From the NCBI GenBank assembly GCA_933822405.4, contig CAKOGP040000224.1, forward strand, positions 238,383 through 302,382: 64,000 bases of DNA. The letters run 5' to 3'. The notes beneath the pieces were generated by a model. The model saw nothing but the letters and a program-made list of their open reading frames with translations. It was not told the DNA's origin and searched no databases. Made by a program: the position numbers and the translations under genes. Positions 1-64,000 of the stretch are shown here, in pieces; within the stretch, counting starts at the first letter, position 1; the number at the start of each line of letters is the position of its first letter. Source of the stretch: Cylindrotheca closterium. Lineage: Eukaryota; Bacillariophyta; Bacillariophyceae; Bacillariales; Bacillariaceae.

Positions 1-2664
1 TCTGCCATCTAGTAGTTGGTGCTGCGGTTGGTGTCGCCAGTGTTGCCGTTGTGCGTGTGTGTGTGTGGTGTTGCTGCCGGATTGAGTTGCATTGCTGGTG
101 CTGTTGCGGTCTGGGTTTGGTGCTGTTGCTTTCGAAAAGTTCGCTTTTGCATTGTTTGCTGTAGTTGCTGGTGCTGGTGGTGCTAGCCCAATATCATCGT
201 TGTTTGATTCCAATAGTATCTCTTGCGTCGATTGTAATGTGTTGGTCGTTCAGTGGGTACTGAAGTTGGTTCACTGGCACATCCGCAAATCCTGCGTTTC
301 CTGTTTGTTCAATTTGTTGCAAGGACCTCTCTCCATCGACCATTGCCTACCTCCATTGACCATTGCCGCTTGCACCGTGCATCATTCGTTCATTCATTGC
401 ATGATAGGATCCAATTGCCTCAGTTTGGTTTCATTGGATCTTGGGTCATCTACTGGATCTTCGTGAGCCACTGAGATTTTTCCTAGTTGAACAGTGCTTG
501 AATTCCATGGCACTTTGCTGGCTGCTTATATCGATTGAAGGCATATCGCAAGTCAATCTCTTCCGCTTGACTGTCGATTGCGTCCGCCCATTACAGAAGC
601 TCCAGCAGTTCCCATAGTCACTTGTGATATCTGTGTAGCTGCTGCTCCTTCAGCAGGAACGTTGCTGGATCATAGTAGTGATGCTACTTCTTCTCGTAAT
701 TCAGGCGGTTGCGTTTTCATAGTCCGTCTTGTTTGTCTTGTCAGCAATCATGACTTGTTCGGTATGCTCTTCTTTCATTTGACATATGTTCCTTCTGTTG
801 GTCGATCATTATTTGTAGCTCACCCAGAGTGAAGTAGTAGTAACTTGGGTGGTACCAGGGCTTGTCCCCATTGCTCAGGGTGATCTCTTCTTGGTCTTGG
901 TACCTGGTCTTTTTCCTCCTCTGTTTTGGCTCCTGTTGCTCCTGTCATCGTTGTGCAGATTCAGTGCATATGTTGATTTTTGCGGCAATTGCATATTGCG
1001 GTTAATACTGTTCATGTTGCCATTCATATTGCTCATCCAGTTGTTCATATCGTGTTCATGCTGTTGTTGTTCAGTTGTAGGAATAAGGCGGTAACCTTGG
1101 TCTTTAGTTTCATTGCATAGTTTCATTGCGACTGAATGGACTTTTCTCGCCTCTGAATGGGTTTCTCTCCCCTCATGTTTGTCGTGTGCTGCGTATGATT
1201 TCTTCAGCAGCCATACGTTCAAATATGGACCAGTTCATTGTAGTCTTTTCGCTAACATAGCATAGCTCTTTGATGTAAGCGATTCTCTCGATCTACGTTG
1301 AAAATGTCACCCTTTTTCATTGATCCATTTTCTGTTGCAGCACCTGCAGTTTTCGTCTGTATTGGTGCAGCGCTTGGCGTTATTCATGACAGTTTTTGTC
1401 GGTGTTGTTCAGCACGATTCGCAACAGTTTTCATTGGTGTTGTTCAGCACGATTCGTAACAGTTTTCATTGGTGTTGTTCAGCACGATTCGTGACAGTTT
1501 ATGTAATGGACGCAAAGAACCAAAAGGCTACACATGTTACAAGTCAACCTGATTCATACTCCTGTAGTAGCATTGCTAACAATGTAATCACTCGTTACTT
1601 TGTATGCAATACGAATATAGCTATATTTCCAACAGCACAGCATGTCAAATTGATTCATGCTGATGTACCATCACTTTGTGAACACATCTACTAGGAGTAA
1701 TAACTGGTTGCCAGTATATATATTTATTGTTTTTGGCTAGCCCCCACCATATCAGCCATCGGCCACTGTACCTGTATAAAGCCTTCTCCATCTACAGTAG
1801 ATTGTGATATTTATCTGCGGTTTTTCCACCCCATGTGTTGGCTGTTCGTGTGAATAAACTTGGTGGCTCTGACTGCGAATCGAATGCGTTGGGGCGATCT
1901 GTGATTTACTTTGTATCTACAAGTTTTAAAATATTGTGAAACCATCGGGAAGTCTCATACATAGATGAGGCCGATGAGGAACGACGGGTTTTATTTCCAT
2001 GCAAGCCATGATTGACTACACCCCATGATGGGCGCTTATTGTGTGTGCGATATACATATTGCAGGAATACACAAAGAGAGATTCGATTCCAGTGAAAGCA
2101 GACCGGAGATACTATACTTCTTTTCGTTTGTACTCCAGTCAAAATAATCACTTAAACTATTTGCATTGAGTTTCATAGTTTCTACCGTATACAACAAATC
2201 TAGCCAGCGTCCAGTCCTACTAATACTCAGTGATGATACCACCGACATTGGCGACAAATCCAATCCAGTTGCCAAATAGCTCTCGGTGTCCCCAAGCTCT
2301 TTGCAGCCGAAGTGAAAAATGGAAGTTGCACTTAAATGGTGGATGGAAGAGAGTCCATTCACAGATCATACTGATTCAAAGATGTAGTTCTACAGTACCA
2401 CCGAGTCCCTTTCATTTTCATATGAAAGGGTGGCGGTTCCGTTGCGAGTGGAGAGGATTGTTCTACCTTGCGGGGCGGGCGGGCGGGGGGGGGGGGCTAC
2501 TCCTCCATTCCTGATGAGCTTCGTCATATCTGAAAAGAGCCGTCCCCTCCATACTTTGAATTGTTGACCTAGATGTAAATATACATATATACACCATCAT
2601 ACTGCAATGAGCTTGCTTTGGTACACCTTGTACCGTCATACATACACCTCCTCATCAAACAAGA
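1..2664. other. No secure gene; low-complexity, possibly decayed coding DNA
   Basis: No reading frame here has a convincing start, composition or family match. The first 1.2 kb is rich in TGTTG/TGCTG on the plus strand, so the minus strand reads Gln/Asn/Thr-rich. At 875-1222 the minus strand is open for 115 codons and reads Gln/Asn/Met-rich, but it lacks an ATG start and a recognisable domain. A 35-base tandem repeat sits at 1401-1500 and a G-rich run (12 consecutive G) at 2485-2496. A decayed gene or retroelement gag remnant is possible but not shown. Confidence 0.5.
1401..1500. repeat. 35-bp tandem repeat, about three copies
   Basis: Copies begin at 1401, 1436 and 1471, each opening GGTGTTGTTCAGCACGATTC, with only one or two substitutions between copies (the base pair after GATTCG varies). 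The third copy ends near 1500. The period of 35 is not a multiple of three, so this is unlikely to be a coding repeat. Confidence 0.9.
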
Positions 2665-3144
2665 TTAGGTACAACATAACATCACCTCATGTGCAAATGC
2701 GAGGCACCCAAAAAATTTCTCTCTGGGCTCTTCAGGCCTCGGCACATTCCCGACCCCCAAACCAATATGTAACAAATGGTCTTGGATGCCTTGGCAAAGG
2801 AACGAGTTTTCCTGCGAAAAGAGAATGGTGTTGCCCTTGTGCAACGACAGCAGGGTATTGGGATCAATAATCTTGGAACCGCAGGAAGGATCGATTGCAT
2901 TTAAAGATTCCTTCAAGCAGCCCATGAAAACATCCAGCGGGTTCTGGCCCTCGCTTGGCGAGGTTGAGTTGCATTTCAGCTCGTGGTTGAACAGGCCAGC
3001 AAGGGAGTGAAAGCAAGATGACCCCGAATAATCATGGTCTAGAGTCATGATTGATGGAAGATAGGTTATTTGCTTTTGGGTAAAACCCAAGATCAAGACA
3101 AAAAGGAGAATCATAATTCCTTTCAGATTTCTTGGCTTCATCAT
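2665..3144 (-). CDS. Small secreted Cys-rich protein, unrecognised
   Basis: A 159-residue reading frame starting at a double Met (MMKPRNLKG). The N-terminus is basic and followed by a hydrophobic stretch (MILLFVLILGF), which reads as a signal peptide or anchor. The rest contains about eight Cys spread over 120 residues (SSCFHS, LKCN, GCLKE, PSCGS, FLCQG, FFGCL, LCC), consistent with an extracellular disulphide-bonded protein. I do not recognise a family. The open frame continues upstream of the double Met only to a GTG, so the ATG at 3144 is preferred. It could be an unspliced part of a longer gene. Confidence 0.45.
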   Translation of the reverse strand: MMKPRNLKGIMILLFVLILGFTQKQITYLPSIMTLDHDYSGSSCFHSLAGLFNHELKCNSTSPSEGQNPLDVFMGCLKESLNAIDPSCGSKIIDPNTLLSLHKGNTILFSQENSFLCQGIQDHLLHIGLGVGNVPRPEEPREKFFGCLAFAHEVMLCCT

Positions 3145-3470
3145 TATTCTAGCTTGATGCAGGCTGGTACAGGTGCCGTGCACAAGAGGAGACAGACAGC
3201 AAGTGTTGCAGTGGTACCGTACAAGTAATATATTTGATATTGAGTGCGATCGATGATGTTAGTTGACCACAATCTCCGCACGCCGCACGGCGCGATCGCA
3301 TAAGCGCAGCAATGACAATAACAGGGGCTGAAGTAGTTTCAATAAGAAAAACTTCAACTGCAAACAAAATATAAACGTATCCAATCAATGACGATAGATC
3401 ATATTCAATAGATATAGATACTCCACTTTTGTCAAAGTCTAAGAGGAATACGAATTTTAGATTTTAGTAT

Positions 3471-6043
3471 CTATTCTATTGAAGACCAAAATGCGGCAAG
3501 ACACACAGCCAAAGGCATTAGAAGTGCGAGTGTGTTGGCACCAGAATCACCGCCTGGTGGTGCGGTGGTGGGTGCTGTTACCGGTGTGGTAGTAGGAGTC
3601 GTTACCGGTGCATCTGTGGGGGGTGCTACTACCGGTGCGTCGGTAGGAGTCGTTGCCGGTGCATCAGTGGGAGCTACAACCGGTGATGGGACAGAAGGAG
3701 TTGTTGCTGGTGCATCTGTGGGCGCTGGTACCGGTGGTGGGTTGGTTGGAGTTGTTACTGGTGCATCGGTAGGCGGTGTCACTGGCGGTAGCGTCGCATC
3801 CTCAATGACAATGAGTGTTCCAGACCCGACAATGGGATCGTACACCAAGGTATTGGCGAAGCGAGGAAATCGGAACACAAAGAACGCGCCTTCGGCAGGT
3901 GTTTGCTCGACTCGTGGAAAGCCTGGTGGCATGGCATCAATGACGCCATCAATTTCCACTTGGTTCGTAAGAAGGATCGGTACGCCACCACCCAAGTCAA
4001 AGATTGACCCGTCTGCTTCATCTTGCTCTGGAGCCTCCGCACTTCCTTTCACTGTCATTGCAATATCAACATAAGCAGCTGACCCAGAATCGGCACAAAT
4101 GCCAGTTTCATCTTCATCACAGAATGACCAGTTTGACAAGTTGACATTGAATTTGACGTCTATGTATATGTATGACAAAGCAATGGAAGTGACAAAATTA
4201 GAACGGCCAGTGCCAAAATTCACACATAGCAATAATACGTACCGCCTTCCGTAACATCAAAGACTTCTCCGGAAGGAGTGGTGATTGTTCCATCTTCTAG
4301 TATCTTGTAGACAATCAGCTCCATAGATCCCACTCCTACAATATCAGCAGAAAAGGTTGCCTTTCTGGACAGGACACCCAAGAAGACGCCTTGTGATTGG
4401 GAAACTTTAAAGCCTTGATTTTGAACATCGACAAAACTGAACGGAATTTCGCTACCATCTTCGGCAACCTCAAAGTAATAGTTGAGAGCAACCTCGACAG
4501 CATTTGGATCGGATTCACCCAATCCTTCATTCTTAAGCTTGAACGCAGGAGAACCGTATTCAATATCCATTCTCACCGTTGCCGATGCAACGCCACACAG
4601 AAAAATGTCCGCTGCATTGCAAGTCTGTTCGTCAGGGCACCACAGACAAGACGCTTCCGCCTCGCAATCTGGACCAAAGATCAATGTGGTACAATCGACA
4701 GCTCCGACGTTTACGTCCTCGTCAGCATCACCGTCCTCATCCTCATCATCGCAACCATCTTCGGCCTTTTTGCACTTGGAATTGCCTTCACACCATAGAC
4801 ATCCTTCAACACCGGTACAACCATCCGTAGTGGATTGATCCTTGCATGGATTTCCTCTGATTCCTTCTTCACCATCATCACATTCGTCTTCAGCGTTCTT
4901 GCATTTCAAGTTGCCTGGGCACCAACGGCAGTTGGAAGTTTCTCCCGAGGTACAATCGGCATCGGTGGTGTATTGTTTGCAGAGATTGCCAGGAGGCAAT
5001 CCCGCAGACGCGCAGGTTCCACCACGTGCTGAGGTACATACGTTGCCTTCGGCACACCAGAGACAGTCTTCCGAAGTGGAGCAGCCAGTTTCTTCCAAAC
5101 CGTTGCATGGACTGCTGCGACCTTGTCCAGGGCACTCGGCTTCATCCAAACGGCACTGGGCAGACGATCCACCACAGAAAAAGCATCCGGCATCGGAACA
5201 TCCAGTTTCGTCTCCTTTGAAAGTTTTGCACTCGCTGCTTCCGAATGCAGTGCCCGCTCCGGGAGGACATTTCGCTTCCGTTGCTCTACAGAGTCCCTTG
5301 TCTTCGCAGAAAAAGCATCCTGCGTCTTCACAGGCAGTTGCGTCACGGATGGGGTTGCATTTGATATTGTCTTCGAGTCCATTCGCAACACCATTGAATC
5401 CAGGACAGCGCTGTTCCGAGATTCGGCACTTGCTTTTGTTGGTACAGAAGAAACAGCCAGATTCTTCACAGGATCCTTGAGCCTTGATGGGATTGCAAAG
5501 TCCATTGGTGACAGAACCATCACCTACTGGTTCGTCTCCATCGGCATCCGTTTCTTCGTCTTCATCAGGAGCAGGACAACGTTCTTCTGAGACACGGCAC
5601 TTCATGGCTTCAGCACAATAGAAACAGCCGATTTCTTCGCAGAATGCTTGGTCCTGAATGGGGTTGCAAGTACCTTCATCCGAGGCATTAGGACAGCGGT
5701 CTTCTGAGACTCGACACTGTTGTTTGTCACAAAAGAAACAACCCTGTGTTTCACACGCCGTTTGGTCCTTGATGGGATTACAGGTGCCATTGCTGACAAT
5801 GGGCATTTGCTCCTCGTTGTCTTCTTCTTCTTCCGTACCTCCTCCTCCTCCTCCATTGTTACCGCCGCCGCCTCCAGGACAGTTGGATTCCGCGACTCGA
5901 CATTTGCTGGAGGAAGGACAAAAGAAACAACCTGCACTTGAACAAGATGTTTCGTCCTTGATAGGGTTACAGGTCCCGTTGTTTTGGGCCTCGGCAGTGC
6001 AAAACAGTGCTAGGAAAAGAAGGATGGTGCTTGTTCTCATCAT
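3471..6043 (-). CDS. Secreted surface protein: ten PSI-like Cys repeats, beta-rich region, Pro/Thr linker, C-terminal anchor signal
   Basis: Spliced gene: exon 1 is 6043..4243 and exon 2 is 4159..3471, with an 83-nt GT-AG intron (4242..4160, donor GTACGT, acceptor CATAG) that joins GAAGGCG to ACGTC in frame. The start at 6043 gives MMRTSTILLFLALFCTAEA, a clear signal peptide; the ATG at 6115 would add 24 residues before it. Ten Cys modules follow, built on CNPIKD-x-C-x-GCFFC-x-CR-x-CP, resembling PSI/plexin-like Cys knots. The first six are close copies and the last four are divergent (CLWC). Acidic Asp/Glu linkers separate several modules. A non-repetitive, probably beta-rich domain spans the splice site. 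Exon 2 ends with PTDAPVTTP-type repeats and a hydrophobic tail (LALLMPLAVCLAAFW), suggesting a GPI anchor or membrane tether. A cell-wall or adhesion role is inference. Confidence 0.85.
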
Positions 6044-6980
6044 GATTGTGAAATAATACGAGAAGGGAGAAGAGGAAATATATGACAAGATGTCATCGAT
6101 CTGGTATTCAACCAACAGTTGTTGGATCTTGGATCTTGGTTACGATTCAATATTTGTGTGCATCCTCGCTTTTGTTTAAAGACGATTGACTCGTGGTTAA
6201 ATATTTGTTGGTACAGTCTGTCGCTTCGTGATTGTGGCGGGATTTTACTTAGTGTTCATATTTAGTCTTGCCGTTCACATCGAGGAGTGAGTCAAACTTG
6301 GATACGGGATTCTAGTCCAAGTGGTCTATTTCAATGATCATCGTACCAGGTACATACCTACTTCTCAAAGAAGAAGAATGATACCGGTCTGTAAATTCTC
6401 CATTGATTTTTTGTTGCGTACTAGTAGTACAAAAGTACGATTCCGAGACAGAAAACTACCGTAACGTCTTTGGGTAGCTGTATCATGGACTAAAGTTCCA
6501 TGATGACACGAACGCAGCTTTCATTATTGGCATCTTCCCTTTCTCGGTCGCCAAGATTGAGAGACATCATCTCCGGTCCTGATCAAGCGCTTTTTTCAAA
6601 AGATTCGAGTACTGTATGTGGGGTAGAGAGCTCGACGAGTGCAGACAAAAGCTTCATTCCATGCTAACCTAATGGGCGCAGTCATACGGCAATGGAATTC
6701 TGCTCGTACAATCGCCTGTGTGTCTCTTTATGTAACTTGCGGGTACAGCTATCGAGGAGCATTTTAAAATGCCCTATTTTGGTCACATTTCCACATTGGA
6801 TCAATTTGGAAACAGTCAAAAGAACAGAACCAATTTTTTACATCTAATGAATAGAATGATTCAATTCACCGAAGTCATTTTTATTTGCGTATTTCGACGC
6901 AAAATGCCGGCTGGTTGAAAATCTAAACTCTCACAATTTTACAGACCAAGACTATAGAGAAACCAAAATAATTTTACAAG
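6044..6980. other. Intergenic; promoter region of two divergent genes
   Basis: This region separates the divergent surface-protein gene (minus) and the RGLE-family gene (plus), so it should hold both promoters. Stop codons are frequent on both strands and I see no gene. One ACCGGT site lies near 6385. No motif can be assigned with confidence. Confidence 0.6.
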
Positions 6981-7502
6981 ATGGTAGCTTGTACACACGC
7001 AAAACATCATCCATTTTTCAACTCCTCTTACGACAAGATCGAGTTTGATTTCGACGATCTCAAGTCTCCTACCGGTACACCACAAAAAGCCGAGAAGAAA
7101 AGTGTCCGATTCGAAAGGCACGATCGGGTCCATGAGATCCCCCACATAAATGATCTGAGCGACGAAGAGATAGATGGTGTTTGGATGCATCCTGATGACT
7201 TCAAGACTATCCGAAGAGAATGCCAGGCTGTCATTCTTATCATTGAACATGATAGCGATCTCATTGAAGGCGCTGAGCTCCGCGGGCTCGAACATCACAT
7301 GGCCAAACAAAAAAGGGAAGCCCAACAAATCCAGGAGCTCCTCTACGACACTGTTGATAGACTTCAGAAGTACGGGGACGAGTCCTCAACGGATGTATCA
7401 GACATGCTGGCATGTATGTGCCAGAAGATCTCCAAGAGACCTGAAGCATTTGCGAGGAAAATTGCAGCTGAAGACGAAGAGGAAGCAAAGAACAAGGTCT
7501 GA
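6981..7502 (+). CDS. RGLE-family protein (diatom-expanded, function unknown)
   Basis: 173 residues with an ATG in good context (AAGATGG). Residues about 40-110 follow the pattern I know from a large diatom-specific family: VRFE-x-VHEIPH-x-D-LSDEEIDGVWM at the start, then a helical D-x-IRRE stretch, ending in LRGLEHH. The C-terminus is charged and helical (KREAQQIQELLYDTVDRLQKYG, given here only as a helix of about 20 residues). No catalytic signature is visible. The function of the family is unknown; members are typically acidic, soluble and often found in multiple copies. A second member lies at 10203. Confidence 0.8.
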   Translation: MVACTHAKHHPFFNSSYDKIEFDFDDLKSPTGTPQKAEKKSVRFERHDRVHEIPHINDLSDEEIDGVWMHPDDFKTIRRECQAVILIIEHDSDLIEGAELRGLEHHMAKQKREAQQIQELLYDTVDRLQKYGDESSTDVSDMLACMCQKISKRPEAFARKIAAEDEEEAKNKV

Positions 7503-10202
7503 ACCGTGTTCCACCAGCGGTGAAAAAACATGCTACAAGCGCCTATCGGCCATCAATTTCAAGGGGGAAACAAAATCAGGCCACGCCTTGAAAGATCAGA
7601 AATTGACATTAGATGTTATCTTCCTCGAACTTCAAGAAGCCCTCCAACTCCTCACGGCTGACTGCAATATTATTTTGCATCTTCACAAATGAGCAAAATG
7701 TGTAGTATCCTGTGAACGAAGATAAAGATAGATCTCATAACTTAGAGAGGAGAGTCTCTATTGCAAGGCAACTCAAACGAGCATACCCACCAAGTAGTAG
7801 CACTTCCAAATATGTTCAACCCTGCGTGTTCTTATAGTTCCTGACTTTGGAGACGACGGTGCCACAACCCAATTTGGTTACTGATCAGCGAAAATTACAA
7901 CAGATTGGTCTCATACTTTTTACCGTAAGGTATGTCGCAAACCAGCATGGTAGTCGGTCGTCTCGTTAATGGAATTCTTAAACTGGACATTAAATAGTAT
8001 GCAATGTAGCATTTTTGTCTTACCTGTGTGGACGATCTTCTTGGAGCGGTACAGTGCTGCTAGTTGGTGGTATTTGGTATTGGAAAATGCAGTCTGATTT
8101 CACGTCGTCCAAAGGGAGTACTAGAAGAGGTCCAGCCCCGTAAGGTGCTGTCGTTCTGGTTCTGATCAGCAGCTAGTAGATGAGCTGAAACAACTACTAT
8201 GCGTAGGTTCTTACTAGTAGGCACGATGTAGACGGTGACTGTGCATGCTAGGGAGACTGAGGCAACAGCCACTGAGTAGGTGCATGATCGATCTGAGCTT
8301 GACTGAGATCGGCGACTATCATTGACCCTCGCCCAAAGCTCTACATTCATTCGAACAAAAAGTATCATAGGAAATGTGCTACCGTAGGGAGTTGGAAGTC
8401 AAATCAGTCACGTTACGGAAGAGGGTCAGGTCACGCCACAGGCCACCATAACGGTACCGGTTATTAATACCACCTGGTACAATACTCGGCACATCAGCGG
8501 AGGCATGAACTGCTTCAAATTAGACACTATGCCTTGTAAGTTGTTTCTGTTCGATCGATTGGCCGTCTTCTTCTTGGAGCGCCACCGGCGGCAGGCCCTG
8601 CTTGCACTTTTTAGTTTGGTTTCTTGACAAGAAGTGCCAGCGACACACCAAGCCGCAGCTGAAAAAAAAAGAAGTTTGCCAGTGGGGAGTACTGGATGTG
8701 GCTCAGTGCAGTAGCAGCTACCTTTTTTATATTGAAGAGGAGCTCTGTTGAGCCCGGAAATCATCGGGACTGTGAATGATCTTCCTTGTGATTGGAGCTG
8801 GTTCCTGTTTTAGCATCTCAATGAGAAAGCAGGTTTCTTGTCGAGAGGCGTAATACCGGTGTATGCATGATTCCAATGGATACTGGTACCGGTACTTGTA
8901 ACCTATGTGTTTCGCATTTTTTTTTAAAATCTCCAAAGGGAGTACTACTGGAACAAGGTTCAGTGCAGAAACACTCTTGTTTAAGTTCCTTTTATTAGAA
9001 TACCCGAAAAAAATTATTATAAAGCCTCTGTTTGATCTGTGAATGTTGTCAGTGACTTAATGTTTTCGCACGTGGTAGTGCCAACAATTTAATCAATGTC
9101 AGAAACGCTTGCCAATTGGAAAATTGAGCAACAAATCGGTCAAGCAACGTTGAACTTTTGGGCACAGTACCTGGTACCAGGTACCAGCTACAATATCTCT
9201 CTGAGTTGTCATAGTGCGAACACCTAATTCCGGAACCACGTAATGGAATCTAAAAATGATCTACGATCTGAAATTGAGCATGAAAGCTGTACTGTCGGTA
9301 CGGTATTGGTACGTTGATGGTACGGTGTTGGGACACGTAGTTGAAGAAATCTCGCGAGTGAATGGAGGAACACACGCAAGTGTCAAAAGTCCGGTACGGT
9401 ACTCAAATTCGAACAATACTGGTCTTATTTTTTGTCGTTCACTTAGTGATTTTCTCCTCAAGAAATCTCACGAGTAAATGAATGGACATTTGAAGTGTTT
9501 CGTCAAACAGCTTGTCTATTCCTGTGTCATTTATCTGTTTTATTATGCCATTTCATTAAATGTTTTCCACGAGATGCCCAAGGAGCAGATATATCAATGT
9601 CTCTCGAGATATCAAGCTATGCGGTTTTTTCTACTAGGATTTTGATTCTAATTTTTAACAAATGGTAAAGTATCGGAGAACCCTACAGTAAATTCTAGTT
9701 CTCGATGTACCGGTATTGGGAGTTGCGTCATTATGCGAAAAAAGGCGGAGCTACCGTACGTGGCATCAGAAATCTGTACAGCGACGACAGTTGAAGCTCA
9801 CGACCACCAGTATGCCTGGTACCAACTATTCAGGTAGGTAGACACTTAACAACCCCCTCCGGTACATTCTCGCAACCAACCATTTTCGGAAATAGCGCTT
9901 TTGTTTAAGAAGATACAATTCTGTTGGTATCTCTAAATGAATCCGAAAATGCACTAATTACCAAACACCCAGAAGCTCTCTTCAGCAAACACGAGGGCTT
10001 AGGAGAGGGCTTAGGTTTGTAGCGCTCTCTAAGTAAAATCTTCGATAACAGTATTCTTCCGAAAAATGCGAAAGCTGCATACCGCAACGGGATTCTAGAT
10101 TCGGTTGCGGTTCCAGCGAGGAGGGGCTTGAACATGTCTCAAACTTCGCACACAAAAAGTTGTGCAGCTCGATTGTACCGCACAATTTTAATAAAACAAA
10201 CA
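7503..10202. other. 2.7 kb without a supported gene; palindrome-rich
   Basis: Open frames of 70-110 codons occur on the minus strand (8060-8368, 8426-8764) but lack signal peptides, domains or coding-like composition. The stretch is rich in GTAC and ACCGGT palindromes (near 8450, 8885, 9170, 9290-9330, 9711). It also contains a direct repeat at 9344-9364 and 9460-9480. The segments GGGAGTACT recur near 8113, 8686 and 8938, hinting at old dispersed repeats. Confidence 0.55.
9344..9480. repeat. Direct repeat of 21 bp, 116 bp apart
   Basis: AAGAAATCTCGCGAGTGAAT at 9344 and AAGAAATCTCACGAGTAAAT at 9460 agree at 19 of 21 positions. The first copy contains the palindrome CTCGCGAG. It could be a tandem-duplication trace or flank a small degenerate insertion. 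Confidence 0.7.
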
Positions 10203-11081
10203 ATGGCTCCTCTCATGCGTGAAGAACAACAACAAGAATCACAACAACCGCAAGAGCAGCTAGCCAGCGATCGCTTCTCCAATTGTAGTAATGATTCCGA
10301 TAGCTCTCCCTCTTCGTCTCATCGAAGAGTGCGCATTCGCTTCAATCATACGCCACAAGTGGAAACCATTGAAAGCAAGGACGACTTTACTCCTTCCGAA
10401 TTGAGTGCCTCTTGGTACTCTGGTGAAGAGAAGCGTGCCATGTACGAAGACTACGAGAAGATTGTCATGCGCATGGAAGCTGGCAGAAGACCCAAGAAGA
10501 ACACCACTTACCGCGGACTCGAGAACTTTTCCGAGACCAACTCGGCCCAATTGGATGAGATTGTTCATGCTTGCATTGATGCAGTCATGGATGACCAAGA
10601 TCGTCAATGGGCTGAGAATGGTAACGAGGCTGACTGGGATTCCTTCCGCGAAGTGTCGCTTCAGGTTTCTCTTCAGTCTGCGTCTCTTGCGTACAAGATG
10701 GCCGAGTACGATGAACGTGAAGCCCGCAAGGCTTACATTGCCATGGCCAAGGAAGAATTTGAACGCCAACAAGGAAAGGAGGTCCAACAAGATGATGCCT
10801 CTGTCGGCACTGAAGTCACTGAGGTTACTACCTCTACCATGGCTCAAGATGTCAAGAGCAACCACCACAAGATTGTTTCTCCACTAAAACTTGGAGGACG
10901 CAGCAAAAAGTCGTCCAAGGCAACCAACAAGAATGGCAAGAACCGACCACCCAAGGCTCGCAGTTCCGGAAGTCGCAAGACTTTGGGAGACGCCCTTGAG
11001 AATCTGAACAAGAAGAAGGCTGTCTACAATGATAAATTGAGAGATCGCGAATTCCAACCCAAAGTCTTGAGAGTGAGATAA
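10203..11081 (+). CDS. RGLE-family protein with basic C-terminal tail
   Basis: 292 residues if started at the ATG in CAAACAATGGC at 10203; an in-frame ATG at 10134 would add 23 residues but looks like 5' leader. A Gln-rich and Ser-rich N-terminus precedes the family core at about residues 40-115: VRIRFNHTPQVETI, DDFTPSELSASWYSGEE, a helical region, then TTYRGLENF. A second helical region with alternating acidic and basic residues follows (DSFREVSLQVSLQSASLAYK). The last 70 residues are Lys/Arg-rich (SPLKLGGRSKKSSKA; NKKKAVYNDKLRDREFQPK) and could bind nucleic acid or be phosphorylated. It is divergent from the member at 6981 and is not a recent duplicate. Function unknown. Confidence 0.85.
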   Translation: MAPLMREEQQQESQQPQEQLASDRFSNCSNDSDSSPSSSHRRVRIRFNHTPQVETIESKDDFTPSELSASWYSGEEKRAMYEDYEKIVMRMEAGRRPKKNTTYRGLENFSETNSAQLDEIVHACIDAVMDDQDRQWAENGNEADWDSFREVSLQVSLQSASLAYKMAEYDEREARKAYIAMAKEEFERQQGKEVQQDDASVGTEVTEVTTSTMAQDVKSNHHKIVSPLKLGGRSKKSSKATNKNGKNRPPKARSSGSRKTLGDALENLNKKKAVYNDKLRDREFQPKVLRVR

Positions 11082-11992
11082 ATGAAAACTACCACCAGTA
11101 TCACTATCTGATCTCGAACACAGGTCGAAAAATTTCAAAATGTGCCCGGATATCGTGACCGGCCGAGCTTTGAATCGAAATGCAAATCCTTTTCACAAGA
11201 ACAGGGAAACCGAAACTGAAACGCGAGTCGGATTTTGCCGACTCTGGAACCAAGAGCAAGAGCAGTCTTAGAGGCTAGCCCTTCTGGTTCATAGATTTCA
11301 ACTTTTGATTTACTCAAAATGCTACCACTATTGTAAATAAATAATGTTCAATACAGCCACCCACGGAAATCTTTTTATTTTAAATATCGGAAGATTGAGT
11401 GAGTCAGTCATTCTATCAATGTGTACCGGTACACGTGTACCAGTACGTATACACATCACATTGTCTTGGCGACAGTGATACCCTCATTCATTCAATCTCG
11501 ATAAAAATTTCCGCTCTAGGAAACAAATTCAAAATACCACGATAAGACACCAACAAAAAGCAAATAGGATAATAACCTAATGCCATGTTTCCTTATTCCA
11601 CACACGAACAGTCGCGTTTTCAGTCAGTCGCGTTTTCTCAGTCTTGCAAATCATCAGGGGGTGGCAAGGCAATACCGGTACCTCTCCCCAAAATGAGGAC
11701 AAAGATCTGCCACCTTATTTTGCATTCGCTCGTCCGCCGTCCTTCGTTGGCAATTTTCAATTTGAGACTCTTTCGCTCTTGTGCATCCGTCATCATGCGT
11801 GGTATCTTTTGAATGGCCCACGACACCACGACAGAGGCGAACTCAACTTCCCGAACTCATTGGCCTTTGTGCAATGACATCTTTGCCCTGTTTATCCTAC
11901 CGGCTAGCTAGTAGACATACAAAAAACTTGAACATCCAAAACATAAAATCTTATTTCCTTCTGAACAGTAACAACAAAAAGCAACACCAATA
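11082..11992. other. Intergenic, includes a perfect 14-bp palindrome
   Basis: No gene seen. Minus- and plus-strand open frames of 60-80 codons overlap each other without distinguishing features. The palindrome at 11428-11441 lies about 550 bp upstream of the FVIIRDD gene that follows. Confidence 0.6.
11428..11441. promoter_or_regulatory. Palindrome GGTACACGTGTACC with a CACGTG core
   Basis: A perfect 14-bp inverted repeat directly following TACC, so that an ACCGGT palindrome overlaps it on the left. CACGTG is the core known for bHLH and bZIP factors in many eukaryotes. It lies upstream of the FVIIRDD gene at 11993; a closely related element lies upstream of the paralogue that starts at 33189. 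Regulatory function is inference. Confidence 0.4.
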
Positions 11993-12436
11993 ATGGAAGC
12001 TTTTATGTCAACATTGATGAGAGATTACTCTGCAACTAACTTTGTAATCATCCGTGATGACGCTAGAATTGCGGAACATCAGCGTGCCGAGTTCACTACA
12101 GCTGTCACTGCATCGATGGAGGATACACCCAAACGTCCTTCCTTTGGCAACTGCCCTACCAAAAACCCCGCCCCGAAACTACCATCACGAAGGGAGAGTA
12201 CGGATGATCTTTTCGAGCGAAAGGATGGCCGTCGTCGTACGCGTAACATTCCCAAACGAAGGTCCTCGATGGATGACGACCTGTTGTTGCACGGCATCAA
12301 GAACATTGGAAATCAGCCACTTTCAAACCTTTTTGAAGAACAACATAATTATGGATCACCATCCAGGCAAATGTTGTTTGAAGACATTTTCCGGGATCTT
12401 GATAATCTGCTAAAGAAGACTGCAATGAATGAATGA
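11993..12436 (+). CDS. FVIIRDD-family protein, full-length short form
   Basis: 147 residues. It shares four blocks with three genes at 31-35.6 kb. The N-terminal block is MEAFMSTLMRDYSATNFVII followed by RDDA (residues 1-25). Then come an acidic RPSFGN segment, an LPSRRESTDDL site, a basic RRSSMDDDLLLHGIKNIG block and a C-terminal SRQMLFEDIFRDLDNLL helix. No known domain is recognised. The two Arg-Arg/Arg-x-x-Ser sites look like basophilic-kinase targets. The stop codon lies in a short ATGA tandem repeat. This copy is isolated from its relatives by about 19 kb and is on the opposite strand. Confidence 0.85.
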   Translation: MEAFMSTLMRDYSATNFVIIRDDARIAEHQRAEFTTAVTASMEDTPKRPSFGNCPTKNPAPKLPSRRESTDDLFERKDGRRRTRNIPKRRSSMDDDLLLHGIKNIGNQPLSNLFEEQHNYGSPSRQMLFEDIFRDLDNLLKKTAMNE

Positions 12437-13571
12437 ATGAATAAGAAAATCACACAAGCGAAACCACAAGAGTGGTGGAATAAATACTAGCCAGATGCAC
12501 ATAGATGGCTTGGGAGAGAATCACAGCAGGATGTCGACAAGACTGTACTCTACATCGAGATCTGTATCACCTTCATCAGCTAAAATGCCTGATTGAGATT
12601 TATTCAGGAACTATTACATTAATGGTCGAAATCTCGAGTTCCTCTTGGTTGCCACATTCATTGTACATATTCTTGATAATATGGATCACTCTTGTGATAA
12701 TATAACGCTGCACGAACTAGTAAGAATGATACAGAAGTCACAATTTGCTCTTTTCTAGAATTCCTCGAATTGGCGTGTTTCCACGACAGGCTTTGGATAT
12801 ACCCAACAGTTTTATCATGCTAAAAGTTCATTGTGTTTGCCGGCCGCCATTGTGTCCAATTGTTCGTTCCAGCTTGTGCTTTCTCCAACGACGCGAGTGC
12901 AGTCGGCGGCGCGAGTGCAGTGTTCAATTGTTCCATCTAGCTTCTCTCGGCCGCTATCTTAGCCAAAGGGGGTTGTTGCGACTTTTTGTACCTTGCAGCG
13001 GAAATTTGTTCCTCGTCTTCAGGAGGAGTAATCATATATACAGCATGTCAAAACTTTCTTGTGTGGGAGAGGACTTCTTGGGCTGTGTTCCAAAGGCTTG
13101 CGCTCAAGGCCGGGGCTTGAGAGGGTGAATAATCATAAGAGATGGTGCTGTACTATACCCGTCTGTTGCCATTCTTTGCATCTTTGAGTTCTACATGCTA
13201 GTGGCTGGCTGTTTCTTATCTTTCATCATATTGATTTGCAGGACTCGATATCTGAGACCTCACGGCTTCAGAAAATGAATGATCATAAGACATGCTACCC
13301 TACCCATCTGATCCACTTTGCTTCTGATTCATATTCTACTCTTTGAGTTCTGAGTGGCTGCTTCTTCTTCTTTTACAATGAAGGGCTGCTTGATACCCCG
13401 ATCGTATTGACTTTCAGGACTTGGTAGGTAGTATCCGAGACGGTCCTGCAGTATCCCCCTACAGTTTGGATGCATAGCACCTTTTACAGCCAGAAATTTC
13501 CACGACTAGAAGCTTCTTCCTATGCATCGTTCAGAAACAACAAAGGACCAAGCAATTCATGCCCACTCCAA
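12437..13571. other. Intergenic with a diverged tandem duplication
   Basis: No supported gene. The 127-codon plus-strand frame at 12745-13128 has no domain and no coding-like character. A short repeat of GGCGCGAGTGCAGT type occurs near 12890-12920, and a diverged ~150-bp duplication occupies 13127-13442. Confidence 0.6.
13127..13442. repeat. Diverged tandem duplication of about 150 bp
   Basis: Two units begin with GAATAATCATAAGA (13129) and GAATGATCATAAGA (13279). They share in order a CCCGTCTG/CCCATCTG segment, CTTTGAGTTCT, GTGGCTG, TTGA-TTTGCAGGACTCG/TTGACTTTCAGGACTTG and TATC-GAGAC. The similarity is patchy, indicating an old non-coding duplication. Confidence 0.6.
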
Positions 13572-14114
13572 TCAAGGTGCAGTAGTATTGAATATATTCC
13601 TATGTGGCAAGGCTGGATTGAAGGTATTGTTGAAGCGAATCAAATCGTCGATGCGGTCAATGGGGAATTCGTAGCTGTCTTCTGAATTGTTGCTATCATC
13701 ATGATTCTTCTTCATGCGGCTAGTAGTGTCGAGCAAAATGTAGGCCCCCGCACCCACAACAATCACCGTCAGGAATGCGGCACAGAAAAAGCAAAAAAGA
13801 ACCAAGTTTTGTGCACGGTGCTTGTGGGATGAACTGATGGGCTTTTTGACTTTCCATGTTCTTTGTTGTTCTGGATCATGATCCTCCTGCTCATTGTCTT
13901 CCACAAAGATCATGGTTGGAACAGTATCCTTGGAAGCATCCTGGTCAGACATGTTGGAATTGATGTCAATGGAGATTGCTTCTTGTGATTCTTGAGAGTT
14001 CCCGTTGGTGTTATTGGTGTAAGGTACGTAGCTCAGAGCGTTGGCAAATAAGAGAGTCTTTTTCACGGCATGCGTTCTCAGTCCGCAACAGTTCTGACAA
14101 CTCGCAAAAGTCAT
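13572..14114 (-). CDS. Single-pass membrane protein, unrecognised
   Basis: 180 residues from the ATG at 14114 (MTFASCQNCCG). The N-terminal half is acidic and polar. It is followed by a basic flank (SSSHKHRAQN), one strong membrane segment of about 22 residues (LVLFCFFCAAFLTVIVVGAGA) and a 50-residue polar tail with several N-x-S/T sites (NNSE, FNNTFN, NIFNTT). The positive charges before the segment suggest N-in/C-out topology, so the tail would face the lumen or exterior. An internal Met (NMSDQD) could be an alternative start. No family recognised. Confidence 0.6.
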   Translation of the reverse strand: MTFASCQNCCGLRTHAVKKTLLFANALSYVPYTNNTNGNSQESQEAISIDINSNMSDQDASKDTVPTMIFVEDNEQEDHDPEQQRTWKVKKPISSSHKHRAQNLVLFCFFCAAFLTVIVVGAGAYILLDTTSRMKKNHDDSNNSEDSYEFPIDRIDDLIRFNNTFNPALPHRNIFNTTAP

Positions 14115-14281
14115 CAACCGGTTTTGGGCTCGTTATCGGATGGAAGACAGACTAAACATTCTCTACGGAGGCAGGACTGACGTCAGATAAGACAAGCGAA
14201 ATAAACAGAATAATGACCATGACACTATTATAATATATATTACCGTATGCATCTTGTTGGGACAAGAGAATCATCATCATC

Positions 14282-15112
14282 ATGAATTCCCTTATCCTGC
14301 TTATCGCCACTCTATTCCTGGTGTTGAAACCTTCCACTGCTCGACGGCAATGCTTTGACAGTAATGACTGTTTTGAGTTGCAGGGTGAGATATGATTCGT
14401 GGCATGATGATCCGGCCGATCCTGATTTCCCTGCTTCTTACTGCCATTATTCGAAGATACTCATTCATGTTTCCATTTTTTCCCTCTTCATTGTCAACAC
14501 ATTACATTGTCTTGTTGATTTTTGACCCGCTTCCATTTGTTTATTTCTATTGCGGGTTGCGGGTTGGATTGGCACTGTGGTTTGACTGGTATCTTTTGAT
14601 TGATTGATTCATTCATTCGTTCATCAGTTTGGACACCTGCTTGTCCGGTTGTCGGCGAAGAAGGAACGAGTACAATTCAGTTTCGATTGGACCATAGCGA
14701 TGGTGTCTATTCCAAATATTGTGTAGAACCATTGGTAGATTGGGGACCATCGTTTGAGAGGTACGACCGACAGTGTCAATTCAACATTAACCAAGACAAC
14801 ACCATTGAAATCCAGCATACCTACACGTCATCTGGTACATTCACTACAGAAGCCCGCCTGAACGTGTATTTGACCTTGTTCCGACCACCACATGAAGAGC
14901 AATTTGTATCCAGGGAAGTCGAGATTACGGTAACGTCTAACGCTTGCGAACGAGCACCCACTGCCGCACCCACCGCCAGTCCTGTCGCTGGAGGAGGGGC
15001 TACAACCCCCACCATGTCCCCAATTGATAGCAGTGCGAACAGGCAGCAATGGACGAGAACTATGGTGTTGAGCCAGGCATTGGTCCTCCTGGTATACAAA
15101 TGCTTGGTTTAG
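14282..15112 (+). CDS. Secreted protein with Pro/Thr linker and hydrophobic C-terminus
   Basis: Two exons: 14282..14384 and 14628..15112, separated by a 243-nt GT-AG intron (donor GTGAGA, acceptor TTCATCAG). Splicing joins codon G|TT in frame and gives 195 residues. Exon 1 supplies a signal peptide (MNSLILLIATLFLVLKPSTA). The mature part has paired Cys and a compact, probably beta-sandwich region (TIQFRLDHSDGVYSKYCVEP; EVEITVTSNACE). A TAAPTASP linker and a hydrophobic tail (TMVLSQALVLLVY) follow, suggesting a GPI-type anchor. The last 35 codons have a decayed relative at 20847. A cell-surface role is inferred. Confidence 0.75.
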
Positions 15113-15278
15113 TTTCGACTATTAATATGTAATACGTCATCCTGGATACGTGGTACTCGTACTTTTCCACGAGCCTGTCGATTTTTAGGTGACTTTTCGT
15201 GGGATAGTTCTTATGAGTACTTGGTTGCTTATCACTTGGAATAAATGTATCCAGCAGCAGTAGCAGTAGCAGCAGCAT

Positions 15279-15812
15279 CTAGTGTGCAGGAATTGGGGGA
15301 TATGACGGCAATACGACAGAATGCAAGTCGCCTTTGCCGTGAGAGGGACATGGAGCCTCCTTTGTAAAGTTGACGTCGTATCCTTGTGGGTATACAACAT
15401 CAAAAATACCGTGCGGACCGGGGCCTTTTTCCGATGGCAAGGGTGTGCCATCCTGATGAGGCAACTTGGAAAAAGGTTGTCCATTGACAATCAACTCGAA
15501 TTCGATAAAATTGTCGCAGAGCACCTTCTTGCACTTGGCGGGAGTGCGAGACGACGCAATAATGTGCAGTTTTACGTCACGAGAATCCCATTTGTGAAAG
15601 AAAAAGTTTCCTGTTTTAGTTTCTTCATAAACATAATCAATCTTATTGCCGCCTTCGGTGACTTGGCGCGTTCCCGAGTTCTTGCTCCAAAGAAGGACCA
15701 CGGTGCGTTCTTCTTCGCCAAACAAAAAAGTCCAGGAAATTCGCTTCTTGCTGCCTGTGATGGCACTGCCCAAGTCTTCCACAGTTCTGTTTACTTGTTT
15801 TGTTCCGGTCAT
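15279..15812 (-). CDS. FAIM-like beta-sandwich protein (tentative)
   Basis: 177 residues from ATG at 15812. The pattern is that of the Fas-apoptotic-inhibitory-molecule fold as found in animals and protists: a strand pair with WTFLFGEEERTVVLLWSK and SGTRQVTEGG, then NFFFHKWDSRDVKLHIIAS, then FIEFELIVNGQPFSKLP. The spacing of the last two blocks resembles the C-terminal FAIM repeat. The final 40 residues are Pro/Gly-rich and unique. The assignment rests on memory of the family pattern, not an alignment. There is no catalytic motif. FAIM proteins are known as anti-aggregation factors; whether this one acts so is unknown. Confidence 0.5.
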   Translation of the reverse strand: MTGTKQVNRTVEDLGSAITGSKKRISWTFLFGEEERTVVLLWSKNSGTRQVTEGGNKIDYVYEETKTGNFFFHKWDSRDVKLHIIASSRTPAKCKKVLCDNFIEFELIVNGQPFSKLPHQDGTPLPSEKGPGPHGIFDVVYPQGYDVNFTKEAPCPSHGKGDLHSVVLPSYPPIPAH

Positions 15813-16374
15813 TATTTTGCGCTTGATCAGAGAAAGGAGTATTCAAATTTTTTATTGATCTTTGAAGGTGATTCAAATTTTATGACGACAGATATAATAA
15901 TGTGGAATAATAATTATTATAAGATATATAAAAAATACCGTAGGACTACTGTACGAACCTAGGAATATTGAAATAAGCGTCCTGAAATGGGATTGACGAA
16001 AAGTTCGGTGTAAAAAGGCAGAGAGAATGATAGAATGCCTCTCGGCCGGAGTATAATTCGCAGAGATGACACACCACGGAGGCAATTAGCATCCAATCGC
16101 TATGTACAAAACAGTTTGAGTATTTAACCGCGCTGAGAAAAATGTCAAGGATCAATTTTTTAAAATAGTATAGATGGTTGAAATATTCCGGTAGATGCAA
16201 TACCGTACCGGTATTTGCATACGACTGGAAGCGGTATAACACACTGAACTGTAATTTGCATCACAATTTGCGTCTTCTTCCACATCGCAGTTGACACTTG
16301 CAAATCTCACCAGCATCTTGCTTCATCATTCGCAATATACACTGTACCATCGTACTTGTAGCTAGAACAACATC
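15813..16374. other. Promoter region between divergent FAIM-like and J-protein genes
   Basis: AT-rich with no supported gene. A TACCGGTA palindrome is present near 16204. The stretch CTTGCAAATCTCACCAGCAT at about 16298 recurs in diverged form ahead of the next J-protein gene, so it is probably duplicated 5' leader. Confidence 0.5.
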
Positions 16375-17328
16375 ATGTTGGACAATCCGTATCAAGTGCT
16401 TGGTCTTTCTTATGACGCATCTGAAAGTGAAATAAAAAAGTCATACTACAAGGCAGCTCTCAAATATCACCCCGATCGCCAGGCCAACAACAAGGAAAAC
16501 AAAGACGAGGATGCCAATGAAAAGTTTGCCGTGATTAAAGAGGCTTATGAAATCTTGACCGATCCTGTCAAGCGCTACGATTGGCGGCAGGCACACGGCG
16601 GTAACGGCAACAGAACAACAGCACCGCCAACGTCAACGCCGAAAGCAGCACCAGCAACAAGGGCATCGAAGGCTTCAAAGACACCAGCTAGTCCTTTTCG
16701 GGATCGAGGACGTGCGGGGGTACCGCTATCCAACACCTCATATCAATCCAATACACAACCGGTCTCTAACTCGAGCAAGAGAACCAGACGATCCCCAATG
16801 TCACGCCATCAGCATCAGCAGCAGACCCCACAATCGCCGCTGTCGACCGACGCCAACTCTAACAGAAAGAAGTACATGCCACAGCGACAGCAGCAGCTAC
16901 CACAGCCGCCGCTCTCGGCTCCTTCCACTCATCGAAAATCGCCCCAGCACGGGTTGAATGATCGAGTAGGCGTTCCCTTGTCCAAGAAGAGTGTTTTAAT
17001 GGCAACGACTCCCAAAAGCTCGGTCTTGAGGCAATCTGTACGGAGCAAATCCCCGCGGCCTGCTCCCCGTAGTGGCAAGTACGACATGGCTGCACCTCCA
17101 CTGTACCATGACAATATGTCCGCCACTTCAAAGCAAAAGAAAGTCCGGCAACCACCGCGCATGAGTTCGTTGGATCTTAACCACGGTCGCAAAAAGCATA
17201 GATTATCACCCATGCGGAAAGGTGATTCATTCGATCACGGTGCTTCGCGTCCTTTTCACAACAAGACGAGGATCAACAAGACGAGGATGGCGAGGGTAAA
17301 TATGACTGGAATCGAGATACTGCAGTAG
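16375..17328 (+). CDS. J-domain protein 1 of the tandem cluster
   Basis: 317 residues. Residues 1-75 form a J domain: [20 protein letters not shown], helix II, the HPD triad at 32-34, an acidic loop, and helix III/IV with [17 protein letters not shown]. No Gly/Phe region or zinc-finger follows, so it is a class C (J-only) co-chaperone predicted to stimulate an Hsp70. The remaining 240 residues are basic and disordered and contain cluster-shared motifs: [33 protein letters not shown] and [14 protein letters not shown]. It lacks the FGI C-terminal motif seen in other members. The tail may select clients or be phosphorylated. Confidence 0.9.
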
Positions 17329-17723
17329 CAACGATTTAATTGCTAGATATTCTAGCGAAGACTAAACACTTGAAGCTATCACCGTGTATTGTATACCCAT
17401 ACTGTAGAATAAAGTCGCATTTATTCATACTGGCAAAGTTTTGCGATAGAAACGACAAATATGACTACTCATTTATGAAAAAATTGATTGATAAAAAGTT
17501 CCCCCTGGAAAGGCAGTTGTAACTCGTACGTGTACCCGCGCGTGTGGACCCTCTGTTAGGAAACAAAATATCACGACTGAAACTTCTGCTTCCTGATCAG
17601 ACCCAAGATATTTCATAATTTCAGCCCTAGTATCACACAATTTCCTCAGCGCAATCGCACCTTGGGACTTGCAAATCTTATCAGCATCTTCTTCTCCATT
17701 CGCAACTCTCCCTTCCTCTAAAC
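17329..17723. other. Short intergenic region between J-protein genes 1 and 2
   Basis: No gene. Bases 17670-17715 (ACTTGCAAATCTTATCAGCA and following) resemble the leader of J-protein gene 1, so the duplication unit included the 5' flank. Confidence 0.6.
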
Positions 17724-18953
17724 ATGTTGGACAATCCGTATCAAGTACTTGGCCTTTCTCAAGATGCATCTGAAAGTGATATCAAGAAAGCATACCACAA
17801 GGAAGCTCTCAACTATCACCCCGATCGCCAGGCCAACAAGGAAAACAAGGACGAAGATGCCATTACAAAATTTGCGGCGATTAAAGAGGCTTATGAAATC
17901 TTGACCGATCCTGTCAAGCGCTACGATTGGCGACAGGCACACGAAAATGGAAAACGAACAACTCCCAAATCACCGCCAGAACCCGCTCGTGAACACGAGA
18001 ATGGCAATGGAACACCCAGAACATCAAGGGCACCTCCTCGTCGAGAGAATGGTAACCGAAATTCCGCCCCAGCAAAACCAGCGAAGGCCCCTTCTAGTCC
18101 CAGAGGCAGTGCCCGATCGACAGCGCAATCCAATTCTGATCATGGCACAAATCCGGTGTCCAACTCGAGCAAACGAGCCGAATTCATGGACAAGAAACAT
18201 CAGGCTCAATATGAAAGTACCAGATCTTCCTTTGCTTCGCCAATGAGTGCGAGACGAAAGCGACAGAGTCATTCTCCGCCGCCATCGACCATACATACCC
18301 CCAGGGCATCCGTACGATCGTCCTCAAGGCATCATACAAGTTCCTCTCCGGAAGGGCGGGGCAAGCGACGTGTGAGATCGAATAGTGCCAATACTAGACG
18401 AGCCAACAATGCCCATCGCATGTCCCAAACACCATTCTCTGCAGCAGCGGCCGCCCCAAGAAGAACTATTGGACGCATGTCACGGCATGAGATGCCGCAA
18501 CCGCCGCTTTCTTCAGGAGCCACCGCTCAGCAACGAAAGACTGTGGGACGGATGCCACATCAGATGCCACAGCCGCCACTATCAGCTTCATCTCACCGAA
18601 TATCGCTTGAAGTACCCCACGGTGCTCCTTGGCAAAACGTTACTATGACAACCCCCAAAGGCCCGGTCTTGCGACAATCTGTAAGGAGCAAATCACCCCA
18701 GCCCGCTCCACGTGGCCATATGCCTGCACCTCCACTCCATAGGGATGTGCACCGTAGTCGCCATTCGACCCACACTGCACCAGTGCGGAGGAACTCATTG
18801 GATCATGGTACCCACGGTCGCCACAAGCACAGACCACCCATGCGAAAGAGTTCGTTGGATGGTTCCCCTCGGAAGGTCAACAAGATCAGAGGAAAGTCCC
18901 AGCCTCCTCCTCCACCTCGAGAACGTTTCTTTGGAATCAAGTTACCACAATAG
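17724..18953 (+). CDS. J-domain protein 2 of the tandem cluster
   Basis: 409 residues. The J domain at 1-75 has HPD at 32-34 and the cluster signature [17 protein letters not shown]. The tail is Ser/Pro/Arg-rich with ordered shared motifs: [38 protein letters not shown], two copies of the GRM-x-MPQPPLS type (about 245-295), [28 protein letters not shown], [12 protein letters not shown] and the end motif [11 protein letters not shown]. It ends 62 bp from the stop codon of the convergent J-protein 3, so their 3' regions probably overlap. Predicted cytosolic or nuclear Hsp70 co-chaperone; the tail function is unknown. Confidence 0.9.
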
Positions 18954-19015
18954 TATAATAGCAATCCTATAGTATGATTTTGCTTCACATTTGTCACTGT
19001 GCTTAACCATTATTA

Positions 19016-20173
19016 TCATTGTGTAAATATCTTTCGAATGCTCAGGCTCTTTGTTCCAAACATGCTTTTTCGAGGTGGAGGAGGAGGTTGGGACTTTGGA
19101 CTCTTTGGCTTCCTTTTCTTTGTCTTTTTCTCCGTCTTCTTGACCTTGCGAGACGAAGCATCCTCCAACGAATTCTTACGGATTGGTGGTGATTCATTTA
19201 GTTCCATATGCTTTTTGCGACCATGGACGCCATGATCCAACGAATTCCTGCGCAATGGTGGTTTGGGAATGTTTCTGGGAGAATGCCTGCTATTGTAGAG
19301 TGTAGGCTGTAGAGAATTCCTTCGAACCGATTGTCGCAAGACTTGGCGGGGTGAATCATGCCTGTCATCGTAGAGTGCGGGCTGGAGAGAATTTCTCTTT
19401 ACCGATTTTCGAAAGCCTCTGCCATTGGCGGTGGCCATGGTTGGCAAGAAGACTCCTTCCGGTACATCCTGTAGCACCATATCGGGCTTCTTTCGATGGG
19501 GTGAAGCCGAAAGTGGCCGGTGTGGCATCGACAAGCGTCTCACATTTCTTCGTTGAGAGCAGGCAGCGCCTACAGAGACTGGTGAATGGGATAAATGCTT
19601 GGTCCGTACATTGGCACTACTAGATCTCACACGTGGCTTGACCCAGCTGCTAGGGGATGAACTTGCAGGATGTCGTACGGATCTGGGCGATGCTTTTGGA
19701 GAACGCATGGGCGAACGTCGTGGCGCCGGAGAATGATTCTGTCGCTTCTTTCGTCTCGCACTCCTCCCTGGAGAAACAGAGGGAGTTCTGTTAGATTCAT
19801 GTTGGGTGTGGTGTTTCTTGGCCATAAATTCGGCTCGTTTACTCGAGTTGGATACCGGACTTGTGTAATCATATGCGTTGGGTGGCGGCGGTACGCGAGA
19901 AGAACTGAAAGGTGTCTTAGCTGTTGTTCTTGTTGCTCTTGCACTGCCGTTCTCATGTTGCTGTCGCCAATCGTAGCGCTTGACAGGGTCAGACAAGATT
20001 TCATAAGCTTCTTTAATCTCAGTAAACTTCTCAATGGCGCCATCGCCATTCTTTTCCTGGTTGATCTGGCGATCGGGGTGATATTTGAGAGCTGCCTTGT
20101 GGTATGCTTTCTTGACGTCACTTTCGGATGCATCGTGAGAAAGACCGAGCACTAGATACGGATTGTCCAACAT
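19016..20173 (-). CDS. J-domain protein 3 of the tandem cluster (inverted)
   Basis: 385 residues from the ATG at 20173, the Met homologous to the starts of the other four; the open frame upstream begins only with a non-ATG codon. The J domain has HPD at 32-34. The tail carries [13 protein letters not shown], [12 protein letters not shown], two consecutive [11 protein letters not shown] and [11 protein letters not shown] motifs, [16 protein letters not shown], an Arg/Lys-rich block and [15 protein letters not shown]. It is the only minus-strand member, so a local inversion followed or accompanied duplication. The NSLQP doublet is specific to this copy. Confidence 0.9.
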
Positions 20174-20284
20174 GATGAGTATAGAAAAAATGTGGGTTTG
20201 GCTAGAAGTATCGCGTTCCAATTGCAATGAAGCTCAAATTATGACAAGCAGCAGCACCAGTGCAGCCACCACCAGAGACATGAT

Positions 20285-20548
20285 GATGTCCAGCATTATC
20301 AATCAATGTCTTGTGATGCCTTCTCACTTACTTCTGCTCGGAAGACAACTCAGTCTTCAAACGACATCAATTTCGGTAACGTTATGGATTTGGGCTTACA
20401 AGAGACACTCTTGCTTGTCCACATTCCTGTAGCGATTTCGGTCTCGCTATGGAGTTTGACTGACGAGAGACATCACCTCTATCAATGGTGTCTTGTAATT
20501 TCCTTCTGCTCGGACAAGGATACAGCATTTCGTGTAGCGATGGCTTGA
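20285..20548. repeat. Diverged duplication, about 170 bp apart
   Basis: The segment ATCAATGTCTTGTGATGCC...CTTCTGCTCGGA near 20300 recurs as ATCAATGGTGTCTTGTAATTTCCTTCTGCTCGGA near 20477 (quoted with gaps). GTAGCGATTTCGG is echoed as GTAGCGATGGC further on. The copies are too diverged to be recent. Confidence 0.45.
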
Positions 20549-20846
20549 ATTACTTTTCCACTATCTTTCCATTCATTCAATCCATCCTGACCTTTGATAG
20601 GTGGCGGCATTTTGCGATCAATTCTATTGTGAGAAATGTTCGCAAATCTCAAATGTTTCTCTTCGTATTATTTATTGGTGACGTGAAGAACCGGGGGGAG
20701 GGGGACTGTGATGTTCCATCAGTTCCCTGTATTCAGTACCCATATGGTCCGTCTGTCGCGCGCCTTTTTAATAAAACGTCTTTCGGGCATGCGTGCTGGT
20801 GATGGACTCCCTCTCTACCGGTACCTACTACCAGGTACCCCCATCA

Positions 20847-20957
20847 CCCACCACGTCTCTTGTGGATAGCAGTAGAAACAGACAAAAATGGATGAGAAAC
20901 ATGGTGCTGATTGCTGATACAGTTCTTAGTGGTCTGGGCATAGTCACAATTCATTGA
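20847..20957 (+). pseudogene. Relic of the C-terminal end of a gene related to the secreted protein at 14282
   Basis: In frame from 20850 this reads TTSLVDSSRNRQKWMRNMVL followed by a short tail and a stop at 20955-20957. It matches the end of the protein at 14282 (PTMSPIDSSANRQQWTRTMVL, here split: PIDSSANRQQ, WTRTMVL) at roughly 70 percent of bases over 75 nt. No upstream exon, signal peptide or Pro/Thr linker coding was found nearby, so it is a truncated duplicate rather than a gene. Confidence 0.65.
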
Positions 20958-21567
20958 GAATACAGTACTTCCTTCTTGTCCGGCTCGAGGAGGGTACATG
21001 GCGGTTCTAGCTAGTATTTTAAAACTTAAATGAAGGTTGGGACTGTGTTCTGCGTGAGCCAAGTTTTTGCTTGGATTGAGCAGTGACGTGACAGACAACG
21101 AATGAACGTGTTGGATGCGACTCCTTTATCTAAATTTATAACACTATTGCCCCCGGTGCCTAAGAGAAAAGTATTTTACCGCGCCTGAAGACCATGTGTT
21201 TGTCAACAACCAAGACACGAAATATCAATCAGAGGCGATTCAATAACAAATATCGGAGGGTCGGCTCGCGAAAAATGGGTTTGGAAATCTCAGAATTTGG
21301 AGATCCACAGATTTTGAGATTTTACAGGAAAGAAAAAAAGTCACCTGCTCGAAATAATATAGGCACAGATATAATTATAACATTACATTGATGCCGGAAC
21401 CATAAACCAACTCAATAATAACCACCAAACAGTTATTCGATTGAACTATCACTACAACGCTGACAAGAATCTCATCAGTCATCAGCATCGTCATCAGCAT
21501 CAGAAAGCTCAACCTTAATTGTTGACACTTTGCGATTCGCATTGCACTGTGCCTTTTAAAAAGCAGC

Positions 21568-22911
21568 ATGATGGACAATCCGTATCAAGTGCTCGGACTT
21601 CCTCTGGATGCCTCTGAAAGTGATATAAAAAAAGCGTATCACAAGGCAGCTCTGAAATACCATCCAGATCGTCAGACCAACAAGGAAAACGAACAGGATG
21701 CAGGTGTAAGATTTGCTGAAATTTCAGAGGCTTATGAAACCTTGACCGATCCTGTCAAGCGTTACGATTGGCGACAGAAACATGAGAATGGTGGTAGCGG
21801 AACTACGTCCACAAAACCAGCAAGGGCACCTGCTAGTCCTTCTCGAAATGCCGCACCGCCATCCACCACTTCGTCAACGTCTTCCACCTCGTATCAGTAT
21901 TCAAACCCGGTCTCCAACTCGAGCAAACGAGCTGAATTCATGGCCAAGAAACAGGAGTCTGAGTCTACAAGAGCTTCCTTTGCTTCTCCAGTGAGCTTGA
22001 GGCGAAAGCGGCAATCGTATGCTGCTGCACCACCTCCGTCACCCATGCAATCGACTCCCAGAGCATCCGTACGACCAAGTATAAGGCGTCCCTCCAGTTC
22101 GTCTCCCAGCAGCAGCAACAGCAACAGCAATTGGAGCAACAAGCAACGAATGGCGAGTCCCGATTCCAATAGTATCAACATGACAGGAAGTGTTCGAAGC
22201 TTGAATGCTGGAACCTTGCGGGCCAAGAACAACTCGAGGGTGCCACAGTCCGCAGGCGCAACCTCGCAACGACGAACGGTGGGGCGCATGTCCATGCAAA
22301 TGCCCCAACCGCCATTGTCGGCGGGCGCCGGTACTCACAAACGACGTGCGAGTGTCGCTACACCGTCCCAAACACGGCATGTCCCCCAGGGTCCCTTGCC
22401 CACCGTGTCAACCTCCCGCGGTTTGGTCTTGAGACAATCGGTGCGGTTGAAACCTTCGGCGCAACCCTCCCCCGCACCTCGCGGAAACTTGCCAGCCGCC
22501 CCTCGTGGAAACATGCCCGCACCTCCACTCTCTTCACCAGCGGTGCGCCGGAATTCCTTGGATGGTTCGGGCCGCAAGAAGAGTCACCGCGACACTTCCT
22601 TGGATGGATCCTCGCGCAAGGTCCGAAGGGAGAAAACGAGTAGCAAAAAGAGTACTGACATGGTCGTCAAACGGCCCAAGTCCCAACCTCCACCGAGAAA
22701 GAGCATATTTGGCATCAACGTGGGCAAGAAAAAGGTACACAACAACGCTAATGATGACAAATCCATGAAATCCAATAAGAGCAAGAAGAAAAAGGAAGAA
22801 AAGGATGGCAAGAAAAAGAAGAAAAAGCCCAAGTCTCTCTCCGCGCCCCAGCAGACTCTGTTGACAACAACAACCACCACAACCACAAAAATGAAAAAGA
22901 AAAGGACATAA
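21568..22911 (+). CDS. J-domain protein 4 of the tandem cluster
   Basis: 447 residues, the longest member. The J domain at 1-73 has HPD at 32-34 and a shorter acidic loop than copies 1 and 2. Shared tail motifs are [93 protein letters not shown] (two SLDGS repeats) and [13 protein letters not shown]. It ends with an extra Lys-rich tract ([18 protein letters not shown]) and a Thr run, absent from the others and suggestive of a nuclear-localisation signal. Start and J domain are unambiguous; the tail function is unknown. Confidence 0.9.
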
Positions 22912-23677
22912 TTCAAATCTGAAAGCATCCATCCGAGCGAAATCTTGTCGCTTGTTCGACCTGTCCATTCTCCCAATGCAACTATTAATATCATTCAGAG
23001 AACAATGATCTCTGGACGAATAAATGGGAGCTACCTGCCTCTACGATTGGTGATTGGTCTTTCTATGCATGCATGCATCTGGGAGTGGGTGCGTGCACAC
23101 AATACTACATCTCCCACCATATCGTATGCTTGATAGTGGTGTGGTAACGAAGCAAAATGGCGACAGCTACTAGTAGGTGTGTACGGATTTCGCATAAGGC
23201 CTCCTGTATTATTGTGTCAGTATTAGTACAATACTTGTAGAATATATTATCTGTACCTAAGGAATATGTATTAATCTCTGTCTTACTTGCACTGCCGTCC
23301 CGTCGATGCTCCACCTAAATCCGGGTTGTGGATTATTGCTTCTCTCCTCATGCGCGACGGTTGACTGTCACTCACTCAGTGACTCACCACACACACTCAC
23401 GACTGAAAAAATCGGAAATAATGACATCCACAAAATAAATACCGCATCGCATCGCATCTAAAATTCGAAAATGACCATGAAGGAATTATCACTGCATGAC
23501 ACAACACGAATGAATGACATCCGACCAGAAGTGACAGCACATTGAACATTGACAATGTTTCATGTCTCCAGCGGATCAAAATTCATAAATCGCAGTTTAC
23601 TTCGATACTTGCAAAGTTAACGCAAAACATAATCTAATTAGCATCCTCCTCCTCCCAACTATTCCCACTGAAACAGC
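22912..23677. other. Intergenic between J-protein genes 4 and 5
   Basis: No gene. The last 60 bases contain ACTTGCAAA and TTAGCATCCTCCTCCTCCCA, weakly matching the leaders of the other J-protein genes. The rest is unremarkable. Confidence 0.6.
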
Positions 23678-24874
23678 ATGTTGGATAATCCTTATCAAGT
23701 ACTTGGCCTTTCGAATGATGCCTCTGACAGTGAAATAAAGAAGGCCTATCACAAGGCAGCTCTCAAGTATCACCCGGATCGTCGACAGGACAAGGAAAAC
23801 AACGAACAGGATGACGCCACTGAAAAGTGGGCTGCGATATCTGAAGCTCATGAAATCTTGACCGATCCTGTCAAGCGCTATGATTGGCGACAGGAACATG
23901 AAAACAGTGGCAGCCGAACATCAATAGCAAAAACAGCAACGCCAACGCCAACAAGAGCCAAGGCACCTTCTACTCCTTCTCGTGAGAGTCCCAGAGATAC
24001 TAGAGAACCTTCGGCTTCGCCATCGCCATCCACCTCTTATCATGACACAAAACCGGAGAGTTATTCTCCGCATCCCCGACGAACGCGACAGAGCCGTTCT
24101 CCACCCAGACGAAGTCGACAGCGACAGACTCATTCTCCACCGAGACGAAAGCGACAGAGTTTTTCTCCGTCGGCTATGAAATCTCCCAGAGCATCCGTTC
24201 GGTCATCCTCAAGACGGCATGCAAGTTCATCCCCCGAAGGTCGGAGCAACCGATTTGTGAGAGCCAACAGTGCCAATATACGAGTCATGAATTTCTATCG
24301 CAAGTCACAGGCAGCACCATCCTCAGCAGGAACGACCGCTCCAAAAAGGACTATGGGACGCATGTCACAGCATCAGATGCCACAGCCGCCACTGTCCGCA
24401 GGGGGCGGCTCTCATCAGAGAAGAAGAAGAAGGCGCGTGTCACCTTTGCAGCAAAAGATGCCACAACCGCCACTGTCATCTTCCACCCACCGATCAGTGC
24501 TGCATGTACCCCAAGGTGCTACCGTGGAAACCCCCGAAGGCCGCCGGGTCGTACGACAATCGGTACGACGAAAGAAATCCCCCGCTCCGAATATGCCAGC
24601 AGCACCTCCAGTTTTCAAGGAGAAGAAGAGTATTCATCCACCAGCAGTGAACAGGAATACCTTGGATCATGGCAGTGCTACTAGTACCACGACCACCCAT
24701 CGCAAACAAACTCATCATAGGAAAAGTGAACCAGCATTTATGACTCGCAATTATAAGAAGCAGGATGGTTCCTTGAACGGCACCCCTCGCAAAAAGCATA
24801 GGGAACGAAAAAGTCTTTTTGGAATCAACTTGGGCGTTCGGAAGGTATCAAATCATAATGACAGTGAAGATTAA
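23678..24874 (+). CDS. J-domain protein 5 of the tandem cluster
   Basis: 398 residues. The J domain is at 1-76, HPD at 32-34, followed by RRQDKEN (copies 1-4 have a single R here). The conserved EAYEIL is changed to [17 protein letters not shown]. The NPVSNSSKR motif is lost; in its place is an Arg/Ser-Pro repeat block ([20 protein letters not shown] and onward), SR-like. Other cluster motifs are retained: [39 protein letters not shown] with a second [31 protein letters not shown] and [13 protein letters not shown]. The SR-like block may favour nuclear location or SRPK-type phosphorylation (inference). Confidence 0.9.
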
Positions 24875-25208
24875 AACTTTGTAAAAAAGGAGATCAGAAA
24901 CGCCTACGCCTACTGCTAGTATTTCTAGTACAGTAGTTTTACTGGATCATCTCTGGTAGGACTACCAAAGTATTGCTGGGCATTCTAGCTGGAATGACTA
25001 CCGCTGTAGGATGAATAGAGCTCACTCAGTCTTCATCTGAGAATGAAATCGTGAAGGGCCAATGCTCCTGCCAGGGCACAGTAGTAGTGACACAAAGAAA
25101 ACGGCGACTTGTTGTTTTGCTGAGATTTCTCTAAGGCTCTTATATATGTATATGTATATTACAAAACTTGTTGATTATGTATAATCTTCATTTGTGTTGG
25201 AACAAGTT
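24875..25208. other. 3' intergenic region, convergent genes
   Basis: Lies between the convergent J-protein 5 and SLC4 transporter genes. AT-rich at 25140-25200, where polyadenylation of both transcripts is likely. Nothing else seen. Confidence 0.6.
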
Positions 25209-26978
25209 TTAAACATTGATAGCGTCCCTGGTACTGTCCTCCAAGGATTCTTTTCCCGTGGGATCTGGTCCCTTTTCGGATGACAACTCTCCCGAGGTTT
25301 CGTCGTCGTCGTCGTCACTTACTCTGGTAGGTGGATCCAATTGTTTCAAATCTTCTGCCGAAATGAGTTTGGGTACCACAAAGCTTCGGACAGGAACGTA
25401 GCACGCAATCAATGCTGGGAAGGCATATCCCCATGTTGCAAATTGAGCAATACCAAATGTGACGGCCATGAGACTGAATTGAATGAAAGTATAGAGTTGA
25501 ACTACTCTCCAGCTGCTGGTCTTGGCAACGGCCGGGATTGGTGGACGTCTCTTGGGACGCATGAGCATCAGGTTGATGCGCTCCCAGATCTCATTGCCGT
25601 GCATGGCATCGACACCAAGATACAGGAAAATACCAAATAGACATCCAACGGGGATCCAACTAATGACCACAATCACTGCCAAAATGGCAAACATCAATAA
25701 TGCTTGACCCATATTGGACCAGCGTTGTTCTTCGCAGTCGGAAAAGACCTCACGGCGAACACCGTCAATGATCTTGAATTTTCGAGTACAGAGCGATTTC
25801 GAGTGAAGCGGTGCTTCTGGAATAAGACCAGATCCTGGAGGAATACCCATGATTCCACAAGGAATCATGGTCAAACCAAGCACAAAGAAATCCCAATGAT
25901 ACGCGGATGGTTTCTTGAGGTTGTACTTTGGGGCTTGAGTCATGATACTTGAAATGTTGTGGTCAATGAAAAACAACAGGTACAACATGAACGCGGGGAA
26001 GAGTGCCCCAAAGATGCCTCTGACATCAATCCCATCCAGTGGATCGGCAACCCAAGGGCGTGGTTCAATTCCTGGTTCTGTAGTCGGCCTCCAGTCCCAT
26101 GGATCACGGCGAATAAAGACTCGTTCGATTCCTTTTCGGCCATCGGAATCTTGTGCCACACCTGGCAAGTAACTCAGAGCTGTCATGACTACAAGAGCAA
26201 TGAGCATGTTGTAACTTTTCAAAAAGGTGCGGAAGGAAGCATTGAAGTGGTCCCATTGTTCGGCAAAATGCAACTTCCAGCAAATTACAAAGGTCATGGC
26301 ACCAACCACCAAAGAGGCGTAGGCTGCCGATCTCTCGTCACTTTGCGCATCCCGGAAATGAATATCCTGCACCAATTCACGGATACTTTGGTAAATAAAC
26401 GTGGTGGCAATGAATAACTCAAAGGTTTGGGTGGAAAAGGAAGAAATGTGCCACACAAAGTTGACCACTCCAAACATGGCCGAAAGCATGTGCAGCAGAG
26501 CAGCCCACATGCACAGCCACCAGAAAAAGGTAAAGTATTCGGCGTCATAGTCTTCTGCCAAACGATACGACTTCCCCAGTAGAATGGCGACTGGTCCAGT
26601 GATTCCCAGCAAGACCAATGGCTGACCCGCCAGCAATGCATAAATGACACTAATGAGACCAGCACTGAGAATAACTTCAGCGACGGCCAGTCTTCCTTGC
26701 GTTTGTCGATCCAATAGCTCTGCAAAAATCAAGGCTGGAATCAATTGAACAACAAAGACAAACCAGGTTGCGTTCAATACCTTTATGGGACTTCGTGGAC
26801 ATTTCCAGTCATCCCAATAGAGTGGAACTCGAGCCGCCAGATCCTTCTTCATTCCTGTGAGGAATTGAATTGTTGGGGTCTTGGTGCTACTGCTCTCGCG
26901 TATTACTTCATTCTTTGTGGATTTTTTAACATTGCGCATTGCTTCCATTGTTCCTTCGGCAAGTGTAGGATCATCCAT
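25209..26978 (-). CDS. SLC4-family bicarbonate/borate transporter
   Basis: 589 residues, no intron. The membrane domain is complete: FAELLDRQTQGRLAVAE (85-101) and GQPLVLLGITGP (118-129) match the SLC4 substrate-site helices TM1-TM3 region. FFIDHNISSIM (337-346) and SAYHWDFFVLGL (358-369) precede the loop GIPPGSGLIPEAPLHSKSL (378-396), typical of SLC4 and plant/yeast BOR proteins. A C-terminal VPVRSFVVPKLISAEDLKQL follows. The N-terminal cytosolic region is short (about 65 residues), unlike animal AE/NBC proteins, and the C-terminus is an acidic tail. In diatoms, plasma-membrane SLC4 proteins import bicarbonate for the CO2-concentrating mechanism; a borate role cannot be excluded. A TGACGT element lies 155 bp upstream. 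Confidence 0.93.
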   Translation of the reverse strand: MDDPTLAEGTMEAMRNVKKSTKNEVIRESSSTKTPTIQFLTGMKKDLAARVPLYWDDWKCPRSPIKVLNATWFVFVVQLIPALIFAELLDRQTQGRLAVAEVILSAGLISVIYALLAGQPLVLLGITGPVAILLGKSYRLAEDYDAEYFTFFWWLCMWAALLHMLSAMFGVVNFVWHISSFSTQTFELFIATTFIYQSIRELVQDIHFRDAQSDERSAAYASLVVGAMTFVICWKLHFAEQWDHFNASFRTFLKSYNMLIALVVMTALSYLPGVAQDSDGRKGIERVFIRRDPWDWRPTTEPGIEPRPWVADPLDGIDVRGIFGALFPAFMLYLLFFIDHNISSIMTQAPKYNLKKPSAYHWDFFVLGLTMIPCGIMGIPPGSGLIPEAPLHSKSLCTRKFKIIDGVRREVFSDCEEQRWSNMGQALLMFAILAVIVVISWIPVGCLFGIFLYLGVDAMHGNEIWERINLMLMRPKRRPPIPAVAKTSSWRVVQLYTFIQFSLMAVTFGIAQFATWGYAFPALIACYVPVRSFVVPKLISAEDLKQLDPPTRVSDDDDDETSGELSSEKGPDPTGKESLEDSTRDAINV

Positions 26979-28079
26979 CTTTTTGGTATTTGGAATAATG
27001 TCAAAATCGTGCTTTTTATGAACGTTTTGTGAGATACTCGTCTCACTTTTTGTGGGTGCGACAAACGCTCTTTCTTATCAGAAATCCGTTGGTCCACAAT
27101 CGCGTGTTGCCGTGCGCAGTCAGAGAAGTTGGGACGTCATGCCCACAATACTTCATTCTCATTGGACAAAGCTTCATTGCAGTATTCCGATGTATCTTCG
27201 CATCGGAATACCCACAGACAAGTATCCTTCTGCAAACACGAATTAATGACCATCTGGCATGGATGCTTGCAACAGGCATGTCCCCCAAATCCATACTGTA
27301 TCAATGACAATGTCGTACCGTAGTATCTTGTTTACCCACAATATCCGACGGATGTGAGATGTGACACGATGTCTCTGATCCAACAACAGGAAGTACCTTC
27401 GGGATGACAGGAGAGCCGAATCCCTTCCACTGGCTCGGAGAAAGCAAACATTCGAATTTTTATTTTGTTTTTATTAAAATACATATAGTACATGTACTTA
27501 CAGTACCTAATAGCCTCAGTTTAGACACGTCGTGTTTGGCATTGTCCCTCTCCACCTACGTGGTGAGTGTATTTTAGTACCTGTCCCTACATGGCCAGCT
27601 GCAAATTTTTCGGCCCGTCTCCTTTTTTACTCCAGAGAGTCGAATCACGAACATCTCGGTGCGACAGTCCCAACCATTTGTTCCAAATAAATGAATTTGC
27701 ATAGTCTACCAAACAATTATGTCTGATTGGTTGACGGCGAAAAAACCTGCGACATGTCCTACACTTTTTTACATATACACAATAAGATTAAATTTACCAG
27801 TCTATTAAGGCACTTCATTTACCTATGACGCCGTCATTCGAAACACCACCGTGGTCTTGTGATTGATTGTACTGTATGCGAAACACTTATATCATCACCT
27901 CTCTTTTCAGGAAAGGCAGCAAGCGACTGGGTTCATGTGCTACAGAGACTTCCCGAACATCAACCACAAGCGCAATAGACCAAATACCCACTGCATACTT
28001 CCACCATCATCATCTTCATAAGTAGTCAACATCAGTGATTAAAATTCTCAGTTCATTCATCAGTTCGAGACAGGCAGAA
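26979..28079. other. Divergent promoter region between SLC4 and the disordered protein gene
   Basis: No supported gene; small overlapping frames at 27029-27323 on both strands look incidental. A TGACGT element (minus strand) is at 27134-27139. AT-rich stretches lie near 27460-27500 and 27750-27800. Confidence 0.6.
27134..27139 (-). promoter_or_regulatory. TGACGT (CRE-like) element upstream of the SLC4 gene
   Basis: On the coding strand of the transporter the hexamer TGACGT lies about 155 bp before the start codon. In the diatom Phaeodactylum, TGACGT/ACGTCA elements bound by bZIP factors mediate CO2/cAMP response of carbonic anhydrase genes. One hexamer in about 1 kb is expected by chance at a noticeable rate, so this is only suggestive. 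Confidence 0.25.
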
Positions 28080-30800
28080 ATGACTAGCTTAAGCGACAGA
28101 ATACGAGATCCCCCAATTGTGGTGGACAGGAGGAATACGTCTCCTGCCTCTTCCACTTCGTCACCCGTTGTGGGTGATATCAACCGAAAGGTCCGTCGCT
28201 TCCAAAAGCTGCGAGCGAGCAAATCCGCTTGGAATAATAATCATTCAGAATCATCGAATTCTGAGAACCATTATCAGGTGGGAAAATCTCCAATGCAAAA
28301 CCTGAAGAAACGATTGAAGCATCGCCGCGGCAACTCGGAGGCGTCGCCTGCCTCGGCGGAACCTCTCAAGCATCGTCAAATCCAAGGTGATATGATGTCA
28401 TCCCCTGTGATTACCGAGACGGATTCTTCCTCTCACACAGAACCAAGACGATTGAAGCGGGTCACATCGAAAATCAAAAAGACGACTTCCTTTCGTCAGA
28501 AACGAAATAAGGGTTCCCATCATAACAACAGCAATAGCAGCAACAAGGAATCCAACAAGCCAAGACAAACAAAAGTCAAAATGTCGTCTCTGGTCGCAAA
28601 AGCCATGAGTACTGTCAGGACCCGCAAAGAACCATCCTTGGTTCCAGATATCGACAAGATTGTTCCAAACACGATTGCCTCCAAGATATCGTCCTCTATC
28701 CAAAAACGCCGAACGAGCACCAGCAGTCCTAGTAGTGTGGAACTCAGAAAGAAAGTTGCAGACAGTCCTTCTCCTCCTGCAAACACCACCAACAAACTAA
28801 CAGCGGCGGATCCCTTTAGCTCGGATGCGTATCGACCAGGTGGAAAGTCCAAAAAGAAGAAGAAAAAGAAACAAAAGAAGCCAGGTCAACAGCAACAACA
28901 AAGGGGAGAGCAGAAGCTACATCATAATGGGGAAGAGCAAGAATTGCAACACAAGGGGGAAGTAGCTCAACAACAAGAACAGCAACGGGATCAAGAAGAA
29001 ACGGAATTCATCAGCACAACTGAGACTGTGGAAATACCTCTGGCTGAGAAGGACAAACGTCGACCTCCTTCAGTCAGTCGGGAAAGGAGGTCTACTATGA
29101 GCATTGCTGATGTTGGGGATGATACAGCAGTAACAGCAACCGACAAGCCAAGGTCTGCCAGTCGGGAACGCATGTTGCGGTCCAGCAAAGCTTCTTGGAA
29201 ATCCGACTCGGATCTCAACAAGAAAAATGAGATCAAGAGAAAGAAGGCCAAGAAGACGGTTACAACGCTCGAGAAATTCTTTCAATCGGACGAGGAAGAC
29301 GACGACATTTATGATAGCGAAGAAATTACGGTGGCAAGCAGTGAGGTGCCTCCACCATCGCCATCGCAATGGAAGACAACCGTTTCCATGAGAGGTTTCT
29401 TCAAGGATTCCATCTCTGATGATTCTTCATCTGAGGAAGAAGACCTAATGGATAGCACTGAACTACTGAAAAGCAGTGAAACGAGACTTCCGCAGCCACC
29501 TCAATTTTCTCTTTCGCCCAAATCGCCCGAACAACGGGGTCGGTCTCCCATTACCGGGGAGAGGGATCGATTGGATTCTAGTGAAATGCGGTTCCCTCAA
29601 TCGCCCAAACGAGAGCAGCAGCAAATACACGAAATTGAATTGAGCGACCAAGTCTCACCAAACAAACGACGGTCTTCGCCGCCAACTCCCAAACAACAAA
29701 TGTCCGGGTTGGAATTGACGCCCTTATCACCGCATGCTGTGCTGCGACAATCTCCCAAGGGTCGACGGGTCAACAGCACAGACAGTATGGTCAGTATGAC
29801 TGGTGATGAGGATGATCCACCTCCTCCGGAGGAAGATGTTACCCTTCGACGTAGCAACAGCCGGGACCGACTATTTAATAAAAAGAAGAAAGAACCGTGG
29901 GAGGACGTGCCGATTCTTGAGGAGGAACTTCCGCCAGTTCGCAAGGCTTTGAAGAAGAAGGATTTCGAAGCGATTCTCAAAGAAAAACCAAATGTTGCAC
30001 AACAACTCATGTCGCCATTGCTGCGCAAGACCTTGAAGACGAAGGATCCCAAGGAAGAATCATCGAGACCAGGCCGACCTGCCTTGATTAGACGGAATTC
30101 CGCGTCGTCGGCGCAATCCAGACGCAATCGTTCCAAGAGTAGGGATCGATCGACGGTCCTAGAGTCTCTCGAAAATGTGGAAGCTATGTGTCCTAGAGAC
30201 GAACGTATACCCCACTACGCGACACCCGTTCGTGGAGAACCACGAAAACCGGTTACTGCTTTGTCGTCGTTGGAAAATCCACACGTATTGAGAAGGGTGG
30301 CATCGAGTTCGGAAGTCAGTCGCCAACATCGCTCCTCCTCTCGCACAAGAACGCCTCGGTCATCCTCCCAAATGGACGAATCTCCGTCTTCTCCCATGTT
30401 GGAAATGCAAGGGTCAATAGAACAGCTAAAGAAAAGTGTGGTGCCACCATTTCCTAAAGGAAAAGACACGAGAAATCTTGCTGCTGCGGCTGCCTTGTTT
30501 AGTCCCATTCATCCAAGCGACGATGATATTGACAGTGATCCTGAGGAAGGTGGGTTGGCCATGGGCACTACGGGCCGACGCACGAATAACAAGCACCGAC
30601 GCGCGCAATCAGCGCAAAATTTGCCCATCGGAAGGTCGTCGTCCTCCCTATCGTCTTCCTCTTCCACTTTTCGTAATATTCAACAAGAATCCCAGCAGAA
30701 ACATCAAAGGAACTTATCTGGGCGTGAAAACTTGATGGATGTACTCTCTCTAGCAGGGGGTGACGGGGAGATGGCTGGTTTCTTACATTCACATCACTGA
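28080..30800 (+). CDS. Large disordered phospho-motif protein, unrecognised
   Basis: 906 residues from the ATG at 28080 (MTSLSDRIRDPP); the frame is open further up only from a GTG. No folded domain is recognised. Composition is Ser/Lys/Arg/Glu-rich. Recurrent short motifs include SRERR/SRERM/SRDRL/SRDRS (four places), Lys-rich tracts (SKKKKKKKQKKP), acidic patches (DEEDDDIYDSEE) and proline-directed SP/TP sites. The stretch at about 470-590 has LPQPPQFSLSPKSPEQ and AVLRQSPKGRR, which echo the PQPPLS and VLRQSV motifs of the J-protein tails upstream. A duplicated SSEMRFPQSP/SSETRLPQPP unit is also present. Probably a scaffold or nuclear protein; function unknown. Confidence 0.85.
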   Translation: MTSLSDRIRDPPIVVDRRNTSPASSTSSPVVGDINRKVRRFQKLRASKSAWNNNHSESSNSENHYQVGKSPMQNLKKRLKHRRGNSEASPASAEPLKHRQIQGDMMSSPVITETDSSSHTEPRRLKRVTSKIKKTTSFRQKRNKGSHHNNSNSSNKESNKPRQTKVKMSSLVAKAMSTVRTRKEPSLVPDIDKIVPNTIASKISSSIQKRRTSTSSPSSVELRKKVADSPSPPANTTNKLTAADPFSSDAYRPGGKSKKKKKKKQKKPGQQQQQRGEQKLHHNGEEQELQHKGEVAQQQEQQRDQEETEFISTTETVEIPLAEKDKRRPPSVSRERRSTMSIADVGDDTAVTATDKPRSASRERMLRSSKASWKSDSDLNKKNEIKRKKAKKTVTTLEKFFQSDEEDDDIYDSEEITVASSEVPPPSPSQWKTTVSMRGFFKDSISDDSSSEEEDLMDSTELLKSSETRLPQPPQFSLSPKSPEQRGRSPITGERDRLDSSEMRFPQSPKREQQQIHEIELSDQVSPNKRRSSPPTPKQQMSGLELTPLSPHAVLRQSPKGRRVNSTDSMVSMTGDEDDPPPPEEDVTLRRSNSRDRLFNKKKKEPWEDVPILEEELPPVRKALKKKDFEAILKEKPNVAQQLMSPLLRKTLKTKDPKEESSRPGRPALIRRNSASSAQSRRNRSKSRDRSTVLESLENVEAMCPRDERIPHYATPVRGEPRKPVTALSSLENPHVLRRVASSSEVSRQHRSSSRTRTPRSSSQMDESPSSPMLEMQGSIEQLKKSVVPPFPKGKDTRNLAAAAALFSPIHPSDDDIDSDPEEGGLAMGTTGRRTNNKHRRAQSAQNLPIGRSSSSLSSSSSTFRNIQQESQQKHQRNLSGRENLMDVLSLAGGDGEMAGFLHSHH

Positions 30801-31159
30801 AATCTTTTACTTTCATAACAACCCTACGTAGAGCACCAGTCTCGCTGGTTTCCAATTGCAGTCGGCGTCAGATGATGTTCACAATCATAGATAAGCTCTT
30901 TTAGCCGTGATCAGACTACTGTGCAATTCTAGACTCTTTCGAACGAAGCGGCCGGTAACTGAAATAGGGCGGTATCGCAACTATCGTTCTTTGAGAGTAA
31001 AAGATTTCAGAAATGCGAAGTATAAATAGCATTTTTGCAAAATATATGTACAGACTGTATTATAGGAAAATCTTTTGTGCCTATTGTTCTATTCGTAAGT
31101 ATGTATACATCCGAGTATCCTGTGGCGAATCTCGTGCCTGTGGGGCAATTGTTTCAAAT
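30801..31159. other. Intergenic, convergent 3' region
   Basis: No gene seen. Lies between the disordered-protein gene (plus) and the damaged FVIIRDD gene (minus). AT-rich near 31010-31070. Confidence 0.55.
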
Positions 31160-31232
31160 TTGGAGGTTTTTTCTCTTCTGCAGTCTCAATTTGCATTTCA
31201 AAATCTTGAAAGATATCGTCAAACAACATGTG
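31160..31232 (-). pseudogene. Out-of-frame remnant of the FVIIRDD C-terminal helix
   Basis: On the minus strand from 31232 one frame reads HMLFDDIFQDFEMQIE. This matches SRHMLFDDIFRDIDAML of the paralogue at 32743 and SRQMLFEDIFRDLDNLL of the one at 11993. It lies just beyond the stop of the gene 31236-31589 but in a different frame, so it is a detached remnant of that gene. Confidence 0.75.
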
Positions 31233-31235
31233 TCT

Positions 31236-31589
31236 TCATTTCAAAAAGGCTTGGGAGTTCTTGCTTCCTATCCTCTTGATGCCACGTAACAACATTTCGT
31301 CGTTCAACAAGCTTCGTTTCCGACGGCTACCACCCTTTGGCGTCGACGCCATTGAAAGATCATCAAAACTCTCCTTTCTTGATGGAAGTGTAGGCGCGTC
31401 GTTATTACTGGCCGAGGATTGCGGGTTGCTGAACGAAGGACGTTGGGATGCTTCTTCATGATGTTGGCTCAATGTGGCAATAGCATTGAACTCTGCACGC
31501 TGATGCTCTCCAATCGTAGCATCATCGCGAATGATTACAAAGTCTGTTACAGAGTAATCGCTCATCAATCTTGACATGAAATTTTCCAT
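31236..31589 (-). CDS. FVIIRDD-family protein, C-terminally truncated by frameshift
   Basis: 117 residues from the ATG at 31589 (MENFMSRLMSDYSVTDFVII then RDDA). The shared blocks are present up to RKRSLLNDEMLLRGIKRIG, after which the frame reads SKNSQAFLK and stops. Alignment to the copy at 11993 around GGAA...CTTTTTGAA shows 29 bases here against 30 there, i.e. a one-base deletion that shifts frame. A further deletion removes about 20 bases before the CACATGTTGTTTGA segment. The C-terminal helix survives only out of frame (31160-31232). It may still be translated as a shortened protein, since the N-terminal 100 residues are intact. Confidence 0.7.
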   Translation of the reverse strand: MENFMSRLMSDYSVTDFVIIRDDATIGEHQRAEFNAIATLSQHHEEASQRPSFSNPQSSASNNDAPTLPSRKESFDDLSMASTPKGGSRRKRSLLNDEMLLRGIKRIGSKNSQAFLK

Positions 31590-32742
31590 GATTGTATCTG
31601 ATATTGTGAATTTTGGGAAAAATTGTTTGATTTTGCTATTCACAAATTATGAGGCAACAGTTTGATTTCGTAATTTTCGGTATAACTGGAACACGGAGAT
31701 ACCTTACTCATGTGTGACCTGGTTGGAAACTGTCGAGGTGTGCATGAAACGAACCGATGATAGAAAATCTGCTCAGAGAATACACCCAAAAGCAAGCGGA
31801 TCTTAAATGTTTTATCTGGTGGGAGCTGGAATCTTGACCAGAAGTCGAATTGCAAAAACTAGAAAATCTGTTCAGATGACTTTTGCTCCCACTCCGAAAC
31901 ATTCGGCCAGTAATTGTTAACTCTTTTAGTATTTTCGGTGTAGTCGAATTTCAGGGCGGAAGATTCTGGTCATGCATAGTAACAGTGCCGCCCCTCTGCT
32001 GGTAGATGAATCGTCAAATGTGCTGGCAACTGGCAACTGGCAACTCACGATGATGACTACATCCGGCATTCTTTCTGTTCACTGCTTTGCTGATGCTGGA
32101 AGAGCTCGTCCGTCCACCGGCAGGTCGCAGAAATTTTTTTCCCCTTCTACTGTACAGTATGCTCCAGAACATCTACTCTACTGTAACCGATCACAGTCGG
32201 ATATAATTACTTTGCTGCTACTTCTGAGATTCGTTCTACATCATATCAGGAGATCACTCAATCCGTAGGTACACCATAGTATCCTAAGAAGTCGCCATAG
32301 ATTCCAGCTGTAGTCGACGTCGGTTATCGTAACTAATATTCCTCACGGGGACTAACAACAATTGTCTACAGTACCGGGAACCGTTTACTATGTGCTGGAA
32401 CGTGAAATGCTGCCAAAGTTTTCTTCCTTGAATCGAATCGTCTCCGGATCCATAACAGAGGAAGTCGTATTGCAAAATCTGTATCTATTGTATTATTTTA
32501 AAATATATGATAGTCTTGTGCACCTACCATTTCCTACCGGGTGTACCGGTAGCTGCACCATGCCGTCGTGAACCTGGAATGAATCCGAGTTCACAGGAAG
32601 TAAATAACACGGTTCGCCCAGTCGCTGAAGCGGTGACGAATATACTTTTTCGTGTGCCCTGATTCACGCGTGTCGCATCGTTGGGGTGTGCTCCTCACCT
32701 TTCTGGCTTGAATATTGGTTGTGGTTTCAAGATGTGGAGGTC
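31590..32742. other. Intergenic
   Basis: No supported gene. Short overlapping frames at 31708-31902 and 31972-32268 have no features. ACCGGT-type palindromes are present near 32540. Confidence 0.6.
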
Positions 32743-33189
32743 TCATTCATCAAGGATATCAGCTGTTTCCTTGAGCATTGCATCAATATCTCGAAAAATA
32801 TCATCAAATAACATATGCCTGGATGAAGAGGATCCGCGGTTTCCTGAAGGAAGCTTCGGTAGCTCGTTGCTTCCGATGTTCCTGATGCCGTGAGACAACA
32901 TTTCGTCATTCAACGACATTCGCTTCATACGGCTACCACCCTTTCGCTTCAGGGTCAGTGAAAGATCATCAATACTCTTCTTTCTTGATGGAAGCGTAGG
33001 TGCTGAGTTCTTGGCGACCGACTGCGAGTTGCCGAAAGAAGGACGCTGTGGTGCTTCGTCCTCGTCGTTGGATGCGACCGAAGCACTGAACTCTGAGCGC
33101 TGAGACTCGGAAATTGCAGCATCGTCACGAATGATGACGAAGTCTGTTGCAGAGTATTCTCTCATTAGTCTTGAGAAGTATCCTTCCAT
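32743..33189 (-). CDS. FVIIRDD-family protein, full-length short form
   Basis: 148 residues (MEGYFSRLMREYSATDFVII then RDDA). It has all family blocks: RPSFGNSQS, PTLPSRKKSIDDLSL, a Lys/Arg-rich KRKGGSRMKRMSLNDEML, GIRNIGSNE, and the C-terminal HMLFDDIFRDIDAMLKETAD helix. It is the closest relative of the copy at 31236 (shared RKGGSRRKR/MKR segment and NDEML), so these two are the most recent duplication. No known domain. Upstream lies a CACGTG cluster (33551-33596). Confidence 0.85.
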   Translation of the reverse strand: MEGYFSRLMREYSATDFVIIRDDAAISESQRSEFSASVASNDEDEAPQRPSFGNSQSVAKNSAPTLPSRKKSIDDLSLTLKRKGGSRMKRMSLNDEMLSHGIRNIGSNELPKLPSGNRGSSSSRHMLFDDIFRDIDAMLKETADILDE

Positions 33190-33976
33190 TGTAAAAGTTG
33201 TTGTGAATTTCTTTCCTTTGAGAGATTCGCAAATTTTAAATTATGGCTACACCGATACCGGTGTGGCAGCCAAAGCCAAAGCCTGAACGGTATTGAAGTT
33301 CAAAAGCCCGTCTGAATGGGCTAAGCTGTTCGAAGACTAGTCAGCGAAGGCTGCATACGGGGGTTGAAACCTTAAATCGCATCAGCAGTTGATACAGAAC
33401 TTTTCATCTCGGGGGAAAAGACCTCCGTGTTTGATAAATAATTCTGTCAAACCTGGTAGCGGAATTCATGCGATGGAAACCATACATTCTCCGCGAGCTC
33501 AAAATGATAAATCCAAGGCGCCGGGGTCGACAGTTCGAGGCATGGCAGGGCACGTGCAGTGATGGCCACTGCGCTGGTACACGTGTCACGTGTACCGATG
33601 CTGGACCCACCAAGACTAACTAAGTCTACCGGTAGATTGTGAACGAGGTCCAACCAACAAAATACTCTTGTTTGTGGTCCAACTACAGTAGGATAAAGGG
33701 TGCAACGACGGTTTGTACTTTGTTCTGTTCTGGAGCATGTATTATACTGGTGTTATTGACTAATAAAATATCTATTATTATATTGTGTTTTTCAGTATGT
33801 GCCCAGAGTTCGGCAAAAATCGAGTGCATCAGACCAATCGTTAGCTGGGCGGAGGCAGGAGAAGAGGATTGTGGTGCAAATAAGTCTCACTCTAGAACGC
33901 TAGCTGACCCAAAATGTAGCAGAGAGACGTCGTCCAGCATAGGGTTTTCGAAGGTTGTTCAATCCCTCAAGCATGT
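33190..33976. other. Intergenic, promoter of the 33189 gene
   Basis: No gene supported. It holds a CACGTG triplet cluster with a 21-bp inverted repeat (33576-33596), ACCGGT palindromes near 33248 and 33608, and an AT-rich 33750-33790 stretch. Confidence 0.6.
33576..33596. promoter_or_regulatory. 21-bp inverted repeat with two CACGTG cores
   Basis: Arms GGTACACGTG and CACGTGTACC are perfect reverse complements separated by a single T. A third CACGTG is at 33551-33556. The element is about 390 bp upstream of the FVIIRDD start at 33189. The arm sequence is identical to the half-site of the palindrome at 11428, upstream of another FVIIRDD gene. Binding by bHLH/bZIP factors is inference. Confidence 0.45.
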
Positions 33977-35563
33977 TCATGTACGTCCTCCTGACTCTTG
34001 CGACACAAGAGACAGCTGGCTGTCACTGATCCGCTGAGGACATGGTGCAGCAGTTGTTTGCATTCGAGACCTAGATTCGTCAGCAACTTGTTTGGATGTC
34101 GCTGCAGCCTTGCAGCCGTACTCGTCATGGATGCTAGATGCTCGGAAACGATCCGAGGACATTGCGATCTTTCCTCGCCATCTCGGTGAATTCAGCTTGG
34201 ACATAATTCGTTGCTTAAGGCCGCGGTCAGGTTCGGGAGCTAGTGGCACGTCGGTGATAACTGACGCTACCATTGCGACATCTTCCTCGCTGCTGTCGCA
34301 GTTCTCGTGTGGCCTATATTGCTCAGCTGGAGTAAAACCTTGTACTGTTTCATGGTCAATAAGCTGCTGCACCATCGCGTTGTCTATGGAGCTTCGTCTT
34401 TGAAAACGGAGCTGAGCCTGATGGTTGGAAGATGTCATTGCGTTGTCCAATGAACTTCGTCGTTGAAATCGACGATTGGGTTGGCTAATGGGCATCATCG
34501 TGTTGTCCATCGATCCTCGACGTTGAAATCCACCTTGCTTGCTAGAGTCGATATCAGATGACAAAAGCGCGCAGTCCAATGATTCTCGCCGTTGATGGTG
34601 CAGTCTAGTCTTCTGATCCACTAACATTGAAGCATTATCCAATGAGCTTCTTCTGCCAAAGTGCTGTCTAGTCTGCTCATCAGATGACAACAACGCGTTA
34701 TTCAAGGTTCCTTGCCATTCAAAGTGATGCTTGGTTTGCTCATCTGGAAGGATAATGGCATTGTCCAATGAACCTCTACGGTGGACGCGTTTCTTGGACT
34801 TGTCAATGGTCAACAACAATGAATTATCCAGTGAACTTCTTCGTTGAAAATGTTTTCTAGTCTTGCATTCTGGAGATAAAAGTTCGGTGCTGTCCACAGC
34901 ATGTTCCAATGAGCCTCTTCGTTTAGAATGGCTTTTGGGCTGGCAATCTGGTGAAACTACTAGCGCGCTATCTAATGAACCTCGTCGTTGATACGACCTT
35001 CTTGGCTGATATCGACTGGTGAATTCCGATTGCTGCTCAATAAGACTATCCTCACTCTTTTTGCGAAGTGGTAATGTAGGTGGAGAGCTATCTTGCCATA
35101 ACTCGTCAATGCTTTCCATTGGAGAACGTGCACCATCCCAACCATTTCTCTGTGTGTTCTCCATGTTGATGTGTGGATTCTCCGTCGACATGGGAAAGAC
35201 GTCTTCGCTTTCCTTCCCTTCATCATATGTACTAACCTTGTTCTTGCGTTTGTGGCCCAAGGCACGATTTCTTAATCCACGAAACTTGTCCAAAAAGCCA
35301 TGATGTTGTGGAATTTCGTTGGAAGCGGAAAGAATATGAAGGGAGTCGTTACTTTCTTTTCTAGCAGGAATTGTGGGTGCTGGGTTCACATCTGGTGTGT
35401 TTTTGAATGAGGACGGCCTGTGCCAATAATGCTCATCATCCGAGGATGATGGCTCTTCATCCATGCACTGCCTTCTCTCGCTGGAAATGAGAGCATCATC
35501 CCTGACAATGACAAGGTTGGTGGCAGCATTCTCGCGAAGTAGACTCGCAATGTAGGCTTCCAT
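33977..35563 (-). CDS. FVIIRDD-family protein expanded by ten RRxSLD repeats
   Basis: 528 residues from the ATG at 35563, chosen because it aligns with the family starts (MEAYIASLLRENAATNLVIV then RDDA). The N-terminal blocks match the short forms, including PTIPARKESNDSL and a second PTLPLRKKSEDSLIEQ. From about residue 205 to 415 there are ten tandem units of 20-25 residues centred on RR[GSE]SLDNA, such as FQRRSSLDNSLLL, VHRRGSLDNAIIL and FQRRSSIDNAMVQ. One unit is degenerate (FEWQGTLNNALLS). The unit corresponds to the single RRSSMDDDLLL block of the short paralogues. The C-terminal MLFDDIF helix is absent. Each unit is a consensus basophilic-kinase site, so multisite phosphorylation or multivalent binding is likely but unproven. 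Confidence 0.88.
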   Translation of the reverse strand: MEAYIASLLRENAATNLVIVRDDALISSERRQCMDEEPSSSDDEHYWHRPSSFKNTPDVNPAPTIPARKESNDSLHILSASNEIPQHHGFLDKFRGLRNRALGHKRKNKVSTYDEGKESEDVFPMSTENPHINMENTQRNGWDGARSPMESIDELWQDSSPPTLPLRKKSEDSLIEQQSEFTSRYQPRRSYQRRGSLDSALVVSPDCQPKSHSKRRGSLEHAVDSTELLSPECKTRKHFQRRSSLDNSLLLTIDKSKKRVHRRGSLDNAIILPDEQTKHHFEWQGTLNNALLSSDEQTRQHFGRRSSLDNASMLVDQKTRLHHQRRESLDCALLSSDIDSSKQGGFQRRGSMDNTMMPISQPNRRFQRRSSLDNAMTSSNHQAQLRFQRRSSIDNAMVQQLIDHETVQGFTPAEQYRPHENCDSSEEDVAMVASVITDVPLAPEPDRGLKQRIMSKLNSPRWRGKIAMSSDRFRASSIHDEYGCKAAATSKQVADESRSRMQTTAAPCPQRISDSQLSLVSQESGGRT

Positions 35564-36081
35564 CTTTCTTCTATAGCAAGTATAATACAGTATGCGTTCG
35601 GAATACAAACAAAAGCCATGTAGATATATCCAGACCTGGATGATGATTCAGGTGAAAAGAATTCGAAGATCGTTTTGATCGTGAATCAAAATGTTGGTAA
35701 GAAACTGTCGTAGATGACATAATTCTTCGAAGGAACGAGTCTGACTCAAATGCGCTGGAGCGACCATAAATTTGCTAAAGTCATTTTTGCTTCGGACATT
35801 CACGAACAGGATACTTATTGTTTTCAGAAACTAGGACTTTTCACTGGAATTCCAGACATAAAAGCGAACTTTGTGGTTTCTTCACTCGCGTTCGATACTC
35901 TTCGCAAAAAAGGATATATATGATATATAACACAATGAAATACGGTAGGTACCGGTAGGTGATAACCAAGTCTAATATAGCGCTCAAGTAGGGTCTAGTT
36001 TCAGTTCAACACATATATTTTCCTTTAGGCTGCTGTTTCATTCTTCACATGGTAGTAGCTTGCTCACACCCAGATGTAGCT
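35564..36081. other. Intergenic
   Basis: Contains the promoter of the FVIIRDD repeat gene. A TACGGTAGGTACCGGTAGGT palindrome-like cluster lies near 35941. No gene seen. Confidence 0.6.
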
Positions 36082-36393
36082 TTAGGCACCGAGCTCTGCA
36101 AGAGCAGGATTCTTCTTGAAGAAGAGAAGATGCTTGTCCGTAGAGGAGTCCTTGGCACTTTTGTAGGGAAGCACAATGCGATTCATGGTTCGAGATTCCG
36201 AGAGACGGACACGCTTCTTCCTGGTAGCAAAACTGTCATCGTTATTGGTGGCTGCTGCTAGTACCTGCTGCTGCTTGCGTTTGCGAATGGTAACAAGGCG
36301 GACTCTTGGTTGGATTGGCTTTAGAAGCTTATGAATAGAACCATCCCTTGTTCTTTTGATCTTGATGATTCGGTTGTGGCGTGTGCGATTCAT
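36082..36393 (-). CDS. Small basic protein, uncertain
   Basis: 103 residues from the first ATG (36393; MNRTRHNRIIKIKRTRDG). The frame is open 29 codons further up without an ATG, so an upstream exon is possible. It is very basic with RVRLVTIRKRKQQQ and a C-terminal segment KKRVRLSESRTMNRIVLPYK, DKHLLFF, NPALAEL. The RVRLSESRTMNRIV piece resembles the start of RGLE-type domains, but the RGLE end is missing. It could be a short nuclear protein or a gene fragment. Confidence 0.4.
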   Translation of the reverse strand: MNRTRHNRIIKIKRTRDGSIHKLLKPIQPRVRLVTIRKRKQQQVLAAATNNDDSFATRKKRVRLSESRTMNRIVLPYKSAKDSSTDKHLLFFKKNPALAELGA

Positions 36394-37146
36394 AACGTCG
36401 ACAGGATAATTTGTGAGGGTTTCCACAGCCAATTTGTGAGGCAAAAAGCGAGTGTTGGGAGGACAAAACGCACCTCCCACGACTCGTTTTGCACTCGTGT
36501 TTCAGGTCGGCGAGAAATTTGCATGTGTTGCAGCGATTTCAGGAACACGGTAAAATGGAGATGAATAGTAAAGTGGACGAAACTTCATTCGTGATGACAA
36601 AGTCGAGTCTCTAGGAGTGGTAGGGTGTTATGGTGCTCATGATGTGATGCTGCAAGCTACTGAAGCTTTCAAAGTGTTGTTTGTTTGTCCTCTACATGTA
36701 GTAATTTTCAAGACAAGTACACCAGTCTCCTATTGATTAGTTCTACAAGCTAAATCATACACGTACGGCTACTCCTTCTAATTTCATCCATTGCATTACC
36801 ATCGTGGTGATGTTGATCCCAAGTGTACTCGCGGCGTAGCAACGTGTGTGACTCCACGCGACCGTTGATGGAACTGACGGTTGACCAAAGCGTGACTGGA
36901 GGAATCGAGAAGTTTTTCTACGGCAAATTGCGTACTTGAACTACGCAAGATCCGTTGAATACTTCGAGTCGAGCCCACGATTGATCGCTGGAAGCATCTC
37001 TTGAAAACCTCAGCCTCCAACTGTCGTCACATTTTGACATCGCCACAAACTTACAATCTGCAAACATATCACTCACAAATATCATCGCTGAACGATATCC
37101 ACAAGACATCTGAATACTATCACACACTACTAACTACAAGTACACC
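36394..37146. other. Intergenic between divergent small genes
   Basis: No supported gene. The 60 bases before 37147 (CATCTGAATACTATCACACA and on) are A/C-rich like a typical 5' leader in this window. Confidence 0.55.
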
Positions 37147-37509
37147 ATGAGCTTCAACCACACCATCCACCAAACCAACTCCTTCTTCTCGTGCCCTCCC
37201 ACCACTACTACTCCACCACCATGCTTTGCCAAGAGACGCTGCAGTGATTCCATGCTGGAAGATGACAGTTCGATGAACTCGCAAGAAGAAGTTTCAGGTC
37301 CCAACAAACGAATCAAGTCTTCTCATCAAGTCACTGGATTCTACGGGCAGCAGCAATCATCATTTCAAACACCTCCTCCACCACGACAACAACAACAACA
37401 ACAGGCACAAGTACAATACCGAGAACCCATCCAATTCGTCTCTTCAGCAGATTCTGCCTTTTTCACTTATGGTACTGGCGGACAATCGACGTTTCAGCGA
37501 CAACCATGA
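37147..37509 (+). CDS. Small Gln/Pro-rich protein, unrecognised
   Basis: 120 residues starting MSFNHTIHQTNSFFSCPP in a CACCATGA context. It contains FAKRRCSDSMLEDDSSMNSQ, a short basic PNKRIKSS (possible nuclear signal), a polyglutamine/proline stretch encoded by a CAA repeat (37385-37410) and an aromatic end (SAFFTYGTGG). No domain is recognised. The pattern of a basic Cys-containing segment plus a Gln-rich region could be a small transcription-associated protein, but this is only compositional. Confidence 0.55.
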   Translation: MSFNHTIHQTNSFFSCPPTTTTPPPCFAKRRCSDSMLEDDSSMNSQEEVSGPNKRIKSSHQVTGFYGQQQSSFQTPPPPRQQQQQQAQVQYREPIQFVSSADSAFFTYGTGGQSTFQRQP

Positions 37510-37929
37510 ATAGAATGTTGTGCAGCATGGCTGGGCTTACATGCATATCATCATATTCGAATATCATATAACTAGATAACAAAAATGAATGAATGAATGA
37601 ATTGGGGGCATGACGGAGAAAGATGGCGGCGGCGGCGTTCCAATAATAATGTACAATGGATAAAGAAGTAATAGACGACGAATGCATTGAATCAATCATC
37701 TGTGTCAACTTCTTTTTTTCTTTTTATTATTTGTCCCCCCAGACATCTCCTTTTTAGAATTAATTTCAGGAACACCTGTGTACCGGTATTATGCTCTGCT
37801 GCATTGACTGATTGCTTCATCGTGATGTGGGTAATGTAAAAATACTAACGTTACAATATATATATGTCAATTTATGAGAGCTATGAAAACAATGCATGAT
37901 GTCATTCATGCTGTGACCCAATGCATTAT
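37510..37929. other. Convergent 3' intergenic region
   Basis: Contains an ATGAATGA tandem near 37583, a poly-T tract at 37711-37725 and AT-rich DNA at 37850-37880. No gene seen. Confidence 0.6.
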
Positions 37930-39879
37930 TTATCTTCTGCTTCGGAATATTGAGAACAAGCTCCAGCCACAACCACAGCCCACTTGCTCTGTAGTGGTGG
38001 AGTGAGTATTTCGTGCCGTACTGTGCTCGTCATATTCCTTTTTCAATGTGGAGGCCAATGTCTCGGGTTCGAATGCTGCTGTTTCCTCTTGTTTTTCTTG
38101 TTCACTGCTCGTTCTGCTGGATGTAATAGTAGTAGTATCCTTATTATTGGATGATGATGATGATGCAGCCTTTGACAAAATGGGACCATAGATTTGCGTC
38201 GGTTGCAGTACTCCTGCCATGTCGACCCGTTGACTCGAATTCTGTTTTCGTGTTTCGGAAAACAAGGCAACTGAAGTGACAGTCCTTGTCGTAGCAGTAG
38301 CAGATGACGACGACGATGACTTGTTTATTATGGAGACTGGAGCAGTTTCGGGAGCATGCACGGGTGCTGCTGTTGCTGCTGCTGTTGCAATACCATTATC
38401 TTGTTCGTCCTGTTCAGTCCTGGACGATTCCGAACCAGAGTCAAGGGAATGTAGCTCTTCGACCATTTCATCATGTTCCTTGTGAAAGACTGTCTTGTGT
38501 CGAATGGCCCCATCCATATCAATTCGTTTGGAAAAGGAAGCAATCTTGTCTGGCACAGCACTGGGACATGCTTCTCCTTCAAGGTCGACAATATTCTTGG
38601 TGTCATCATCTTCTTGGACTTGTTGGAGATAAAAGGAAACGTCGGTAAAAGACCCTTCTTTTGAGTCTTCTTGAAGACTAGGAGAGCTTGGTCGTGTTGT
38701 AATGGACGAGGTGGATGATTCATGGTCCACTGAGTCATCATCTTGACAATCTTGAAATTGTTGTTCTTCTTCTTCCAAAGGAGACATGATGATAATGTCT
38801 TCTTCTTGGGCATCGTGAAACTCTTCTTGCAGATAAAACGTGACATCTTTGGCTGCGGTTTCCATTCGAGCAGCAGTCTCATCTTCCTTGGCAAACAAGG
38901 CTGGTTCTGGGAGGTCCTCAGCAGCAGACGAAGAAGCGTCGGAAGCCGTTTCTTGTAGATAGAAAGAGATGTCCTTGGCCGCAACGTCCATGCGGACCGC
39001 CGTTTCGTCTTCCTTGGCAAACAATAATACTGGTGCTGGAAGCAGGTCGTCGGAAGAAGCCTCGGAAGCCGTTTCTTGTAAATAAAAGGGAATATCCTTG
39101 GCCGCTACATCCATCCGAACAGCCGTTTCATCTTCCTTGGCAAACAACACTGGTGCTGCAAGCTCCGCTTCTCCTTCGGAAGATAGTTCCGAGGAGGAAT
39201 CAAAGAATTCTTCTTGGAGATAGAATGAGGCGTCTTGAGCAGCTTGTTCCTTTCGAGTGGTAGTTGTCGTAGAAGCGCTGCAACTGTTATTGCAGCAACT
39301 GCTGGTAGCATCCATACTACTTGGATTGGTGAGAGCTAATGTTGTTTGTGCTGAATTCATGGAATAATACAGGAGATCCTTCGCCTCCATGATGTCATGA
39401 CCATCGTCCGCATCGCCACTGCTACTGGCAAGAGTATTGGTCGTATACGGATCAAAGAAGAATTCTTCCTCTTCCATGGTACCCGTAGTACTGTTGGAAG
39501 TGTTTCCCATAATGCTTGGAAATTCAGATGCCTCATCGTCCTCCTCCTCGGTTTCCATACCATGCGTCTGTGCCGTGCTGTTGGACGAAAGTAGCTTGGT
39601 GGGTTGCGGCAAGGTCATCAACCCATAGGGGTCCATCATGAGCATCAATTGAAGATCCGAAGAAGCGCTGCTCACCGTGCTGTTGCTGCTTCCTTGACTG
39701 CTTCCTCGATTATTTTGATTCAAATAGGATGGTAACACAATACTACTGCTATGCCTGTATTGCTGCTGCTGCTGTCGTCGTCGTGACGGTGCCAACAAGG
39801 CTTCTGGTGCCTCTTCTAGCGTATCGTGTTCCGGTGAGGGCCGCCGTGTGGGCAAACTCGATGTTGTGAGAGTGGCCAT
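37930..39879 (-). CDS. Acidic FYLQ-repeat protein, unrecognised
   Basis: 649 residues from the ATG at 39879 (MATLTTSSLPTRRPSP). Strongly acidic and Ser-rich. A repeat of about 41 residues occurs four times at about 215-385: AAKD-[IV]-x-FYLQE, then an acidic Ser run, then LFAKEDETAVRMDV. A fifth FYLQ (TDVSFYLQQVQ) follows. Two later degenerate copies of the second half read FSKRIDMDGAIRHKTVF and SSQRVDMAGVLQPTQI. The protein ends GCGCGWSLFSIFRSRR, a Cys/aromatic/basic tail that might be lipid-modified or membrane-bound. No known domain. The alternating FYLQ and R-[MIV]-D-[MV] elements look like two short binding motifs. Confidence 0.8.
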   Translation of the reverse strand: MATLTTSSLPTRRPSPEHDTLEEAPEALLAPSRRRQQQQQYRHSSSIVLPSYLNQNNRGSSQGSSNSTVSSASSDLQLMLMMDPYGLMTLPQPTKLLSSNSTAQTHGMETEEEDDEASEFPSIMGNTSNSTTGTMEEEEFFFDPYTTNTLASSSGDADDGHDIMEAKDLLYYSMNSAQTTLALTNPSSMDATSSCCNNSCSASTTTTTRKEQAAQDASFYLQEEFFDSSSELSSEGEAELAAPVLFAKEDETAVRMDVAAKDIPFYLQETASEASSDDLLPAPVLLFAKEDETAVRMDVAAKDISFYLQETASDASSSAAEDLPEPALFAKEDETAARMETAAKDVTFYLQEEFHDAQEEDIIIMSPLEEEEQQFQDCQDDDSVDHESSTSSITTRPSSPSLQEDSKEGSFTDVSFYLQQVQEDDDTKNIVDLEGEACPSAVPDKIASFSKRIDMDGAIRHKTVFHKEHDEMVEELHSLDSGSESSRTEQDEQDNGIATAAATAAPVHAPETAPVSIINKSSSSSSATATTRTVTSVALFSETRKQNSSQRVDMAGVLQPTQIYGPILSKAASSSSSNNKDTTTITSSRTSSEQEKQEETAAFEPETLASTLKKEYDEHSTARNTHSTTTEQVGCGCGWSLFSIFRSRR

Positions 39880-40625
39880 GTTGTGTGATGGTTTGTGGTA
39901 CTTAGGGCGTTGAAGGAACGTTCTGTGAAGGTTCAAACGTTAGAGAATGTCGTATCAATGTGTGTGTTTTGCGTTCCTTTTCAACGGTATTGTCGTTGCC
40001 GTGGTGTTTGTATTGTATGTTCGTGATGTGATAGTCTACGATATGATGGATAGATGGATAGATAGATAGAAGTATCGTAGCGTGTGTCTCGTCTCTTTAT
40101 CACGATTACCGTTCTTCCTGACTGCAGCAATCAGTTTCAGTTGGAAGTAGAAATCAAATCCCCACCAAGAGCAGACGCAGCACACATGTATGACGCCAGC
40201 CCGACATCCGTAATTAAATCATTCCCGCCAAAACCAGGCCCTATCTAATTTTGTTGCATTGGCAATGGGTCATACTCGTTGCCTAGAAGAATGACTGTCG
40301 TCAATAATTACCATACGATCAGCAGAGGGTCATTCCATGGCGCCAGTACTCGAGTCAGTCAGTCTGCAACTCGAACGAACACATGTATGATGCAACTACT
40401 CTTTCAAGTTTATCAGCGTACAGTAGTGTACCGGTATGTGATAGCATGGTATGGTACGGTACGGTAAAACGACAGATAAAACCATGATTTCGGAAATCTC
40501 GATTGTGAAGTGGGTCTTTTAATCCTATTGGCGACTAATCTATAATAATAGCTTTTAGCGATCTAATCTTCAGGTAGTAGTAGTACCATGGTACCAAGCA
40601 TCAATAGTAGCAGCTAGCGTTTCTA
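39880..40625. other. Intergenic
   Basis: No gene seen. It includes a GATGGATAGATGGATAGATA microsatellite near 40043 and a GGTATGGTACGGTACGGTA run near 40448 next to a TACCGGTA palindrome. Confidence 0.6.
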
Positions 40626-42005
40626 CTACTTTGGCATGACAAAGGCATTGGGACATCCAGACGTTGAAAAGAGAGTTGGGTTATCGTTGGGCGATGTCAT
40701 GGCATCTAGCTCGGCCATTTCCTGGTCCGTCAACGACCAGGAATAACTCTTGGCTCGTTTGGCAATTCCATTTCCACAATCGGGCTCGACGCAGGCCCCC
40801 ATTCCGAGTCCAAAGGTGGTACTGGGACGCACCGATGCCGCGGCTCCCGTTTGCAATACCCACCGGAGTGCCACTTCTTCGGGCGATTTGTTGTTGTGGG
40901 CCCTGCCAATCTTGGTCAAAAGTGGGCTCTTCAAAATTTCGTCATTGGGTCCCGGTTCGCCCAAGGCGCCATAGGCAAAGGTTCGAATGCCTTTGGAATC
41001 GCAAAAGGATCGCAATCCAAGAGGGTCACGTCCCATGCCAACATGCAACCTGTGGAATGAAAGCAGCGAAAGGAGATCAATATAGTGAGGAACATGTGGT
41101 TTCCGACTGTCTCTTCGGAATCATCCAAATACAGTAGTAGCTACTCACATGTAATAGTCCAAGGCTGGCTTGACCTTGGCCGTTTGCAATATACAAGTCA
41201 ATGCCTTTTCGCAAAAGTTGATGACTCCAATGGACCGTGTCTTGCCACTGACCAGAGCTTCTTCCAACACGGCCCATTGAGCTTGCATGACGTCGCAATC
41301 GGGACTGTCACGAAGCATGAGCATGTCCACACTCGTCACGTTCAAAGCCTTCATATCTTCGTCGATTTGATTCCTAGTTCGCTCGGCCGCATCCTTGGCC
41401 GAGGTGCCGGGGGGAGCCTTGCGAATCTTGGTATTCAAAAACAATTTGGGACGAGATGAGCCACCTTGTTGTTGTTGTTGTTGTTGTTTGGCCAAATATT
41501 GGGCCACTCCATCTCGTTCCTTTCCCGGATGGAAATCGATATGTGTGATGCCCTCGGCGACGGCCAATTGAACCGCCTGTTCCGTTTCCGCCATAGAAAG
41601 ACCAACCGTATTCAATGCCAATTTGGGCATTTGGACATTGTTGTCTAACGTCCAGGTTGGGATCGCATTCGTATTGGTTGTTGCTGCTGCATTTGCGACT
41701 GGAGCATTACCCGCGAGAATGGATACAGCCGTCGGTGCAAGGAGCATCATTCCCATGGATCCAGCAATGGCGGAGCGGCGGTTTACATGGTGATTGTGGT
41801 CAAGTCCATCCAAGGCGAAAGATGATGATGATGATGATGATGATTGGAACGACCCTTCTGCTTCAGTTCTTGCTTGCCGATCAGCATTCAGTGGGCTTTG
41901 ATTGATTTCCAATTTGGAGGCAGCTTTTACAGTAGGTTGGGCGGGAGGAACAAAGGCGCTTCCTGCTGCCAGAATATTGAGGGAGATGAATGTGGAAACT
42001 TTCAT
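40626..42005 (-). CDS. Aldo/keto reductase-fold protein with plastid and thylakoid-lumen targeting; two catalytic residues missing
   Basis: Two exons: 42005..41149 and 41049..40626, with a 99-nt GT-AG intron (donor GTGAGT, acceptor CCACAG) joining AT|G in frame; 426 residues. The N-terminus is a signal peptide with a GSAFVPP motif (15-21), as in diatom complex-plastid proteins. After a Ser-rich stretch a second hydrophobic signal begins NRRSAIAG (75-82), runs through MMLLAPTAVSIL and ends PVANAA (102-107), typical of a twin-arginine lumen signal. The AKR barrel follows: ITHIDFHPGKERDGVAQYL holds the catalytic Asp157, and FLNTKI holds Lys193. The usual Tyr (five after Asp) is Lys162, and the usual His of the YxIHWP strand is Arg232 (VDMLMLRDSP). 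Normal oxidoreductase chemistry is therefore doubtful. Exon 2 carries ALRWVLQTG and the cofactor-loop region SVRPST. Confidence 0.88.
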
Positions 42006-42273
42006 TATCTATTGTTTCATACAGTAGACATCACCGTCACTTGAGAATATTACTGTCAATATGCGATGATTTATTGCGATCTTTGGATTTTTGCATTCGT
42101 CAGTAATCGAATGAATCAACCCATCACAATCAATGATCTATCTCTATAACCTACAGTAGTGGCCGTCCATCACATTTTAGTGTACAGAACCTACAACACC
42201 ATCACTATAGCGACAGCCCCGGTGCCAACAACTTGCGGTGTGAAGCATCTTTAACTATTGATTGCTATTCTTT

Positions 42274-45189
42274 TTAATTCAACACACCATCATTGTCGTT
42301 TCGAGATGTCGCTTGACGCTCACACCCAACCCCCGATTCCAAGCAGCAATGCGAACAACACGAACACGAAACAAAGGAAGGATTCCCTCGGCAGTTGGCA
42401 TAAAACATTTGATAGATTTGACCACTTTCACAAAACAAAGGATCCAAGTTTCCCGTGAGCGATGTGGATTCCAAAAATAAAAGAGACAAGTTGCTCAGTT
42501 GGTTGAATGTGGATGGGATACGGCCGTTCAAACCATTGTCGTGAAGCACCAAGCCTGTCAATTTGGTCAACCTTCCAAGCTGAGCCGGTATAGAACCAAT
42601 CAAAAAGTTTCGTTGTAACCCCAGATACGTCAATTCCTGCAAAGTTCCCAATTCCGTCGGAATTACACCAAAGAGATTGTTGGACCCCATTGTCAACTTC
42701 TTTAGCGACGTGTATTGACCAAGCTCCCGTGGTATAATACCGTCTAAAGAATTGACATCCAGTACAATTTCTTCAATCACATAGCCCTTTGCATCCAAGG
42801 TGGAACGGCACGTTACACCCTCGGTGGCCGCTCCCGCACCTCCATCGTTCCAATCGCAGATACTCGTGGCCGCCAAAAAGTTGTACTGGATTCTCCAATT
42901 CGGCCCATCGGTGGAAAAGTACAAGAGCGCCATGACATACCGGTCGATGATTTCCTCATAGAAAGCAATGTCATGTCCCTTTCCTAGTTTGGCAACTGGA
43001 TCCAATATGGAAGGATCATCCTCATTGACCAACCATTGAAAGGCACGATGCTGAAAGCTTGTTTCGTCGAGTAAGCTGGAAGCACTGGAAGCTTCGTTGG
43101 CTACTTGAAAGAGGAATTGTTCTCGATTGAATCCAAAGGGGTCAATGGTAGGAAATTGGGTTAGTCGCCGTGTCGGTCGCTGGGTGGGTGGTCGTGTGGG
43201 TTCAGCAGTGGGTGGTTTAAGAGTTGGTCGGAGTGTAGGACGGGCCGTGGGTGGTGGTGAAGGAATCACAAAATCGTTGGGTGCCGACGTGGGATTTGGT
43301 GTTGTGGATATCGTGGCTGGGACATCATCATCATTATCATCATTGTTATTATTATCACCACCACCTTGGGTATTATTGACAATGATGATTTGAAAATCGT
43401 CATCGTCCGTCCGATTCAATTTGATGGTATCCGCAAGACTGGGTGGGTTGTCTTGAATGGCCCCCTCGTCGGCCGTAACGGTCCGAATGATAATCAGAAT
43501 GGAAGTTAAAAGAAAGATTCCAATCAAAACGACCAACAATAATCGGTTTCGCCGGGTCCAGGCGGAAAATTCGGCACAAATTGGAAATTCTTGCTCTCGG
43601 ACTTCTTGTCCATCCCCACCACCACCACCACCACCATTGCGAGGCTCATCTTCAAACCGACTGATGTCATTAAGGGCGTCACTGCTCAGCGATACATTGT
43701 TTCGATTCCCCCGAAACACGTCATCGTCAAAGGTTTCATTGTCATCATCGCTGTCTTGGTAAATGATGTTGCTGGCATTTCGATAGTTTCGCGATTGCTC
43801 CGTGTTGCTCGTCTTTGGCGTCTTGGTAGGCGTGATGTTTGGCTGATGATGATTCGTAAAAGGAGAGGTTGCCGACAAGGGCGCTGCATTCTTGGTGGGC
43901 GTAATTGTATTGTTGCTGTTGCTGTTGTTGTTTTGGTTGTGGTCGTCCGTACTCGTTTCCATATCCATACTATCCTGATGGTGCGAATGATCATGAATGC
44001 GATTGCGACTCGGAGAATCAATGAGTCGATGTGGTTCGTCTCGAAAGAAGGCATGCTGATTGTGCAAAAGAGGAGGAATGGGTGACTCGGCGGGGGATCG
44101 ATCCAAAAAGATCATGCCATCTTCCGATTCCGAATCCTCCGGCAATACCAAATGGGAAGACATTGGCACTACCCTTGGAGCATTATTCCCAGCATAATTA
44201 CCAGGATTATTGCCAACATTAGTACGTGTCTGATGTGTCGCTCCAAACTTGTTGAGTGGCGAGTCCGGATACATCATCATCCTCGTCAGGCCTGCTGCTT
44301 GAGCTATTTCGTCTTCCAAATCCAAGGCCCCCGCATCAGCATCCAACGACGAAGAATTCGAATCATCCGAAGAAAATTCCGATTGAGACGAGGAGGAAGA
44401 GTTACCATTTTCGCCACTGGCAGTCTGATACAAGGAATCCAAATTTACATTCGTGGTGCCTTCACCACCACCACTAGGGCTTGCATAATAATCTTTGGAA
44501 TGACGAACGAGAACATCCGAATCCGCATAAGCACCGACGGACGGCAGGGAGAAATCCGAATAGTCGTACGCAGAGACATCGGATACACCAGCAGCAGAGG
44601 AAGATGCATATTGCTGTTGCTGATATTGCTCATTTTGATATTGCTGACTTTGATATTGTTGTTGACTTTGATATTGTTGATTCGCATTCGCAATCGCATT
44701 TCTATTCGTATTCGTATTGCTGGCTTGAATCGTTTGCACCGAGGTAGATGGAACTGAGAGATTGGAGAACTCTGAGCCGCCAAAAATGGAAGACGAGACA
44801 TCCGAAGCAGCATACTGTTGTTGCTGCTGCTGTAGATCCTCCAGTGTAATTTCTTTTCGATGAGGACTATTTCGATGTTCGGCTGCATTGCTAGTCTTTC
44901 GAGTATCCACTCGTTGCATCGGATATACGGAATCTAAGGATGATGCATTGTTCCCGTTTGTATCTGAAGCAGAAGCAGAAGCAGCTTCTTGAAAGAGTGA
45001 GGCTTGCATTGCCAGATGTTGCGCCTTTGTATCCTGTTGTTTACGCCTTGGAGCTTCCCCACCACCACCTCGTCCAGTGGATTCCACAACGTATTCCTCA
45101 TAATTTCGATTCCAATGGGTTCTGGTATTTTCATTTGCTTGCTTTTTGGCATTGGCTACCATCATTGCCGCGAGCTGAGGGTCCTCCAT
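42274..45189 (-). CDS. LRR membrane protein with long disordered cytosolic N-terminus
   Basis: 971 residues, no intron. The first ~540 residues are Gln/Asn/Ser/Asp-rich and disordered, with polyQ and NSN tracts. One membrane segment (NRLLLVVLIGIFLLTSILII, about 545-565) is followed by an acidic/Asn stretch, a PTxRPT Pro/Thr linker (about 640-690), a helical Cys-containing cap, and four or five plant-type LRRs (about 800-905) such as LTYLGLQRNFLIGSIPAQLG. It ends in a Cys-rich tail (YANCRGNPSFVSCSCCSHCC). This architecture is common in diatoms. The LRRs are predicted extracellular, the disordered part cytosolic, and there is no kinase domain. A surface recognition role is inference. Confidence 0.9.
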   Translation of the reverse strand: MEDPQLAAMMVANAKKQANENTRTHWNRNYEEYVVESTGRGGGGEAPRRKQQDTKAQHLAMQASLFQEAASASASDTNGNNASSLDSVYPMQRVDTRKTSNAAEHRNSPHRKEITLEDLQQQQQQYAASDVSSSIFGGSEFSNLSVPSTSVQTIQASNTNTNRNAIANANQQYQSQQQYQSQQYQNEQYQQQQYASSSAAGVSDVSAYDYSDFSLPSVGAYADSDVLVRHSKDYYASPSGGGEGTTNVNLDSLYQTASGENGNSSSSSQSEFSSDDSNSSSLDADAGALDLEDEIAQAAGLTRMMMYPDSPLNKFGATHQTRTNVGNNPGNYAGNNAPRVVPMSSHLVLPEDSESEDGMIFLDRSPAESPIPPLLHNQHAFFRDEPHRLIDSPSRNRIHDHSHHQDSMDMETSTDDHNQNNNSNSNNTITPTKNAAPLSATSPFTNHHQPNITPTKTPKTSNTEQSRNYRNASNIIYQDSDDDNETFDDDVFRGNRNNVSLSSDALNDISRFEDEPRNGGGGGGGDGQEVREQEFPICAEFSAWTRRNRLLLVVLIGIFLLTSILIIIRTVTADEGAIQDNPPSLADTIKLNRTDDDDFQIIIVNNTQGGGDNNNNDDNDDDVPATISTTPNPTSAPNDFVIPSPPPTARPTLRPTLKPPTAEPTRPPTQRPTRRLTQFPTIDPFGFNREQFLFQVANEASSASSLLDETSFQHRAFQWLVNEDDPSILDPVAKLGKGHDIAFYEEIIDRYVMALLYFSTDGPNWRIQYNFLAATSICDWNDGGAGAATEGVTCRSTLDAKGYVIEEIVLDVNSLDGIIPRELGQYTSLKKLTMGSNNLFGVIPTELGTLQELTYLGLQRNFLIGSIPAQLGRLTKLTGLVLHDNGLNGRIPSTFNQLSNLSLLFLESTSLTGNLDPLFCESGQIYQMFYANCRGNPSFVSCSCCSHCCLESGVGCERQATSRNDNDGVLN

Positions 45190-45967
45190 TGTTTGTTGTT
45201 TGTTATAAGGCTTTTGTTGAGCGATACTGTATTGTTAAAGTTTGTTCGTTCTCATTCATGGAGGGAGGCTTTCACCAAACACCTTTCATTCAACAAGCAA
45301 AGGTATTAGAGAGATGATGAAGGTTCTCAGAACCAACGATGATTATTTAGTGTTTTTCATGTGCATTTGAAACTGGCGATTGATTTTCATTCATTCGTTC
45401 AAAAGAGGACAGACATGCCGGCGTGCATAATTCAGAGATTATTGAAGATTCATTCGATTGATTTTTAACTTCTGTCTCGGACAGCCTCTCACGAACATCA
45501 CGCCAACCTTTGCACAGCGAAAATAAAGGTCATCTTTCAATAAATAATCTAATGCTTATCAAATTAAGAGATTTCCATACGGGCGTTTCTATTACCTAAG
45601 CCCCGCTAAATAAAACTGAATGTTGCGACATAAGCATTAATTGAACTGGTCGGGTTTTGTAATAAATGTAATCACGGATGACGATCAGCATTGTTGTTGC
45701 GTACGGCGTATTGTTGGTCGGACTTTTGGATCTCTTTGGTGTGACCGTGTCTCATTGCGGCCTCCTGATTTTTTCACATAATTTTTTTCGTCTGTTGTTG
45801 TTGCTCTAGCTAGCTATTGTCGTTCGCATATACATACTGTATATCTTTCCAAAACAAACACAATATCATCTGCTAATAGCTAAATCACCATTAGCTAACT
45901 ACCCACAACAGTAACAAGCAGAAAAGTCACGTCGGTTTACACCCAAACCAACAAACAGCAAAACAAG
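45190..45967. other. Divergent promoter region
   Basis: Lies between the LRR gene (minus) and the F-box-containing paralogue (plus). Last 70 bases are A/C-rich leader ending AAACAAGATGG. No gene or clear motif seen. Confidence 0.6.
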
Positions 45968-48900
45968 ATGGGCTTGAGGTTCGCAGACGAACCCACGACG
46001 ATTGAGTTCGAGAAGATGACCTGGGAGGAAATGGACGAAGTCTTTTATACGGATGACGAAATTGGGGACTTTCGATATTCCGCCTTCATGATTAACTGTG
46101 GCCTGGAAGAAGAAGATTGGGCTGTGCCGGATGTGGAACCAACACCATGGAATAAGGAAGTGGATGAGATCAGGATTAAGAATTTTGCAACCAATTTAAG
46201 CGAACTCAAGGAGCACCAACTCAAGGCCAAGAAAGAGCATCAGATGGCGGAAATGATGCCACGCAAGGTTGTGTCTCCTACGAACACTGCATCCTCAAGT
46301 ACTTTCAGCGGTGATGACTCTGAGGAAGCTGAAGATGAACCTGAACCTGAGGAAATGGAACCTGAAAAAGAAGATGAACCATCTTCTTCCGAAAAGCCTG
46401 AAACAGAGGGTGATAAAATTGAGAACGATGATTCGAAGGCTGAAGCTGCAATGGATAAACTTCCACCAGCACCACCTCCAGCAGAACTTACCTCACCAGG
46501 GACACCACGAAAGCGACCGAGTGCCTTGATGAGTCCACGTCGCTCACGCAATTCCAAGGCAAACCTATACTCTCCAGAAGCCACAACGAAACCAAAAGTA
46601 TCGGCCATGGTCAATGCCATCAACCTGGAACCAGAAGAAAAAGCAGAGGAGCCACCATCGGCACCAAGCACACCAGGCACGCCACGCAAACGACCAAGTG
46701 CCTTGATGAGTCCTCGGCGATCGCGCAATTCCAAGGCAAACCTATATTCACCAGAACCAGCAACGACGACCAAAGCAGCAGTATCGGTGACGAATGTCGA
46801 TGCTATAAGCCTGCAACCTTGTTCGCGAGAAGAAGAAAAGGAAGACGAACCACCATCGGCACCCAGCACGCCAGGAACCCCACGAAAACGTCCAAGTGCC
46901 TTGATGAGTCCCCGTCGATCACGCAATTCCAAGGCTAATCTGTACTCTCCAGAACCAGCAACGACGACCAAACCAACAGTATCGACCAAGCCAGCACTAT
47001 CGACCATCAACCTAGAACCTTCGCCAGAAGAGGAACCATCGGAAGCCACTGAAATTGAAGAACCAGTAACTGAGCAGGACAAGATGAAAGAAGACGAAGA
47101 AGAAATGGAACCACAAACGGCTGATGATGATTCCAAGCAAGACCACGTACTCAAGAAGAAAAAGAAGAAGAAGAATTCAGATGCTGGTCTGGACACATCT
47201 TCCCATTCTGTTGTATCGACAGCTTCAACGATTGAGTCTCTGGACATGACACCACCATCGTCTTCCAATGATGCCGACAAAAAGTCGCCACTGGAGGATG
47301 TGATTAACACAATTGCAAGTCCGGAAACATCGCAAAAGAAAAACTTGAACAACAAAAACAACAACAACGAATCATCGACAAGCTCCATTTTCTCTGGCAA
47401 CAGGACACCCGAAACGAAACGCTCCAAGTTCGCCGTCAGCAACCTCGGTTCCAGTGTCCACGTCGAGTCGACCTCGCAACGAACGAGACCTACCCTCAAG
47501 AAAACCACCTCGGCAGATCTGGAACACATGAAGACGACTGCTGGTGCTGCCAATACGAATTACGAAAAATCGGAACGATCGGAACGAAAGCTCATGCGGA
47601 CCCATTCCGGATCCGTGTCAAGAGGGAAGCGTCGCAAGACCAAGAAAAAAAAGACATCGTCCTCCAGCAACGATGACGACGACGACGAAGATGAGACGTC
47701 GTCCCCTCGAAAACCAGCGAGACGACTGAAAAAAGGAGACAAGGCACACAGCATTAGCAGTTTCCCAACAGCAGCAATGGAATCTCCCGCAGGAAAACCC
47801 AAGAAGAAAAAGACCAGAAACTCTGTTAGTAGCACTAAACCATCGACGAATGTGCGAGAACTGCCAGCCTCTCCCAAGCACCCAGCCTCTCCCAGGCAAG
47901 TACGTGCATCAAGCCTCAAGAATATGATTTCGCCTGATACCTCTTCCACTGCTGGTCGTTCCAAATCACCGGATCGTTCCAAATCACCTCGCCGCGCCAA
48001 ATCACCCGGTCGTTCCAAGTCGCCTGGCCGCGCCAAATCACCTGGTCGTCGTTCCAAGTCACCAAAGATTAAGAGGTCATCTTTGCTGAACAGCGACAAT
48101 GGTGCCTCCGATGAGACTGATTCGCCTAAACCAAAGAAAATGTCATCGTTCAAACGACCATCGTCCCTAAGAAGCAATGCCTCGGAGGCTAGTCCGAAAA
48201 AGTCCAAAAAGAGATCGTCGTTCAAGCGACCATCGTCCCTCAAGCTTTCCGAGAAAAGCCGCGACGATGCACCTGAGACTCCACAGCGCAAACCTCGAAA
48301 GGGCATGAAGAGGGAGGAAAGTCTGAAGCTAAAATCGGACCCAGATGGCACAGGCCACAGTACGATTGGAACAACAGCAAAGGGCGACAATGACGATGGC
48401 AAGCCTTCATCAAAGAGCAAGAGCAAGAGCAAGAATAATATGGATGGTAGTACAAGTGAAATGACAGCCGAAGTTGATGACGAGAATGACGAGAAGCCGA
48501 AAAGTTCGAGCAGCTTGGGCAGCTTCAAGAGAAGTTCGCTCATTGGGGCAACGAAGAAAACTACAAAGCGGTTTTCAAAATCAATATCTTCCCGGTCCCA
48601 AAGTATGCTTTCCACAATCACCAACAAATTCAAACCCGGTTCCAATTCCAAAAGCGATGGCCAGAAGAAACAACCAGAGGTACAGCACATATCCTCAGAT
48701 CCATCCGCATTTGCCTTCAACGCCCTCCCGGCAGAATTGAAGCAGAAAGTGGCTTTCTTTCTTCCCATTGGTGACGTGATGAACCTAATTGCGACGTCCA
48801 AATCGATGCGCTCTGAAATGAACGTTGACGTCATTTCCTCCCCGTTGACCGATTCCGATTCTCAAAATAAAGTCTATCGTACTGGCATGGGAACGAAGTG

Positions 48901-49239
48901 TATCGTGGCAGTGCTTCCGAACTCAGAAGCAAGCCTTCATACAATGAGGTTTACCTGTGATGTTCGCGTTGGTCTAAGACCGTTTGGCAGGGTCTGGGTT
49001 GTTGAGCAAAACCTTCCAGTCAAGCAAGATCCCGAGAACCTTGAGAGTCTGGGGTTTCATGCGGGCAAAGTCGTTGCCAAATCAGCGTCATTGGACCGAG
49101 ACACTAAAGATTTGGCCTTGACCTTTCCCGTGCATCCTGAAAAGATGTATCAATTTTATGCTAGGTCTCGAATTCACCTACACTTGGAGAACATGACTTT
49201 GGATCGCGTATGCTTCCAAGCGACAACATTCGACTATAT
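45968..49239 (+). CDS. Tandem paralogue A with F-box-like domain; 3' end lost in assembly gap
   Basis: At least 1090 residues before the gap. Residues 1-100 form a conserved block shared with the gene at 49708: MGLRF, TWEEMDEVFYTDDEIGDFRY, CGLEEEDWAVPDVEP, TPWNKEVDEI, NFATNL. The middle is disordered. It has three copies of PGTPRKRPSALMSPRRSRNS plus KANLYSPE (about 175-335), Lys and acidic tracts, an RSKSP/RAKSP array (about 655-700) and FKRPSSL repeats. Residues about 915-955 (FNALPAELKQKVAFFLPIGD and onward) match an F-box, followed by a folded region reaching the gap. The F-box suggests a Skp1/cullin ubiquitin-ligase adaptor. DNA after the gap resembles the 5' leader of the next gene, so the true stop is probably inside the gap. 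Confidence 0.8.
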
Positions 49240-49625
49240 NNNNNNNNNNNNNNNNNNNNNNNNNNNNNNNNNNNNNNNNNNNNNNNNNNNNNNNNNNNNN
49301 NNNNNNNNNNNNNNNNNNNNNNNNNNNNNNNNNNNNNNNNNNNNNNNNNNNNNNNNNNNNNNNNNNNNNNNNNNNNNNNNNNNNNNNNNNNNNNNNNNNN
49401 NNNNNNNNNNNNNNNNNNNNNNNNNNNNNNNNNNNNNNNNNNNNNNNNNNNNNNNNNNNNNNNNNNNNNNNNNNNNNNNNNNNNNNNNNNNNNNNNNNNN
49501 NNNNNNNNNNNNNNNNNNNNNNNNNNNNNNNNNNNNNNNNNNNNNNNNNNNNNNNNNNNNNNNNNNNNNNNNNNNNNNNNNNNNNNNNNNNNNNNNNNNN
49601 NNNNNNNNNNNNNNNNNNNNNNNNN
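49240..49625. other. Assembly gap (386 N)
   Basis: A run of N. It must contain the end of paralogue A, its terminator and the start of the promoter of paralogue B. The apparent open frame reading through to a stop at 49663 is an artefact of unknown bases; the gap length may be nominal. Confidence 0.95.
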
Positions 49626-49707
49626 CCACTAACAAACAAATGCAATCATCAGCTAACGCATAAGGAAACATAATAGGGTAGAAGGGTAAACAAAATAAAA
49701 TATTAAG

Positions 49708-51837
49708 ATGGGCTTGCGTTTCACAGAAGAAACGACGACAGCAGTCTATGAATTTGAGAAGATGACATGGGACGAGATGGACGAGGTTTTTTATACTGAA
49801 GAAGAGATCGGTGACTTTCGACACAGTGCCTTCATGATTGAGTGCGGGCTTGAGGAGGAGGATTGGGCTGTGCCTGATGTGGAGCCAACACCATGGAACA
49901 AGGAGGTTGATGCGATAAAAATCAAGAATTTTGCTACCAATTTAGGTGAACTGAGGGAGCACCAACTCAAGGCAAAACGAGAGCACCAATTGACTGACTC
50001 GACAGCCAAGGTTGATTCTCCACCATCCAATACAAGCGACCCTGTTGAATCTGAGGCCAAGCCATTACACGAGGAACCAAAACTGGAACCAAAGGCTGAG
50101 GCAACTAATCCGGTGATGCAAACTATGCCACCAATAAAATCAGAAAGTAAGCCTGAGACCGAGGACAAAATCGAAAATGAACTGGACCCTGAAAAGATCA
50201 CGACTGTGGATTCCAAGAGCTCCATCGAAGATGATCTCAAGAGCTCGGCTGCTATGCAGGATGCATCTGCTCGAACCGCCACAACTGAATCCACACTGTC
50301 AACTCACGATTCCATCGACAGTCCACCACCAACCACCGTTCCGCTTTCTCCACTACAAAAGACCAATAAAAGCGCCATAACAAAAGAGAACAAAAAATCG
50401 TCACCCAAGCCGCTCGTGAGCCCCATTCAACGATCCTATTCAATGGATACGCGGCGAAAAGACAAATCGAAACTCGATAAAATTCTCAAATCAATCGAAA
50501 GTCCGACAAGATCGCCAAAGAAAACAACAGCTCCAACATTGTCACCAATAGCGAGCCCGAAATCAACAGAAGATAAAGAAGTCAACAAATCCATCAGCCC
50601 ATCGGTCTTCGTACCAAAAATACCGCCGAGAAGTCTTGTCCGTACCAATTCGTTGAAGAAGGGCAACAAGAAAAACCGCTCCAAGGTTCTTGCAAGTCTT
50701 GACAACGAAACATCTGACATGGCGCAAGTGCCAGTGAAAACAAAACTGAAACCAACAAAGTCAGCGGACCTGGAGCATATGAGGACGGCTGCTGAGGAAG
50801 ATCTTGACAAATCGGAGCGAAAACTGAAGAGAAATCTCATGCGCACGACCTCGGGATCGATGAGGAATCTTATGAGACCACCTCGAAGGGGAAAGAAGGG
50901 AGATAAGGATGTTGGCGAGTCGCCTACAAAACCAAAGCGACGAACGAAAAAAAATGGTATGCACGACAGCAGTACTAGTATGGATCTCGAAAGCGTTGCT
51001 GAAGGTTCAGAAAAGAAGAAAAAGAAGAAGAGGAGCTCGCTCAGCAACAGTCAGCGCAGTCTCGGTAGCGGCGGTTCGGCGAAGAAACGATCATCTTTGA
51101 AACGACAGGACTCCTCGACAAAAAAGAAGAGGCCATCTTTGAATCGCGGCGACAGTTCCATGAGTGCAGCATCATCTGGTTCAATGTCGAAGAGGAGACC
51201 GTCTTTGAAACGCAACGATAGTTCCATGAGTGCGACGTCATCTGGTTCAAAGAAGTCGAAAAGGAGATCATTACTGAAGCAGTTAGAAAGAAGCGCTGGT
51301 GAGGATGCATCAGAGCGTAAACCTCGACGGGGTATGAAAAAGCAAGAAAGTCTAAGACTGCAAAAGGAAAAAGAGAAAAAGAACAGGAAATCCTCTGAAG
51401 AAGACCCAGAGTCCTCTTTGTCTGAAGACGAGCTAAACGACCTCAATACTCTCCTATCTCCGATTCGTGAGCCGAAATCGAAACGAGGGACTTCCGCGGA
51501 CCGTTCGTTGGATAGTCAGAATATGAGCTCCATCTCCAGCGGAGTTTCCTTCTTGGGAAGCATCGATGCCGGTTCGGTTGGGAGTGATCGCTCCATTGGC
51601 ACTTTTGATGACGACGAAGATTTTGACCTCCCCAGCAGACCTACCGAATCAGATGGCGAGAGTGAAAATCAAGTCCTGCAAGAATTCTATCGCTACATGA
51701 AATCAGAACCAACGAGACATCATGGTGGCGTCAAAGTTTACACAGTCTACAAGGAAACTACCTCTTCTCACAATGGCAAGGCTACCACCAGCAGAAATTT
51801 CGCAGGGGCTGCTTTGGTGTTGAGTGGCAGTGATTGA
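49708..51837 (+). CDS. Tandem paralogue B, without F-box
   Basis: 709 residues. The first 100 residues are nearly identical in pattern to paralogue A (MGLRF, TWDEMDEVFYTEEEIGDFRH, CGLEEEDWAVPDVEP, WNKEVDAI). The middle is disordered with KSADLEHMRTAAEEDL (also in A as TSADLEHMKTTAG), RRGKKGDK, and three repeats of the KRRPSLKRNDSSMSATSSGS type (about 470-515). ERKPRRGMKKQESLRL is homologous to RKPRKGMKREESLKL of A. The C-terminus (EFYRYMKSEP; VKVYTVYKETTS; FAGAALVLSG) is unrelated to A and there is no F-box. The N-terminal block may be a distant relative of the RGLE-family core. Function unknown. Confidence 0.85.
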   Translation: MGLRFTEETTTAVYEFEKMTWDEMDEVFYTEEEIGDFRHSAFMIECGLEEEDWAVPDVEPTPWNKEVDAIKIKNFATNLGELREHQLKAKREHQLTDSTAKVDSPPSNTSDPVESEAKPLHEEPKLEPKAEATNPVMQTMPPIKSESKPETEDKIENELDPEKITTVDSKSSIEDDLKSSAAMQDASARTATTESTLSTHDSIDSPPPTTVPLSPLQKTNKSAITKENKKSSPKPLVSPIQRSYSMDTRRKDKSKLDKILKSIESPTRSPKKTTAPTLSPIASPKSTEDKEVNKSISPSVFVPKIPPRSLVRTNSLKKGNKKNRSKVLASLDNETSDMAQVPVKTKLKPTKSADLEHMRTAAEEDLDKSERKLKRNLMRTTSGSMRNLMRPPRRGKKGDKDVGESPTKPKRRTKKNGMHDSSTSMDLESVAEGSEKKKKKKRSSLSNSQRSLGSGGSAKKRSSLKRQDSSTKKKRPSLNRGDSSMSAASSGSMSKRRPSLKRNDSSMSATSSGSKKSKRRSLLKQLERSAGEDASERKPRRGMKKQESLRLQKEKEKKNRKSSEEDPESSLSEDELNDLNTLLSPIREPKSKRGTSADRSLDSQNMSSISSGVSFLGSIDAGSVGSDRSIGTFDDDEDFDLPSRPTESDGESENQVLQEFYRYMKSEPTRHHGGVKVYTVYKETTSSHNGKATTSRNFAGAALVLSGSD

Positions 51838-52230
51838 GATGGATACTGCAAGCTATGTTGTAACATTTATTACAACCCAACGCTGTGGAAGTATGCTTCG
51901 GTCGGTGGTTTATATTAGTCTTGGATTGATTCAAAAAGAGCGAAACGTATCAGGTTAAATTTTTGACACGAGTACGTGTACATATGGTTGGAAATTTCGA
52001 CTTAAGGGTGAGACATGGTAGAGACGCTCATTTTTCGCTCGAAGACGTGACTACTGGGTAATGTGACACACAACTTTCCTGACTAGATTGAGAAAATGCA
52101 CGAAACATTTTCATGTGCACAACAATCCAGCGAGTTGTATTCGTGTGGAAGGAGACTCGAAACATAAACAACAGAGCAAGCGAGAGATATTACCCTTGAT
52201 TGATTGCATTGCATAAGCTACCGCCTTAGA
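51838..52230. other. Intergenic
   Basis: No gene seen; carries the probable terminator of paralogue B and the promoter of the next gene. Confidence 0.6.
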
Positions 52231-53112
52231 ATGCACAATGCACAGCAGACACAAGAATGGCCTTCAACGACGACTCGGAAACCGCGTCGAATCAGTGTTG
52301 ATAGCCGTCGACGCCAAGAAGAAGACATTGATGATCGGCCCCAGATGCCTACTCGTTCTTCTGCAATCGTGGATATGCCCATGACGGACTTGTATCCAAC
52401 TGTGTCAAACCTAAATCGCCATGGGATCGCCGTTGGCCAACTATTGGATAGTAGCCGCGTGACTGATGATCGCATTGGCGATGACGATCGATATCGACAT
52501 CCCCAAAGCCATCAAACGCCACAAGGAGAGGAAGTGCAGCTTCAACAGATGTACCACCAACTACCTTCACCACCACAAAGGGCACGCCAGCAAGTTGAAG
52601 CTGTTCCTTCTCCTAGTGCCAACATCAATATGATTCATATTGGTGCGATTGTCAACACTAATGAGGGCGTCGCCACTAGTAGCAATCGCCGTCCCCGACA
52701 GCGCCCGCAAAATATTTCGGTGCCAAAACGGGGAGTGAGACGCTGTATGTCCGCAGTGACCATGTCATCCGACTTGGTTTCATTTGATGGGACAGAATTT
52801 GAAGCCATGCCTGCTGCGGATGACTACATGGACGACGACCAACTGCAAGAGTATTTAGATCAGCTAGCAAAAGAGGAAGATCGGAAGTACCGAGAACGAG
52901 AATCGCTGAAGGAAGAGTTATGTTCGGCATCAGCGAGCAATGTCGAAGATAGGGAATCGCTAAGTCAACTTTTACAACATCTGGATTTTGGTGGTGATGG
53001 AAGTAACGACGACCATGAAGCATACTTGAATCGACTTTTGGAGGAACAAATGCAAGCAGAGGAACAGTATATGAGCAAGGTTGCAAGAAGGGTATCCGAC
53101 ATGTCCTGCTGA
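52231..53112 (+). CDS. Disordered protein with acidic coiled-coil C-terminus, unrecognised
   Basis: 293 residues from the first ATG (MHNAQQTQEW); the frame is open nine codons further only from a TTG. The N-terminal half is Arg/Gln/Pro-rich, including TRKPRRISVDSRRRQEED. Then come a hydrophobic patch NINMIHIGAIVNTNEG and a basic RRPRQRPQNISVPKRGVRR. The C-terminal 110 residues are acidic and helical (DDDQLQEYLDQLAKEEDRKY; DDHEAYLNRLLEEQMQAEEQ), likely coiled coil, with two similar Y-L-[DN]-[QR]-L elements. Function unknown. Confidence 0.65.
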   Translation: MHNAQQTQEWPSTTTRKPRRISVDSRRRQEEDIDDRPQMPTRSSAIVDMPMTDLYPTVSNLNRHGIAVGQLLDSSRVTDDRIGDDDRYRHPQSHQTPQGEEVQLQQMYHQLPSPPQRARQQVEAVPSPSANINMIHIGAIVNTNEGVATSSNRRPRQRPQNISVPKRGVRRCMSAVTMSSDLVSFDGTEFEAMPAADDYMDDDQLQEYLDQLAKEEDRKYRERESLKEELCSASASNVEDRESLSQLLQHLDFGGDGSNDDHEAYLNRLLEEQMQAEEQYMSKVARRVSDMSC

Positions 53113-53790
53113 TATTGTATTTTCTTGCTGAATCAGTCGCAATATAGTATACAATGCAATAACAAAGATCACAATCAGTATTAGACAACTCCTTTGCTGG
53201 GGGAAACGCAGATTTATTGAACCTCTGTCAATAGCGCATCCGCGACGTCCCGCAGATATTGAACTTGCATGCAAAAGCGCTTGACTTACAGTACAGTACA
53301 GTATCATACTTTATCTGAACCTCATCAGCCGACCCTTTCGACTGCAAATTTCGTGGACGCGCGCATGCATAGAAAAAGAGCCACATATAGTGAATAATAG
53401 GGCGGGAAAATACCAATGCTTGACAAGAAACAAAATTACTTATAGACGATTGGAATATTTTCAACGGTGATGGGGTGAAAATGATACCAATGGCCGAAAA
53501 GGTTCGCCGATTTGCAGATTGTTGTACCAGCCTTACACGATCGAAACTTCTCAACACTGCATACTGACGTCGGCTTTGTTGAAACTGTGAAGGTTGTATT
53601 AGCCCCACCAACACTACTACTGAGAAGCGAAGCTACCATTCAGGCTTAAAAGCGTGGCATCTACGATCTATTCCTTAGTTGCGTTCCGTGAACATTCAAA
53701 GCTGAAGTGCCTCTGAAGATATCTTACTTTCAGCACAGACTCTCATAATTCATAAATTTCATCCATTGGTGCCACAGAAACTCAACAACA
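53113..53790. other. Intergenic
   Basis: The minus-strand frames at 53228-53639 overlap in several phases and lack features. No gene supported. The last 30 bases are A/C-rich leader for the next gene. Confidence 0.55.
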
Positions 53791-56208
53791 ATGAAATCCT
53801 TTTTCAAGACGAAGAAGAAGTCGAACAAGGGCTACTATAAATCGTCAGAGAACTATCATGGGCAGAGTGTGAAAATCGTTGATGCTCTGAAGGATGGAAT
53901 TGTAGCTGATGAAGAAGCGGATTGGTTAATGGAGAATGAACGGCACAATCCGTATCAACCATACAAAACAACGCCGCCGCGAGCGGAAGGACAAGCGAGA
54001 GAGGACATATTCAAACCCGAGCTTTTAATTCGAACCCAACAGGAAGAAGCTGAGGAAGAGAAGATACCTGAAAAAGAACCTGTTACGGAGCCTTTGAATG
54101 AAACTATGGAAAGTTCCTTTTCGGATACTGATGAGGGGCCAGTTCAAGAAGATGCAGTCCCACAAGATCTGTTCGATTCTAAGGAGACTGCGGAACTAGA
54201 AGAGACATTTCAAGCTAGTTTCTTCTCGGATCTCTATTCGGTCGCCTCCGGAATACCCGGTTTGGAAGTATCAGAAGATAAGCAGAAAGCAATGGACGAA
54301 ATCGACGAGCTAGTCGAGGAATACAATGAGCACGTGACGGATGATGATACCGCCGATGAAGATAATATTGGATTTTTCGGACTCGACGACTCCGGCGACG
54401 AGGGCTTGGTCGGAGACCTGGATGAATCTTCTTCATCCCGCAGTGACTACAGCACCTCCTCTGGTGAGGATGGTTTTACGGAGCAGCAGCAGCAGCAGCA
54501 AGAACTCCCAACCAAGACGTCTACTGTGATTCCATCCTCTCAAGAAGAGAAGAAGGAAGAGAAAACTGAGATTTCCCAGCCATCGAGTAGAGATGCGAGT
54601 AGCAAGACCGGGTCTACAAACCGGGATGCCAGTTTTAAATTCGATAAATTCGATGTGGGCTCTGGTGCCATGGAAGCTCACGAGGAGGTCGGGCTATTTG
54701 CAGGCATGAGTTTGAAACAAATGTTTTGGGACGACCTCGACGAGAGCGAAGTTGACGAAGACGATGTTGACAGCGACGATTACGATATGGATGATTTTTC
54801 AGATAAGGAGGATCCGAACTTTACTCAAGAAGTCACTCAAGACGAAGCCGCGCAAGAAGTCACTCAAGAAGAAGTCAATCAAGAAGTCACTCAAGAAGTC
54901 AATCAATATTTCGAATCAACAGATCCAATTGACCAGGCTGACTTTGATGAGCATGTTATGTCTACCGAGATCATAGAGACCGAGTTCTCCGTAAGGACTA
55001 CAGAAGAAGACCCACCGGCGACAACTGTTGCCATTGAGGAATCGGTTGATTTTGATGTAGACGATACAATGGAGAATCAAAATGATTCACAAACCATTGA
55101 GCCGATGGTTCTTCTTGAAAGATTTGCTGGGAAAGGCTTCGAGAAGCCGGAGGAGGACCAAGAGCCAGGAAAGGTGCATCCAAAGGCGACTGCCGTGCGA
55201 AAGAAGAACAAGCCTTTCAGATTTGGTGGTTTCTCTGGGCGCAAGAACTCGGGTGTAAAGAAGAATACCGTGGCGCCCAAAGAAGCCGAAAAAAACCTTG
55301 TGAGATCAACCTCCAAGCAAGAAACGGCTACCAAAGCGACAAGCCCCTTAAGGAAGCCACGAGTTACCACCGACAAGGCCAAGACTGAAGCAGCCTCTAT
55401 CTTCGAACCAGAAGTACCGACTTCTCCATCCGTTACAACCACAGTGGAGGCAAGCACTGAATCTAGACCTTCTCATACTGAACCCAGACCAGAACTCGAG
55501 CCTTCTCAAACTCAAGCGACTCGAGCTATAGGGGCCACGAGTGTCCCAGCGCCCGCGACGAAGATTGAGATCGTGGAGAAACCACTCCAAGAAAAGGAGG
55601 ACGAGCAACAGTCCGAACTTGCGGCGTTCTCAGCAATGATGCAAGATGTCTATCAATTTACATTTGGGAATTTCCCGCAAATAAAGAAACAATATCATAA
55701 GAGTCCAAAGGAGATTTGGGCCGAGCCCGCAGTAGACCGTGGCTTTGAAACCTGTCATTCTTATGTTGGCGGAGAACCGTATATTCAAAAGGCAATTTCC
55801 CATGATGAGCAAAACAACCAAGTTTCTTCTATTTCGAACGAGCTGCCTGTTGAAGCTGCAGCCACCACTCCTAGTAACAAGGTGAGCACAGGTAGTAACA
55901 AGGATGGTGTTGGCGAAAACGACACGCCAGCAACAACACCCGCGTCGTCCGCTGGATCCCTATCACAAACTGCAGACGACAAAGCGGTTCCAGAAAGTCC
56001 AAAGATCGAGGAAGGATATGAAGTACGACCGGGGCAAGCATCGGAAGAAATCCACGAAGTGGCTTCAGGGATAGGGTTTGAATTTTCCCAAAAGATTCAC
56101 ACGATTTTTAGAACTACCAATAGCAAGGGCAAGAAGCAATCGAAAAAGAGCAAATCAAGTTGGTTCGGTCGCAAGAAGAGTGCAAAACCAAAAACGACTA
56201 AACAGTAA
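53791..56208 (+). CDS. Large acidic disordered protein with basic ends, unrecognised
   Basis: 805 residues, no intron. It begins MKSFFKTKKKSNKGYYKSSE and ends with a Lys-rich tail SSWFGRKKSAKPKTTKQ, so both ends are basic and the middle is strongly acidic. A conserved-looking segment follows the start (VDALKDGIVADEEADWLMEN). Several D/E-rich stretches include SEVDEDDVDSDDYDMDDFSD. A tandem EVTQ repeat (about 345-370, QEVTQDEAAQEVTQEEVNQ) is present. Another ordered-looking segment at about 610-670 reads FSAMMQDVYQFTFGNFPQI and KSPKEIWAEPAVDRGFE. WFGRKK resembles RKS-FGI ends seen elsewhere but this is weak. No known family. Confidence 0.8.
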   Translation: MKSFFKTKKKSNKGYYKSSENYHGQSVKIVDALKDGIVADEEADWLMENERHNPYQPYKTTPPRAEGQAREDIFKPELLIRTQQEEAEEEKIPEKEPVTEPLNETMESSFSDTDEGPVQEDAVPQDLFDSKETAELEETFQASFFSDLYSVASGIPGLEVSEDKQKAMDEIDELVEEYNEHVTDDDTADEDNIGFFGLDDSGDEGLVGDLDESSSSRSDYSTSSGEDGFTEQQQQQQELPTKTSTVIPSSQEEKKEEKTEISQPSSRDASSKTGSTNRDASFKFDKFDVGSGAMEAHEEVGLFAGMSLKQMFWDDLDESEVDEDDVDSDDYDMDDFSDKEDPNFTQEVTQDEAAQEVTQEEVNQEVTQEVNQYFESTDPIDQADFDEHVMSTEIIETEFSVRTTEEDPPATTVAIEESVDFDVDDTMENQNDSQTIEPMVLLERFAGKGFEKPEEDQEPGKVHPKATAVRKKNKPFRFGGFSGRKNSGVKKNTVAPKEAEKNLVRSTSKQETATKATSPLRKPRVTTDKAKTEAASIFEPEVPTSPSVTTTVEASTESRPSHTEPRPELEPSQTQATRAIGATSVPAPATKIEIVEKPLQEKEDEQQSELAAFSAMMQDVYQFTFGNFPQIKKQYHKSPKEIWAEPAVDRGFETCHSYVGGEPYIQKAISHDEQNNQVSSISNELPVEAAATTPSNKVSTGSNKDGVGENDTPATTPASSAGSLSQTADDKAVPESPKIEEGYEVRPGQASEEIHEVASGIGFEFSQKIHTIFRTTNSKGKKQSKKSKSSWFGRKKSAKPKTTKQ

Positions 56209-56627
56209 TGACATATGTTTTATTCTTGTCTACCTTTGAATCGTCTCGTCACTTTCATTTCTCTTCTCATCAAAGTATGTGAGTTTCGGCAGCACTTCGG
56301 AGGTGCGCCATTTTGATAAGATGTTTGCATCCAATTTCATCGAGTCCACGTGATGATTCGTTCGATTTAGAGGTGCGGTCGGTTTTAGATATATAAACAA
56401 ATCGATAACGAACATAAATTGTAACGGCTATTCAACTGGAAAACCCTATCTATGAAACTGTCTTACGTAAAGTCACCTAGAGATCAATCGTGCAGAATCA
56501 CAAGGATGTTCCCTCCGACAACACAAAAACCTTCTATTTTGAGTTTCTCACAAATCAAAACAAGAAGCCAATCGAGATAACACTATCACACATTGCACTT
56601 CCAACAACAACAATAACAACAACAACC
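56209..56627. other. Intergenic and 5' leader
   Basis: The frame of the next gene is open from 56490 but without ATG. The region ends in an AACAACAACAATAACAACAA leader before the ATG at 56628. No gene seen. Confidence 0.6.
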
Positions 56628-57140
56628 ATGACTTCCAACAATTGCATCCTAGAATCCTTCCTACAACTGTTTCAATGCGGTGGAGCAGGGTTCACAGATG
56701 ACTACGAACAAGACGCTGCTGTGGTTCAGCAGCAGAAACATATCTTCTTGGAACAAGCACGACCAATTGGGTCGTGCAGTGTTTCTTCTCCTACAAGCAT
56801 ATACTCTATTCCTTCTCGGGAAAGCATGACGGAGATTCGTCAAGACTCTGTGAATCGCTTCGGCCGATCTCGACTCTTTTCCTACACTTCGAGCACTCCC
56901 ATGAGATTCTCATTTGAAGATTATCATTCAGGGGAGTATGAATTGGAGAAACGAGACGACTCCATCAGAACGAACAGTGCCCGCACCGAATCGCGTCAAT
57001 ACTCTCCTCCCATGAAGAGATCAAACTCGATAGCGACGGTAACGACTGCCGACAGTAATTCCGTTGGGGAAGACCTACAAGCCCACAGCTCGGAAGACTC
57101 GCCGGAATTCCAAGTTGACGTAGTTGCTGTTCGTGAGTAA
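56628..57140 (+). CDS. Small Ser-rich protein, unrecognised
   Basis: 170 residues from the ATG at 56628 (MTSNNCILESFLQLFQCGGA). A short amphipathic N-terminus with two Cys precedes an acidic patch, then Ser-rich sequence with SSPTSIYSIPSRESMTEIRQ, FGRSRLFSYTSS, MRFSFEDYHSGEYE and MKRSNSIATVTTADSNS. R-x-x-S sites recur (SRESM, MKRSNS). The N-terminal helix and Cys pair could attach it to membrane. No family recognised. Confidence 0.6.
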   Translation: MTSNNCILESFLQLFQCGGAGFTDDYEQDAAVVQQQKHIFLEQARPIGSCSVSSPTSIYSIPSRESMTEIRQDSVNRFGRSRLFSYTSSTPMRFSFEDYHSGEYELEKRDDSIRTNSARTESRQYSPPMKRSNSIATVTTADSNSVGEDLQAHSSEDSPEFQVDVVAVRE

Positions 57141-57746
57141 CTTGTCAACAAATGGGGCCGAAACAATTTTTTACATCATCATCATCATTACATACACATA
57201 CAGTTAATAAAAAATAAATCAATAGAGAATAGCTACGAAATTATTTCAAAATACCTACTATGATGATACAGCGCCTTCAGATGTATTCTACTCGAACGAG
57301 TCAGTCAGTCGAATATTATCTGGTGTCTCGTAAGCTGTTGTTTTCGGGCCCACTGTCATGGGGTGTATCCCCTCTAAACCCCCCGGCAATACCTACCAAT
57401 ATGATAGGTATTCATAGCAGGCTTACCTTTTTTGCGGACGTGTGGTTTCATTTCGTTTTTCATTTGCAAACTTCCGCTCCGTTCGGTGTTGTTTCGTTTG
57501 GCATAATACTGTATATTACGCACGGTTTCTTTGGTTCCGTGACGTTTCGATTAAAACAAGTCACGGCGCGTCACGAACGCATCAACGAAACTCGATCATC
57601 GCATCGTCCCAACAAAACTCCAATAAGAGAGGACAATATAGGGAGTAGAACTTTCAGTGCTACTGTCATCTTCGTTAGTGCTTCTGCTCCCTAGCAAAAA
57701 ACAGTTTGGTCTTGCCGGAAAAGTCTGTTCTCCGATAAATCGAAGA
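57141..57746. other. Intergenic
   Basis: A CATCATCATCATCATTA microsatellite lies near 57177. The 144-codon frame at 57260-57694 has no domain, shares no window family and overlaps the presumed promoter, so it is not annotated as a gene. Confidence 0.5.
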
Positions 57747-58926
57747 ATGTTTGTCACGTTGGCAAGGAGACAACTGTTTTCCTTTCTGCTCATTCTGCAG
57801 ATTCCCAAAACTTCATCCTTTATCCATAATGTTCGACACTCAGGGCAACACGTATGTGCATTGTGGCAAGATCCCTTCTTTCAAACTGAAAGTGTGGCAA
57901 AATTGTGCCGACGGGCCCATCGTAGCGCATCATTTCAAGTGCATCCGAAGAACGAAGAATCCTCGTCAGAAATAACTTTGCATCGTGACCAACTTGCTCT
58001 CACAAAGATGTACCACGGAACGTCCATGATATACTGTGGTCAAGTTGCGTTGGAAATCAAGAAATATGGATTGACGATAGGAAGCCTCAACTCTGTTGGA
58101 GGGTCAATCATGGCAGCTGGGATTACATACCTCCTAGGAAATTTGGCATGGAAAGAGTATCTCGGGTTTGATACAGGCAAGAGACTGAATGGGCTACTCT
58201 TTCTTTACGCAATGGTGTCTTTGTGTACTTTTACTTTCGTTCCAAATCTATGCAAGCTTGGTGGTATGCTTAGCTTATTGAGCTTATTTTCGAGTGCAGG
58301 CACGCTCCTCCTAGCGACAAAGGGCTATCTTTCGGGTCTGTGTGCCGATGGCAACAAGTCATTTCTTCCAGAAACGCTTCGTTTGTGCAAAGGTGCCGTT
58401 CAAACGACCATGTGTCGCCCTCCAAAGGACATGACCTATCCTAATTTCATTTGCCTTTTGACGGTTGCTATCAGAAAGGCAGTGCTTGTTGGAGGAGTTC
58501 TGAATGAGGTGTTTTTTGGAGGTGGTAGAACGTTACTAATTGTCCCAAAACTGATCCAGCTTGCAAAGCTGACACTTCTGGGGGGTGCTCTGGTCACGTC
58601 AATTTCGGTGGAAGACAACGAGGTGGCAAAGAAAATGGTTACAGGGCCAATCAATGTGATGGCTCTTTATATTTTTTCATTCATGTCCGGTACGTCGGTC
58701 TGTTCTAATAAATTCCATAGTATGTGCCCTCTCGACTAACCATGCATTCCCTGAACAAACTAAACGCTCCTTCAATAATCTTGTAGCGTTCAATTTGGTC
58801 AGGGCATCAAGCGCTTTTCAACTTGCAGACGGACTGCTGCTAGGCATGTGTGCTTTTAGCTCAGCATCCGAGGGGTTGCATCATGTAAAAGGACACAGCT
58901 ATAATGCCAATGAAAATTCTGACTGA
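57747..58926 (+). CDS. Multi-span membrane protein with N-terminal signal, possibly plastid-targeted
   Basis: Two exons: 57747..58689 and 58787..58926, with a 97-nt GT-AG intron (donor GTACGT, acceptor TTGTAG) joining G|CG in frame; 360 residues. The start at 57747 gives RRQLFSFLLILQIP then TSSFIHN, a signal peptide followed by an S-F junction that weakly resembles a diatom plastid transit motif. Five to seven membrane segments follow, including TIGSLNSVGGSIMAAGITYL, LLFLYAMVSLCTFTFVP, LGGMLSLLSLFSSAGTLLL, TLLGGALVTSISV and PINVMALYIFSFMSAFNLV across the splice. A polar loop contains LRLCKGAVQTTMCRPPKDM. No transporter signature is recognised. Confidence 0.75.
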
Positions 58927-59483
58927 ATTGATGATCTAATGCACAAGAAGTAATCATCCGCGTAGAAGTGGGAAAAGAAAACCGATGAACGACGAGCTAT
59001 ATAATATAGGCAGCACTGCTAGTAGTTCTGAAATGGCATAGCTCGAACAGAAAAAATGTTGGAATCAAGTGTCAGATGGCCATGTACTTGTTAGGTGCAA
59101 GGAAAGACTATGTTGTAATGAGTGATAGTACGAACCAGAACACATGCACATTTTTATTAAAATACCAAGCCAATATGATTCATACTATACTCTTCGTGTA
59201 GTTTATTTTTATTGTGATCCTCCTTCAAATATGTAAATCGGTTGGGCTCCTATCGGTACATATATATACTGCCATGACTTCTTACAGTACCGTATTGAGG
59301 GTGGCGCGTGATCAATAATAACCCACCGCACGCGGTTATTATTATTTATGGGGTTCTCTGCAATTGGAAACTCGGATTATCTGAGGAGTCGAGTCGTCGG
59401 AAAAAGTCATCGCGCATGCATCATCTCGCATCTTACAGTATAATAGCACAATATAATTCGATTTCGCAGGTATAACAACGCAG
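58927..59483. other. Intergenic
   Basis: No gene seen. AT-rich near 59150-59210 and at 59330-59350 (GGTTATTATTATTTATGG). Promoter of the CRAL-TRIO gene expected in the right half. Confidence 0.6.
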
Positions 59484-61388
59484 ATGGGTGTTAGCACGAT
59501 GAGTAGCTTCAATGTAGACTATGGTAGCTCCGCCGGTGGTTGCTTTGGATGGACTCCTTTTGGGAGTCAGTTCAACGCCGCAGTACCAGTGGCTCTACCC
59601 AAGCAGCATCAGAAGGATGCACTCATGGTGAAGAATGAATTGGATGCTGACATTGCCAAGTCTATGCATGAGTTAAGTTTTCAGGAGAGGCAGAACGTTC
59701 AAGAAGAGATCCACGGAGTATCTTCCACAGAACCCGAAATGCCGGAACGAATAGCAGTATGTTTGAATGAGCTTGACGCCCACTTGGGTTCTATGAAAGC
59801 AGGTACAAGCTGGGAACTAGCTGAAGGAATGAACCCAGCATATGTCAAGAACAAAGATTTACGGATGATGTTCCTCAGAGCCCAGAAATATGACAGCAAG
59901 GAAGCAGCTGCCCAAATTATCAGATTCTTTGATGTCAAGGCGGATCTCTTTGGTAATGATATGCTTGCTAAGGACATTACCATTGACGACTTGAGTGATG
60001 ATGATAAGGCATGCCTACAAAACGGCAGTATGCAAATTCCATCGAATGACAGAGCTGGCAGACCGATCCTACTATACTTGCCTGGTCTAAGAGCTTTCAA
60101 TTCGCTTAAAAGCGAACTGCGAGCTCGATTCTATTCGTTCATGAGTGTTGTCAAAAGTGAAAACGCACAAAGGTTGGGTGTGATCTTTATAACGTATGCT
60201 GTCGGAACTCTACGCGATTCTATGAACGGTGCTGGGTTCAAAGAGACGGCAACTTTAGCCATGGTAAGTGGACATCACACTTATCGAGTCCGCGAATTTT
60301 TTCTCTTGGGATACTAATTCTCTGCATATCGATCATCTTTGAAAACTACTTTCAGGCCGTGCCGCTTCACTGGGCTGGAATACACTTTTGTTCAGACGAC
60401 TTGACACAGGTAAGCCCTTGCTTGGTAATTTGTCTGATATGGAATGAGCTTGATCCAAATGATCCATGCTGACACACTGCTTGTTAATTTCCCCCTTTGT
60501 TCCTAGTACATTTTGACCAAAACCACAGTGGCAATCACACCGGCGAAAATTCGTGCCAGATTCAAGAATCATCTTGGAAGTCATTTGGAGTGTCAGTACT
60601 TGTTGTCCAGCTTTGGTATCCCGCAGTCAACCTTACCCTTTGACTCTTTTGGCAATCAAGTCAAGCTTGACAAGCACCTTTTATGGTATCAGCGGTGCCA
60701 TTGGGAAGAAACCGTCATGATTCGAACTCAATTATCATCGGAAGACTCTCTGTTGGAACCTCTTGCGAACGACGTTTTGTTTGGAAGAAAGCGAAATAAT
60801 CACGAGGGGAACAAGGTACTTCGCCTACTGGTGGAAAGTAGGTCTAAGGATTATGACACGGCCAATAAATCTAGAAAACGAGAAATGGCAGCTCAGGTGG
60901 CGACTGATCTTCAAGAAGCCGGGGGTCGGTTCTTGAAGGAAATAGAGGAGACGGGCACATGGGAGACAGTGCCGATCGATGAGGCCCTGGAAAAGATTGC
61001 CCAGGCCTTTCGCAATTGCCGACGACCCAAGATGAAGCAGATGAAGGCAGACAGTACTAAGATTGCGAATGACACAGGGCCACTCGAGATCATTGACGAT
61101 CCTGCACCAGAAGATGTATTGTTTGGGAAGCAGCGAAATCATGGTGGTAACGTGAAGATGCGAGTGTTGGTGAAGAACCTTGCGGATGAATACGATATGG
61201 CCACAAAGCTTGAGAAGAAAGAGTTGGCTTCTTCTATTATTCGCAGCATCAAAGAGCAAGGGGGGCGGTTCTTGAAGCAAAGAGAAGACGATCGATGGGA
61301 AGAAACCACAGAGTCATATGCGAGGATTAAAATCTCCAAGCAATTTTGCAATAATCGACGGTATCAGCGAAAAGAGGGTGTCTTGTAA
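59484..61388 (+). CDS. CRAL-TRIO (Sec14-like) domain fused to two DUF6824 domains
   Basis: Three exons: 59484..60263, 60356..60409 and 60507..61388. Introns are 92 and 97 nt, both GT-AG and phase 0; 571 residues. Residues about 95-330 follow the diatom CRAL-TRIO-like pattern: NPAYVKNKDLRMMFLRAQKY, FFDVKADLFG, DRAGRPILLYLPG, then AVPLHWAGIHFCSDD (exon 2) and GSHLECQYLLSSFGIPQSTL. DUF6824 copy 1 spans about 361-449 (NDVLFGRKRNNHEGN, GGRFLKEIEETGTWE, AFRNCRR) and copy 2 about 475-566 (EDVLFGKQRNHGGN, GGRFLKQREDDRWE, FCNNRR). CRAL-TRIO domains bind small lipids; DUF6824 is abundant in diatoms with no established function. A lipid-responsive regulator is inference. Confidence 0.9.
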
Positions 61389-61750
61389 GGTGGATAATGA
61401 TATAAACATTTTTAAAAAAAAATATGAACTATTTAGACATTTGCTTAGCGGCGTTCACTCCTGATCACTCAGAGGGCGCAACAAGGTCTGCGCCCCAAGA
61501 ACAACATCAAGATCTGATCTCCGCACAGCAATGCCCCGTATGCCCGTATGCATATATATTATATATTCAATATATTCAATACATTCCATATCTATTCCTA
61601 TTCAAACATTCTCGACAATAACCAATCAGAAATTCAAGTCTACTACTGTACATCGGACGTTGTCGACTCCCCACATTCCAATGCGTAGATGAGAATAAAA
61701 ATCCGTTGCAGGATTCTATACCATGCAGGTACATCCTCATCTCTCATTGC
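61389..61750. other. Convergent 3' intergenic region
   Basis: AT-rich (ATATATTATATATTCAATAT near 61553) with no gene; terminators of both neighbours are expected here. Confidence 0.6.
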
Positions 61751-62596
61751 CTATACACGTTCCGTCAGTGCTTCGGCTTCCGACGATGATACGGACGACT
61801 CTTCCCCCCCGGCGGACGAGGAACCGGAAGATGTTAAGGAACTGGCATCGCTCGAATCATCCGTTGGTGATGCATCCGACGGCGATTTGATTGGCGGGGA
61901 CACCACATCTGGAAGTGGTTTCGTGCTAGCGCTGCCATAACTGATGGTACTTTCTCGGTGAACTTGCTGCTTGTTGTCTTTTCTGGCTTCCTGAATCATC
62001 AGTTGCAAAACTTCTTTTTGAAGCTTCAATTGCTTTTGGTAGCTTTCTTTTGCCTGAGCCATGTTCTTTTGGATTTCAGCGTTTTTCGTTTCGAAATCAT
62101 CTTGCGACTTCTTCTTGTCGTCTCTGACCCCTGGAATCATGTGATATATGTGTACGATGACACTGTTCCAAGAGCTGGATTGTACATCTCTTTGGCCCTG
62201 AAGCATCATAGCAATATGCAACCTTCTGAGAAGCATGGCTTCGAACAGGCTATGTATATTAAAAAAGTACCACGGGGCTACCAGTGCTCTTGACTCACTT
62301 GGTTTTGTAGTAACCGCAGGTGATGGTCGGCTCGATCTCTGAGGTTTGTTCGAATGAAGTGTATGTTGGACCTCCTTGGCATAATCCCAAAAGTTCCATA
62401 TTGATTTGCTCTCCTCTCCCTTCTTGAATAGCCTCATTTTCATCTGGTAAAGTTCGGATTCGACTTCAAACAGCTCATCGTAGAACTTTTCTTCTTGTCT
62501 CTTTCCTACTTCTTTCAATTCGAGGAGTTCTCGTCTCTTCTTGTGAATGTCGTCATCAATCTCCTTCAGATCAGGTGAACTTTGATTTTGTCCCAT
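61751..62596 (-). CDS. Coiled-coil protein with possible N-myristoylation start
   Basis: 281 residues. It begins MGQNQSSPDL, compatible with N-myristoylation (Gly2, Ser6). A coiled coil follows at about 10-65 (DDDIHKKRRELLELKEVGKR; ELFEVESELYQMKMRLF). A hydrophobic/aromatic central segment (APWYFFNIHSLFEAMLLRRL; SVIVHIYHMIPGV) comes next, then a second coiled coil at about 165-215 (KNMAQAKESYQKQLKLQKEV) and a Ser/Asp-rich acidic tail. It may sit peripherally on membranes. The uninterrupted frame is preferred over a possible 49-nt intron that would shift frame. No family recognised. Confidence 0.7.
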   Translation of the reverse strand: MGQNQSSPDLKEIDDDIHKKRRELLELKEVGKRQEEKFYDELFEVESELYQMKMRLFKKGEESKSIWNFWDYAKEVQHTLHSNKPQRSSRPSPAVTTKPSESRALVAPWYFFNIHSLFEAMLLRRLHIAMMLQGQRDVQSSSWNSVIVHIYHMIPGVRDDKKKSQDDFETKNAEIQKNMAQAKESYQKQLKLQKEVLQLMIQEARKDNKQQVHRESTISYGSASTKPLPDVVSPPIKSPSDASPTDDSSDASSLTSSGSSSAGGEESSVSSSEAEALTERV

Positions 62597-62623
62597 TGTG
62601 CTGTTGAAAAATGTGTAGGATGC

Positions 62624-62944
62624 TTATTCTTTTAGTGTATTTGTCTTCTTGGGATCCTTGCTGTTGTTACTGTTTTTGGTCACTGTTCTTAAAACATGTG
62701 TGTGGTATTGAGAGACATACAAAAACACTACTGGAACAGCAGACTTGATACCGCCCTCTTCAGAGCTTCTATTTTCGATGAGTTCCCACCAGTAGGCCAC
62801 GCACGCAGCGCCGTAAAAAGAAGCTTTTTCTCGACGAATTTGGCATGCGGTGACGAGAGGTTTTTGTTCTTTGCATGTTCGCTGGAAGCCTTTTGGGGAA
62901 CGTATTATAATTGAGACTACTGCGGTACCTCTCAGATTCATCAT
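62624..62944 (-). CDS. Possible small protein, weakly supported
   Basis: 106 codons from a double ATG at 62944. The middle (KASFYGAACVAYWWELIENR; SAVPVVFLYVSQYHTHVL) looks protein-like with two moderately hydrophobic stretches, and the ends are basic. It is head-to-tail with its upstream neighbour bL9 and lies 27 bp upstream of the coiled-coil gene's ATG, which is unusually close for separate eukaryotic genes. It may instead be leader DNA of that gene. Confidence 0.25.
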   Translation of the reverse strand: MMNLRGTAVVSIIIRSPKGFQRTCKEQKPLVTACQIRREKASFYGAACVAYWWELIENRSSEEGGIKSAVPVVFLYVSQYHTHVLRTVTKNSNNSKDPKKTNTLKE

Positions 62945-63087
62945 TGATGAACTTTAGAATATATACTCGTACTCGTACCCTTTCGCTCGTTACTACAGTA
63001 CGCAGCATTCATTTTTATATGTACCACTTTGATACAATTTGCGGTTGTTGTTAATCATGCAAGACTACTACTCTCTATTTCGATAAC

Positions 63088-63867
63088 CTACTCAGCTTCG
63101 ACTTTAATTCCAATCTTTGCAGAAATACCACTCAATAGATTTATCCTCGCTCCAAACTCTCCCACAGTCTTGATATCCCCTCTCATTTTCTTTCCATTCT
63201 CGTCCATTACTTCCGTCACCTTGACCCATTTGTTATTCAAAAAGTCATCGGCTATTTCGGATTGGAGCTCGCTCATGACGACTTTCGGACCAACTCCACC
63301 AAACAACTGACCATCGGGTCCAGCCGTACGGACCAATTTCAATTCCAATTCGTCCAATGTTTCTTTCAATTCATTGGCTTTGGTCCGGTCAGCGTCTTCT
63401 TTCATTTGTTTCTCCGCGGTCTCTTCCGCAACTTCTTCGTCTGTAATCATCCTCGCGGCTTGCTGAGGTCGAAGCTTGTTGTTGAAGAATGCGGGTGTCA
63501 CCAAGACGACTTCTCCGGCTTGTCCAGTCCCAGCAACGTGCTTGAGCATTTTGACTTGAATCTTTTTGGCGGCTGCTGGGGCTACCTTTTTCTTCTTGGC
63601 AAACAATTGTGTGGAAGTTGAAGCTGCTGCTGCTGTGTTTTTGGATGTCGTCATTGTAGTGCTGGTGGTGGTTGGAGGATACAATCCGTATCCACCCGAG
63701 ATCATTTGGCTTCGAGCAAATGACAGCGCTTCAGCATTCGCATTTCGTCTGGTAGCTACTGGGGAAGCAGCAGGAATGAATGTGGCATGCCAGCTTGTGT
63801 ATTGAGCTGAAGCAGGAAGTGCCAATGCACTGATAATAATACCAACAAGATACAGAATTGTTTTCAT
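63088..63867 (-). CDS. Ribosomal protein bL9, nuclear-encoded, probably plastid
   Basis: 259 residues. Residues 1-21 are a signal peptide (TILYLVGIIISALALPASA), then a Ser/Thr/Ala-rich transit region ending near QLFAKKKK. The bL9 N-terminal domain starts at about 103: IQVKMLKHVAGTGQAGEVVL, PAFFNNKLRPQQAARM. A charged linking helix (EEVAEETAEKQMKEDADRTK) leads to the C-terminal domain with RTAGPDGQLFGGVGP and GDIKTVGEFGARINLL. bL9 binds 23S rRNA at the base of the L1 stalk. The bipartite presequence fits import into a four-membrane plastid; a mitochondrial copy is less likely because of the signal peptide. Confidence 0.9.
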   Translation of the reverse strand: MKTILYLVGIIISALALPASAQYTSWHATFIPAASPVATRRNANAEALSFARSQMISGGYGLYPPTTTSTTMTTSKNTAAAASTSTQLFAKKKKVAPAAAKKIQVKMLKHVAGTGQAGEVVLVTPAFFNNKLRPQQAARMITDEEVAEETAEKQMKEDADRTKANELKETLDELELKLVRTAGPDGQLFGGVGPKVVMSELQSEIADDFLNNKWVKVTEVMDENGKKMRGDIKTVGEFGARINLLSGISAKIGIKVEAE

Positions 63868-64000
63868 GGTTGATGGATGTCCTTTCGATTTGTTGTAAAA
63901 GGTGACGGATGCGTGATAAAGAACAGGCTTTTAGGTCGATTGAACTGATGCTGGAAGTTGTTTTCAGCTACCGGTGTCGGATCCTGGTATTGCTATTGCT

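Follow-up and report, generated by a model that had tools for sequence, protein, structure and literature searches.

A large family of diatom proteins, short and mostly unstructured, with a shared start block and a proline-arginine-serine motif

Four genes in the window (the whole 64,000 nt stretch of Cylindrotheca closterium DNA analyzed here: assembly GCA_933822405.4, contig CAKOGP040000224.1, positions 238,383–302,382, forward strand) are genuine members of a much larger diatom family whose proteins are short and, for the most part, unstructured. A first-pass annotation of this DNA had described a “four-member” family; that number was far too small, the genome having at least 42 family loci on 15 contigs, with many of the loci arranged as tandem arrays. 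Because its members share a start block (N-block) and a proline-arginine-serine motif (P-block), the family looks like a set of small phosphorylation-controlled adaptors. The reading we prefer, at a probability of roughly 40%, is that these are small, mostly disordered, tandem-expanded adaptors, in which the N-block would serve for pairing and the P-block as a docking and phosphosite module.

The four window genes and their N-block

All four open reading frames are present where they had been placed; their ends are counted from the shared methionine as start. Member a (11993..12436, + strand, 147 aa) is an open frame with the N-block (MEAFMSTLMRDYSATNFVIIRDDA, 11993..12064), PSF and the P-block (together a bipartite module, RPSF...PKLPSRRESTDDL, 12134..12211), RRSSMDD, HGIKNIG, and an acidic helix motif (MLFEDIFRDLDNLL, 12371..12412). 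The other three are on the minus strand. Member b (31236..31589, 117 aa) has its N-block (MENFMSRLMSDYSVTDFVIIRDDA) at 31518..31589 and its module (RPSF...PTLPSRKESFDDL) at 31356..31442, and ends at an in-frame TGA (31236-31238) ahead of the helix motif, RHMLFDDIFQD, which follows in frame at 31203..31235. Member c (32743..33189, 148 aa), again an open frame, has the N-block (MEGYFSRLMREYSATDFVIIRDDA) at 33118..33189, the module (RPSF...PTLPSRKKSIDDL) at 32962..33045, and the acidic helix motif (MLFDDIFRDIDAML) at 32773..32814. Member d is a long form (33977..35563, 528 aa) with the N-block (MEAYIASLLRENAATNLVIVRDDA) at 35492..35563, a first F...P-block (PTIPARKESNDSL) at 35339..35419, a second P-block (PTLPLRKKSEDSL) at 35042..35080, and an array of RRxSLDNA-like repeats (34379..34987; nine by a wider pattern, eight by a narrower one) at intervals of 20–26 residues except for a single gap of 42.

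The N-block common to these genes is 24 residues long and ends in RDDA. A profile trained on other contigs only ranks exactly these four first among 1578 six-frame window segments (E from 7e-11, for member a, to 8e-7; next segment 0.42; residue-shuffled best 1.8), which upholds the proposed grouping. In a 25-sequence alignment, a Leu and an Asp in the block never vary. Where a genome member has a clear N-block, this begins at, or no more than three residues from, a Met, the exception being C558, with a short leader; the start Met of members is our choice, and some frames stay open upstream. In five C554 proteins the N-block is decayed or unclear. The comparison used 40 distinct genome sequences; member counts leave out the candidates C371, C201:310253, and C403, and include L066 as a C554 member.

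The annotators recognized no domain here, and the searches agree. Pfam gave no families for the four window genes at E up to 10, nor any convincing match to the block; among 23 aligned members no Pfam family is shared (seven families matched one member each, the best at E 0.003, to DUF2681). NCBIfam gave no matches. The best PDB match by sequence had an E of 2: an N-block-like stretch, RLARERGVKTIVLVRDAAAAH, in the de novo designed 8kcj and 8k8f, rejected as being at chance level. Two AlphaFold models have pTM values of 0.23 and 0.27, with a helix at the N-block, a local rise of pLDDT at the P-block, and mostly disorder elsewhere. In the member c model the N-block helix spans residues 2–12 (N-terminal blocks at pLDDT 88 and 85), residues 61–70 in the module average 80 (neighboring blocks 56 and 65), and the acidic helix motif lies within a helix at residues 124–147 that is among the most confident parts (blocks 131–140 and 141–148 at 90 and 84). 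Foldseek found nothing in the PDB with this model, which says little because the model is of low confidence. No obvious signal peptide was seen by eye in family members.

The P-block, its spacing, and selective constraint

The P-block follows the pattern P-x-[LC]-P-x-R-x-x-S, often continued by x-[DE]-[DN]-L (in the window, of the PxLPxRxxSxDDL type). A profile of it puts three of the four window genes on top of the window segments (E 5e-4 to 2e-3, against 0.52 for the best of the other real segments and 0.12 for the best shuffled one), the 528-aa gene not being among the best nine listed. In the 25-sequence alignment its P, R, and S are each conserved at 90% or more, with Pro at the position five residues before the Ser. 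In 33 genome members, whose motif counts are not independent given their shared descent, P.{2,3}P.R occurs in 32 whole proteins and, past residue 30, in 31 (shuffled mean 3.7, maximum 9, in 300 shuffles). Counts are also well above shuffled values for PxxPx[RK] (25 of 33; mean 2.8), P.R.{1,3}S (30; 8.6), and RPS[FL] (8; 0.4), while plain RxxS (31 vs. 25.1) is barely above chance. The motif lies past residue 38 in 32 of the 35 non-C554 members; in these 32 its Arg has a median position of 70 (interquartile range 68–72), and 24 have a Phe 13–18 residues before it (6.7 expected with shuffled linkers).

There is some variation around this plan. All five C554 proteins have two to four PxRxxS sites. 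Three residues separate the prolines (e.g., PLxCPxR) in C135, C90, and part of C554, a departure from strict PxxPxR; C558 lacks the first proline, and C79c and C468_L075 lack the P-block. Of 43 anchored sequences, 35 have a Ser three residues after the Arg; the others are C16b, C146e, C146g, C56a, C56b, C381, C135a, and P0003, in the last of which the anchor landed on an earlier P-rich stretch.

The N-block had been called far better conserved than the rest. Its dN is indeed lower in all 11 paralogue pairs compared (not independent; three of them pair up members a, b, and c of the window), but the P-block is diagnostic as well. The idea of an unrecognized family stands, though with neither four members nor the N-block as its sole marker. 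Omega is below 1 in all 22 comparisons, with the N-block the lower in 10 of the 11 pairs, and the motif and its spacing are retained while the linkers diverge.

Some members carry further elements: the acidic helix, RRxSLDN repeats, or RW[SD]. The helix had been reported “in most” of the window genes, but MLF[DE]DIFRD is intact in just two (11993 and 32743); it is cut off by the TGA in member b and was not found in member d, which has its nine repeats instead. Across the genome six members, from four contigs (C24, C16, C212, and C468), have the pattern, with variants including MLFDDIFRDIDAML, LFLETIFDEVDSIL, and RVLKSFFDEV, and 34 of 40 lack it. RW is found in 10 of 33 genome members (1.9 shuffled). 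The shortest members have little beyond the N-block, RF, and P-block.

Possible functions

On the adaptor reading, members would most likely be intracellular. The N-block has no partner inside its own chain in the models and therefore probably folds upon binding; it would self-associate or dock to a common protein. The Phe and P-block together would form a docking motif with two prongs, joined to a site for a basophilic kinase, and phosphorylation of its Ser would decide whether a PxxP-type reader or a phospho-reader (14-3-3, for example) binds. The RRxSLDN repeats of long members would multiply the phosphosites, and the acidic helix or RW[SD] of some members may be further ligands. In favor of this reading are the motif counts, the Phe–Arg spacing, the multiple PxRxxS sites of C554, the low N-block dN, and the AlphaFold models; weighing against it are the departures from the P-block plan listed above, the near-chance frequency of plain RxxS, and the uncertain starts (frames open upstream, longer N-termini predicted for several database relatives).

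Known systems offer partial parallels. PxxPx[RK] is the class II SH3 ligand pattern, and 25 of 33 members carry it, but the family adds an upstream Phe at near-fixed spacing and a linked RxxS. The genome, searched exon by exon with SH3_1 (PF00018) rather than SH3_2 or SH3_9 (PF07653, PF14604), and with two candidates scored, has a single match above the cut-off, so that an SH3 reader for about 40 ligands seems doubtful. One 14-3-3 gene was found. Described 14-3-3 client sites include Rxx[pS/pT]xP and variants, some without the Pro (PMC8786283); P.R.{1,3}S is the corresponding feature here, but none of 44 family sites has the Pro at +2 of canonical clients, which counts against our preferred explanation. 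The studied precedent is PEAK3, in which a tandem site on a disordered stretch of a dimerizing protein has PxLPxK beside a serine that, when phosphorylated, recruits 14-3-3 (as described in PMC10279719). The P-block likewise joins a proline motif to a basophilic serine. The PEAKs, as presented in the same source, are pseudokinase scaffolds with SHED-mediated dimerization and the CrkII SH3 as reader, whereas the present family is mostly short and has no pseudokinase or SHED Pfam match (four window genes, 23 aligned members), and the likeness drawn is one of motif.

The proteins could instead be phosphorylation sensors or sinks only, which we rate as somewhat unlikely: a CAMK-group (CDPK, CaMK, SnRK, or MARK-like) site with R at −3, an acid at +2, and Leu at +4 would be read by 14-3-3, the prolines merely shaping it and having no separate PxxP reader. 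PxRxxS sites number 44, spread over 31 of the 40 proteins (R at −3 being fixed by the search pattern itself); +2 is D/E in 19 and D/S/E in 28, and +4 is L in 20 and F in 3, with 6 too close to the C-terminus for scoring. Eleven members end within 10 residues of the P-block Arg, two of them in RRPSM, which resembles the C-terminal 14-3-3 mode; the repeats of the 528-aa member and the 14-3-3 gene would fit as well. Against this, several members keep P..P.R without Ser at +3, position −5 is Pro where the AMPK/CaMK consensus has a hydrophobic residue, and we know of no kinase consensus that includes the first proline and a distant Phe at near-fixed spacing. On the supporting side, CDPK, CaMK, and MARK3 are among the kinases named in a diatom phosphoproteome paper (PMC7408324).

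The remaining readings seem less probable still. That this is a fast-evolving tandem family with little function left, its motifs kept by descent only, is unlikely: the tandem arrays, an identical recent pair and an N-truncated copy in C146, the TGA in member b, and the decayed C554 N-blocks would suit it, as would the weaker constraint reported for tandem than for dispersed duplicates in Seminavis (PMC7335047), but not the uniformly low omega, the lower N-block values, the motif and spacing kept amid diverging linkers, or the architecture shared by relatives elsewhere. A role as nuclear or transcriptional co-regulators, with the acidic helix as an activation-type motif, the RRxS blocks in nuclear import, and the N-block as a tether to a DNA-binding partner, is distinctly unlikely; the helix does recur on four contigs and is modeled with high confidence in member c, but most members lack it, the shortest barely exceed the core blocks, and Pfam detected no domain in the window genes and none common to the 23. 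It is quite improbable that the N-block is not an interaction module but a leader for targeting or membrane anchoring: its position at the Met and its predicted helical, amphipathic-looking first half would be expected, but by eye the helix has acidic residues and is short of basic ones, and the strand-like second part, FxIVRDDA, with a near-invariant Asp and Ala, exceeds the usual leader.

Returning to the adaptor reading, a bolder form of it is possible, if rather doubtful: Phe...P-x-[LC]-P-x-R-x-x-S may be a new diatom docking-plus-phosphoswitch motif whose reader domain is not yet recognized as such, with about 40 tandem-amplified micro-adaptors in one genome joining different outputs (acidic helix, RW, phosphosite arrays) to that reader through a common self-associating N-block, as a lineage-specific signaling currency. 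That the genes multiplied in tandem is a hint of lineage-specific selection. An early survey could assign function by homology for only around half of diatom genes (PMC2945787). This family is a function-unassigned set of that kind with a clear anatomy and a precise motif, and has a built-in prediction: a partner that would read PxLPxR under the control of phosphorylation. If found, such a partner would open a signaling pathway invisible to homology-based annotation.

Relatives and excluded candidates

No description of the family was recognized in the literature searched; it appears to be unnamed, its novelty extending no further than that literature. Several genome candidates were excluded as non-members once their sequences were read (C112, C4, C201:171151, C223, C435, C540, and C113), as was C30, which is antisense to another frame. 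Rfam at gathering scores and a phage tblastn search were empty. Prokaryote and viral contigs searched with P0001 had no relative, and none of 49 prokaryote pattern matches was confirmed.

The N-block genes do have homologues outside the window, on other contigs and in databases. Neither circumstance that the first-pass annotation had named as refuting the family, a known Pfam domain or a lack of homologues beyond the window, was borne out. Searches of a 5.8-billion protein set gave no match labeled as another diatom, which is weak evidence, since E was scored on the full database size and at most 100 words were drawn. Similar RW/PxRRxS proteins probably occur in other diatoms. Thirteen unlabeled database proteins are additional relatives; relatives from other sequence sources retain the same architecture, and several of the database proteins have longer predicted N-termini.

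Extent of the family

The "FVIIRDD" family is real, much larger than reported, has a clear motif anatomy, and apparently has no existing name. The first-pass annotation placed its open reading frames in the window at 11993(+), 31236(-), 32743(-), and 33977(-), where all four are indeed found; read from the shared Met, these (members a to d) encode 147, 117, 148, and 528 residues. Its count of four members did not survive protein searches of the surrounding genome (47.6 Mb in 572 contigs) of Cylindrotheca closterium, a member of the Bacillariales whose EMBL annotation is reported to hold 24,371 genes (PMC12159174). At least 42 loci were found on 15 contigs: C24, which carries the window (4), C16 (3), C543 (1), C212 (2), C79 (3), C146 (8, one N-truncated and two identical), C56 (2), C381 (1), C68 (2), C517 (1), C135 (6), C90 (1), C468 (2), C554 (5), and C558 (1). 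This is a lower bound, because later searches kept adding members (four C554 genes, C468b, and C558). Without the N-truncated copy and one of the two identical ones, both on C146, 40 distinct sequences were compared. The pair encoding identical proteins (L015 and L016, at 153.7 and 155.7 kb of C146) lies about 2 kb apart with similar flanking frames, and is a recent duplication.

Some members were weak at first detection (C68, E 2.1; C468_L075, E 0.54; C558, E 0.17); such loci were assigned by the sequence of their conserved N-terminal stretch (N-block) and proline-arginine motif (P-block), or, for C79c and C468_L075, by the N-block only. As a completeness test, the database protein P0020 matched 25 places, and all 24 at E <= 0.2 were known members. 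The remaining match (E 0.77) is antisense to an unrelated frame and was rejected.

Homologues beyond the window, which might have been lacking altogether, are thus present in the genome itself, and also in the protein database. There, P0011 is labelled C. closterium, and P0004, P0005, P0006, and P0009 match proteins read from C135. Thirteen further relatives have no species label: P0002 and P0003 (62 and 57% identity to member c), P0018 to P0021, and the C135-type P0007, P0008, P0010, P0012, P0013, P0014, and P0015. None of the database relatives found is labelled as another species; some of the 13 may come from other strains.

Motif anatomy and constraint

The N-block runs from the Met to RDDA or variants of it (VQDRA, VTDNP), as a helix followed by a strand-like stretch; an alignment of 18 sequences shows an invariant Leu, an invariant Asp, and an Ala that is at least 90% conserved. 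A profile of the first ~32 residues of 31 members from other contigs, run against 1578 six-frame segments of the window, ranked the four window genes on top (E 7e-11, 6e-10, 2e-8, and 8e-7); the fifth-ranked segment had E 0.42, and the best residue-shuffled segment E 1.8. The first-pass impression that the N-block is better conserved than the rest holds for dN in 11 of 11 paralogue pairs (Nei-Gojobori counts). Omega is lower there in 10 of 11 (the exception being C135b-C135c), and is below 1 in all 22 comparisons of N-block and rest; this constraint is only indicative, since the same members recur in several pairs, the N-block spans just 28 codons, and some pairs have a high dS.

The P-block reads P-x-[LC]-P-x-R-x-x-S, to which many members add x-[DE]-[DN]-L. 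Its profile, trained on 28 of the same 31 members and run against the same segments, placed three of the four window genes on top (E 5e-4, 8e-4, and 2e-3; next real segment 0.52, best shuffled 0.12), with the 528-residue member d absent among the nine best matches listed. Among 33 genome members, and treating paralogues as independent although they are kin, P.{2,3}P.R occurs in 32, or in 31 when only the part beyond residue 30 is counted (3.7 on average and at most 9 in 300 shuffles), and P.R.{1,3}S in 30 (8.6 shuffled); plain RxxS is uninformative (31 vs. 25.1). With C554 left out, P.{2,3}P.R lies beyond residue 38 in 32 of 35 members, missing from C79c, C468_L075, and C558. In these 32 the P-block Arg falls at residues 51-78 (median 70), with a Phe 13-18 residues ahead in 24 (6.7 expected from shuffled linkers).

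Other elements are optional: an acidic helix (6 of 40 members by pattern), RRxSLDx (nine copies in member d, present in 5 of 39 others), and [RK]W[SDTEQ] after the P-block (eight genome members plus P0007, P0008, P0012, P0014, and P0020). In eleven short members, the C-terminus lies no more than 10 residues beyond the P-block Arg. In the frame of member b, a TGA at 31236-31238 (-) comes directly before the conserved helix motif RHMLFDDIFQD, and the 117-residue database protein of this member (P0017) stops at the same codon; the shorter form may be genuine, or may reflect a recent loss or an error in the assembly. The diverged C558 protein (L081, 41.0-41.8 kb) begins its N-block after a short leader, and has RWES ahead of a CPQRRASIDDD block, with CPQRRAS in place of the usual motif. 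The five proteins of the C554 array (L079 and L066, 71.8-77.6 kb) have a decayed N-block (e.g., SFTALTPSTSAN) yet carry two to four PxRxxS sites each; the P-block module can therefore stand on its own.

Possible role

Class II SH3 ligands have the form PxxPx[RK]. The family P-block has the same layout as the PEAK tandem site, where a PxLPxK is described as adjoining a 14-3-3 serine, and phosphorylation of that serine as weakening SH3 binding (PMC10279719). In the genome, a single 14-3-3 gene shows up as two adjacent pieces, and just one SH3_1 (PF00018) match, on C1, was found to pass the cut-off, so that the reader of the P-block prolines, if they are read, may be other than an SH3 domain. From this we infer that family members would function as disordered adaptors carrying a docking-plus-phosphosite module. 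Arg at -3, D/E at +2 (19 of 44 PxRxxS sites), and Leu at +4 (20 of 44) would suggest a CAMK-group kinase. Counting against this, 8 of 43 anchored sequences lack a Ser at +3 from the Arg, and none of the 44 sites has the +2 Pro that is canonical for 14-3-3 ligands.

AlphaFold models have low overall confidence: member c (23 sequences) has mean pLDDT 66.8 and pTM 0.23, and P0020 (21 sequences) 61.4 and 0.27. Member c is predicted to be helical at 2-12, over a short run at 96-100, and at 124-147, with a block mean of 80 at residues 61-70 and most of the middle at 50 to 67; a Foldseek search with this model gave no match. In P0020, a helix (33-44) lies inside the N-block, and block means reach 77 and 72 across residues 91-110, where the P-block sits. 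Because its strand-like half has no partner in its own chain in these models, the N-block may serve in binding or self-association.

Other genes in the window

Four long open frames, at 28035-30800 (+), 45968-49663 (+), 49708-51837 (+), and 53791-56208 (+) (921, 1231, 709, and 805 residues), have no Pfam match at E 0.001. Five DnaJ-domain frames form an array (16375-24874) in the stretch separating member a from members b to d, at 16375-17328 (+), 17724-18953 (+), 19016-20227 (-), 21568-22911 (+), and 23678-24874 (+). A 589-residue frame at 25209-26978 (-) has an SLC4-like HCO3 transporter integral membrane domain (PF00955, E 1e-90).
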